Below, piece by piece: positions 1 through 36,999 of a stretch of 36,999 nt of DNA. The translations under genes were made by a program, and so were the position numbers. The notes below the pieces were generated by a model that had not been told where the DNA came from, ran no database searches, and saw only the letters and a list, made by a program, of their open reading frames with translations. Origin of the DNA: Chloroflexota bacterium. Lineage in GTDB: Bacteria > Chloroflexota > Anaerolineae > 4572-78 > J111. How positions within the stretch are numbered: the stretch's first letter is position 1; each line of letters begins with the position of its first letter. Location of the stretch: NCBI GenBank assembly GCA_020049115.1, contig JAIFLK010000034.1:1-36999 (forward strand). The letters are read 5' to 3'.

Positions 1-87
1 ATTTTGTAGGGGCAATGCCTTGTGCTTGCCACCATTGCGGGCAGGGACAAGCCCTGCCCCTACGAAAATCATTAAATCGGTATAATG
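1..87. repeat. Dispersed inverted-repeat element, copy 1 (partial)
   Basis: The stretch contains GTAGGGGCA and TGCCCCTAC arms and ends in AATCGGTATA (75-84). The same sequence recurs at 9996-10134, where both outer ends are present. The left end is cut by the window edge. Confidence 0.75.
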
Positions 88-110
88 TCTATTTATGCCC
101 TCTGGGTACT

Positions 111-135
111 CCACTTCGTTCCGTTCAGAATGACA
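111..135. repeat. Fragment of a widespread intergenic repeat
   Basis: Read on the minus strand this is GTCATTCTGAACGGAACGAA followed by GTGG, a form of the GTCATTCTGA-type repeat found between genes in several bacterial phyla. The link to that family is from memory, not a search. Confidence 0.45.
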
Positions 136-163
136 TGGCCTTAACTCCATAGCCTAAAAAGAT

Positions 164-263
164 GTGGGTAATAGTTAGCTCCGAGTGGGAGAAGGGAGAC
201 AAGATACTCCCTCGCCCTTTAGGCGAGGGCTGGGGTGAGGATGTTAAATCTTGATATACTGAG
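164..263. repeat. Composite repeat with hairpin, copy 1
   Basis: This stretch begins GTGGGTAATAG and ends near TTGATATACTGAG. It matches 10307-10372 but carries an extra internal segment. It contains the hairpin CCCTCGCC / GGCGAGGG (209-229) and the tail GGCTGGGGTGAGG. It lies just past the stop of the kinase at 268-2979 and could act as its terminator, although no clear U-run follows. Confidence 0.6.
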
Positions 264-267
264 ACTG

Positions 268-2979
268 CTATACCTGCAACTGCACGCTAAAGCGTACCGT
301 CGTCCCCTGGCCCAACTCACTCTCCACCCAAATATGGCCGCCACTTTTGATAACCAATTCCTGACAAATGATTAAGCCCAAGCCCGTCCCCGTCTCCTTC
401 CCCGTCCCCACCGTTGTCACATGTTGGTCAATCTTAAACAATTTCTGCTGCGTGGCCTCATCCATGCCCACACCTGTATCAGTAATGGACACCTCGACAT
501 AATGAGGAATGAGGAATTGGGAATTAGGAATTATTAATTCCTGACTCCTAATTCCTAATTCCTCATTCTTAATTCCTATCGTCACCTGACCCCCTGGCGG
601 GGTGAATTTCAACGCGTTATTCGTTAAATTACGAATGATGGTATTCAACATGTTCTCATCTCCATACACCATAACCCCAGGCGCAATCTCATTTAATAAC
701 GTAATTTCCTTAACCTTGGCGACCTCACTCAACACATGCACCGTTTGTTGCGCCACCCCACTCAAATCCAATGACTGGGGCTGATACTCCATCCGCCCCA
801 TTTGCAAGCGCGCCCAATATAACAAATTCTCTAACAACTCAAAAACCCGCCGCGCCGACCTATCCACGGCTGTACTCATCTCTCGCACATCGTTGGGTGT
901 TAAATTATCCGCCATCTCCATCATCAACTCCAAATTCCCTAACAACGGTAAAAATGGCCCCTTCAAATCATGCGCCAAAATGGAGAAAAATTTATCTTTA
1001 TCCAAATTTAATTTAACCAACTGTTCATTGGCCTGCTGTGCTTCTTCATACAAGCGCACATTGTTCATGGCGGTGGCGGCTTGGTCGGCAAAACTCCGTA
1101 ACAACTGCACATCTTCCTCATGATAAGCCCCCACTTGGAAATTATCCAACGTCAGCACGCCCAAAACGGTACGCCCCAGTAACAACGGCGCGCCCATCCA
1201 AGCCCGAATCATGCGGCTGTTTTCCCAAACCTCCCATCGTGGGTCTTCACACACATCGGCAATCAAAATCGGTTGTTGCTCACGAAACACTTGCGCCACA
1301 GGGTTAATAGAATTGATTGAAATACGACTGCCAATATAACTTTCAGCATACCCCGTGCCCCGAGTCAACACCAGGTCAGACCCATCCTGCAAAAAGACAC
1401 TCGCGCCATTATATTGAATAACTTTTCGTAACTGGCTCATGATTTCGGCTAATACTTTATCCCTATCCAAACTACTGTTCAGCATAATCGCCACTTGGTG
1501 CAAACTTTCCGCCACTAGCCGTTGGCGTTGCTCCGACGTGAATAAGCGCGCATTGGTTAAAGCCACCGCCACCTGCCCCGCCAAAGAACGTAATAAACTA
1601 GCATCACCCTCATCTAAACCACCAATATTATCACTCTGCACATCCAACACCCCCACCACCTGACCATCCCGAATAATTGGCACCGCCATCTCCGCCTGAG
1701 TTTCAGGTAACAATGGATTAGGCAACCAATTTTCCACCGCCCGTACATTAGAAACACTCACCACCTGACTACTACGCGCCGCTTGCGCCACCAAACTAAT
1801 CGGCGCATCCAACGAAATGGCATGTCCCCGCTGTTTCATCACCCGCGCCGCCTCGCCCGTCCCTTCCGCCATGATTAATTTCGTTTGAATTGGGTCAACC
1901 AAATAAATATGCACATGATAATAATTAAAACTAACCTTAATGCGATTAACCAATTCAACTAATAACCGATTAAAATCAAGCAAACCATTCAACTGCTCAC
2001 TCAACAAGGCCACCACCTCCAACCGCTGAGTACGCTGTTCCACCCGTTGTTCCAACTCCACATTTAACTTCACCAACTGCTCATTGACCTGCCGCGCCGC
2101 ATTATATAAACGAGCATTACGAATAGCCACCGCCGCATGATTAGCAAATATTTGTAAAATAGACACCTCGGCCTCATCATATCTATTCGCCGTAAAACTA
2201 TCCACCGTTAACACCCCAATTGATTCACCCTCTATCACCAAAGGCGCGCCCATCCAACTAGCAATGGGGTCGCTCTCCGTCCACACTCGCCACCGTACAT
2301 CATGTTTCGTATTCGCTATCAACATACGCTTTTGGCTATTAAATACCATGACTCCAGAGCTACTATCGGTCAACAGCAACGTATTACCCAAATAGGTCGC
2401 CGCAAAACCAATGCCATGCGATACCACCAACTGTTGATTTTCATGTAATAAAACAGAAGCCCCATCAAAAGGCACCACCCGCCCCAATTGTTCCATAATT
2501 ATTTGCAACAATTGCTCCTGGTCTAAGGTACTGTTCAAAACCCTAGATATTTTTCGTAAGCTATCAGATATTTTACGCTGCTGTTGCTGTTCCCGCAACA
2601 AAGTCATCAACCGTAAATGGGTCATAATCCGCGCCAATATTTCGCGATATTGAATCGGTTTCATAATATAATCCACCGCCCCAGCCTCAAACCCCTTCAC
2701 TTTATCCTCTTCACTAGCCAAAGCCGTCATAAAGATAACAGGAATATCTTTAGTTTCTGCATGCGCCTTCAACCGACGGCAAGTTTCAAAGCCATCCAGC
2801 CCAGGCATCATCACATCTAACAAAATAATATGGGGATTCACCAAATGGGCTATCCTCAACCCATCTTCACCATTTAAAGCAGTAACAATATCAAAATCAT
2901 GTTCGCCAAAAAAATTGACTAAGACCTCCAAATTAGCAGGAGTATCATCCACAATTAAAATGGTACTATTTGTAACCAT
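268..2979 (-). CDS. REC-GAF-GAF-GAF histidine kinase
   Basis: Soluble sensor kinase of 903 residues with no membrane segment. An N-terminal receiver domain spans about 5-125, with acidic pair D11/D12, phospho-acceptor D55 (IILLDVMMPG), T85 and K107. Three GAF domains follow at about 155-290, 335-480 and 505-645; the first and third resemble each other more than the second. The DHp helix has H670 in AHDLKGPF, the HDL[KR]GP variant of the H-box. The ATPase domain (about 760-900) has N788 (NLTNNALKFT), DTGVG at 834 and GTGLGL at 863, so it looks active. Residues about 804-826 are a repeat-derived insertion (see finding). The ATG at 2979 is preceded by AAGGA seven bases away. A 273-base repeat-bearing gap separates it from the kinase upstream. 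The receiver domain in front of a kinase suggests its activity is set by phosphorylation from another kinase (inference). Confidence 0.93.
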   Translation of the reverse strand: MVTNSTILIVDDTPANLEVLVNFFGEHDFDIVTALNGEDGLRIAHLVNPHIILLDVMMPGLDGFETCRRLKAHAETKDIPVIFMTALASEEDKVKGFEAGAVDYIMKPIQYREILARIMTHLRLMTLLREQQQQRKISDSLRKISRVLNSTLDQEQLLQIIMEQLGRVVPFDGASVLLHENQQLVVSHGIGFAATYLGNTLLLTDSSSGVMVFNSQKRMLIANTKHDVRWRVWTESDPIASWMGAPLVIEGESIGVLTVDSFTANRYDEAEVSILQIFANHAAVAIRNARLYNAARQVNEQLVKLNVELEQRVEQRTQRLEVVALLSEQLNGLLDFNRLLVELVNRIKVSFNYYHVHIYLVDPIQTKLIMAEGTGEAARVMKQRGHAISLDAPISLVAQAARSSQVVSVSNVRAVENWLPNPLLPETQAEMAVPIIRDGQVVGVLDVQSDNIGGLDEGDASLLRSLAGQVAVALTNARLFTSEQRQRLVAESLHQVAIMLNSSLDRDKVLAEIMSQLRKVIQYNGASVFLQDGSDLVLTRGTGYAESYIGSRISINSINPVAQVFREQQPILIADVCEDPRWEVWENSRMIRAWMGAPLLLGRTVLGVLTLDNFQVGAYHEEDVQLLRSFADQAATAMNNVRLYEEAQQANEQLVKLNLDKDKFFSILAHDLKGPFLPLLGNLELMMEMADNLTPNDVREMSTAVDRSARRVFELLENLLYWARLQMGRMEYQPQSLDLSGVAQQTVHVLSEVAKVKEITLLNEIAPGVMVYGDENMLNTIIRNLTNNALKFTPPGGQVTIGIKNEELGIRSQELIIPNSQFLIPHYVEVSITDTGVGMDEATQQKLFKIDQHVTTVGTGKETGTGLGLIICQELVIKSGGHIWVESELGQGTTVRFSVQLQV

Positions 2980-3038
2980 GTTCTTTTCCTTTACAACACC
3001 TTAATTTATCTTATTCAATCTAATCGTCGCCCCAGGAG

Positions 3039-3079
3039 GGCGAAAGTTTTACTTTCGCCTGTCAAAATGAAATTTTGAC
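3039..3079. terminator. Two adjacent stem-loops downstream of the 3253-5439 kinase gene
   Basis: GGCGAAAGT / ACTTTCGCC (3039-3047 with 3051-3059, loop TTT) is followed at once by GTCAAAAT / ATTTTGAC (3061-3068 with 3072-3079). Both stems are perfect. They sit between two genes of the same strand and may end the upstream transcript; no strong U-run is seen, so this is tentative. Confidence 0.4.
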
Positions 3080-3127
3080 ACTCCAGTTTATGCCCTCACA
3101 CCGTATAAAATGATTAGCTATTGCTTT

Positions 3128-3262
3128 GTTCATTTAATTTCTAGTATATCCGAACAGACAGGAATGTCTGTTCTACCGCTGGTAGGTCGGACATTCTTGT
3201 CTGACCATGTACCTGGTAGGTCGGACATTCTTGTCTGACCATGTACAAAAAATTAAATGAAC
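3128..3262. mobile_element. 135-bp MITE-like element with 13-bp terminal inverted repeats
   Basis: The ends GTTCATTTAATTT (3128-3140) and AAATTAAATGAAC (3250-3262) are perfect inverted repeats. Inside are a hairpin (GAACAGACA / TGTCTGTTC, 3152-3173) and two exact tandem 34-bp units at 3179-3212 and 3213-3246, each an imperfect palindrome. There is no coding capacity. The right end supplies the final codons and stop of the kinase gene. A related half-element is at 11661-11709 in the opposite orientation. Confidence 0.7.
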
Positions 3263-5439
3263 AGTCCACTATTGACGGCTAAAGACATAGTAAACCAAAA
3301 TTCTGCCCCATGCCCCACGTCACTTTGCACCCCGATTTGCCCGCCATGCAAATGCACCAACTCCCGACAAATCGCCAACCCTAAGCCCGTACCACTATAA
3401 AGCCGCCCATCAGACATATCGACTTGTTTAAATTTCTCAAAAATTTCGCCTTGTTGCGCTAAGGGAATCCCGATGCCCGTATCAATCACCGCAAAACGGG
3501 CTTGCTGGTCACTGAGGCGCGTGACCTTAAGGCTGATTTGTCCCTGAGAAGTGAATTTAATGGCGTTATTAAGCAAGTTTAACAAAATCTGTTTCAAACG
3601 GGCGCGGTCAGCATAAACCAAAGGCATGGCGGTTGGTATTTGGCGTAATATTTTGATAGGCTTGTCGGCCAACAAAGCGTTACTTTCCGCCATCACTTCC
3701 TCTAAAATTTCTACACTATCAATTGGCTCTAAATTGAGGCTGATTTGCCCCGACTCAATTTGGGAGATAGCCAAAATATCATCAATTAATTCTAGCAGAT
3801 GTTGTCCATTATCATGAATCCGTTGGACATCAGCCTTCACAGACTCGGCGGCCTCACCACTTAAATCTTGTAATATGAGTTCAGAAAAGCCATTAATGGC
3901 ATTAAGTGGGGTGCGGAGTTCATGGCTGATAACCGTAATAAATTGCGATTTGGCTTGGTCTAATTGTTGTAATTTGAGAATGGTGGCTTGTTTCTCCGCT
4001 ATCATAAAATTAAAGGATTGGGTAAGATAGCCAATTTCATCTTGATAGCGCACGGGAATTTCAATGGCCGATACATCTTGATTAGCTTGCCGTACACCAT
4101 CTAACAACGCATTTAGCGGAGTAACGAGATTGGTACGAAAAAACAACGGGAAGATGATAATAATAAATAAGCTACTAACTATCATCAGTAATAAATGTCC
4201 CTTGATGACATTCTGCGTAATTTGCTGATAACTCCTATCATCTAACCCCACTTCATAGCGTTGTTGGTCACGCTCAAACGTATAAGCACTATATTTTGAG
4301 ACCCTAAAATTATCGTCATAACGCCGAAAAGTGTCCACCTGAAGAGCCGTAACCTGTGCAAATTCATTCACATAACTTACCGCAATGGCGGGGGCAAAGC
4401 GACCAGGCACTTCTTGGCGGACTTTATCTTGTATCACGAGATATTGCAACAGGTCAAAATCAACCTGACGGGCAAATAAACGGTGATAAGCAGTGGGTTC
4501 GTTGATGGGGCGACTGACAATATAAACAATCGGGGCGGGTAAATCTGAAAATGTTTGACGTAAGATAGCTTGATAAGCCAAAACCACATCGGCTTGGCGT
4601 TGCGCCTCTGCTTGAAAATCGAGCTGTTGCGCGGTGATAAGGCCAATAAAGCCGAAATTAACCAGCAAGGCCGTTAAACTGATGCTGACCAATTTTACAA
4701 TAAAAGTAATTCGTTCAGTGGCATGATTAAGAAATACTAAAAACAAAACAAGGGTCATCAACAGCAGGCCGAGATTAATTAAATAGGTTTCAAAAACAAT
4801 GCTTATCAAGCCTGCCCGACGGAGTGGCTCACCGAAGCCAGGCAAGAAGCCAATTAATAAGGCTAACGCAAAGTTGCGGAGAGCTTTCGCTTCAGGGGTC
4901 GGTGGCCTGAAAAGCATTTTTACGCTTTGGCTGATAGAATTGATGGGCAAACCGCCCCAATAAAGCGATTGGCGTAATAAGACAACCACCGTAAAAAAGA
5001 TATAAAGGGGAATGATTAAAAACATGAACAAGCTAATCTGGGCCATAGCGACGGTAAATGACGGATTTTGCAGAATAAGCCCCATCAAATAAAGCCCTAA
5101 CCCCACCATGAATAACCCGCCCAAGCTAGAGCCAAATAACACAATCTTACTTTCGCGCGGTCGTGAATGAATGGGAAAATAGTAGGCAAATTGCATGAAA
5201 AATAGTAAACTGAACAGCGCAAAAATAACAATCCCTGGCTCAATCATAATTGACCACATCGGACTAAGAAAGAGAAAAATAAATAGTAACGTTAAATTCG
5301 CCAAAAAGCCCATAAATAACCAGGTAGAGGGCTGTTTATGCTTCACTTGGGCTAAATAAAAAATACACGTTAGACCCAAAATAACGAGAGCAAAACGAGG
5401 TACGGATTCGTAATTTAAGTTAAATTGGAAGGGCAACAT
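3253..5439 (-). CDS. Membrane histidine kinase, multi-TM N-terminus + HAMP + HisKA/HATPase
   Basis: From the ATG at 5439 the product is 728 residues. About eight hydrophobic helices fill residues 15-267. An extracytoplasmic stretch of about 145 residues follows, then another membrane helix (about 416-435), HAMP (about 436-485), DHp with H506 (SHELRTPLN) and an ATPase domain with N625, DTGIG at 653 and GTGLGL at 683. The multi-helix block before a HAMP region resembles membrane sensors seen on bacterial kinases and adenylate cyclases; its ligand is unknown. Start choice: GGGAG lies eight bases before this ATG. An in-frame GTG at 5454 with AGGTGA nine bases upstream would add five residues and is the alternative. 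The last three codons and the stop TAA lie in the terminal inverted repeat of an inserted element (3128-3262), so the original C-terminus may have been replaced. Confidence 0.92.
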   Translation of the reverse strand: MLPFQFNLNYESVPRFALVILGLTCIFYLAQVKHKQPSTWLFMGFLANLTLLFIFLFLSPMWSIMIEPGIVIFALFSLLFFMQFAYYFPIHSRPRESKIVLFGSSLGGLFMVGLGLYLMGLILQNPSFTVAMAQISLFMFLIIPLYIFFTVVVLLRQSLYWGGLPINSISQSVKMLFRPPTPEAKALRNFALALLIGFLPGFGEPLRRAGLISIVFETYLINLGLLLMTLVLFLVFLNHATERITFIVKLVSISLTALLVNFGFIGLITAQQLDFQAEAQRQADVVLAYQAILRQTFSDLPAPIVYIVSRPINEPTAYHRLFARQVDFDLLQYLVIQDKVRQEVPGRFAPAIAVSYVNEFAQVTALQVDTFRRYDDNFRVSKYSAYTFERDQQRYEVGLDDRSYQQITQNVIKGHLLLMIVSSLFIIIIFPLFFRTNLVTPLNALLDGVRQANQDVSAIEIPVRYQDEIGYLTQSFNFMIAEKQATILKLQQLDQAKSQFITVISHELRTPLNAINGFSELILQDLSGEAAESVKADVQRIHDNGQHLLELIDDILAISQIESGQISLNLEPIDSVEILEEVMAESNALLADKPIKILRQIPTAMPLVYADRARLKQILLNLLNNAIKFTSQGQISLKVTRLSDQQARFAVIDTGIGIPLAQQGEIFEKFKQVDMSDGRLYSGTGLGLAICRELVHLHGGQIGVQSDVGHGAEFWFTMSLAVNSGLFI

Positions 5440-5478
5440 ACCAAAGACTCCCACTATCTAGCGTCACCTGAATGAACT

Positions 5479-5571
5479 TACAAGGACTTACGCAAACACT
5501 AAGTCTACCCCCCTTAGTCCCCCTTTATGCCCGAATGGGTACGACATCAGGGGGAGAAGTTGCTCCCTCTC
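5479..5571. repeat. Intergenic repeat region before the 3253-5439 kinase
   Basis: This contains the motif AGGACTTACGCAAA (5481-5494), whose near-match is inverted at 27515-27528, and a C-run/G-run pair (CCCCCTT and CAGGGGG). No gene is seen. Confidence 0.4.
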
Positions 5572-5597
5572 CTACGTAGGAGAGGGTTGGGGTGAGG
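5563..5597. repeat. Palindromic G/C repeat of the GGGGTGAGG family
   Basis: A perfect 22-base palindrome (5565-5586, CCCTCTCCTAC mirrored) is followed by GTTGGGGTGAGG. It encodes the last residues and the stop of the AAA-ATPase-like gene. Related copies are at 208-240, 10321-10349, 27481-27514 and 29789-29868. Confidence 0.75.
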
Positions 5598-7521
5598 TTT
5601 TACGGACAACGCTTTTATATTCCTGCCACACCAAACGGTCATAGCCCACCGACACCACGACATAACAACGCAATTTCAAAAAGCCCACCCCATACACCTG
5701 TTGCAATTTCTCACGATAAATTTTTAGCTGTTTCTTCGCCTTCGTCAAAGCCGATTGCACGGGTTTCAAGGCCAATAACTCAACTTGACTCATGGCCGCC
5801 ACCTGCTCACCCGTTAATTGATGTTTCCCTAACGGGACATACTTAAACTCAATTAAAATATCTAACAAGGCCGAGTGGCGTAAATCAGGCCGCACCAGCA
5901 TGATTAAATCCCCGTAATGTCGCCCAATCGCTGGCTCGGAATCCATGATATAAAACGTATCATTAAATAATAAGGTTAAAAATACGGTCTTAATGGTCAA
6001 CTCATTGGTCGCCTCATAATCCCGATTGGCAAACACCTTAAATTGTTTCCGTTCAATAAATTCACACAGCGGCCCCATCTCCCCTTTTTGATACAATTGC
6101 CGCGTCACCTGTCGCGCCTCATCAATCTCTTGACCCAACGGTAACATTAACTCAAATAACTGTTCAGCGTAGAGCTTCCGTATCACCAAATTAGGAATTT
6201 GCAAAATCAATTCTTCATAAATAGTACGCTCACGGCTCAACGTGACCACCCCAAAAAAATATAACAACGAGGCCATGAAGGTCGTGTCATGCTCTGGCTT
6301 CAACATCTCCACCACCCCAAAACGGTTGGCTAATTGGCTAATCACCAGCGGCTCATGCTCGCCCAAAAGTTGCGTAATGAGTTCATAACCATGCGGCAAT
6401 TGAGCAATATAAGCAATTTTATTCCTATCCATCGCTAAATTATGGTCTAATATCTGTGACGGAAATTTACATTCGCGCTGTAAATATTTCAAAAAATATA
6501 AGACTAAGGTTGGGTTATAAAGTTTCCCCCCCTGTAAATAATTCGGGGATTTAGTCATCAGGTGACTTGAAGTCACCTGATGACTAGACCACATCCCCTG
6601 TAAATTTACAGGGGGAAGTTTTTCAGAGCTACCCCCTGCTACAGGGGGGAGGTCATAACTAAAGCTATAGCCATTATAAAATGTTCGCATCATCGTTAAA
6701 CCCTCCTCGACCTGCTCCGCCGAAAAATGGCACTGTTGACCAATTTGAGCTAACACCGCGGCCACTTCCGTTTCCTTAAAGCCACATAAATCATTAAACT
6801 GGTGCATAGAATAGATATTTTCCGAAATATTAAAGCCGCTCGTAATATCACTCATCACCACCGGCGACACCCCCGTAATAAACACACGGTCAATCCCCTG
6901 CCCTTCCGTCCCAAATTTAATGGCCCGAAAAATCGTCTTCAGTAGCCCCTCCCCTTTCACCAACGCCTCATACCGTTCATGGCTATCCCCATGCCCCGCC
7001 ATTAACACCTCATTGGCAAAATTGTCATATTCATCAATTAACAAATAAATCTTATACGGGGTACGCGACACCGCCGCCAAAATTGATTGAAATGAACGTA
7101 ACCCATCTGTTGGGTCAAGCTGAATTTCGTGGTCAAAATAGTCACGATAGGCTTGAATAAACTGTTCGGCTTGACCATTCAAATGATTATGTAACTGTTG
7201 CTTAATCTCAGGAATATCGCCCGTTGTATCAATCAGCGAGAAATTCCATTTCAAAATGAAATATTTATTATGGCGCGGCGTGGGTTTCTGCCCAATGGCT
7301 AAATGACCAAACAAAAGGTCAAACTCAGGAGCGCGCCGTATATCGTAATAATTATGCAATACCGACACCCACAGACTCTTCCCAAAGCGGCGCGGCCGCA
7401 GAAACAGCAACACGCTGCCCACCGACTCCATAGTCTCAATTGCGGCGGTACGGTCAATATAAAAATAGTCCTCCTGGATTATCTTGTAAAAATCAGCATT
7501 ACCGTAAGGAAGTCGTATCAT
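5572..7521 (-). CDS. AAA-ATPase-like / PD-(D/E)XK nuclease-superfamily protein
   Basis: About 649 residues of the AAA-ATPase_like (PF09820) plus C-terminal PD-(D/E)XK (PF08011-like) family, which is amplified in some large bacterial genomes; its cellular role is not established. A P-loop-like RPRRFGKSL is at about 42-50, Walker B IYLLIDEYD at about 158-166 and a sensor strand FITGVSPVV near 214. The nuclease-fold motif is GD at 537-538 and EFK at 558-560. Start choice: the ATG at 7521 has GGAGG five bases upstream. An upstream ATG at 7533 abuts the stop of the preceding kinase gene and itself contains that GGAGG, so it is less likely. Residues about 291-332 are an in-frame palindromic insertion between conserved FYNGYSFSYD and KLYNPTLVL. 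The C-terminus (KTSPQPSPT) is read from an intergenic repeat, whose palindrome supplies the stop TAG. It is probably co-transcribed with the kinase 12 bases upstream. Confidence 0.88.
   Translation of the reverse strand: MIRLPYGNADFYKIIQEDYFYIDRTAAIETMESVGSVLLFLRPRRFGKSLWVSVLHNYYDIRRAPEFDLLFGHLAIGQKPTPRHNKYFILKWNFSLIDTTGDIPEIKQQLHNHLNGQAEQFIQAYRDYFDHEIQLDPTDGLRSFQSILAAVSRTPYKIYLLIDEYDNFANEVLMAGHGDSHERYEALVKGEGLLKTIFRAIKFGTEGQGIDRVFITGVSPVVMSDITSGFNISENIYSMHQFNDLCGFKETEVAAVLAQIGQQCHFSAEQVEEGLTMMRTFYNGYSFSYDLPPVAGGSSEKLPPVNLQGMWSSHQVTSSHLMTKSPNYLQGGKLYNPTLVLYFLKYLQRECKFPSQILDHNLAMDRNKIAYIAQLPHGYELITQLLGEHEPLVISQLANRFGVVEMLKPEHDTTFMASLLYFFGVVTLSRERTIYEELILQIPNLVIRKLYAEQLFELMLPLGQEIDEARQVTRQLYQKGEMGPLCEFIERKQFKVFANRDYEATNELTIKTVFLTLLFNDTFYIMDSEPAIGRHYGDLIMLVRPDLRHSALLDILIEFKYVPLGKHQLTGEQVAAMSQVELLALKPVQSALTKAKKQLKIYREKLQQVYGVGFLKLRCYVVVSVGYDRLVWQEYKSVVRKTSPQPSPT
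6526..6651. repeat. In-frame palindromic element inside the AAA-ATPase-like gene
   Basis: About 126 bases made of nested palindromes: a perfect 33-base one (6553-6585), a perfect 20-base one CCCCTGTAAATTTACAGGGG (6595-6614) and CCCCCTG/CAGGGGG (6632-6648). Its layout matches the intergenic element at 22162-22284. It adds about 42 codons without breaking the frame. Confidence 0.8.
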
Positions 7522-7533
7522 TTTAGCCTCCAT

Positions 7534-9921
7534 TTAAGCCACCATAGTCAAAGGTACGGTAAACCAAAACTCGGCTCCCGCGCCAACTTCACTTCTAACC
7601 CCAATTTTCCCGCCATGCATCTCCACCAATTGTTTACAAATTGCCAAGCCCAAGCCCGTGCCACCATAGAGCTTCGTGGTTGACATGTCGGCTTGTTTGA
7701 AACGCTCAAAAACAAGTTGCTGTTTATCCAGGGGAATCCCAATACCTGAATCTATGACCATAAATTGCATAAACTCCTCCGCCAATTCAGCCTTGAGTTT
7801 AACCTGACCCTGGGCGGTAAATTTAATGGCATTACTCAACAAATTTAACAAAATCTGTTTTAACCGTATTTTATCCGCGTAAACAGACGGCAAATTGGCC
7901 TGATATTCTGCAATAATTTCAAGGGGTTTATTACCCACCAACGGCATTGATGAGGCAATTAATTCATCTAACAAAGAAATAAGCTCCACCTCTTCACACA
8001 CTAGCTCCATCATGCCCGCTTCAATTTTAGAAATATCCAAAATATCGTTAATTAACGTTAATAAATGCTGCCCACTGTTATAAATCAATTGCACATCATT
8101 TTGAGCATAATCATTTAAAGGGCCATCAATTCCTTGTAATAATACGTCAGAAAAGCCCAAAATAGCATTGAGTGGCGTACGTAATTCATGGCTCATGCTC
8201 GTTAAAAATTCCGATTTCAAGCGGTCTAACTCCTGTAATTTAACAATGGTTGCCTGTTTTTCGCTCAATAAACGGGCATTATCAATCGCAATCGCCGTTT
8301 GATTGGCTAACGATTGCATTAAGGAAATGTCTTCGTCCGAAAAACGATTGTATTGGTCACTTTGAATATCTAACACTCCTAACAACTGCTCGCCTTTAAG
8401 CAATGGCACGGCTAACTCTGATTGGGTATTGGGCAACAAAGGATTACGAATAAAATTCGCAATCTCATCCACATTATTACTAACAAAATATTGCCGCGTG
8501 GTCGCCGCCAACCCCACAATCCCTTTGTCCGCCAGCAAATAATGATTTTTAGCCTTAAGTTGCTGCCCCACATAGCCTGAACCTTCCGCCATCATCAAAT
8601 AACCTGTAGCCTCATCTAACAGATAAACATGGACGTGATAGTAACCAAAACTATCCTTCACTTGATTAACCATCGCCTTCAACAACGCATTAAGGTCAAG
8701 AATGGAACTAAGATGACCACTTAAAGTGGCAATTAATTCTAACCGATAGGTACGGTCCATCACCCGTTCCTCTAACGTGGCAGATAATTTTTCCACCTCG
8801 GCAATTCTGGCATTACGTTCAGTAATAGATTGTACTAGCTGCCCCGTCATGGTATTAAAAGCGTGTGCCAATTGCCCAATTTCATTTTGCGACACAATCT
8901 CCACCCGTTGCCGATAATCCCCCCGCATGACCGCCGTCGCCACCGCCGTTAATTGACGAATCGGCCCCGTAATCCACCTGGTTACACCTAACCCAATACC
9001 TAAGGCCAATAAAGCGGCAGCCATCGCCGTAACCACACTCACCTTTTGAATATAATTCAAGGCTGCCAAAGCCTCTGAGGTTTCAATTTCGGCTAATAAA
9101 CCACTTTGTAACTCAGGTAGCCAACGATGCACCCCAATGACCGCTTTGCCTTGATAGTTATTATAAAAAGCCACCCCTTGAACACCATTCAAAGCATTAT
9201 CAATCCCATAACTTTGATAACTGACCGTAGGATTATACGGTTCAAAACGACTCGGTGTAATAAAATTATGACTTTCCTTACTCACCAGATACATTTCAGC
9301 CGTTTCACCTAGCCCCCCCCGCGTCGTCATAATGTTAGAAAGCGTCGTTAAATTAAGCCGCCCCGCCAACACCCCAATAATGCTACCGCTCGTATGATAA
9401 ATCGGCTGTGAGACGATGCTGGTCAAGTGACCCCGTTTGAAATCATAATACGGAGCTTGAATTGCAGGTTGTTTCAAACTTAAGCTAAAATAAGGTTGTA
9501 GTTTAACAGTCTCCCCGACTTGTAAATCATCGGTTGAAATTCGAATTTCACCCTCGCTGTCATATAAATAAAGTTCCTCGAATGAATTTTGCAAAGCCAA
9601 TTGGTCGGTCAAAAAATTAGTCACATTAACGCCACGCGGCCCAGCCAACCCCCGACTGAGCAAAATATCACCCATGCGACGATATTGCTCTGGATTAGTG
9701 AGAATAAGACTGAGTGTAATTTCACTATTTTCTAACCAACGGCGAATTTCCTGATTTTTTGCCTCAGCCATTGCCGTCATCTGATTAACTGCCTGGTCAC
9801 GCGCTTGTTGCCCAAATAAATTCAAGGCTAGACCCACCACAATAACTATGGGTAAAACGGCTAGCAAAACTGAATAAATATTAAGTACCAAGCCAATTCT
9901 AATATTCGAATGGGTTTGCAT
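7534..9921 (-). CDS. dCache-HAMP-GAF membrane histidine kinase
   Basis: A 795-residue membrane sensor kinase. TM1 is about 16-36, a Cache-type extracytoplasmic domain (probably double Cache) about 40-290, TM2 about 294-314 and HAMP about 315-367. A coiled coil leads to one GAF domain at about 410-550. DHp follows with H578 (SHELRTPLN), then an ATPase domain with N697, DSGIG at 724 and GTGLGL at 754. All catalytic motifs are present. The Cache fold usually binds small metabolites; the ligand here is unknown. The ATG at 9921 has AGGAG eight bases upstream. It follows a 542-base repeat-filled gap and directly precedes the AAA-ATPase-like gene, so it probably heads that two-gene unit. Its GAF and kinase core are closest by eye to those of the kinase at 11732-14389, indicating duplication. 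Confidence 0.94.
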
Positions 9922-9995
9922 TATTAAGACTCCTGGGCCAAAAACATCAATAAATATTATGGTATGAATAATCTATTACCCTGTTCATTACAGTT

Positions 9996-10134
9996 TATAC
10001 CGATTAAAAATCGTTGACATTTTGTAGGGGCAATGCCTTGTGCTTGCCCCCATTGTGGGCAGGGACAAGCCCTGCCCCTACGAAAATCATTAAATCACAA
10101 GCCCTGCCCCTACGAAAATCATTAAATCGGTATA
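9996..10134. mobile_element. 139-bp MITE-like element with a 32-bp internal tandem duplication
   Basis: The ends TATACCGATT (9996-10005) and AATCGGTATA (10125-10134) are inverted. Inner arms TGTAGGGGCA and TGCCCCTAC are also inverted. A 32-bp unit is duplicated exactly (10065-10096 and 10097-10128). A second copy of the element reaches the left edge of the window (1-87). No coding capacity. Confidence 0.65.
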
Positions 10135-10170
10135 ATGTTCATTTAGTTATTCCAGGATAAGCGGAGTTTT

Positions 10171-10300
10171 GCACGAGGCTAAAGCCGTCGTGCTGAGAAA
10201 ACAACGCCTACTGAAGTAGACTAAACCATAATTCCATGAGGCCAAACCAGTGCGCTTTAGCGTACTTTGTCTTCTTAACACGGCGGCTTTAGCCCCGTGC
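10171..10300. repeat. Inverted-repeat element with 29-bp arms
   Basis: The arms are at 10171-10199 (starting GCACGAGGCTAAAGCC) and 10272-10300 (ending GGCTTTAGCCCCGTGC). They match at 25 of 29 positions, and all four differences are transitions. Each arm is itself palindromic around GGCTAAAGCC. The GGCTAAAGCC type of repeat is common in cyanobacteria and some other large genomes. Confidence 0.65.
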
Positions 10301-10306
10301 AGAATT

Positions 10307-10372
10307 GTGGGTAATGATAAGCTCCCAGTGGGAGAGGGCTGGGGTGAGGGTGCTAAATCTTGATACACTGAG
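10307..10372. repeat. Composite repeat, copy 2 (shorter)
   Basis: This matches 164-263 from GTGGGTAAT to CACTGAG but lacks the internal hairpin segment of that copy. It keeps GGGAGAGGGCTGGGGTGAGG. Confidence 0.6.
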
Positions 10373-10386
10373 TATATGCTACAAAT

Positions 10387-10414
10387 GTAGGGGTTCAATA
10401 TCTTGAACCCCTAC
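10387..10414. terminator. Perfect 12-bp hairpin downstream of the BMP gene
   Basis: GTAGGGGTTCAA (10387-10398) and TTGAACCCCTAC (10403-10414) form a 12-bp stem with loop TATC, 50 bases past the BMP stop. There is no U-run on the minus-strand transcript, so termination is only possible, not shown. Confidence 0.45.
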
Positions 10415-10463
10415 AGTCACCTTCAGAAAAACACTCCTATTTATTGGAACCGTCCTATAAAGA

Positions 10464-11618
10464 TTATTTAGGGGGATTAAGCAATTCGCCTGTATCGGGA
10501 TTTACACCTGTGGTTAATTCACCATTAGCCAGTTTAGATTCCACTTGCGTGACTTTATTATATAACTCTTCAGAAATATCAGCCTCATGCCGACTCGCAA
10601 AAGACAACCCACCATTGGCAACACTTAAAATATAATTACTCCCGCCAGGAAAGTCCGTCAGCCTATTTTCAACCAAAGCCGAAAGCATATCAAATACCCC
10701 CACATCCACCCGCTTAATGACACTACTGATGATATATTGAGAGCCATCCACTTTACCATTTTGAAAGGTCGTTAAATATTCATCTTGGTCAACGCCAATG
10801 ACATAGACTTTTTGTTGCGCCGCCGCCAAAATAGCCCCATTCCCCGTTAACCCCGCGGCCCCAAAAATCACATCCGCCCCTTGGCTAATATACTCTTTAG
10901 CTTGCTTGGCCCCACCCTCTGGGTCAGCAAAACTCTCCAGGTAGATCCCCAATACCTTTATCTCTTGACCCGAATCCTTAGCCGCTTGAGCTACGCCTTG
11001 CTCAAACCCATGCCGAAAGCGCACTAAAGGCGGATAATCAGGGCCATAAATCCCCGCCACAACGCCTGATTTTGTCGCCAAGCCCGCCAAATAGCCCACT
11101 AAAAAGGCCCCGCCATCTTCATAAAATTGAATCCCCACATAATTTTTCGGCCCATTATCCACAAAATGGTCAACCCCAATAAAGAAAGTTTTAGGGTTTT
11201 CTTTTGCCACTTTTAAAGGAAACTCAGCATTTTCAACCGCTACAATAACAATAATTTCGGCTTTAGTTTCTAAGCACTTTTGAATATTAGCCTCATAATC
11301 CGCCACTTTATCTGAAGTAACATGAATAGCCTCAAGATTATAATCCGTGGCAATGGCTTGCATGCCCTCATAAACATAACGATTATAACCACTCGTTTCT
11401 ATATCACTCAAACTAGAAGCTAAACAAATCTTATTAATTGCCCCTTGACTAGCCTTATTGGCTTTGGTTGGGACAGGCATGGGCGTAGCCACCACCGTAG
11501 CCGTCGCGGGCGGCAAAGTGGAAATAACAATGGGTTGGTCACTAGAGCCACAACCCGATAGGAATAGTACAAAACTTAAGGTCATGCTGAGTAAACGAAT
11601 AAGGTAACTATACCGCAT
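10464..11618 (-). CDS. BMP/PnrA-family solute-binding lipoprotein
   Basis: A basic membrane protein (BMP/PnrA, PF02608) solute-binding lipoprotein of 384 residues. A signal peptide ends in the lipobox LSGC with lipidated Cys23, followed by a Thr/Pro-rich linker. Family features include the segment around YEDGGAFLVGYLAGLA, FRHGFEQGV and VIGVDQDEYL. BMP proteins commonly bind purine nucleosides for an ABC importer. No permease or ATPase gene lies beside it, so it may be an orphan binding protein that presents ligand to a kinase (inference). Start choice: ATG at 11618, with GGAG six bases upstream; the in-frame TTG at 11630 overlaps that site. It lies 101 bases (mostly repeat) after the kinase at 11732-14389 and 542 bases before the Cache kinase. 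A perfect 12-bp hairpin sits 50 bases past its stop. Confidence 0.93.
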   Translation of the reverse strand: MRYSYLIRLLSMTLSFVLFLSGCGSSDQPIVISTLPPATATVVATPMPVPTKANKASQGAINKICLASSLSDIETSGYNRYVYEGMQAIATDYNLEAIHVTSDKVADYEANIQKCLETKAEIIVIVAVENAEFPLKVAKENPKTFFIGVDHFVDNGPKNYVGIQFYEDGGAFLVGYLAGLATKSGVVAGIYGPDYPPLVRFRHGFEQGVAQAAKDSGQEIKVLGIYLESFADPEGGAKQAKEYISQGADVIFGAAGLTGNGAILAAAQQKVYVIGVDQDEYLTTFQNGKVDGSQYIISSVIKRVDVGVFDMLSALVENRLTDFPGGSNYILSVANGGLSFASRHEADISEELYNKVTQVESKLANGELTTGVNPDTGELLNPPK

Positions 11619-11660
11619 ATTTTTCTCCAAAATCGTAATAATTCAAAATAATAGTGCCAT

Positions 11661-11709
11661 GTTCATTTAGTTTTTTGTACATAGTCAGACAGGAATGTCC
11701 GACCCACCA
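11661..11709. repeat. Half copy of the 3128-3262 element, opposite orientation
   Basis: GTTCATTTAG followed by TTTTTTGTACATAGTCAGAC and GGAATGTCCGACCC. It is the reverse complement of 3214-3262 with a few changes. It fills the gap between the PAS-PAS-GAF-GAF kinase and the BMP gene. Confidence 0.65.
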
Positions 11710-11731
11710 ATTGATAACGCGGATGCTCACG

Positions 11732-14389
11732 TTAATTCGCCAACGGAATGGTGAAATAAAATTCAGAGCCATGACCTTCTTGGCTAGACAACCCCATTTC
11801 GCCTGCGTGCATTTGCACTAATTCCTGACAAATCGTTAAGCCCAAGCCCGTCCCTTCATGCCGCCGAGTTTTAGACATGTCCACCTGTTTAAAGCGTTCA
11901 AAAACAATCGCTTGTTTATCGGCGGGAATACCCATGCCCGTATCCATGATGGCAAAACGCATTTTCGGCGGAGTAGTTTGCGGCACAGTCACGTGAATCG
12001 TGACCGAACCTTGCTCGGTAAACTTAACGCCATTGTCCACCAAATTTAATAATATTTGCTTGAGCCGCGTTTTATCGGCCAATATCAACGGCAAGTTAGG
12101 GGCTGCCTCCAACTGTAGTTCAACGGGTTTATTTTTCACCCATAACCCCGCCGCCGCCATAACATCTTGTAACACCTCAGACACATCTAAAGACTCTAAC
12201 ACTAATTCCATCATGCCCGCTTCAATTTTGGAAATATCCAAAATATCATTCAAAATAGTCAGCAGGTGCTGCCCACTATTATAAATCAATTCCACATCAT
12301 GTTGCGCCAGCTCAGGCAAATCGCCACTAATGCCCAACATTAACAGCTCGGCAAAACCCAAAATGGCATTCAATGGTGTCCGTAATTCATGGCTCATAAT
12401 GGTGAGAAATTCCGATTTCAGGCGGTCTAATTCTTGTAATTTAACGATGGTTTCTTTCTGCTGCGCCAACAGCCGCGCATTATCCACCGCAATGGCGATT
12501 TGGTCACCAATAGATTGAATTAATTTAATTTCCGCCGTCGTAAAACGGTTAACCTGCTCACTTTGCACATCTAATACCCCTAAAACCTTACGCCCTTTCC
12601 GCATCGGCACCGCCAACTCAGATTGGGTTTTAGGCAACAATACATTACGTACAAAGTTAGGCACATCATCCACCCGATTGCTCACAAAAGGTTCATTGGT
12701 CGCCGCCACTGTCCCCACAATGCCTCGCCCCACAGGTAAACGATGCCCTTTAATTTTAAGTTGCCGCCCCACTTCGCCATAGCCTTGCACCATGACCAAT
12801 TCGTTGGTAGCCTCGTCCATCAAATAGATATGCGTATGGTAAAAATCGAACTCATTTTGCACCCGATTCACCACATAACTTAACAATTCATCCAAATCCA
12901 AAATAGCCGTAATTTGGCGACTAATATCGGTACTGGTCTCCAAAACCCGTGTATAATCTCGATTGAGCGCATTAACTTCTTTCAACTGAGCAATGGTCGC
13001 CTTTTGCTCACTCAACAAACGAGCGTTATCTACTGCAATGGCCGATTGGTCAGCAATGGATTGCATGAGCGCGACATCTTCTGCCATAAAACGATTGAGC
13101 TGCTCACTTTGAATATCTAACACGCCCAAAACTTGGTTGCCTTTACGTAACGGCACCGCCAACTCGGCCTGCGTCTGCGGTAGTAAGGCATTTCGTACAA
13201 AATTAGGCACTTCATTTACATTATTACTTAAGAAAGGTTCGCCCCGACTCGCCACCAACCCCACAATCCCCTGGCCGAGATGCAGCTGATGCCCTTTGGC
13301 CTTCAATTGCTTACCCACTTCACCCGACCCCGCTAACATTTCTAATTGTTTCGTCTGGTCATTGACCAAATAAACATGCACATGGTAATAATCAAAACTT
13401 TCCTTAACCTGATTAACCATGGTTTCTAACAAATGTTCTAAGTCAAGAATCGAGTTTAAGTGACCGCTTAATTGCGTAATTAACTCCAACCGATAGGTAC
13501 GGTCAACCACCCGTTCCTCTAACAAGGCGCGAGCTTGTTGTAACTCCGCTTGCAACTGCTTCGCCTCCGTTACATTCCGCACCACCGCCACGACCTGGTC
13601 ATTCATTAAGGGCGAGAAACGAGCTTCAAAATATCTCAAGCCATTCAACACAGGCATGGCGTATTCAACCTGACAAATGGACTTCGTTTCAATACTCTGA
13701 TTAATCGCCGCTTGAAACATGTTGGCTAAATCTGGCGGCAAAACCTCAAGCAGTCGTCGCCCCAACAACTGGTCAGGCGGCAAATATAAATCTCCCATCG
13801 CGGCTTTATAATCCAAATACGTTCCCTGAGCATCAAAGCGAAAATACAGGTCAGGCAAGGCCGCAAACACCGCCTCCAACTCGAAGGTTTTATGTTGCCA
13901 GGCCTGCGTATGCACCGCTATCTCCTGTTCTAGCCGTTGATGATAGAGTTTCTTATCCGTCACATCGTATAAGGCGACAAATAAAGCCGCTTCGCTCGCA
14001 AAGGTAATCGGTTGAAACGATATTGTTACCCAAAAAAGCGAGTTATCGGCTCGCCGCACTTGTAACTCATAGTTATGAACAAACCCTTGTGCCTTAATTA
14101 AGGCTAACAGATGTTGGCGGTCAGCCGCGTCATTATAAAAGTTAAGCATGGGGCGATGTAATAACTCCGCGACTGAGTAACCGAATAACGCGGCAAAGGG
14201 CGCATTAACCGCTAAAACCACACTATCCGCGAGCCGTGTCACCACGACTGGCACAGGTAAAATCTGAATCATGGTTTCAAAATAATTGGCCTGCTCAGGG
14301 GCTAATTGCGCTCGCAATTGCTCATTTTCTTGGCGCAATCGGGCTAATTCTGCTTTTAATGCTGCTTCATCTAATTCAAAATTATTCAT
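11732..14389 (-). CDS. PAS-PAS-GAF-GAF histidine kinase
   Basis: A soluble kinase of 885 residues. A short N-terminal coiled coil (about 5-30) precedes PAS domains at about 38-148 and 165-280, a coiled coil near 275-300, then GAF domains at about 318-455 and 498-640. The two GAF domains are near copies (both read GIVG, LAVP and RKG at matching places), pointing to internal duplication. DHp has H667 (SHELRTPLN). The ATPase domain has N786, DTGMG at 816 and GTGLGL at 846. The start ATG overlaps the stop of the upstream REC-kinase by eight bases, with GGAAGGG seven bases before it, so the two are probably translationally coupled. It ends the group that begins with the peptide-binding lipoprotein. 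Signals sensed by PAS and GAF are cytoplasmic and cannot be named from sequence. Confidence 0.94.
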   Translation of the reverse strand: MNNFELDEAALKAELARLRQENEQLRAQLAPEQANYFETMIQILPVPVVVTRLADSVVLAVNAPFAALFGYSVAELLHRPMLNFYNDAADRQHLLALIKAQGFVHNYELQVRRADNSLFWVTISFQPITFASEAALFVALYDVTDKKLYHQRLEQEIAVHTQAWQHKTFELEAVFAALPDLYFRFDAQGTYLDYKAAMGDLYLPPDQLLGRRLLEVLPPDLANMFQAAINQSIETKSICQVEYAMPVLNGLRYFEARFSPLMNDQVVAVVRNVTEAKQLQAELQQARALLEERVVDRTYRLELITQLSGHLNSILDLEHLLETMVNQVKESFDYYHVHVYLVNDQTKQLEMLAGSGEVGKQLKAKGHQLHLGQGIVGLVASRGEPFLSNNVNEVPNFVRNALLPQTQAELAVPLRKGNQVLGVLDIQSEQLNRFMAEDVALMQSIADQSAIAVDNARLLSEQKATIAQLKEVNALNRDYTRVLETSTDISRQITAILDLDELLSYVVNRVQNEFDFYHTHIYLMDEATNELVMVQGYGEVGRQLKIKGHRLPVGRGIVGTVAATNEPFVSNRVDDVPNFVRNVLLPKTQSELAVPMRKGRKVLGVLDVQSEQVNRFTTAEIKLIQSIGDQIAIAVDNARLLAQQKETIVKLQELDRLKSEFLTIMSHELRTPLNAILGFAELLMLGISGDLPELAQHDVELIYNSGQHLLTILNDILDISKIEAGMMELVLESLDVSEVLQDVMAAAGLWVKNKPVELQLEAAPNLPLILADKTRLKQILLNLVDNGVKFTEQGSVTIHVTVPQTTPPKMRFAIMDTGMGIPADKQAIVFERFKQVDMSKTRRHEGTGLGLTICQELVQMHAGEMGLSSQEGHGSEFYFTIPLAN

Positions 14390-15536
14390 CAGCTGACCCT
14401 TCCTTCATCGGCAATGTAAATTTTACAGTTGTTCCCTTGCCCAACGTACTCTCCACCCAAATGCGACCACTATTACGCTCCACCATTTCTTTACACAAAA
14501 TTAAGCCTAAGCCCGTCCCCTGCTCTTTAGCCGTCCCCAACGTGCTGTGAAACTCGCCCACCTGAAATAATTTGGCGATATTTTCCTCACTAATCCCCAC
14601 CCCAGTATCTATCACCGCCACTTCAACATACCCCCCTGAATCAGGGGGGACAGAGGGGGGTGTTTCCTGTGCTGCCAGCGTCACCATGCCCCCATGAGGT
14701 GTGAATTTTAGGGCATTAGCTGTTAAATTACGAATCACCGTATCCAAAATATTTTCATCGGCATAGACCATTAATTCAGACGAGATTTGCAAACTAAAAG
14801 TAATATTTTTCTCAATCGCTCTGGCCGATAACAAATTAATTGTTTGTTCGGCAATTGGGCTTAAATAAAGTGACTGTGGCGCATACGACAACCGCCCTAA
14901 CTGAATTTGCGACCATTTCAGTAAATTTTCCAGCAAATCCATCACCTGCCTCGCGGAACGGTAAATACTAGAGGTCATATCCTTAATATCTTCTGGACTA
15001 AAAACCTCTACCATTTCCATGAGGAGTTCTGCATTCCCCAAGACAGGCCAAAACGGCCCCCGTAAATCATGCGCCACAATAGACAGAAATTTATCTTTAT
15101 CCGTATTAGCCTTTTGCAAATTTTGGGTCAAATTACGAATCCGCAAATGGGTGGTTAGCCGCGCTAAAACCTCTTCATGCTGAATCGGTTTGGTCACATA
15201 ATCCACCCCGCCCACCTTAAACGCCTTTACCTTATGCTCAGCCTCCGTTAAAGCCGTCATAAAAATAACGGGAATATCCGCCGTGCGCGGGTCAGCCTTC
15301 AAACGACTACAAGTTTCAAACCCATCAATGCCTGGCATCATGACATCAAGCAAAATAATGTCAGGCCAACCATGCACCGTGCGCTGTAAACCACTTTCAC
15401 CACTACGAGCCATTAGCACTTCAAAACCTAGCTCCTTAAGATAATTCGTAATCACTTTTAAGTTAGTAGGGTTATCATCTATTACCAAAACCGTATAATC
15501 GGGTGGATGTAAGTCACCTAGTATCTCTGCTGACAT
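14382..15536 (-). CDS. REC-histidine kinase (reverse hybrid)
   Basis: A compact soluble protein of 384 residues. A receiver domain (about 14-130) has D20/D21, phospho-acceptor D64 (ILLDVMMPGI), T95 and K116. It is followed directly by DHp with H156 (AHDLRGPF) and an ATPase domain with N274, DTGVG at 310 and GTGLGL at 340. No other sensor domain is present, so its input is most simply phosphorylation of its receiver by another kinase (inference). Residues about 291-303, including PPSVPPDSGG, are a G/C-rich repeat-like insertion in the ATPase loop just before the DTGVG motif. The ATG at 15536 has AGAGG six bases upstream. The stop of the preceding PAS-PAS kinase is only three bases away, and the stop of this gene overlaps the next start by eight bases. 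The pairing with the ATPase-degenerate kinase upstream is notable. Confidence 0.93.
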   Translation of the reverse strand: MSAEILGDLHPPDYTVLVIDDNPTNLKVITNYLKELGFEVLMARSGESGLQRTVHGWPDIILLDVMMPGIDGFETCSRLKADPRTADIPVIFMTALTEAEHKVKAFKVGGVDYVTKPIQHEEVLARLTTHLRIRNLTQNLQKANTDKDKFLSIVAHDLRGPFWPVLGNAELLMEMVEVFSPEDIKDMTSSIYRSARQVMDLLENLLKWSQIQLGRLSYAPQSLYLSPIAEQTINLLSARAIEKNITFSLQISSELMVYADENILDTVIRNLTANALKFTPHGGMVTLAAQETPPSVPPDSGGYVEVAVIDTGVGISEENIAKLFQVGEFHSTLGTAKEQGTGLGLILCKEMVERNSGRIWVESTLGKGTTVKFTLPMKEGSADE

Positions 15537-15539
15537 GGT

Positions 15540-17504
15540 TTACCTCTTTAAATATTCTTCCAACAACATAATAATTTCCTCTTCTTCAAAATCCGTCGCC
15601 AATTGGCGCAAGGTGCGGGCAAACTCAGCCGAGGCCCCCCCCATGGTTTCAAGTTCCATGGCTCGTTCTTTAAGGGCTAATAAAGCCCCTTTCAAAGCTA
15701 ATTCATAAAGAGTTTCTAACTCTTCGTAAGAAGGCGGTATGATAGGCTGACCCGTTGGCAAAAGCGACTCAGTGGTGGTATTTTCAACTGAGTGAGTGGT
15801 AAGATGACTGTTAGAATTTGGCAACGCCAATTCAAACCACAAAGACCCTTCCTGCTCATCCTTAGCTTCAATATGAATTTCACTCCCCATGCCCTGAATT
15901 AAACGTTGAGTTAAGGTTAAACCTACATAATGCGGCCCTGCCAATAATGAGGTAACTGGAGGCAAAAATAATTGCTGTAATGCCGCTAGTGGCATCTCAG
16001 CGCGGCTATATTGAATTTCAAAACGAATATGATTAAGGTGAGTTTCCGCGTAAGACACCATAACATTCTGTTGGATTAACTGCTCGGTTATGAAATCAAC
16101 GCGTAAGGTGATGTGACCATGCGAGGTTAATTTTACCACCTGACCTAACACATTAATTAAAACTTGGCGCAAATATCGCTCATCCACCTGCACCCATTTA
16201 GGTAAATTCGCCGCCAATTTAGCCTCAAATAACAGTTTCTTCTCCTGCGCCTGCATTTGGATAATCGCTATCACGCCCTGCAAAAAACTCGCCAAATATA
16301 AATCCACTGGCTCAAAATCCAAACGATTAGCCTGACTATGTGAGAAATCTAAAATATCATTAATCAACGCCAGCAAATGGCGACCACAATCATAAATAAT
16401 GGCTAACCCTTCACTTTGCTCCCTCGTTAAAGGGTGACTCTGTTTAAGAATTTGAGCATAACCCAAAATTCCATTTAAGGGTGTCCGCAATTCATGGCTC
16501 ATATTAGCCATAAACTCGCTCTTAGTGCGATTAGCCGCCTCCGCCACCGCTTTCGCTTGCTCTAACTCCTCCGTTCGCTCAACAACCAATTCCTCTAAAT
16601 TATTACGATATTGTTCCAACTCCGCCTCAATTTGTTTGCGTTCAGTAATATTACTCACTAGGCCATAAATTATTTTTAGCGAACCTTCCAAACGCACCCG
16701 CGCACTATCTCGCACCCACAAAATATGACCATCTGCCCGCACCAAACGGTATTCAACCTCACTATTTTCGCCCTTCATCAAATGATGAAGCTGGCTTTCG
16801 GCCCGTTTTTGGTCAGACGGATGAATGACCACTCGCGGCCAAAAATCCCAATCATTCGTAAAATTCATTAAAGGATAACCCGTTAAATACTCTACATGGG
16901 TAGAAATATAACGATTAATATACTCCCCGTCAGGCGTTATTTCACTCACATAAATATGGTCACTAATTGAGGAAATAACCTGGCGAAATCGCTCCTCACT
17001 TTGCCGTAGTGCCTGCTCCGCCTGTTTACGTTCTGTAATATTAGTGGAAATTCCCGCCACCGCATAAATCTGCCCCTGGGCACCCCTAAGCGGAAATTTA
17101 GTGGAAACGTAGGTATATAATACATTATCAAATAAGGCCCACTCCTCCATTTCCTCACCTTGACCCGTTTCAATAACCCTACGATCATTTTGCCTAAATT
17201 GCTCCGCAATTTCTGGGGGAAAAATGTCTGCATCCGTTTTACCAATCACCTGCCGACCCAATTTTAACTGATAATGGCGATTACTTAAAATATAATGCCC
17301 CGTCAAATCCTTAACATAAATAAATGCAGTTGAGTTATTGATAATTTCCTGAAGCAATTGTTGATTGACATGCAATAAATTCTCAAACTGGTTACGTTGC
17401 TCCGTTTGCGCGGCCAAAGAAGCAACCACCTCTTCAAATTGTTTAGTCATATCATCAATAGCGAGATTAAATGGATATAGTTCATCATTTTTTGGCTCAA
17501 TCAT
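15540..17504 (-). CDS. PAS-PAS histidine kinase with degenerate ATPase domain (pseudokinase) and C-terminal helical module
   Basis: A soluble 654-residue protein. An N-terminal coiled coil is followed by PAS domains at about 52-162 and 170-292, a long coiled coil, DHp with intact H337 (SHELRTPLN), a kinase C-terminal domain at about 430-562 and a helical module at about 589-654. The ATPase region is recognisable by position but has lost its signature. The N-box reads NVLGQVVKLT with Gln455 where the Mg-binding Asn is expected. The DxGxG box is replaced by QYSRAEMP (about 498-505), and the GTGLGL box is replaced by GPHYVGLTL (about 523-531). It therefore probably cannot bind ATP, yet could accept phosphate on H337 from a partner (inference). 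The reading frame is intact, so it is not an obvious pseudogene. ATG at 17504 with GGGAG eight bases upstream; 47 bases after the Cache kinase and three bases before the REC-kinase. Confidence 0.92.
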   Translation of the reverse strand: MIEPKNDELYPFNLAIDDMTKQFEEVVASLAAQTEQRNQFENLLHVNQQLLQEIINNSTAFIYVKDLTGHYILSNRHYQLKLGRQVIGKTDADIFPPEIAEQFRQNDRRVIETGQGEEMEEWALFDNVLYTYVSTKFPLRGAQGQIYAVAGISTNITERKQAEQALRQSEERFRQVISSISDHIYVSEITPDGEYINRYISTHVEYLTGYPLMNFTNDWDFWPRVVIHPSDQKRAESQLHHLMKGENSEVEYRLVRADGHILWVRDSARVRLEGSLKIIYGLVSNITERKQIEAELEQYRNNLEELVVERTEELEQAKAVAEAANRTKSEFMANMSHELRTPLNGILGYAQILKQSHPLTREQSEGLAIIYDCGRHLLALINDILDFSHSQANRLDFEPVDLYLASFLQGVIAIIQMQAQEKKLLFEAKLAANLPKWVQVDERYLRQVLINVLGQVVKLTSHGHITLRVDFITEQLIQQNVMVSYAETHLNHIRFEIQYSRAEMPLAALQQLFLPPVTSLLAGPHYVGLTLTQRLIQGMGSEIHIEAKDEQEGSLWFELALPNSNSHLTTHSVENTTTESLLPTGQPIIPPSYEELETLYELALKGALLALKERAMELETMGGASAEFARTLRQLATDFEEEEIIMLLEEYLKR

Positions 17505-17551
17505 GCATCACTCTCCCATTTTGGTGCGCTGACACCTTGTCGGCTCGCCAT

Positions 17552-20257
17552 TTATAAATAACGTTCCAAAAATTCAATAATAGCTTCCTCGTCAAAATCC
17601 GCCACCCATTGACGCATTTGCACTACAAAGGGTTTTAATTCTAAATTGCTGCCCTCAACTCTATCCAATTGATGACCCAGTCGTAATAACGCCCCCATCA
17701 TAGCCAGCTCATGTAAAGCCACTAACTCATCTCGCGGTGGTAGGACTAGCTCCACCAGCGCGGCGGGAAACGCCTCTAAGGGTTGATGAGCCACTTCCAC
17801 GGTCACGGGCAGCCAATTGACCACCACTTCAGCCAAAGGCAAAGTAAAATGAAAGGTTGCCCCATGCCCCAGCTCACTTTCAGCCCAAATATGCCCCCCA
17901 TGCTGATTGACCATTTCTTGGCACATAATTAAACCCAAGCCCGTACCCGTCTCTTGGTTTGTGCCTAACGTACTATGATGAATATCCAATTTGAATAACT
18001 TGGTTATATCCATTGCACTCATGCCCAAGCCCGTATCCGCCACACAAACCTCAACAAACTCCTGATTAGCGGCGTGAGATGTGCCATTGGGCTGATAAAG
18101 AGCCGCACTCACGCTTACATTTCCCCCTCGGGTGGTGAACTTGAGCGCATTAGAAATCAAATTGCGAATAACGGTATCTAACATATATTCATCGGCATAA
18201 ACCAAAATGAGGGGCGGCAAAAAGCTATTTAGCCCAATCGCTTTGCTATTCGCATTAGCCATAAACAAATTAAGGTTTTGACTCACCAAATGGCTTAGAT
18301 TAACGGAACGTGGTTGATACGGCATGCGCCCCATTTGTAAGCGCGACCATTGCAATAAATTCTCTAATAAATTGTAGATACCTTCCGCCGAGCGATATAA
18401 GGTTTCGGCCATAGACTGAATTTTATCAGGCGATAATTCAGAAACTTCATGGGTCAAGTGTCTAGCAGTATTTAACAATGGCCCAAAAGGGCCGCGTAAA
18501 TCATGCGCCACAATGGACATAAATTTATCTTTATCCATATTAAGGCGACCTAATTCCAAATTAGCTTTTTGCAACGCAATTTCAGTCTGTTTACGCTCAG
18601 TCAATTCTTGCTGGGCGAGGCTATATAATTGAGCATTGGTTAAAGCCACCGCCACTTGATTGGCTAACGAACGCAGCAAGGTTAAATCGGCCTCATCTAA
18701 ACCACCCACGCGGTCTGATTGCACATCTAACACCCCCACCACCTTTTCTGACACAATAATGGGAACAGCAATTTCCGCCCGCGTATCGGGTAATAATGGG
18801 TTAGGTAGCCAATCTTGGGCTTGCCGCACATCATGCGCCAAAACCACCTCCCTGGTGCGCGCCGAACGCGCCACCAAACTTGTTTCCGTCGCTAAAGGGA
18901 TGTGATGGTGTCGCTTTTTCAAGGCCACCCCCGCCTGTCCTACTCCCGCCGTCATCACCAAATTTTGCTGCGCGTCATCGAGTAAATAAACATGGACGTA
19001 ATAGTAATTAAAATATTCTTGAACTTGATTCACCAACTCAGCCAATAACTCATCTAAATCTAAAATCGCATTGAGTTGCTCACTTAACGTCGCCACCACC
19101 TCCAACCGTTGAGTACGTTGTAATACTCGTAATTCTAACTCTTGTAAAAGTTGGCGTAATTGGGTGGTCATACTATTAAACGCGCCCGCCAAATGTTGAA
19201 TCTCTAAAGTGCCTTGAATGGGTGCAGAGAGTTCTAATTGTCCCTTCGCAATTTGAGTGGCCGTATTCGTTAAGTTAAGTAACGGCTTAACCAATTGTTT
19301 CGCCAAATAACCGCCCGCAATCGCCGCCCACACCACTACCACTAAAGCCCCCGCCACAGATAAAGCAAGATTAAGCACAATCGTTTGATACGCCTCAATG
19401 ACTGGCAACTCTACCACCACCGCCCAATCAGGCGTACCCAATGGCACATACGTCGCTAAATTATATGTCCCATTAAGACCTGTAATTATTCTACCCCCTG
19501 TTGGGTCGGCTAAACCCTGGCTTTGCTCAAATTCAAGCACCTTAGAAACATAACTTACGTTTTCTTGTCCTAATACACGACCAGTGTCGGCAAAAGCGAT
19601 TAACTGCCCTCGGCGATCCACCACATAAACCAACCCATGTTGACCAATTTTAATTGACCCTACCAACTCCCACACAAACTTAAGGCTCAATTCCGCCGTT
19701 AACGCCCCATCAAACTCATTCACCAAATTAGTCACAGGCACCGCCACTGAAACCAATGGGCTGCCTGTCCGTTCATCAAAATAAAGCAGGCCCATAGCCC
19801 GTTTTTTCTGGCTCACTTGCTTGAATAAGTTCGTCGTCGCGCGATTCAGCATATCATCAGGCTGATATATCCGATGGCGAGCCACCTTCGTTAATTCAAC
19901 ACCCTGAGCATCTAATAAAGCCACCTCCTCAAACACCGAGGTCAAACTGAGTAAATTTTGTAACATTACTTGCCGTTCAACCACCGTAATCGCAAAAGGT
20001 CGCCCCAATTTAGCCCCCGCCTCTAATGTTCTGAACACTTGCTCAATCTCGCTCGAAACACGTTCAGCCGCTTGAAATGCAACTAATTGCTGTTCAGCCG
20101 CAGCCACTTGTTGTTCCGCCCGAAAGTTGAGCAACATCTGAAAAATGGTCGCAAGGGACAACGAAGCCACACTCAACAATACAACCGCAGTGGAGAGTGT
20201 GGCCGCTAAAGTGCGCGCTGCTTTCGGTTGGGAATGAGGCGAATTTTCAACTAACAT
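17552..20257 (-). CDS. Cache-HAMP-GAF membrane histidine kinase with C-terminal helical module
   Basis: A membrane kinase of 901 residues. TM1 is about 20-42, an extracytoplasmic Cache-like sensor about 45-290, TM2 about 294-318 and HAMP about 318-370. A coiled coil, a GAF domain (about 400-545) and DHp with H585 (AHDLRGPF) follow. The ATPase domain has N703, DTGLG at 741 and GTGLGL at 771. The C-terminus (about 839-901, starting LPPRDELVALHELAMMG) is the helical module shared with three other kinases here. The ATPase loop before DTGLG is longer than in its shortest paralogue. It starts 54 bases after the peptide-binding lipoprotein gene, and the gap holds a 33-base palindrome. No strong Shine-Dalgarno precedes the ATG at 20257. 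Its position suggests it could read the ligand state of that lipoprotein (inference). Confidence 0.93.
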   Translation of the reverse strand: MLVENSPHSQPKAARTLAATLSTAVVLLSVASLSLATIFQMLLNFRAEQQVAAAEQQLVAFQAAERVSSEIEQVFRTLEAGAKLGRPFAITVVERQVMLQNLLSLTSVFEEVALLDAQGVELTKVARHRIYQPDDMLNRATTNLFKQVSQKKRAMGLLYFDERTGSPLVSVAVPVTNLVNEFDGALTAELSLKFVWELVGSIKIGQHGLVYVVDRRGQLIAFADTGRVLGQENVSYVSKVLEFEQSQGLADPTGGRIITGLNGTYNLATYVPLGTPDWAVVVELPVIEAYQTIVLNLALSVAGALVVVVWAAIAGGYLAKQLVKPLLNLTNTATQIAKGQLELSAPIQGTLEIQHLAGAFNSMTTQLRQLLQELELRVLQRTQRLEVVATLSEQLNAILDLDELLAELVNQVQEYFNYYYVHVYLLDDAQQNLVMTAGVGQAGVALKKRHHHIPLATETSLVARSARTREVVLAHDVRQAQDWLPNPLLPDTRAEIAVPIIVSEKVVGVLDVQSDRVGGLDEADLTLLRSLANQVAVALTNAQLYSLAQQELTERKQTEIALQKANLELGRLNMDKDKFMSIVAHDLRGPFGPLLNTARHLTHEVSELSPDKIQSMAETLYRSAEGIYNLLENLLQWSRLQMGRMPYQPRSVNLSHLVSQNLNLFMANANSKAIGLNSFLPPLILVYADEYMLDTVIRNLISNALKFTTRGGNVSVSAALYQPNGTSHAANQEFVEVCVADTGLGMSAMDITKLFKLDIHHSTLGTNQETGTGLGLIMCQEMVNQHGGHIWAESELGHGATFHFTLPLAEVVVNWLPVTVEVAHQPLEAFPAALVELVLPPRDELVALHELAMMGALLRLGHQLDRVEGSNLELKPFVVQMRQWVADFDEEAIIEFLERYL

Positions 20258-20272
20258 GGGTGATTAATGGCT

Positions 20273-20305
20273 AGTCATCCGATGACTGCCAGTCATCGAA
20301 TGACT
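20273..20305. repeat. 33-base palindrome between lipoprotein and Cache kinase genes
   Basis: Two 15-base units (AGTCATCCGATGACT and AGTCATCGAATGACT) are separated by GCC. As a whole this is a 16-1-16 palindrome with one mismatch, the same layout as 6553-6585 and 22196-22228. It is bounded by TAG and CTA. Confidence 0.65.
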
Positions 20306-20311
20306 AAAAAT

Positions 20312-22132
20312 TTAAGGTGTCGCGGGCTTCAAATTATGAATGATAAAATGAGCCGTTTGCCACCAAGTCACTGGATGAATGTAATTATTCTTAGCAGTCG
20401 GCCACCCCGTCCAATAGGTACGGTTAAACGGCACAATAAAACTGGTTTGATTAACGGGAATAACGGGCAACTCATCCAGCCAAATTTTGGAGGCTTCAAT
20501 AAACAAGGGGTCAATTTTGGGGTCATCTAAGGGCAATGAACCAATCTGGTCAACAATTTTACTGTAACTATCCGCAGCGGGGCCAGACCAACGCCACACA
20601 TTTTGATGTTGCGCCGTCATTTCGCCCACAGGCTTCAGCCACCGAGTATTAAAAATATCCATGGATGACCAGGGTTCACTTACCGAGGCACAGGTAAAAA
20701 AGCCAAAGGCCGCTTCAAACTCCCCCATGCCCAAACTATCATTAAAAATTTGCGGGGCCACTGAACGCACCGTTGCCCGAATACCGACTTTGGCTAACTG
20801 TTTAACCAACGTTTCCGCGCTGCGCTGCTCATAAATATAGTCCGCCCGCGCCGAAATTTCCAATGTTAAAGGCTGATTCGCCTTACTAAAAAAGCCATCC
20901 TGGCCTAACTCCCAACCCACCTCCGTTAATAAAGCTTTAGCTTTATCGGTGTTATGTTCTAACAACGGATAGGTTTTATACAAGCCATCTTGTTCCAATA
21001 AATTAACATACCGATTCAGCGGCGGATAAGCAGGAAAAAAGTGACGTGAAGGGAAGGTCGTCCCATCGTAAGCAAACGCAACAATTTCGTCACGGTCAAG
21101 CGCATAATTCACCGCCCAGCGCATCCGCTTATCATCCCACGGAGCTTTCGCCGTATTAAACTCAAACGTCCGCGAACATGGGTCAGGCACCCAAGCGTAG
21201 GGCAAATCATCAAAATGGCTAATAATTTTAGCGTTACGTTGCTTCATATCTAGCAATGACGTTAAGGACGCATTAAACATGCTATCCAACTGATTATTCG
21301 CCATTAACTCCGCCCGTTTCGCCTCATCACCATACGCCGCAAAAATAATTTTCTGGGGCGCAGGCAAAGGCCGCCACCCCGACTTCGCGCCCCACCAATG
21401 ATCATCCCGCAAATAAACCATTTCCGTTTTACCCACACTCGCCAATTTATACGGGCCAGTAAACACAGGCCAGCCCTTCTTAGGGTCATAATTGGTAAAC
21501 GTCTTCACATCTTGCCCCTGCCAAATATGAGCAGGAACAAGATTGACCCCACTCCACAACCGCACCGACCAATGGTCAAGCTGAAAGCGAGGATTAGGTT
21601 TTTTGAGGATGAACTTCACCGTAAAATCATCCCCCTTCTCCACTTTATCCACCCAGGTTGCCAACTCACCCGAATAAACCAAATCTGGGGCATGGTCAAG
21701 CAATAATTTCACCGTGAAAATCACATCATCTGCCGTAAATACCACCCCGTCACTCCACGTAATACCTGCACGCAGTTTCAGCGTCCACACATCCAGGGTC
21801 GCGTTAGCGGTCATGCTCTCGCCTAACCAGGGTTCAATCTGCCCCGTTTCATAATTGAGAATGAACAGCGGCTCCATTAATAACTGTTGCAGCCCCATAT
21901 CCCGCCGCCAATTGGCAAGGGGATTCCAATTCGTCGGGTCAGCCACTGGCCCATCAGCAATATCCAAAATCAGCGTATCCTTACGCTCTATGCCATCGGC
22001 TGACGTTGTTTCCACGGTCGCGGCGGCGGGTGCAGACGTGGGCGTGGCCGTCTCAGGAGCAACACTATTACAACTAAGTAACGTGAAGAGTAACATACAC
22101 ACTAACACAGTCAAAACATTCTTACGTAACAT
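20312..22132 (-). CDS. Peptide/opine-type ABC solute-binding lipoprotein (SBP_bac_5 family)
   Basis: A 606-residue extracytoplasmic binding protein. The signal peptide ends at a lipobox-like LLSC with Cys21, followed by an Ala/Thr-rich linker (about 22-48). The SBP_bac_5 (PF00496) domain follows, with typical stretches: EPWLGESM, TWSDGVVFTADDVIFT, FTGPYKL and a VNYALDRDEIV segment before the second lobe. The family delivers oligopeptides, nickel, sugars or similar ligands to ABC importers; the ligand cannot be told from sequence. No permease or ATPase gene is in the window. ATG at 22132 has AAGGAG eight bases upstream. A 123-base inverted-repeat element sits just upstream, and the Cache kinase follows 54 bases downstream. 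A fusion-free binding protein next to a Cache kinase suggests a sensing pair (inference). Confidence 0.93.
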   Translation of the reverse strand: MLRKNVLTVLVCMLLFTLLSCNSVAPETATPTSAPAAATVETTSADGIERKDTLILDIADGPVADPTNWNPLANWRRDMGLQQLLMEPLFILNYETGQIEPWLGESMTANATLDVWTLKLRAGITWSDGVVFTADDVIFTVKLLLDHAPDLVYSGELATWVDKVEKGDDFTVKFILKKPNPRFQLDHWSVRLWSGVNLVPAHIWQGQDVKTFTNYDPKKGWPVFTGPYKLASVGKTEMVYLRDDHWWGAKSGWRPLPAPQKIIFAAYGDEAKRAELMANNQLDSMFNASLTSLLDMKQRNAKIISHFDDLPYAWVPDPCSRTFEFNTAKAPWDDKRMRWAVNYALDRDEIVAFAYDGTTFPSRHFFPAYPPLNRYVNLLEQDGLYKTYPLLEHNTDKAKALLTEVGWELGQDGFFSKANQPLTLEISARADYIYEQRSAETLVKQLAKVGIRATVRSVAPQIFNDSLGMGEFEAAFGFFTCASVSEPWSSMDIFNTRWLKPVGEMTAQHQNVWRWSGPAADSYSKIVDQIGSLPLDDPKIDPLFIEASKIWLDELPVIPVNQTSFIVPFNRTYWTGWPTAKNNYIHPVTWWQTAHFIIHNLKPATP

Positions 22133-22161
22133 ACTTTTTTCTCCTTGTTATACAGGGCAGA

Positions 22162-22284
22162 ATTAATTCCACCTGTAAAAAATTCGGTGATGGTTAGACT
22201 TCCAATGTCTTGAAGACATCGGAAGTCTGACTAGAAAAGCATCAGCCATGCCTTATCACCTAAAAATTTACAGGTAGAATTAAT
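22162..22284. mobile_element. 123-bp MITE-like element with 18-bp terminal inverted repeats
   Basis: The ends ATTAATTCCACCTGTAAA (22162-22179) and TTTACAGGTAGAATTAAT (22267-22284) match with one mismatch. A 33-base central palindrome lies at 22196-22228 (one mismatch). No coding capacity. It sits between the hybrid kinase and the peptide-binding lipoprotein. The core (CCTGTAAA, AATTCGG, TTAG-palindrome-CTAGA) is shared with the insertion in the AAA-ATPase-like gene. Confidence 0.7.
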
Positions 22285-22304
22285 GGTGAAATTTTGCCCC
22301 AACC

Positions 22305-25300
22305 TCACTCTTTGGCAATGACTAAATATTGCTGCAACAAGGTAATTATTTTTTCATCTTCCAAATTCGTCGCAAGTTCACGTAATAACCGAGCAAAGGG
22401 AGCCAGTTTAGCCTCGCTTCGTTCCATCATCATAGCTTGTTGTTCCACATCTAATAAAGCCCCCTTCAAAGCCAAGTCATATAATTTTTGTAATGCAGCC
22501 AACGGAGGTAGTGCTATTTGAGTGGAAACAGTGGGCAAATGTTGGCTCACCACCTTACCCTGATTAGAGTCGGCAACGACTTCATAAACCCATTCCAACT
22601 TCAAATATTGGGCTAATAAAGCCAATAACTTATCTATTTCAATCGGTTTAGATAAAAATGCGTCACAACCCGCAATAAAACTTTGCTCCCGATTGGGGCC
22701 AAAGACACTGGCCGAGACTGCAATAATGACCACTTTCGCTAATTGGGAAACGCCACGTATCGCCTGCACCAATTCAAATCCCGTTAACACTGGCATCACC
22801 AAATCAGTTAAAATCAGTTCAGGCTGCTCCGCTTGCGCCAAGGCCAACGCCTGCGCCCCATCTTCCGCCCCAATCATGGCGAAGCCCAAAGGTTTCAACA
22901 AATTAATCAACACGAGACGGTTGAAGGCTTTATCATCCACCACTAATACTTTAATCGGTGCAGTTAGCCCATCTAGGCGACGATAGCCAATAACAATTTG
23001 CTCAAGGGCTGATTTAACCGTAGAACCCATCAAAGTGGTTGGGAACATCACCTCAAAACTAAATTGGCTGCCCCACCCTAACTGACTCGTAACCTGAATT
23101 TCACCGCCCATGGCCTCCACCAACTGCTGACTAATTGATAGCCCCAACCCCGTTCCTTGTGACCGCCGCGCACTATCGCCCACTTGTTCAAAGGGTAAAA
23201 ATATCTTCTGTAGCTGCTCAGGGTTCATGCCCACGCCCGTATCCATAATCTCAAAGCGTAAGATGACCTTATTATCATCACTCACGGGCGTAGCAATGAC
23301 TCGCAATGTCACTTGCCCACTATCAGTAAATTTAACCGCATTACCCAGTAAATTAAGTAATACTTGGCGCAAACGTGTTTCATCGGCCTGAATACCCATC
23401 GGCAACTCACCTGATATTTCATACTGAAACCGAATGTCTTTTTGTTGCGCCCGCATCTGAATAATGCCCACAATCCCATCCATAAAGGCCGAAAAGAAAA
23501 TATCCACCGCATGTAATTCCATGCGTCGGGCTTCAATCTTCGCCAAATCTAAAATGTCATTAATCAGCGTTAAAAGATGTTCGCCACTTTGTTGAATAAT
23601 ATTTACCCCGACCTGCTGATTTTGCGTTAGTGCTTTATCGCGACCTAAAATTTGAGCATAGCCCAAAATGCCATTTAACGGAGTTCGCAATTCATGGCTC
23701 ATGTTAGATAAAAATTCACTTTTCGCTTGATTAGCCGCCTCGGCGGCGCGGCGAGCTTGTTCAAGTTCCGTAATATCATGGTAAAGAATTAACCCCACCA
23801 CCTGTTCACCCGCAATTTCAATAGGCGAAGCAAATAATTCGACCTCCACCAAACCACCATCCTTACGCGTCCGTTGCACAATCGCCCGAATCGGTTCAGC
23901 TTGTTTCATTTTTTCTAAATAGCCCAAAGCCTCAACTCGATTACTTTGTTGTATTACCAATTCATACAAAGGACGACCAATCGCCTCAGCTTTAGTATAG
24001 CCAAATAATTTTTCCGCCGCTGGATTCCATGATGTAACCAGATAATCATCCATCGTAATCATAATCGTGGCAATAGGACTATTAAGAAATAATGCCTCAA
24101 ATAACTGTTTTTCACGTTGTTCCGCCTGAAATAAACGGGCATTCGTTAACGCCACGGCCATTTGATTTGCCAATGACTGTAATAAATTGGCATCACCTTC
24201 ATCCAAGCCATGCACTTGGTTAGAGTAAACCGCCAAAACCCCGATAATCTCTTGCCCCTTAACAATCGGTACGGTAATCGCGGCCCGTGTTTCAGCCAAT
24301 AACGGTTGGCGTTGCCAATAACGCAGTTGCCATGTATCAGGCTCATTGACCATTTGCCCCGTTCTTGCGGCCTGCGCCACCAAACTGGTGGGATGGTCAA
24401 AACTCAGGGGCGCAGCCTGCGCCAGTAAATCCGCCGCGCCATCTCCCGCCGCGGCCCGTAAGGTTAATTGCTGTGGCTCATCTTGAAAAAATAATAGCAC
24501 ATGATAGTAATTAAATCGGTTTCGCAACTGCTGCACTAACTCTGGCAAAAGTTGGTCAAGATGTAATATCGCGTTCAATTGCCCACTCAAGGTCGCCATG
24601 CTCTCCAAACGGTGCGTCCGCGTCGCCACCCGTTCTTCCAACATCTCAAACGATTCTTGCAATTGTAAGGCCATCAAATTGAAAGATTTTGCCAGTTCAC
24701 CCACCTCATCCATGCGGTTAATATTGACGGATTGTTGCCATTTGCCCTGCGCTAACTGTTTGGCGGAGGCATTGAGTTGTAAGATAGGCCGTGAAACCCA
24801 TTGCACATTGAAAATCCCCACCAGCACCGCCAAAACCAACGCGGCCAAAATTAGCCCAAACGTAATTTGATTATTAGTAATAATCTGCGCCATAAAATCA
24901 TTTTCAGGAATAACCACCACAATCAGCCAATCCAAGCCATATTCATCAATGTAAGGAGTCACTTGGACAAATTGACGCTGATTATTTAATTGAAAATCCA
25001 ATTGTTGGCTATTGGTCAGGTTATGCAAATCACCAAACACATTAAGCAAATATTGCGTGGTCGCATGTACCAACGGGGCTTGGCTATCTATCGCTGGCAG
25101 CCGCTTCCCAGAATCCGTTTGTAACAAAGCCTCCTTGACCGAACTCGCCACCAAATCACCTGACCGTTCCATGATAAAGGTTTTCCCATTACGCCCAACT
25201 TTCAGGCTCTGCAAAAAATCACTCATCTGCGCCAACGTCAGGTTCGCCCCCGCCACCGCAATCAATTGACCCTGCTCGTCATAAAGGGGTTGGTTGGCAG

Positions 25301-25907
25301 AAATGGCTAACGCACTATTGGAAAAATAGGCATAAATGGCCGACCAAGTAGGCTTGGCAGCCTGCACAGAGGCTTTATACCAGGGACGTTGGCGCGGGTC
25401 ATAAGCAGGACGCTCTTGCGCCATTTCCCGCAATTGCCCGTGGTCATCGGTTATCCAAAGTTGTAAATTGCCCTTCGTGGCTTTACCCGCCATGCCTACG
25501 CGAATAGAGCCATCCTCTTGCCGTTGAGCTTCACTATATTCTGCCTGCTCCGTCCCCAAAGCAATCAAATTAACCCCATCAAACAAATGTAATTGATGCC
25601 AATAATAGGTGCGAATATGGGGCATGTCGGCTAAATCTAAATAACCTAAACGAATCGCCTCCGCATTAAGACGGTTAACGAGGTGAGGCGTTTCCAAATA
25701 ACTATTAAGTTTTTGCTCAATGCGCGCCGTCGTTTCATTTCTTAACTGACTCGCCACATCATTAATGGCCGTCTGACTATTACGAAAAGAAAGATACCCC
25801 GTTAAGCCGACCACCAAGACAATAAGCAGCACAAAGGGGACAATTAAAACTGTGCGTAATGACAAACGAGCCAATAATTCAGTTTGGTTGAATCTAAGAT
25901 GTTCCAT
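22305..25907 (-). CDS. Hybrid histidine kinase: dCache-HAMP-GAF-PAS-HisKA-HATPase-REC with C-terminal helical module
   Basis: The largest product, 1200 residues. TM1 is about 18-40. A double Cache domain spans about 45-345 and contains the RPWYK motif at about 174-178. TM2 (about 348-368) and HAMP (about 369-420) follow, then GAF about 450-592, PAS about 600-718 and DHp with H738 (SHELRTPLN). The ATPase domain has N856, DTGVG at 889 and GTGLGL at 918. A receiver domain at about 985-1102 has D991/D992, D1035 and K1087. The end (about 1133-1196) is the shared helical module. It is the only kinase here with a C-terminal receiver, so internal phosphotransfer is likely. The ATG at 25907 has GGGGAG five bases upstream and overlaps the end of the upstream GAF kinase by 14 bases. 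Confidence 0.95.
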   Translation of the reverse strand: MEHLRFNQTELLARLSLRTVLIVPFVLLIVLVVGLTGYLSFRNSQTAINDVASQLRNETTARIEQKLNSYLETPHLVNRLNAEAIRLGYLDLADMPHIRTYYWHQLHLFDGVNLIALGTEQAEYSEAQRQEDGSIRVGMAGKATKGNLQLWITDDHGQLREMAQERPAYDPRQRPWYKASVQAAKPTWSAIYAYFSNSALAISANQPLYDEQGQLIAVAGANLTLAQMSDFLQSLKVGRNGKTFIMERSGDLVASSVKEALLQTDSGKRLPAIDSQAPLVHATTQYLLNVFGDLHNLTNSQQLDFQLNNQRQFVQVTPYIDEYGLDWLIVVVIPENDFMAQIITNNQITFGLILAALVLAVLVGIFNVQWVSRPILQLNASAKQLAQGKWQQSVNINRMDEVGELAKSFNLMALQLQESFEMLEERVATRTHRLESMATLSGQLNAILHLDQLLPELVQQLRNRFNYYHVLLFFQDEPQQLTLRAAAGDGAADLLAQAAPLSFDHPTSLVAQAARTGQMVNEPDTWQLRYWQRQPLLAETRAAITVPIVKGQEIIGVLAVYSNQVHGLDEGDANLLQSLANQMAVALTNARLFQAEQREKQLFEALFLNSPIATIMITMDDYLVTSWNPAAEKLFGYTKAEAIGRPLYELVIQQSNRVEALGYLEKMKQAEPIRAIVQRTRKDGGLVEVELFASPIEIAGEQVVGLILYHDITELEQARRAAEAANQAKSEFLSNMSHELRTPLNGILGYAQILGRDKALTQNQQVGVNIIQQSGEHLLTLINDILDLAKIEARRMELHAVDIFFSAFMDGIVGIIQMRAQQKDIRFQYEISGELPMGIQADETRLRQVLLNLLGNAVKFTDSGQVTLRVIATPVSDDNKVILRFEIMDTGVGMNPEQLQKIFLPFEQVGDSARRSQGTGLGLSISQQLVEAMGGEIQVTSQLGWGSQFSFEVMFPTTLMGSTVKSALEQIVIGYRRLDGLTAPIKVLVVDDKAFNRLVLINLLKPLGFAMIGAEDGAQALALAQAEQPELILTDLVMPVLTGFELVQAIRGVSQLAKVVIIAVSASVFGPNREQSFIAGCDAFLSKPIEIDKLLALLAQYLKLEWVYEVVADSNQGKVVSQHLPTVSTQIALPPLAALQKLYDLALKGALLDVEQQAMMMERSEAKLAPFARLLRELATNLEDEKIITLLQQYLVIAKE

Positions 25908-27225
25908 AGCTACTCCCCAATTGCGGCAGCGTAAATTTAACCGTTGTCCCCTGCCCTAATTCACCCTCAATCCAAATTTGACCCCCATTTTGCACCACCA
26001 TTTCGTAACAAATCTTTAGACCCAAACCCGTTCCCTGCTCTTTAGCCGTACCAATGGTCGTCACATGCTGGTCAATTTTGAATAATCGCTGTTTAGTTCT
26101 CTCATCCACCCCCACGCCCGTATCAGTCACCGCGACCTCAATGAAATCAGGGGCTAATTTAACCGCCCCAATCGTCACTTCTCCCCCCTGGGGCGTAAAT
26201 TTGATGGCATTGGAGATAAGATTACGCACTACGGTATCTAACATATATTGGTCAGCATAAGCAAATAAATCGTCTGCCATAGTTGATATTAACTTTATAT
26301 TTTTATCTGTGGCATTGCCATTTAACAGACTCAGGTTATTTCTGACCACCAATTTAAGATTAACCGCCTCTGGTTTAGCCTTCATTTGCCGCTGCTGTAA
26401 CCTAGCCCAATGTAACAAATTTTCCAATAAAGCAAACACATTTTTTGCCGATAAATTAATCACTTCAGCCATCTGTTTTAATTGCGTTCGCGTCAACGAC
26501 TCCGTCAATTGCATCATTAAATCAGACGCACCTAACAACGGCATAAAAGGACCTTTCAAATCATGTGCCATGATGGAAAAAAATTTATCTTTATCCGCAT
26601 TGAGTTTAGCCAATTGTTCATTGGCCTGTTGCAAAGCGGCCTCCGCCCGTTTACGTTCCGCCAACTCTTGCTGCGCTAGTTGATAAAGCTGCACATTTTC
26701 AATCGCGGCCGCCGCTTGCGTCGCTAAAGCCATCAATAAATCAATGTCATGTTGCGTAAAAACACGCTTTTCTAGCCGATTAATCGCCGTAATTGTGCCA
26801 ATAACAGTATCTTTCGTCATCAATGGCACCACCACCAACGGCCCAATATTCAATTGTCGCCGCCGTTTGCGCGTGGCCTCTGGCTCAATCCCATCATCAG
26901 GATGAAGTGAAATAATGGAATGTTTTGTTCTAAAAACTAAGCCACTAATGCCATCATGTAACTCCTGATAAGTCATCGGCAAGTGGTCATCCACCGTGCC
27001 ATGTTGAACCGCTAACAAAATAGTTTGTTTTTCATGGTCAACCAAATATAAAATCATTTGGTCAGCATGAACCAAATTATTAAAGTGTGTTATTAAATTT
27101 TGACAAATGGTCTCTAGTTCACGCGCCCCCAAAATAGCTTGAGCCGCCTTGAATAAACCTTCCGTCTCTCGTAAGGCCGTCTCTAAATCATGGGTATAAG
27201 TCGCTACTTGCTCTTGTAAAGTCAC
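25894..27225 (-). CDS. GAF histidine kinase
   Basis: A small soluble kinase of 443 residues. A GAF domain is at about 38-180, of a different lineage from the common GAF type of its neighbours. A coiled coil leads to DHp with H221 (AHDLKGPF), and an ATPase domain has N339, DTGVG at 368 and GTGLGL at 398. All motifs look intact. The stretch FKIDQHVTT before GTGLGL is also found in the kinase at 268-2979, marking these two as close paralogues. Its ATPase loop before DTGVG is short and may be the ancestral, insertion-free state. The start is GTG at 27225 with AGAGGA eight bases upstream. Its 3' end overlaps the dCache hybrid kinase by 14 bases, so the two are probably translated together. Upstream lies a 322-base gap with stem-loops and a possible small ORF. 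Confidence 0.93.
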   Translation of the reverse strand: MTLQEQVATYTHDLETALRETEGLFKAAQAILGARELETICQNLITHFNNLVHADQMILYLVDHEKQTILLAVQHGTVDDHLPMTYQELHDGISGLVFRTKHSIISLHPDDGIEPEATRKRRRQLNIGPLVVVPLMTKDTVIGTITAINRLEKRVFTQHDIDLLMALATQAAAAIENVQLYQLAQQELAERKRAEAALQQANEQLAKLNADKDKFFSIMAHDLKGPFMPLLGASDLMMQLTESLTRTQLKQMAEVINLSAKNVFALLENLLHWARLQQRQMKAKPEAVNLKLVVRNNLSLLNGNATDKNIKLISTMADDLFAYADQYMLDTVVRNLISNAIKFTPQGGEVTIGAVKLAPDFIEVAVTDTGVGVDERTKQRLFKIDQHVTTIGTAKEQGTGLGLKICYEMVVQNGGQIWIEGELGQGTTVKFTLPQLGSSYGTS

Positions 27226-27277
27226 GATAAATTTCCTCTATTGATACGTAGGAGAGAGAGCAAAATAAATTAAAGTC

Positions 27278-27415
27278 TCAATATAGTAAAAACTCTGACA
27301 ATTCATGCACTATTGCCAGAGTTTCAGTTTGAGCTGGTTGAGCCTTAACAAACCAACTTAAACTGAGGCTCACCATTATGCCTTGAACTGCCCCTTGTTC
27401 AAGTACTATTATCAT
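27278..27415 (-). CDS. Possible 45-residue small ORF, unrecognised
   Basis: An open frame from ATG at 27415 to TGA at 27278, preceded by AAAGGT about nine bases before the ATG. The product starts MIIVLEQGAVQGIMVSLSLS and is moderately hydrophobic with an acidic C-terminal part. It is not recognised. The same DNA forms two consecutive stem-loops (27291-27323 and 27324-27366), so the frame may be incidental to a structured leader or repeat. It lies 52 bases before the GTG start of the GAF kinase. Confidence 0.25.
   Translation of the reverse strand: MIIVLEQGAVQGIMVSLSLSWFVKAQPAQTETLAIVHELSEFLLY
27291..27366 (-). promoter_or_regulatory. Two consecutive stem-loops in the leader of the GAF kinase
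   Basis: The first stem pairs 27291-27302 with 27312-27323 (11 of 12). The second pairs 27324-27339 with 27351-27366 (14 of 16). They are adjacent without a gap. They could be a structured leader or a repeat; no known riboswitch was recognised. Confidence 0.35.
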
Positions 27416-27547
27416 GAAATTTTACCTTTATACACAAACTTCCCCCCCTCTCTCCCCCCCAAAGGGAGGGAAGTTTTGCTCCCTCTCCCATAGGGAGAGG
27501 GCTGGGGTGAGGGGTTTGCGTAAATCCTATTCTTAAATAATCGTTAG

Positions 27548-29731
27548 TTATCCGCGCACTTGGTTATTTCTCTGCACCGTAAATTTGACCGTCGTCCCCT
27601 GCCCCAACTCACTCTCCACCCAGATACGGCCCGCATTACGCTCCACCATTTCTTTACATAAAATTAAGCCCAAGCCCGTCCCCTTCTCATTCGCCGTGCC
27701 AGTAGTGCTATGATGAACCCCTGTTTGAAATAGTTTTGCCTTATCCTCAGAACTCATCCCCACCCCCGTATCATTAACCGACACTTCAATGCCCCCCCCT
27801 GAATCACCCCCAACAGAGGTAGCTACTTGACGAGCAGAAATAGTCACCTGCCCCGCCGAAGGCGTAAATTTCAGCGCGTTGTTCGTTAAATTACGGATAA
27901 CCGTGTTAAGCATATTTTCATCGCCATAAATCCAAGTATCATGGGCGACGGTACTTTGTAACACAATGCCCTTACTTTTCGCCGTTTCACTTAATAAATT
28001 AACCGTCTCCGCCGCCAAATGTTGCAAATCAATCCGCTTCGGTTCATATTCAATCCGCCCCATTTGCAGCCGCGACCATTGCAATAGGTTTTCGAGCAAA
28101 CTCAAAATCTGTTTGCCAGAACGGTGAATAGCCGCGCTCATAGCAATAACCTCCGTTGGCGGCAACGTTTCCGCCAATTCCATCAACAATTCGGCATGCC
28201 CAAGCAATGGTTGGAAAGGGCCTTTTAGGTCATGTGCCACAATTGAGAAAAACTTATCTTTATCTGCATTCAAACGACTCAATTCTTCATTGGCCTTTTG
28301 CATGGCCGCTTCCATCTGCTTACGCTCAGTAATATCATGGGTAATAGAATTACGGCCTGTTAACTGTCCCTTTTTGTCATAATGAAAAGTAATATTCCAA
28401 AACAGGTGAAAAACCTCACCACTGATACGATTGACCTGACGATTTTCAAAGGTAGCTGTAAAAGCATGTTGTTGCTCCCAAGCAGTAAAGGCTTGCTCCG
28501 TGCGCTCACGGTCATCAGGATGGGTAAAATCAATCGCCTTTAAGCCAAAACAAGCCGTCGGGCTAAGACCATAAATTTTCTTCGCCATGTGATTAACATA
28601 AGTGAAGTAACCCTCCCGATTAACCTGGGTGATAAGATTATCTGTCCCTTCAACCACCTCCCGAAATTTAGCTTCACTTTCACGCAATTCAACATATAAG
28701 GCGTTCATGCCTTCATAAAGTTTAGCATTTTCTAAAGAAATAGCGACCTGTCCCGCAAGAGAACGTAATAAATTCGCGTCATTTTCATCAAAACTTGCCA
28801 ACTTAATTTCACATACATTTAATACCCCTAACACTTCACTTACGGCAATAATTGGCACAGTCATCTCACAGCTAAATTGCACCCCCGCCGCCGACGGCCC
28901 ATTATTTACCAACATCACCTCACCCATACGGGCCGATTGTGCCACCAAACTATTTTCATCACCCAAAGAAATCGTATGTTGGGGCAGCCAGGCACTATCA
29001 TCACTTTGCCCCGCTTTCATAATTAATTGGTCATGGGCATCATCTAAGATATAAACTTGAACTTGATAATAGCCAAAATTATCCTTAATTTGATGCACTA
29101 ACTCCACTAAAAGTTGGTCAAAGTCAATAATAATATTCAACCGTTCACTAAGTAACGCAATCACTTCGAGTTGCCGCGTTCTATTTTGCACCAATTGTTC
29201 TAAATGATTTCGATATTGACTTAACTCCTTATCTAACTGCTTTTGGTGGCTAATATCCCGTACTACTAAAACCGCAAAACTCCCATGGTGGCTCTGCGTT
29301 TTAAGCGCAACCCGTCGCATCTGCCCATGCAGATAGCGGTCTAAATAACCGTCATAAAACTCAAGTTCCGCCGACTGCCCCAAGAGTATTTGTTGCCACC
29401 CTTGCTCTAACCAGGTCAGCAAAGGGCATAATTCCCCTTCGCAATCAGGGTGTAATAATTGATGCGCCAACTTACCTTTAAGATGAACCACTGCGCCTAA
29501 GCCCCAGGTTTCAATGGTACGATTAGCTCGTACCACCCGTTGCTGCTCATCCAATAAACAAATTAACTCAGGTAAAGCGTCGGCTGTCGCCTCCCATTCC
29601 TGTTTAGCTTGCTCAATTTGCGCCCAACTATCGCCATAATTAGCCGCTTGCAATTCTAATTCAGCCACTCGCTGCCGCAAAATGGCTACTTCAGGGGCTA
29701 AATTGGGTTGAATTTCGTCGTTTTTATTCAT
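27548..29731 (-). CDS. PAS-GAF-PAS histidine kinase
   Basis: From the ATG at 29731 the product is 727 soluble residues. A coiled coil (about 8-45) precedes a PAS-like domain (about 46-168), which carries HPDC and a further Cys five residues on that could bind a cofactor or be redox-active (speculative). GAF is about 205-340, PAS about 352-470 and DHp has H500 (AHDLKGPF). The ATPase domain has N618, DTGVG at 654 and GTGLGL at 684. Residues about 636-647 (ATSVGGDSGGG region) are a loop insertion related to that of the kinase at 14382-15536. Start choice: an in-frame GTG at 29794 would add 21 residues but lies inside a dispersed repeat, so ATG is preferred although its Shine-Dalgarno is weak. 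It stands alone, with repeats on both sides. Confidence 0.92.
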   Translation of the reverse strand: MNKNDEIQPNLAPEVAILRQRVAELELQAANYGDSWAQIEQAKQEWEATADALPELICLLDEQQRVVRANRTIETWGLGAVVHLKGKLAHQLLHPDCEGELCPLLTWLEQGWQQILLGQSAELEFYDGYLDRYLHGQMRRVALKTQSHHGSFAVLVVRDISHQKQLDKELSQYRNHLEQLVQNRTRQLEVIALLSERLNIIIDFDQLLVELVHQIKDNFGYYQVQVYILDDAHDQLIMKAGQSDDSAWLPQHTISLGDENSLVAQSARMGEVMLVNNGPSAAGVQFSCEMTVPIIAVSEVLGVLNVCEIKLASFDENDANLLRSLAGQVAISLENAKLYEGMNALYVELRESEAKFREVVEGTDNLITQVNREGYFTYVNHMAKKIYGLSPTACFGLKAIDFTHPDDRERTEQAFTAWEQQHAFTATFENRQVNRISGEVFHLFWNITFHYDKKGQLTGRNSITHDITERKQMEAAMQKANEELSRLNADKDKFFSIVAHDLKGPFQPLLGHAELLMELAETLPPTEVIAMSAAIHRSGKQILSLLENLLQWSRLQMGRIEYEPKRIDLQHLAAETVNLLSETAKSKGIVLQSTVAHDTWIYGDENMLNTVIRNLTNNALKFTPSAGQVTISARQVATSVGGDSGGGIEVSVNDTGVGMSSEDKAKLFQTGVHHSTTGTANEKGTGLGLILCKEMVERNAGRIWVESELGQGTTVKFTVQRNNQVRG

Positions 29732-29788
29732 AATTTCTAGTTTCTCAGGAGGTTGAAATTGGGTCACACCATTTACTGGGGTAACATA

Positions 29789-29868
29789 CCTCACCCCCAG
29801 CCCCTCTCCTACTTAGGAGAGGGGTGATAAATTACTCCCTCGCCCTTTGGGAGAGGGTTGGGGTGAGG
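29789..29868. repeat. Inverted pair of GGGGTGAGG-family repeats
   Basis: CCTCACCCCCAG (29790-29801) faces GTTGGGGTGAGG (29857-29868). Between them lies an 11-bp hairpin, CCCCTCTCCTA/TAGGAGAGGGG (29801-29824). It separates the REC-GAF-GAF kinase from the PAS-GAF-PAS kinase and may act as a terminator. It also contains the rejected GTG start at 29794. Confidence 0.65.
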
Positions 29869-29872
29869 TGTT

Positions 29873-32203
29873 TTAAGGCTTGGCCTGTTTCAAGGGCAAA
29901 ACCACATGGAAATGACTCCCCTGGAGTTTTTCCTCATCATACCCTGCACTTTCCGCCCAAACCCGTCCCCCATGAGCTTGAATAATACCCTTAACAATCG
30001 CTAACCCCAAACCAGGGCCGCCACCTTTAAAGTTCGTTTGCCCCGTTGAATGAAGCATGGCCGAGCCAGTTTGATAAAATTTCTCAAAAATTTGTTCATG
30101 GTGAGTCGGGTCTATCCCAATGCCCGTATCACTCACCACAATTTCCACGGCCTCGTCCCCGTTAGTTTCGGTAATGGCTTGCCCACTCACCCAAACCTTG
30201 CCGCCATCAGGTGTATATTTAATCGCGTTCATCAACAAATTATAGAAAACTTTATCTAGCAAATCAGGCGCAGCCTCAATAATAGGTAACTCTTTCAAAT
30301 CATCTATCTCCACCATCAATTGCCGTTCCTTCAAACCTGCTTGAAAGCGTGATTTTACTTTTTGTAATAAAGACCCCAAAACCACAGGTTCGGCCCGCAG
30401 TTCTAATTCTTGCGTATCAATCTTAACCACATCCAGCATCACATTTACAATTTGATACATGCGGTCAACGCCACTGACAATGCCTTCTAACAATTCTTTG
30501 GCGTTCGCGTTCCCACTCACCCCAGGCATAATATTCAACAATTGCGTATACCCTTTAATAACCGTTATGGGCGTGCGTAACTCATGGGAAGTCACTTTGA
30601 TAAAATCGGTTTTATTCGTATTCAACCGTTCCAAAATATGGTTCGTTTTATTAAGCTCTTCCGTGCGTAAGGCTACTTTTTGTTCCAGCACCGCATTAAG
30701 TTGATTAATCTGGTCATAAAGACTCGCATTTTCCAACGCAATAGCGGATTGAGCCGCAAAACTTAACACCAAATTCGCGTCCTCTTCATCAAAGCCCCCC
30801 ACTTCGGGCCGCGTCAGCGAAATCATGCCAATGACCCGATGTTTAGCAATTAACGGCACCCCTAACCAAGAATGATTCATGGGCAACCAGTCTAACTGTC
30901 GCCAGCCCACATCTTTAGAAACATCATCAATTAAAACATATTGCCTAGATTCCGCAATTCGCTTATAAACATCACCGTCACTAATCGGAATAGTAATATA
31001 ACCCGCCCGTTCATCATCAGGATACCCCCGTTGCGAAACAATTTCTAATTCATTCCCTTGTTGTAACATCACCGAACCACGTTCATACGGCACTACACTG
31101 GACAATAACTCCAAAATACGGCTAGGGGCTTGATGTAAATCCAAATTACTCGACAACATCCGCCCCGTTTCTTCTAACGTTTCAGACAACCGCCGCCGCC
31201 GTTGCTCGGCTTTATATAACTCAGCATTACGAATAGCAATCGCAATTTGGTCGGCTAAGGTTTGCAAAACCACTTGGTCTTCGCCACTAAAAGCCGCCAC
31301 TTGCCGACTATGAATATCTAAAATACCGATAATTTTTTGTCCAATATGAAGCGGCATGACCAATTCAGAACCCGTATCGGGCAATTCATAACTAGGCAAA
31401 TAATTAGCGTCCGTCCGCACATCATCCGCTAAATAAGGCCGTTTATTACGATAAACCCACGTCACAATACTGTTTCCGCCATCCAACGAAATCGTAACAT
31501 TTTGTTTAGGTAACTGCAAACCATATGAATGGGCATGGGCGCGCAAGGCCAACGTGTTAGTCCGACTATCTAGTAACCACACCCCCACAAAATAATAGCC
31601 AAATTGCACCTGAATCAATTGCACCACTTTCTCTAACAATTCATCTAGGTTAAGAGTTGAGGTGGCTTGGCGCGCCACCTGGCTACTGGTTTCTAGCTGA
31701 ATGGTTTGTTTGAGCAGAGAATTATTGGCTTCTTGCAAATCCTGCGTCGTTTCCTGTAACTCTAGATTTTGTTGCTGAAGGTTACGGGTTAAATCACGAA
31801 TCCGCAAATGGGTATTCACGCGGGCTAACACCTCGGCATGGTGCAATGGTTTAATCACATAATCCACCGCCCCCACCTTAAAGCCATTAATTTTGTCTTC
31901 AGGTTCAGCCAAAGCCGTCATGAAGATAACGGGAATGTCTTGGGTTGCCTCATTTTCTTTGAGCTTTTGGCATGTTTCAAACCCATTAAGACCAGGCATC
32001 ATCACATCCAATAAAATCAAATCAGGCTTCACAAATTCAACCTTCTTCAACGCGCTATCGCCACTACGAGCCACCAAAATTCTAAACCCTGACCCTTTTA
32101 AGTAGTTTGATAATACGCCTAAGTTCGTGGGATTATCATCCACAATTAAAATGGTATGTTCATGACTTGTTGAGGGTATTTCATTTTCTAGTTCCAGGCT
32201 CAT
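29873..32203 (-). CDS. REC-GAF-GAF histidine kinase
   Basis: A soluble kinase of 776 residues. The receiver domain (about 15-132) has D22/D23, D66 (LILLDVMMPG), T96 and K118. A coiled coil is followed by GAF domains at about 185-330 and 355-497, then DHp with H540 (SHELRTPIT). The ATPase domain has N659, DTGIG at 692 and a distinctive FKGGGPGLGLAI G2 box near 725-736. This kinase core differs from all others in the cluster (YTPDGG, KFYQTG), so it seems to be a separate lineage recruited here rather than a recent tandem copy. The start overlaps the stop of the upstream membrane kinase in an ATGA, with AGGGGGG seven bases before it, a sign of translational coupling. A pair of inverted repeats lies just past its stop. 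Confidence 0.94.
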   Translation of the reverse strand: MSLELENEIPSTSHEHTILIVDDNPTNLGVLSNYLKGSGFRILVARSGDSALKKVEFVKPDLILLDVMMPGLNGFETCQKLKENEATQDIPVIFMTALAEPEDKINGFKVGAVDYVIKPLHHAEVLARVNTHLRIRDLTRNLQQQNLELQETTQDLQEANNSLLKQTIQLETSSQVARQATSTLNLDELLEKVVQLIQVQFGYYFVGVWLLDSRTNTLALRAHAHSYGLQLPKQNVTISLDGGNSIVTWVYRNKRPYLADDVRTDANYLPSYELPDTGSELVMPLHIGQKIIGILDIHSRQVAAFSGEDQVVLQTLADQIAIAIRNAELYKAEQRRRRLSETLEETGRMLSSNLDLHQAPSRILELLSSVVPYERGSVMLQQGNELEIVSQRGYPDDERAGYITIPISDGDVYKRIAESRQYVLIDDVSKDVGWRQLDWLPMNHSWLGVPLIAKHRVIGMISLTRPEVGGFDEEDANLVLSFAAQSAIALENASLYDQINQLNAVLEQKVALRTEELNKTNHILERLNTNKTDFIKVTSHELRTPITVIKGYTQLLNIMPGVSGNANAKELLEGIVSGVDRMYQIVNVMLDVVKIDTQELELRAEPVVLGSLLQKVKSRFQAGLKERQLMVEIDDLKELPIIEAAPDLLDKVFYNLLMNAIKYTPDGGKVWVSGQAITETNGDEAVEIVVSDTGIGIDPTHHEQIFEKFYQTGSAMLHSTGQTNFKGGGPGLGLAIVKGIIQAHGGRVWAESAGYDEEKLQGSHFHVVLPLKQAKP

Positions 32204-35052
32204 GCGGATGCCCCCCTATATTCTTCCAATAAAGCAATCATTTTTTCCTCTTCAAACTGACCCGCCAACTCCAGCAATTGCTGCCCAAAGGGTTTGAATT
32301 GCGCCTCAGTCTGACAAAGTTGCGTCACTTGGGCTTCTAAATTATCAAAATCACCGATCTCAATTAAACTTAATAACAAGGTCAATATCTCAGGTGACGG
32401 CGGAATAATTTTTTCAGCCACAGGGTCAGTAGGGGAAATCGTTGATAGTATCGATACAGTTTCCTGCGAAGGCGTTGGCTCAACCGACTGGTTTGAGAAA
32501 CTAACGGCTAAGGGCAAATCAAACCAAAAGGTGCTGCCCTGTCCAACCTGGCTTTTGACATGTAATTCCCCGCCCATGATACCCACAAATCGTTGGCTAA
32601 TGGTCAAACCCAAACCCGCCCCGTCCGCTTGGTCACGCCCACCACCCACCTGCTCAAAGGGCAAAAATATCTTTTGCAACTGTTCAGGGCTAATCCCAAT
32701 GCCACTATCTTCAACCTCAAACCGCACCGTCGCCGAATAATTATCCGCCACATATTTGGTTTTGAGCGTATCCGCTAATATTCCCACCCGAAAGGTAATA
32801 TGGCCCTGTTCCGTAAATTTAACCGCGTTGCCTAACAAATTAATTAAGGTTTGGCGCAATCGTTTTTCATCCGCAAAAATAGTGGTCGGTAACGCCGAGG
32901 TAGTCTCAAAATTGGCGGCCAAGCCCTTATCCATCGCCCGAAAACGACACATATCAAACACTTTATCCAAAAATAGCTTAAAATAAAACTGGCTAGGTTG
33001 TAACTCCATTTTATGCACTTCAATCCGCGAAAGGTCTAACACATCATTAAGTAAAGTTAATAAATGCTCACCGCTGCGTTGAATAACATGCAGATGAGAC
33101 TGTTGGACAGGAGTTAAATCCCCCTCCTTACTTAAAATTTGGGTAAAGCCTAACACGCCATGCAAGGGGGTACGTAATTCGTGGCTCATACTCGCCAAAA
33201 ATTCACTTTTTGCCAGACTCGCTGCCTCCGCTGATTCCTTCGCTTGGGCCAACTCTAACGTTTGTTGTTCCAATTCCAACCGCTTTTGCTCCAACTCTAA
33301 CGCCCGTTCTTGCAATTGCAGATTAGCAGATTGTAATGCCGCTTCAGCCCGATGTCGCTCCTCTAATTCTTGTTGCACAATATTATATAAACGGGCATTG
33401 TGCATCGCAACCCCCAATTGGTTCGCCAATGAACGTAACAAACTGGCATCACCTTCATCTAGCCCACCCGCATGGTCTTCCTGCACATCCAACACCCCCA
33501 CCACATGCTCTTCCTCAAAAATCGGCACGCACATTTCCGCCCGTGTATCAGGCAAAACATCAATTTGCAGCCATGTTTGGGTCGTAGTTAAATCATTTTC
33601 CCAAACCACTTCCCCATCACGGGCGGCACGAGCAATTAAACTTTTAGGGTGGTTCAGCGGAATGTTAAAGCCACTTGCTTTCAACTTAAAGCCCGCCTCG
33701 CCCGTACCCGTCGCAAAAAACAGATGTTGCCGCGTTTCATCAAATAAACAAACCGTCGCATAATAATAACCAAAATTGGAGTTAATCTGATTAACCACCA
33801 CATTAAGTAACTCTTGTTGGTCAAGAATAGCATTTAATTTTTCACCCAGAGCCGCCACCAATTCTAGCCGCCGCGTCCGAGATTTGACCCGTTCCTCTAA
33901 CGAACCCACCAAATTTTGGAGTTGCGTTGCCATGTCATTAAAAACAATTGACATGGTAGCAAACTCGCGTGGGCCACTCACCTGCGCCCGTTTCCCCAAA
34001 TTACCCTGCCCTAATTCTTGGGCCACCCGCGTCAGTTGCCTTAAAGGTTGGCTAATCCGTTGGGTTAAAAACCAGCCCGTCAAACTCGCCAACCCCAAAG
34101 CCAACATGGCCGTAAATATTAAAGCCCTGGTGCTTTGACGGCTAATATTTTCTAAACGCAGCCGAGCAACCGTTAACGCCTTAGACCCAGCCTCATCTAA
34201 ACGGTGCGTCAATTCATTAATTTTTTCCGTTACTTCCCGAAAAATCCGTGTATTAATGTCAATATTTTGCTCTAACACCACCAACCGACTTAAAGTATCG
34301 TCATACCCATTTATCTGCTCAATTAAATCGTCCCCCACGAGGCGATGTCCCCCGCCCGTTAAATCAACGTCTGAGCTTTTTTTCACAATTTTTATGAACT
34401 CTATCACCCACAAATGAACTTTATCTAAACTTTGTTGATTACGGGTATGAAAATAGGATTGCTCATTCGCCCGAATTTGCAGAATCACTCGGTCAAGTTT
34501 AACTCTCGGCAAAGGAACAACCAATGTTTCTAAATCGGTCAGTTGTTTTTGCAACTTACGGTCTAACCCATTGGCCTGACTACGTTCTTCAACCTGAGAT
34601 ACCGTGGCTAAAAAAGCCCGTTGATATTCATCTAACAACGGCTTTAAGGCGTTAGTATCCTTAAGCAAAGCCTGTAAATTGGCACTTTCAGACTTAGCAA
34701 TCAACTGGTTGACCTCATCCAATTTAAGATGAGCTTGCGCTAAAGCATCTTGGTTAGGGATAACATAGCGCGTACTCGCCGCTTGATACCCAAGACGCGA
34801 CCATGTATTAAGAAAATTGGCTTCACTTTGCCGCGCCAATAAAAAATCATTCTCAATTTCTAGACTCAATTCACGCACATGGTTGGCTTCCTCAAAGGTT
34901 GTTTCCACCCCAATTTGTAAATTTCGCAAGCTAACAAAACCAATCACCGCAATAATCAAGGCCAACGCCAAAATGAGGCCAAAGCCCAAAATAAGCTGTG
35001 CCTTAATGGATGATAACCGATATTTCCAGCTTGCAAAAATTTTTTGTGCCAT
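32200..35052 (-). CDS. Membrane histidine kinase with HBM-like helical sensor, HAMP, GAF and C-terminal helical module
   Basis: From the ATG at 35052 the product is 950 residues. TM1 is about 18-42. A long all-helical extracytoplasmic domain (about 44-305) has two RxxExxF/Y-type segments (ARQSEANFL and RANEQSYF), as in helical bimodular (HBM) sensors that bind organic acids. TM2 is about 308-330, HAMP about 331-385, GAF about 408-556, then a long coiled coil and DHp with H624 (SHELRTPLH). The ATPase domain has N742, DSGIG at 782 and GAGLGL at 811. The last part (about 883-946) is the shared helical module. A GTG at 35070, overlapping the previous stop by one base, would add six residues but has no clear Shine-Dalgarno. 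It is the middle gene of a tight three-gene unit, flanked on both sides by REC-kinases that could be its phosphotransfer targets (inference). Confidence 0.92.
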   Translation of the reverse strand: MAQKIFASWKYRLSSIKAQLILGFGLILALALIIAVIGFVSLRNLQIGVETTFEEANHVRELSLEIENDFLLARQSEANFLNTWSRLGYQAASTRYVIPNQDALAQAHLKLDEVNQLIAKSESANLQALLKDTNALKPLLDEYQRAFLATVSQVEERSQANGLDRKLQKQLTDLETLVVPLPRVKLDRVILQIRANEQSYFHTRNQQSLDKVHLWVIEFIKIVKKSSDVDLTGGGHRLVGDDLIEQINGYDDTLSRLVVLEQNIDINTRIFREVTEKINELTHRLDEAGSKALTVARLRLENISRQSTRALIFTAMLALGLASLTGWFLTQRISQPLRQLTRVAQELGQGNLGKRAQVSGPREFATMSIVFNDMATQLQNLVGSLEERVKSRTRRLELVAALGEKLNAILDQQELLNVVVNQINSNFGYYYATVCLFDETRQHLFFATGTGEAGFKLKASGFNIPLNHPKSLIARAARDGEVVWENDLTTTQTWLQIDVLPDTRAEMCVPIFEEEHVVGVLDVQEDHAGGLDEGDASLLRSLANQLGVAMHNARLYNIVQQELEERHRAEAALQSANLQLQERALELEQKRLELEQQTLELAQAKESAEAASLAKSEFLASMSHELRTPLHGVLGFTQILSKEGDLTPVQQSHLHVIQRSGEHLLTLLNDVLDLSRIEVHKMELQPSQFYFKLFLDKVFDMCRFRAMDKGLAANFETTSALPTTIFADEKRLRQTLINLLGNAVKFTEQGHITFRVGILADTLKTKYVADNYSATVRFEVEDSGIGISPEQLQKIFLPFEQVGGGRDQADGAGLGLTISQRFVGIMGGELHVKSQVGQGSTFWFDLPLAVSFSNQSVEPTPSQETVSILSTISPTDPVAEKIIPPSPEILTLLLSLIEIGDFDNLEAQVTQLCQTEAQFKPFGQQLLELAGQFEEEKMIALLEEYRGASA

Positions 35053-35069
35053 GATAATATCTCGAAACA

Positions 35070-36815
35070 CTAATTCTGCGCCAAAGGAATGGTAAATTTA
35101 ACCACTGTCCCTTGATTGATTTCACTCTCAATCCAAATTTGTCCCAGATTCTGCTCAATCATTTCTTTACACATCACCAACCCTAAACCCGTTCCCTTCT
35201 CTTGCGCCGTACCTAACGTAGTATGATAAATATCTAGCCGAAATAGTTTGGCTAACTCATTAGGGCTAATCCCCACCCCAGTATCCGCCACCGCAACTTC
35301 TAAATAAGGCATGTTACCTACTGACTGCGGAGTAGCAGATATAACGATTTCACCACCCATCGCGGTAAACTTGATAGCGTTAGAAACCAAATTCCGAATA
35401 ACCGTATGTAACATATCCTCATCCGCATATACCTGGATAGATTGGTTGACTTCGTTATGTAATTTAATACCCTTATTAAAAGCCACTGTTCCTAATAACA
35501 TCATATTAAGGTCAATGACCATTTTCAAGTCAAGTTCTTTCGGCCGATACTCTATCCGTTTCATTTGGATTTTAGACCAACTTAATAAATTCTCTAACAA
35601 ATTATAAATATTTTGCGCCGTCCGCCGCGTGACCTCAATAGTACGTTTAACCTTATCGGGGCTGGCCGTATCCACCATTTCGGAAAGTAAATCTAACCAA
35701 CCCAGTAAGGGCAGAAACGGGCTTTTCAAATCATGAGCTAACACTGAGAAAAATTTATCTTTGCTGGCATTTAACTCGGTCAATTCCTTAGAACGTTGCT
35801 CTTCAATCTGGCGCAAATTCTTTTCTATTTGATAAAAACGTGCATTACGAATAGCAATGGCAATTTGGGTTGCCAAAATTTGCATCACCGTTCTATCCTC
35901 TAACCCAAATGTTACGGAACGGTCAAGATATATATCTAACACCCCAATCACTTCAGTGCCATAAATTAGCGGCAAAGCTAACTCAGCTTGCGCCTCTGGC
36001 AAAATATTCAACGGCAAATATTTTGCATCCAAATTCACATTATCAGTTGAATAGACATGCCCTGTTTGATAAACCCACGCGGCAATCCCATGGTTCGCGC
36101 GCGTCGAAATTTGATAGCCTAACAATTCATTAGCGGGGTTATCACTCGCACCTTCCTGATTTTTTTTACCTGTACCCGCCCGCAAAACTAAAATATCTTT
36201 AGGTTCAGTTAATAACCAAATGCCCACAAAATAATAATCAAATTTCTCTTGAATGAGCTTAACCACCTGAACCAGCAACTCCTCTAAATCTAACATGGAG
36301 GCCACTTGTTGCCCTAATTCATGGGTCGCTTCTAGTTGTTTAGCTCGTCGAGAAAGCAACTTAGCCATACGCTGTAGCCGTAAATTTTGCTCTTGTAAGT
36401 TATGGGTTAAATCTCGAATTTTAAGGTGGGTCGTGACTCGCGCTAAAACCTCAGCTTGCTGTAACGGTTTTGTAACATAATCCACCGCGCCAAACTCAAA
36501 GGCTTTCACTTTGGCCTCAGTTTCGGTCAAAGCCGTCATAAAAATAATGGGAATATCTTTCGTTAACTCATTGGCTTTCAACCGTTGGCAAGTCTCAAAC
36601 CCATCAATCCCAGGCATCATTACATCAAGCAAAATAATATCGGGTTGTACATATTGCACCCGTTTCAGCGCATTTTCACCACTGCGGGCCACTAAAATTT
36701 CAAAGCCATGATATTTAAGATAATCTGATAAAACGCCTAAATTTACCGGTGCATCATCAACAATTAAAATGGTATATTCAGTCGAGTTTGGTTCATTGAT
36801 TTTATTGATTTCCAT
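35070..36815 (-). CDS. REC-GAF histidine kinase
   Basis: From the ATG at 36815 the product is 581 residues, soluble. The receiver domain (about 13-130) has D20/D21, D64 (IILLDVMMPG), T94 and K116. GAF is about 175-327. DHp has H361 in AHDLKSPF, and the ATPase domain has N480, DTGVG at 512 and GTGLGL at 542. Start choice: AAAGGGG lies nine bases before this ATG. An in-frame GTG at 36893 would add 26 residues unlike any receiver N-terminus and is rejected. This is the first gene of the three-gene unit, and its TAG is followed within 17 bases by the next ATG. Its leader holds a bulged 12-bp hairpin and a candidate promoter. The receiver and GAF parts resemble those of the kinase at 29873-32203, although the kinase cores belong to different types. 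Confidence 0.93.
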   Translation of the reverse strand: MEINKINEPNSTEYTILIVDDAPVNLGVLSDYLKYHGFEILVARSGENALKRVQYVQPDIILLDVMMPGIDGFETCQRLKANELTKDIPIIFMTALTETEAKVKAFEFGAVDYVTKPLQQAEVLARVTTHLKIRDLTHNLQEQNLRLQRMAKLLSRRAKQLEATHELGQQVASMLDLEELLVQVVKLIQEKFDYYFVGIWLLTEPKDILVLRAGTGKKNQEGASDNPANELLGYQISTRANHGIAAWVYQTGHVYSTDNVNLDAKYLPLNILPEAQAELALPLIYGTEVIGVLDIYLDRSVTFGLEDRTVMQILATQIAIAIRNARFYQIEKNLRQIEEQRSKELTELNASKDKFFSVLAHDLKSPFLPLLGWLDLLSEMVDTASPDKVKRTIEVTRRTAQNIYNLLENLLSWSKIQMKRIEYRPKELDLKMVIDLNMMLLGTVAFNKGIKLHNEVNQSIQVYADEDMLHTVIRNLVSNAIKFTAMGGEIVISATPQSVGNMPYLEVAVADTGVGISPNELAKLFRLDIYHTTLGTAQEKGTGLGLVMCKEMIEQNLGQIWIESEINQGTVVKFTIPLAQN

Positions 36816-36849
36816 CGTTATTTTCCCCTTTAGATAAATTTTACTACAA

Positions 36850-36887
36850 AAGCCATTAGGTAAATAGCATAACCATACCAATGGCTT
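36850..36887 (-). promoter_or_regulatory. Leader hairpin upstream of the REC-GAF kinase
   Basis: AAGCCATT (36850-36857) pairs with AATGGCTT (36880-36887), continued by GGTA/TACC after a one-base bulge, with a 13-base loop. It lies between the Shine-Dalgarno and a possible promoter. Confidence 0.4.
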
Positions 36888-36891
36888 ATTC

Positions 36892-36926
36892 ACTCACGAT
36901 ATATAGTGTTCCTATACTGAATATCA
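36892..36926 (-). promoter_or_regulatory. Candidate promoter for the three-gene kinase unit
   Basis: On the minus strand TTGATA is followed after 16 bases by TATATA, a fair sigma-70-like -35/-10 pair about 80 bases before the ATG at 36815. It is judged by eye only. Confidence 0.3.
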
Positions 36927-36948
36927 AACGAAAACTACACTTTCGGCG

Positions 36949-36999
36949 CAGGAGTCCGCAATTATTTGCGGGCTGTCCGCAAAGGATTGCGGACTCCTG
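36949..36999. terminator. Strong two-part hairpin at the right edge
   Basis: The outer arms CAGGAGTCCGCAAT (36949-36962) and ATTGCGGACTCCTG (36986-36999) are perfect. The inner arms TTTGCGG (36965-36971) and CCGCAAA (36977-36983) leave a five-base loop. It could end a gene beyond the window or be a dispersed repeat. Confidence 0.5.

Follow-up and report, generated by a model that had tools for sequence, protein, structure and literature searches.

The stretch of DNA analyzed here (hereinafter, the window) is a whole contig of 36,999 bases, with the end of the contig confirmed, denoted C27 in the host genome, which comprises 4.44 Mb in 397 contigs and is 55.9% complete. The contig carries 16 large genes, every one on the minus strand (Table 1), as called by a simple longest-ORF rule with no gene finder. 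Pfam detects both HisKA and HATPase_c in 13 of these ORFs, which encode proteins of 384 to 1200 aa and extend from 268 to 36893; the HisKA match in 17552-20257 falls slightly short, at 26.3 bits where the cut-off is 26.9, and the remaining 12 exceed it. These results bear out the dense, one-strand block of 13 kinases described in an earlier note on this sequence, except that the end of the block has to be moved from 36815 to 36893, where the last ORF stops. A receiver (REC) domain is present in five of the 13 kinases, at the N-terminus in four and at the C-terminus in one. By the H-box, seven kinases belong to class A and six to class B; among the HisKA domains of the host genome that have a readable H-box, class A (SHELRTPL type) accounts for 57 and class B (AHDL[KR]GPF type) for 32, with 29 others.

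Table 1. Genes and C-terminal tail domains of the window, listed from the right end of the contig
Position	Strand	Gene or domain	Remark
35070..36893	-	REC-GAF-HK	class B (AHDLKSPF)
32200..35070	-	HAMP-GAF-HK + C-terminal tail	class A (SHELRTPL); 4-base overlap with the next gene
32215..32406	-	tail domain of 32200-35070	profile match
29873..32203	-	REC-GAF-GAF-HK	receiver-first partner downstream of 32200-35070
27548..29794	-	PAS-GAF-PAS-HK	class B
25894..27225	-	GAF-HK	class B
22305..25907	-	dCache-HAMP-GAF-PAS-HK-REC-tail hybrid kinase	class A; SBP gene next, receiver-first rule broken
22323..22511	-	tail domain of 22305-25907	profile match
20312..22132	-	SBP_bac_5 lipoprotein	likely extracellular ligand-binding partner for the kinase that follows
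17552..20257	-	dCache-HAMP-GAF-HK + tail	class B
17555..17746	-	tail domain of 17552-20257	profile match
15540..17504	-	PAS-PAS-HisKA + degenerate HATPase + tail	predicted pseudokinase; phospho-accepting His intact
15549..15740	-	tail domain of 15540-17504	profile match
14382..15536	-	REC-HK, 384 aa	class B; follows 15540-17504 after 3 bases as its receiver-first partner
11732..14389	-	PAS-PAS-GAF-GAF-HK	class A; 8-base overlap with 14382-15536
10464..11630	-	Bmp (PnrA-like) lipoprotein	
7534..9921	-	dCache-HAMP-GAF-HK	class A
5572..7533	-	AAA-ATPase_like/PDDEXK_9	
3253..5454	-	HK, hydrophobic N-terminal region	class A
268..2979	-	REC-GAF-GAF-GAF-HK	class B; 273 bases past 3253-5454

The earlier note described all 13 kinases as intact in frame, to which a correction on the ATPase motifs of 15540-17504 has to be added: the N, G1 and G2 boxes are intact in 12 kinases and none is recognizable in this one, which keeps the histidine box SHELRTPLN. 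Judged by motif, the contig thus encodes 12 catalytically intact kinases and a single predicted pseudokinase. None of the 16 contig genes matches a DNA-binding, GGDEF, EAL or HPt family, in agreement with the claim that no output regulator is present; given that the window is the complete contig, this statement holds for the contig only and may reflect nothing but the position of its end.

The host genome contains at least 131 HisKA matches and at least 150 receivers, both totals being lower bounds because 150 of 167 candidates were scored in each search; HPt matches number only five. This contig alone has 13 of the HisKA matches, about twelve times the roughly 1.1 per 37 kb expected from an even spread. 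The set of host sequences analyzed below consists of 101 sequences, that is, 100 fetched loci and the window, and excludes contigs with only low-ranked receiver matches (C11, C254, C339, C356, C394, C60, C2, C361 and C94).

There is no sign of the assembly artefact that the earlier note had considered as a possible source of the cluster: the internal repeat copies listed are 60-89% identical to the reference copy, with no inverted pairs, and mostly represent kinase paralogy. A short repeat family found between kinase genes (188-240, 27460-27512 and 29816-29868) is distinct from this paralogy, and the right end of the contig (36920-36999) is a dispersed repeat of about 80 bases with 99 matches over many contigs of the host genome, the second half of which also matches itself in inverted orientation. 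The AAA-ATPase_like/PDDEXK_9 gene sits within the kinase array; the N-terminus of a gene that follows a REC-kinase at another host locus (L001, 4874-6472) resembles, by eye, that of its product. RNA families and tRNAs were considered as well, and the searches found none. Conservation of the gene order in relatives, another suggestion of the earlier note, was not found: in the 11 other genomes of the family, a draw that included no genome of the same genus, nothing matches the SBP_bac_5 protein at E <= 1e-60, and a single match to the Bmp protein (33% identity) passes E <= 1e-40; a conserved syntenic block was accordingly rejected.

A C-terminal tail domain and its distribution

Pairwise matches, followed by profile searches, identified a domain of about 62-65 aa, hereinafter the tail, at the C-terminus of four window kinases. 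Iterated profiles run over the 101 host sequences detected 28 copies in 27 kinases, most of which also have a C-terminal receiver. When the named loci and three relatives are counted along with the host genome, 94 of 95 copies end at most 25 residues from the C-terminus of the protein; the sole internal copy (locus L019) connects the HK-REC part of a single ORF to its REC-HK part. The alignments include 27 of the 28 host tails (L008 omitted), 64 of 65 REC-tail rows (L240:12897-13715 dropped) and 93 of the 95 tails (L240:13509-13715 and L249:8249-8422 dropped).

No family in Pfam, against which 27 tails were compared, or in NCBIfam fits the tail; Hpt was not matched, and none of the five Hpt matches of the genome falls on this contig. 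When the tail sequence was searched against the PDB, the 14 matches obtained (best E 0.018) were to coiled coils and unrelated chains, and a PDB search with a REC-tail model, with receivers as the matches listed, was uninformative on the tail. The tail is predicted to form four helices (AlphaFold2, mean pLDDT 92.7, pTM 0.79). In VIA-align comparisons, five of the six best matches are HPt chains, namely, YojN of E. coli (Z 7.2, 3.1 A over 66 residues), HptB (Z 6.3), and two Chaetomium entries and YPD1 (Z 5.1-5.5), the sixth being a chain of the archaeal ArnAB complex (Z 6.6); Z scores below 13 are common among helical bundles. With Foldseek, every match of the tail model has an E-value of 2 or more, and a comparison of the tail profile with the five HPts of the host genome yields a probability of 2%. 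There is no conserved histidine in the tail, the column richest in this residue (column 15, in helix 1) having it in 19 of 93 sequences. The tail is predicted to be a four-helix bundle, as is the HPt domain (PF01627), but has neither the conserved histidine, nor a match to the Pfam profile, nor similarity to the HPt profiles of the host genome, and the possibility that it is a true HPt was rejected. On these results taken together, we describe the model as HPt-like in shape, with kinship unproven. Neither the tail nor the three-gene module discussed below was found described in the literature searched (titles and abstract openings, mostly non-subscription).

At E <= 0.001, the tail was detected in 14 of the 31 genomes drawn from relatives, comprising all 12 genomes of the family, the host included (one of them reaching only 8.5e-4), and two others in the order. 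The richest genomes other than the host, with its 28 copies, encode 34, 19 and 18. Across the phylum, only two of the 121 genomes drawn, again including the host, contain the tail at E <= 1e-12. Among the 15 genomes reached via the named loci, 12 have it: there are 4-27 copies in Thiotrichaceae and other Beggiatoa relatives, 10 in Pseudanabaena biceps PCC 7429, 12 in a Spirulinaceae genome, 3 in Nostoc sp. WHI and 4 in Desulfobacterales; it is absent in Draconibacterium, a Magnetococcales genome and a Chloroflexi MAG. This patchy distribution suggests horizontal spread. Receiver domains common to Beggiatoaceae and cyanobacteria are reported in passages of PMC5108060, a finding consistent with horizontal transfer; these passages do not mention the tail.

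Gene order, co-evolution and upstream lipoproteins

To characterize the neighborhoods of tail kinases in the host genome, we scored a receiver-first gene as next if it was on the same strand and within 500 bases. Such a gene follows 11 of the 14 HK-REC-tail kinases, with two more at contig edges, vs 3 of 15 tail-less hybrids, one at an edge (Fisher p=0.0023), and it usually encodes another kinase; for tail kinases that lack a C-terminal REC, the counts are 2 of 11 in the host and 2 of 12 in relatives. In this tally, one REC-HK on C297 appears as receiver-other because the L001 sequence stops at 20,000 bases. In three relatives, the loci of which were selected by the tail, the difference is not significant (25/38 with the tail vs 3/7 without, p=0.23). 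Among 80 named loci, all eight tail kinases precede a receiver-first gene, compared to 11 of 26 tail-less hybrids (p=0.004), both figures being conditioned by the selection of these loci with a REC-HK query; the hosts of the eight are Verrucomicrobia, Thiotrichaceae, Albibeggiatoa, another Gammaproteobacterium (two) and cyanobacteria. Within the window, two of the four tail kinases (17552-20257 and 22305-25907) break the rule. The receiver-first kinases that follow tails mostly belong to class B, with 29873-32203 and one in L020 as exceptions.

The array in the window splits into two- and three-gene modules of a kind that is found singly on other contigs of the host genome. The earlier note had named cognate regulators adjoining the orthologous kinases as evidence against its reading, and in part these do exist: tail kinases of relatives occur beside receiver-LuxR, receiver-GGDEF and receiver-cyclase genes. 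A scan of ten receiver-other genes located downstream of tail kinases, nine from relatives and one from the host, showed that they encode four receiver-LuxR, two receiver-GGDEF and three receiver-cyclase proteins and one receiver alone. A receiver-kinase thus takes the position that a response regulator would otherwise have. In relatives, longer chains are observed as well, for example, HK-REC-tail followed by two consecutive REC-HK-REC-tail genes and REC-GGDEF (L215), or by REC-HK-tail and REC-LuxR (L219). Single HK-REC-HK ORFs, most of them ending in a tail, are present at L015, L034, L037, L223, L235, L241, L245 and L247 and represent fused two-kinase proteins.

To assess co-evolution, distance matrices were correlated for 48 kinase/receiver pairs, of which 28 and 44 entered two Mantel sets with within-genome shuffles. 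In the set of 28 pairs, the receiver of the next protein correlates with the upstream HisKA (r=0.585), the upstream HATPase (r=0.537, partial 0.496), the upstream protein's own receiver (r=0.484) and the tail (r=0.471); for the tail, the partial correlation controlled for the HATPase, HisKA and receiver of the same protein is 0.36 (p=0.0003). The correlations with the next HisKA are 0.233 for the own receiver, the second weakest value, and 0.212 for the tail. The excess of 0.585 over 0.233 favors transfer from the kinase to the next receiver; however, the HATPase, which has no need to touch the partner, correlates as strongly, so that a common history of the operon may account for much of the signal.

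Among 22 tail kinases, 9 have the gene for a lipoprotein of 300-650 aa, by a simple lipobox pattern, immediately upstream, vs 9 of 639 non-TCS genes (p=3e-10); the count is 2 of 48 for other kinases and 1 of 32 for receiver-first kinases without a terminal tail. All six of the nine tail-kinase lipoproteins that were scanned with Pfam belong to extracellular binding families, including the SBP_bac_5 protein of the window, a paralog of which (55% identical) precedes another tail kinase on C347. Ten neighbors scanned comprise seven members of binding families (two each of Peripla_BP_6 and SBP_bac_8, and one each of SBP_bac_1, NMT1 and SBP_bac_5), a LacI regulator, a Peptidase_M23 and one protein without a match. 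Periplasmic-binding-protein sensor systems include LuxP/LuxQ and TorT/TorS. The window has an SBP gene adjoining a kinase and no transporter gene throughout its length, the arrangement that would be expected of a sensor of this kind; unlike in those systems or AioX, the binding proteins encoded upstream of tail kinases in a single genome come from several unrelated families. At one host locus (L017, 5936-20000), a run of minus-strand genes with sensor-like N-termini and no profiled TCS domains lies upstream of a tail kinase.

Candidate kinase-to-kinase cascades

The typical module in the host genome consists of a lipoprotein, often an SBP, a sensor kinase, usually HK-REC-tail, and a receiver-first gene, usually for a soluble REC-kinase of the second class. 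We are inclined to interpret the contig as an array of cascades from ligand-sensing kinases to receiver-kinases, in which the tail would be a partner-docking domain, an interpretation that we hold to be probable on balance. In such a cascade, the lipoprotein and the Cache/HAMP parts would sense ligands; the tail kinase would phosphorylate the receiver of the next protein, with the tail holding that receiver; and the receiver would then switch its own attached kinase, which would phosphorylate a regulator encoded elsewhere. We infer the direction of the relay, the docking role of the tail and the role of the pseudokinase from sequence comparison. The earlier note envisaged a kinase network with a single output elsewhere; kinase-to-kinase signaling and a distant output fit the present results, but the results do not demonstrate a single network of 13 kinases, given that the array consists of two- and three-gene modules. 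A bolder and distinctly tentative proposal is that the tail originated as an HPt-like bundle that has no histidine and was turned into a docking domain for the receiver of the next kinase, so that every sensor kinase would address its own partner alone and kinases could be chained, in two to four steps, into cascades insulated from one another, with the patchy spread over the family, Beggiatoa relatives and cyanobacteria resulting from horizontal transfer of the whole module.

Kinase-to-kinase signaling as such is established; what the contig adds is an array of recurring modules marked by an unrecognized domain. According to PMC3868531, a receiver of the kinase CheS3 of Rhodospirillum centenum is phosphorylated by the kinase CheA3, and CheS3 in turn phosphorylates the response regulator. 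This is the same kinase-to-receiver-of-second-kinase step as proposed here, in a Che-like cascade with its CheY, unlike the array in the window. We know of no tail in CheA3-CheS3. In a scheme that PMC3264485, in the passages available, itself presents as hypothetical, Hik16, Hik41 and Rre17 of Synechocystis form one pathway with two kinases and one regulator; a membrane kinase is combined with a soluble one, as here, but the kinase genes have distant locus tags, in contrast to the adjacent genes of the modules.

The best-surviving alternative, which we consider rather unlikely, is a TRTR phosphorelay, in which the upstream kinase would pass the phosphate to its own C-terminal receiver, then to the second HisKA acting as an HPt, and on to a distant regulator. 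Passages of PMC3018481 by Williams and Whitworth describe alternating kinase/receiver loci as proposed TRTR phosphorelays, cite RedCDEF of Myxococcus xanthus and TodST of Pseudomonas putida as tested cases, and report that T2 of Red is unable to autophosphorylate. Here, too, transmitter and receiver domains alternate, either from one gene to its neighbor or within one protein; most tail kinases possess a C-terminal receiver, HPt domains are few in the genome, and 15540-17504, with its histidine but without ATPase motifs, resembles T2 of Red, the second transmitter of such a system being a relay station. In contrast to the TRTR systems covered by those passages, the second protein here is receiver-first, the upstream kinases are tailed, and the contig lacks a final regulator; moreover, the second kinases have receivers of their own at the N-terminus, those of the window also retain their ATPase motifs, the correlation of the own receiver with the next HisKA is among the weakest, and the relay leaves no role for the tail.

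The cascade interpretation is also compatible with the tail being a mere dimerization or stability cap that is independent of the partner. The tail is small and all-helical, and also ends kinases that have no receiver-first neighbor; the partial correlation with the receiver of the next protein and the position of the tail at the junction of the sole fused ORF argue against a cap, which appears unlikely. Still less probable is the absence of any circuit, with duplicated paralogous kinases each served by orphan regulators elsewhere and neighborhoods that record duplication history, because, notwithstanding the abundance of HisKA domains and of kinase-less receiver-first genes elsewhere in the genome, the marked paralogy among the window kinases and the trace of operon history that the HATPase control reveals, the order of tail kinase and receiver-first gene recurs in distant phyla, the genes overlap or nearly touch, the tail lies at the junction of a fusion ORF, and LuxR, GGDEF and cyclase partners occupy the same position.

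How crosstalk is avoided, and what role regulator-less kinases have, is an open question in genomes with more than 100 kinases. A marker domain predicting that the partner is the product of the next gene would make the wiring testable in kinase-rich bacteria, and, if the docking cascade is real, a receiver-kinase takes the place of the response regulator and the tail could become a docking part for synthetic biology.

To judge from its motifs, 15540-17504 is probably a pseudokinase that could still function in phosphotransfer; under the cascade model, the intact histidine would serve as a relay that replaces an HPt in its chain. By pattern, two or more ATPase motifs are missing in 8 of the 128 HATPase domains of host kinase ORFs, and 15540-17504 is the sole tail kinase among these. 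Four REC-first kinases with an atypical H-box (L014 14046-15485, L055 4752-6290, L071 2375-4333 and L095 8499-10023) lack two to three ATPase motifs by pattern and perhaps represent a separate kinase family.

Follow-up and report, generated by a model that had tools for sequence, protein, structure and literature searches.

Palindromic elements carried in frame by protein genes are best known from Rickettsia, and to our knowledge the agent that mobilizes these RPEs there has not been established. Several RPE families are kept in frame in unrelated genes of a single genome, as reviewed in PMC10969869. REPs are also found inside genes, and some RAYTs are flanked by TIRs (PMC3733652); in the REPtron layout, a RAYT gene lies between inverted REPs (PMC2817692). 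MITEs have been described in a repeat-rich giant sulfur bacterium (PMC4853749). The locus compared with these systems here lies in a 36,999-nucleotide stretch of Chloroflexota DNA (the window). Its source is a fragmented MAG (4.44 Mb, 397 contigs, 56% complete), which is of the same family as Anaerolineales bacterium HSG25 (Chloroflexota).

Anatomy of the insert and its host gene

A sequence-only reading of the window had described a palindromic, mobile-type repeat of 42 codons (6526-6651) placed in frame in an AAA-ATPase-like gene. The sequence is present and the gene is open throughout, with a reading frame that continues uninterrupted across the palindromic insert. The 42 codons are indeed palindromic, but they hold two elements side by side rather than one nested repeat: an 88-bp MITE and a second, smaller palindrome (Table 1). 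The MITE consists of an outer shell with 12-bp terminal inverted repeats and an inner 35-bp palindrome (core 1), across which the coding strand reads SSHQVTSSHLMTK. Together with one 8-bp duplication, the MITE makes up 96 bp, or 32 codons. Judged by its sequence, the smaller palindrome probably belongs with the CCCCCCTGA-n-TCAGGGGGG repeats and is separate from the MITE; the same repeat forms the in-frame palindrome in the kinase gene at 14631. It can account for the extra residues beyond the 32 of the MITE.

Table 1. Positions of the insert, its parts and related features (window coordinates unless a locus is named)
Feature	Position	Strand	Remarks
AAA-ATPase-like host gene	5572..7533	(-)	653 aa, PF09820, frame intact
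In-frame MITE, 88 bp	6528..6615	(-)	absent from homologues
Terminal inverted repeat CCCCCTGTAAAT	6528..6539		family consensus CCACCTGTAAAT
Terminal inverted repeat ATTTACAGGGGG	6604..6615		
Target-site duplication copy AAGTTTCC	6520..6527		8 bp, the length typical of the family
Target-site duplication copy AAGTTTTT	6616..6623		6/8 identical to AAGTTTCC
Inner perfect palindrome (core 1), 35 bp, TAGTCATCAGGTGACTT-G-AAGTCACCTGATGACTA	6552..6586		124 copies genome-wide
Second small palindrome, CCCCCTG-CTA-CAGGGGG	6632..6648		adjoins the MITE
Intergenic MITE, same shell family, different core	22169..22277		duplication AATTAATT / AATTAATG
In-frame palindromic insert, HATPase domain	507..568		histidine-kinase-like gene 268-2979
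CCCCCCTGAATCAGGGGGG palindrome in frame, same HATPase linker	14631..14649		histidine-kinase-like gene 14382-15536
RAYT gene	L283:1261-1857	(-)	flanked on both sides by GGAGTCCAAA palindrome
RAYT gene	L284:1270-1950	(-)	flanked on both sides by GGAGTCCAAA palindrome

The host protein matches PF09820 with an E value of 1.1e-44, and the columns invariant in a 14-sequence alignment include the P-loop (RPRRFGKS), IDEYDN, and C-terminal EFKY residues. A stretch of ∼39 residues between FSYD and YNP is unique to it, being absent in all 27 aligned paralogues and homologues, a set drawn from its own genome, Anaerolineales, Ca. Parabeggiatoa, Desulfobacteraceae, and other genomes. Aligning paralogues, as the sequence-only reading had proposed, thus finds the insert in none of them; the imperfect duplication lies just outside the MITE. 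Some homologues have ∼5 additional residues at this position, marking it as a variable linker. When the flanks are joined, an open frame results, SSGKLYNPTLVL (GKLYNPTLVL), similar to the SKLYNP of homologues. In an AlphaFold2 model that is poor overall (mean pLDDT 55.8), the insert has a pLDDT of 22-32, lacks secondary structure, and sits between two helices. Peptides predicted to span a junction of the insert-bearing ATPase include MWSSHQVTSSHLMTK. The ATPase C-terminus (TSPQPSPT; 5572-5610) is encoded by a further repeat, which contains a CCTCTCCTACGTAGGAGAGG palindrome, so that the 3' end of the gene may be repeat-derived as well.

Shells, cores, and RAYT genes

Sixty paired-end copies of the shell, gathered from sampled loci, have 12-bp terminal inverted repeats, CCACCTGTAAAT / ATTTACAGGTGG, and end in CCACC/GGTGG. 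An exact 8-bp duplication flanks 27 of these 60 complete shells versus 0.70 expected from shuffled flanks, and allowing one mismatch raises this to 39 of 60 versus 2.58 expected; duplications of 7 or 9 bp show no excess among the same copies. The 8-bp excess gives the shell family the signature of a transposon. Its copies are mostly 81-126 bp long and lack a transposase gene, and one outer arm has 109 matches genome-wide. The kinship proposed earlier with an intergenic element at 22162-22284 holds for the outer arms but not for the inner palindrome, which differs. No full-length autonomous parent with shell ends was found in the 437 kb sampled from this 56% complete genome, and none of the six end pairs spaced 0.5-4 kb apart in that sample has matching 8-bp flanks. 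No covariation was seen between the two shell arms, so that structural conservation of the shell as a whole is unsupported. A frame-friendly length was rejected as a family trait, as the 60 shells fall into the three classes of (length+8) mod 3 as 21/25/14. One-armed shells at L005 and L170 have an 8-bp duplication that lies a few bases at most from the core, as though one arm had been deleted after insertion; these are few, and one-armed elements with duplications abutting the core show no clear overall excess.

The cores also exist as repeat families independently of the shell. Core 1 (CATCAGGTGACTTNAAGTCACCTGATG, up to 2 mismatches) occurs at 124 places in the 4.44 Mb and its reversed control at none, so that chance does not explain it. 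Its length (35 bp, against 20-40 bp in REPs), high copy number, and chiefly extragenic location are those of a REP; of 140 sites sampled, only 4 fall within long ORFs resembling real proteins. Every one of the 60 shells encloses a single core, taken from seven unrelated families (20, 17, 10, 6, 3, 3, and 1 shells), and the hairpins of these seven families lie mostly outside shells. Core 1 is also found within other inverted-repeat contexts. Other shells with the same inner palindromes (TAGGACTTACGCA, GTCTCGTCAAGCGTGAATTAATG, and CTCAGTATATCAACATTTT) were observed at L152 and L189; at L210, L213, and L218; and at L139; core sharing therefore reaches past the CCACCTG shell. Pairing within cores is kept, with 29 paired double changes versus 3.05 expected if the two sides were independent, a figure inflated by subfamily ancestry. 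The pooled flank consensus of the inner palindromes contains neither a GTAG nor a CGTC tag.

Two Y1 transposase genes are present in the genome, and both pass the NCBIfam RAYT model NF047646 (102.8 and 98.3 bits; cut-off 80). The palindromes around them differ in the stem, belonging to the core-2 family at one gene and to a core-2 variant at the other. Because core 2 flanks RAYT genes, a single-strand transposase of the Y1 type is probably what spreads it. At least this family therefore appears tied to single-strand transposition; we infer by extension the same for core 1, next to which no RAYT was seen in the genome examined.

In-frame hairpins in other proteins and genomes

A search for further in-gene copies, also suggested by the sequence-only reading, finds core 1 in frame at L104 (a PMT-type glycosyltransferase), L211 (a winged-helix AAA ATPase), and L214 (a membrane protein), always as the peptide HQVTSSH. 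The core peptide is missing from six orthologues of the L211 protein (55-58% identity), which are ∼5 residues shorter there, although the insert ends are not sharp because the insert replaces or overlaps some aligned residues. A clean empty homologue was available for neither L104 nor L214.

The 437-kb sample, window included, contains 131 hairpins, 107 of them multi-copy. Just 11 of these 107 lie within long ORFs versus 72.3 expected by position, a depletion of about sixfold. About a dozen sampled proteins besides the ATPase thus carry similar in-frame hairpins. Identified by motif alone, these hosts include a SpoIIE-like phosphatase, a protein kinase, an FGE-type protein, and histidine kinases. 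Of the paralogues that were available, several are without the insert and others have linkers of varying length. Genes are thus strongly purged of hairpins, and the survivors are frame-keeping copies in variable linkers. Extrapolation would put in-frame hairpins on the order of a hundred per genome.

One HATPase linker has been struck again and again, in two genera and by in-frame palindromes that differ: twice in the window (507-568 and 14631-14649), and at L279 (15260-15319), L311 (6538), and L313 (11986). Across the window (1-36999), long ORFs are mostly on the minus strand and blocks repeat at histidine-kinase-like positions, which suggests that sensor kinases are arrayed in tandem.

Per 100 kb, the source genome has 32.0 hairpins and HSG25 has 30.5, versus 5.5, 5.6, and 2.0 in three genomes that are more distant. 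In 200 kb of HSG25 there are four in-frame cases, with palindromes other than those of the source genome, and two of the four occur there as single copies; the three more distant genomes yield one doubtful case. The shell arm was found in 0 of 60 relatives, and core 1 in 0 of 10 genomes in which the host protein has homologues. No plasmid match was found, and the exact core was not found in viral contigs, where two matches to a 19-base arm pattern could be explained by chance. No Rfam family was detected in the window. Literature searches returned no account of this MITE family or of in-frame palindromes in Chloroflexota, in keeping with the earlier remark that the family is not known to have been described, although such searches do not prove absence.

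Origin of the insert and its relation to known systems

The length of the target duplications points to a DDE-type transposase, and the insert is very probably a non-autonomous MITE that was moved by such an enzyme, landed in the ATPase linker, and was kept in frame. A shell built round an exchangeable inner palindrome would have entered between the two helices of the ATPase. Because 96 bp is divisible by three and the landing strand is free of stops, the protein would have gained 32 residues and the copy would have survived selection. The mobile-type reading is borne out by homologues without the insert, family-wide 8-bp target duplications, and more in-frame copies in other proteins, with the caveat that the duplication of this copy is imperfect (6/8). 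We infer the moving transposase, the route of core exchange, and translation of a peptide that is simply tolerated; least certain are the identity of the shell-moving enzyme, core swapping, and any effect of the inserted residues.

The REP-like inner palindromes, the two RAYT genes placed between such palindromes, and the known in-frame insertion of RPEs (PMC10969869) could also mean that the whole 88-bp unit is a REP- or RPE-like element moved by a RAYT-type Y1 transposase and not a DDE MITE. This is unlikely given the exact 8-bp duplications at the outer ends of the shell, as known IS200/IS605 members have neither terminal inverted repeats nor larger target duplications (PMC2817692), and given the missing GTAG and CGTC tags. 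An assembly artefact, conceivable in a fragmented MAG of 397 contigs, is very improbable when duplications occur family-wide, the frame is intact, and independent in-frame cases appear on other contigs and in HSG25. Least credible of all is a normal conserved ATPase loop or small domain that is palindromic in its DNA by chance. A variable linker with ∼5 extra residues in some homologues would suit such a loop, but no homologue, from unrelated genomes or otherwise, has the inserted residues, and the same DNA occurs more than 100 times elsewhere, mostly outside genes. These dispersed copies refute the strict form of that explanation.

The inserted peptides could instead be adaptive loops, recruited for their usefulness and not simply tolerated, as might be supposed when the same HATPase linker is struck in several kinases of two genera. 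We consider this improbable, since the sixfold depletion from long ORFs and the placement in length-variable linkers are what mere tolerance predicts. A broader form of the MITE reading is offered tentatively, as something possible yet rather doubtful: in a two-tier nested element, MITE shells would always enclose exchangeable REP-type hairpins of RAYT origin, so that shell and single-strand transposases share one element, and in-frame insertions would be a general source of loops in a free-living family of Chloroflexota.

Compared with other MITEs (Nezha, Correia/NEMIS, ERIC, QMITE, and those of Thiomargarita), this family is likewise short and non-autonomous, with terminal inverted repeats, target duplications, many copies, and some intragenic members. 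It differs in that the interior is always a REP-like palindrome, itself a repeat family, and in that no parent insertion sequence is known. The inner palindromes resemble REP/BIME elements and RAYT REPtrons or TIRtrons in being dispersed hairpins, one family of which, with its variant, brackets RAYT genes; unlike REPs, they have no GTAG or CGTC tag consensus, and many copies lie inside a MITE shell with target duplications.

The comparison with Rickettsia RPEs drawn in the sequence-only reading is an apt analogy, as short palindromic repeats again lie in frame in unrelated protein genes, but it does not extend to construction. Here the ends are 12-bp inverted repeats with 8-bp duplications, the REP/RAYT-type cores are exchangeable, most copies are extragenic, and the host is one of the Chloroflexota. 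The CGTC-tagged end (PMC3733652) was not encountered, the shell ends being CCACC/GGTGG and the core flanks tagless. The four proteins carrying core 1 gave no RPE match in NCBIfam, a weak negative, since RPE models are only presumed to be in that library. In-frame palindromes of Chloroflexota that have target duplications and, for one hairpin family, RAYT neighbours make the question of mobilization testable, and within one genome mobile hairpins lengthen the linkers of proteins from several unrelated families. In its working the insert is like an RPE; its build is that of a MITE, and its core is REP-like.

Follow-up and report, generated by a model that had tools for sequence, protein, structure and literature searches.

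The 654-residue product of the minus-strand gene at 15540-17504, read within a window of 36,999 nucleotides (the whole stretch of DNA that was analysed), has the layout PAS-PAS-HisKA-degenerate HATPase_c-C-terminal helical domain, and judging from its sequence it retains the tandem PAS, the DHp, the signature of the CA fold and the C-terminal domain but has lost the main ligands of ATP and Mg2+. The best explanation, to which we give a probability of about one half, is that the protein works as a pseudo-histidine kinase and that its DHp either exchanges phosphate with a receiver or dephosphorylates it, the receiver most likely being that of the adjacent REC-kinase; phosphate supplied by others would probably be passed on or removed. 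Such a protein would be unable to autophosphorylate from ATP, the intact receiver-binding face of its DHp would exchange phosphate with a receiver domain or strip it, the PAS sensors would control that exchange or removal, and the degenerate CA would have a structural or regulatory role, in the manner of ChpT, Spo0B and PhyT.

The frame opens with an ATG at 17504 and runs for 654 codons without a stop, as the initial annotation had claimed. It encodes, all on the minus strand, a PAS_4 domain (residues 56-161, 17022-17339; PF08448, 68.7 bits), a PAS_3 domain (residues 199-272, 16689-16910; PF08447, 48.2 bits) and a HisKA/DHp domain with the motif SHELRTP (residues 328-392, 16329-16523; PF00512, 75.2 bits), in which the codon of the phospho-accepting H337 lies at 16494-16496; that this histidine and the DHp helix are preserved had been noted before and holds. 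The degenerate CA (HATPase_c) domain (residues 394-562, 15819-16325) was delimited from Pfam, the alignment and an alpha/beta CA fold in the AlphaFold2 model, and a C-terminal four-helix domain common to many kinases of the clade closes the protein (residues 591-654, 15543-15734; no Pfam match). The comparison with HATPase_c (PF02518) that had been proposed gives a match over residues 441-561 at 29.0 bits, just over the Pfam cut-off of 26.4 bits, as against 80 to 95 bits for the neighbouring kinases tested.

To locate the losses, the protein was aligned with the DHp-CA regions of 44 intact homologues that came from the same genome and family. Within the altered N-box, VLINVLGQVVKLT (residues 448-460, 16125-16163), the Asn that is invariant in all 44 homologues is Gln455, as the initial annotation had it. 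It was likewise right that the DxGxG box is gone: in the G1 region (residues 496-504, 15993-16019) EIQYSRAEM replaces xVxDTGxGI, so that DxGxG has become YSRAE (499-503) and the invariant D, G and G are Y499, R501 and E503. Residues 513-531 (15912-15968) comprise an altered F-box, which reads FLPP for FxPF and has lost the second Phe, an ATP lid that is about 4 residues shorter than in the homologues by alignment, and a G2 box in which PHYVGL replaces GTGLGL (524-529). Here the invariant G, G and L are P524, Y526 and V527, whereas the final G528-L529 is retained, so the GTGLGL box is not gone in its entirety. Since N451, K458, T460 and F513 also remain in the pocket and PF02518 still passes its cut-off, the claim that the ATP-binding motifs have been lost, correct in that three boxes are altered, is a slight overstatement. 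The protein has the phospho-accepting histidine of the active HisKA kinases and lacks their N, G1 and G2 boxes for ATP and Mg2+, and with a kept fold and lost ATP-binding residues it fits the descriptive class of pseudo-histidine kinases (Spo0B, ChpT, PhyT, DivL, FasC). A double frameshift hiding the boxes was rejected, as the other two frames contain neither DxGxG nor GxGLGL and carry stops, and the flanking motifs align in frame.

The changes are unevenly placed. Every strongly conserved DHp column between 333 and 372 is unchanged, including H337, E338 and T341 of an intact HELRT motif, and of the conserved DHp columns as a whole 42 of 53 are unchanged, with the changes clustering at 387-396, the hinge to the CA, where FSHSQANRLD stands against a consensus close to LSKIEAGKxE. 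Within the CA, 9 of 12 ATP-contact positions have been lost compared with 6 of 16 other conserved positions, an apparent excess that is suggestive only (Fisher p = 0.067). In other HisKA proteins the HELRT motif serves both phosphotransfer and the dephosphorylation of response regulators. Retention of the receiver-facing DHp together with loss of the ATP-facing part speaks for a protein still engaged with receivers, and the residues H337, E338 and T341, along with an intact receiver next door, appear compatible with a DHp-type phosphotransferase.

That receiver belongs to a REC-HisKA-HATPase_c kinase on the minus strand (14382-15536), which has D20, D21, D64, T94 and K116 in its receiver and intact ATP boxes. 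Its ATG at 15536 is separated from the stop of the pseudokinase by 3 bases, exactly the spacing previously annotated. In this genome and family, 14 of the 64 cases examined show a SHELRTP kinase directly followed by a REC-kinase; the REC-kinase is therefore a usual companion of this kinase type and not peculiar to the pseudokinase copy. From this gene order we guess that the receiver of the REC-kinase is most likely the partner of the pseudokinase, and the earlier suggestion of a phosphotransfer scaffold or an allosteric partner of the downstream REC-kinase appears plausible and has close precedents. A more specific account, in which the kinase of a recurrent kinase and REC-kinase pair of this kinase-rich clade became an ATP-free, PAS-gated phosphatase or phosphotransferase acting on its neighbour's receiver and hence an independent HisKA-type counterpart of PhyT, is put forward tentatively. 

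The gene is flanked upstream, 47 bases off and in the same orientation, by a Cache-HAMP-GAF-HisKA-HATPase_c kinase (17552-20257, minus strand), and the gene of the REC-kinase overlaps by 8 bases that of a PAS-GAF-HisKA-HATPase_c kinase (11732-14389, minus strand). The 37-kb window is read almost throughout in one direction and is dominated by a head-to-tail array of about a dozen genes for histidine kinases. The array also holds two extracellular substrate-binding proteins (Bmp, 10464-11630; SBP_bac_5, 20312-22132) and a 653-residue protein (5572-7533), which we take to resemble an AAA-ATPase that ends in a nuclease of the PD-(D/E)XK type. A DNA-binding response regulator was not seen at positions 1-36999.

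The strongest rival to exchange with a receiver is a heterodimer, in which the pseudokinase would use its DHp to pair with an intact kinase and would either have H337 phosphorylated in trans, as in FasB/FasC, or inhibit or activate its partner, as in RetS-GacS or DivL-CckA. We regard this as possible, though less likely than the receiver reading. The helices of the DHp dimer are intact, and the cluster contains intact kinases of the same subfamily at 22305-25907 (63% identical in the DHp) and 32200-35070. In an AlphaFold2 model of residues 276-654, built from an alignment of 47 sequences (mean pLDDT 85.5), the DHp forms a long hairpin and the CA an alpha/beta domain, and these are followed by a linker of low confidence and four helices at the C-terminus. 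Among solved structures, the kinase cores of GacS (7z8n, TM 0.79 by target) and RetS (6dk7, 0.73) match this model best, and a RetS-GacS DHp co-complex is also among the structural matches. There are precedents in FasC, a proposed pseudokinase phosphorylated in trans (PMC12675982), in DivL (PMC4211667) and in the pseudokinase ChrS, which works through another kinase (PMC9491836). Against this, both directly adjacent kinases have a DHp of the AHDLRGP type, which would be unlikely to pair with the SHELRTP type, and an interaction with a receiver is the better fit for a recurrent neighbour that has a receiver domain. Gene order does not separate the two readings decisively.

A gene in decay, whose CA has recently lost its function and drifts while the frame stays open by chance or only for the sake of the C-terminal domain, was also considered. 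Consistent with this, the terminal CA branch of the pseudokinase is the longest of 45 sequences, at 1.60 substitutions per site, or 4.3 times the median of 0.37, the DHp branch is accelerated too (0.60 against a median of 0.21), and the loss is kept in no orthologue, the homologues read being all intact. A search of GTDB species genomes with the protein itself found no orthologue, a second scan, made with an alignment, gave 80 relatives from cyanobacteria, Chloroflexota, proteobacteria and others, none of which lacks all three boxes, and an orthologue was found neither in the family (12 genomes) nor in the order (25) nor in samples of the class (298) and phylum (400). In the order, class and phylum searches, made with the segment from the CA to the C-terminus, the best matches were intact kinases at 32-40% identity, plus L061 (see below). 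The source genome is a 4.4-Mb draft, 56% complete, and the genome set holds no second member of the genus. From the source genome about 104 ORFs were read in which a DHp motif precedes a stretch long enough for a CA domain. Only 15540-17504 among them lacks all three boxes, while a few others lack one single box pattern; because it is the sole case, the combined loss is more than chance. Homologues read from other genomes include no further case. A small family of degenerate kinases within the source genome was rejected, and a second automatic match for the loss of three boxes, in L162, proved on inspection not to be a histidine kinase.

Several observations speak for maintenance instead. A terminal CA branch of such length means that the loss is not recent, and codon usage in the CA region (0.687 in frame compared with 0.448 and 0.526 in the other frames) matches that of the rest of the gene and the cluster, with an ordinary codon-position composition. 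The pseudokinase has kept 41 of 42 columns of the hydrophobic CA core, although the identity of its CA to five intact relatives is 33-38%, against a mean of 55% among the intact ones. We compared this with a simulation in which an intact paralogue was mutated at random with the open frame as sole constraint (300 runs); at 55% identity the core retained a mean of 34.9 columns and at most 41, at 45% identity a mean of 32.7 and at most 39, and the runs that escaped changes creating a stop numbered 1 of 300 at 55% identity and 0 of 300 at 45%, a rough test in that the ancestor was a present-day paralogue. The annotation had taken the open frame as a sign of selection for something other than an ATP-using kinase. 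The frame by itself does not prove selection on the CA, because the in-frame C-terminal domain alone could hold it open; the codon usage, the retained core and the long, old and stop-free branch do support, at the level of sequence, a pseudokinase maintained by selection. Recent decay of 15540-17504 thus appears unlikely, and we give decay as a whole little credence. The weakest alternative is a protein that still uses ATP by binding nucleotide through other residues. In its favour are the retained K458, N451, T460 and F513, the closing GL of the G2 box and the persistence of the CA fold in the proposed structure prediction; the alignment behind that prediction otherwise holds intact kinases, so that the predicted fold leans towards them and is not independent proof. 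This alternative is rendered improbable by the replacement of the Asn that binds Mg2+, the Asp that contacts adenine and four glycines, all of them invariant in the 44 homologues, by bulky or charged residues, by the shortened lid and by the altered hinge between DHp and CA.

Histidine pseudokinases that keep their histidine are already known, and 15540-17504 is a new and apparently independent one, distinct in its sensor, in the type of its DHp and in its C-terminal domain. A close precedent for a protein that exchanges phosphate with receivers is PhyT (formerly PhyP) of Sphingomonas melonis, likewise a sensor protein with an intact phospho-accepting His and a degenerate ATPase domain and thought to derive from a kinase, which carries phosphate from SdrG~P to PhyR (PMC5898713). 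PhyT thus transfers phosphate between two receivers, a step that the pseudokinase may share, and it differs in having a DHp of the HRxxN type and a membrane-bound periplasmic sensor where the pseudokinase has a HisKA-type DHp, tandem PAS and an extra C-terminal domain. Spo0B of Bacillus and ChpT of Caulobacter, named in the same study as degenerate kinases (PMC5898713), also combine an active-His DHp with a CA-like domain that makes no use of ATP; in ChpT the Bergerat fold is atypical, and the protein cannot autophosphorylate and gave crystals without bound ATP or ADP (PMC3433190). The pseudokinase differs from both in its PAS sensors, the likeness being known at the level of the shared fold only, and the lid that in ChpT is replaced by extra helical turns is here simply shortened. 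ChpT and Spo0B are without sensor domains.

Among the proteins that act through a kinase, DivL of Caulobacter resembles the pseudokinase as a pseudo-histidine kinase that has PAS sensors and binds ATP weakly (PMC4211667), but in DivL a Tyr replaces the His that is kept here as H337. FasC of group A Streptococcus is a proposed pseudokinase with a functional His and an intact kinase encoded beside it (PMC12675982); it is of another subfamily, and its partner is the kinase with which it heterodimerises. RetS of Pseudomonas aeruginosa is, together with GacS, the best match in both structure and sequence, yet it belongs to the membrane hybrid kinases and contains receiver domains, and the likeness stands at the level of the match, ATP boxes aside. 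RetS, itself a kinase, acts by way of another one. Sensor proteins of this sort, which retain the His without binding ATP, show how intermediates of phosphorelays arise from sensor kinases, a principle that is known; the present pseudokinase is a naturally isolated case, still placed beside the type of receiver protein that often accompanies its intact relatives. Intact relatives with the same gene neighbourhood offer a standard against which a change from kinase to phosphotransferase or phosphatase can be examined.

The C-terminal domain of about 63 residues, with four predicted helices (pLDDT 94.5), ends some 80 of the kinases read from the source genome, cyanobacteria, Chloroflexota, Thiomargarita and others, as it does at 17552-20257, 22305-25907 and 32200-35070. 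It has a faint TPR-like look, and neither a consistent Pfam match nor a solved homologue was found for it; an HPt domain was rejected, as there is no conserved His and no convincing structural match (two HPt chains, E about 6-7). The same domain ends a minus-strand open frame of 328 residues in L061 (genome G021 of the same order), where the CA boxes are intact but the DHp stretch bearing the phospho-accepting His is absent (EALNHKQHERINIVHQSGEHLL), which may reflect an assembly error or a real deletion and makes this frame an apparent mirror case of the pseudokinase.
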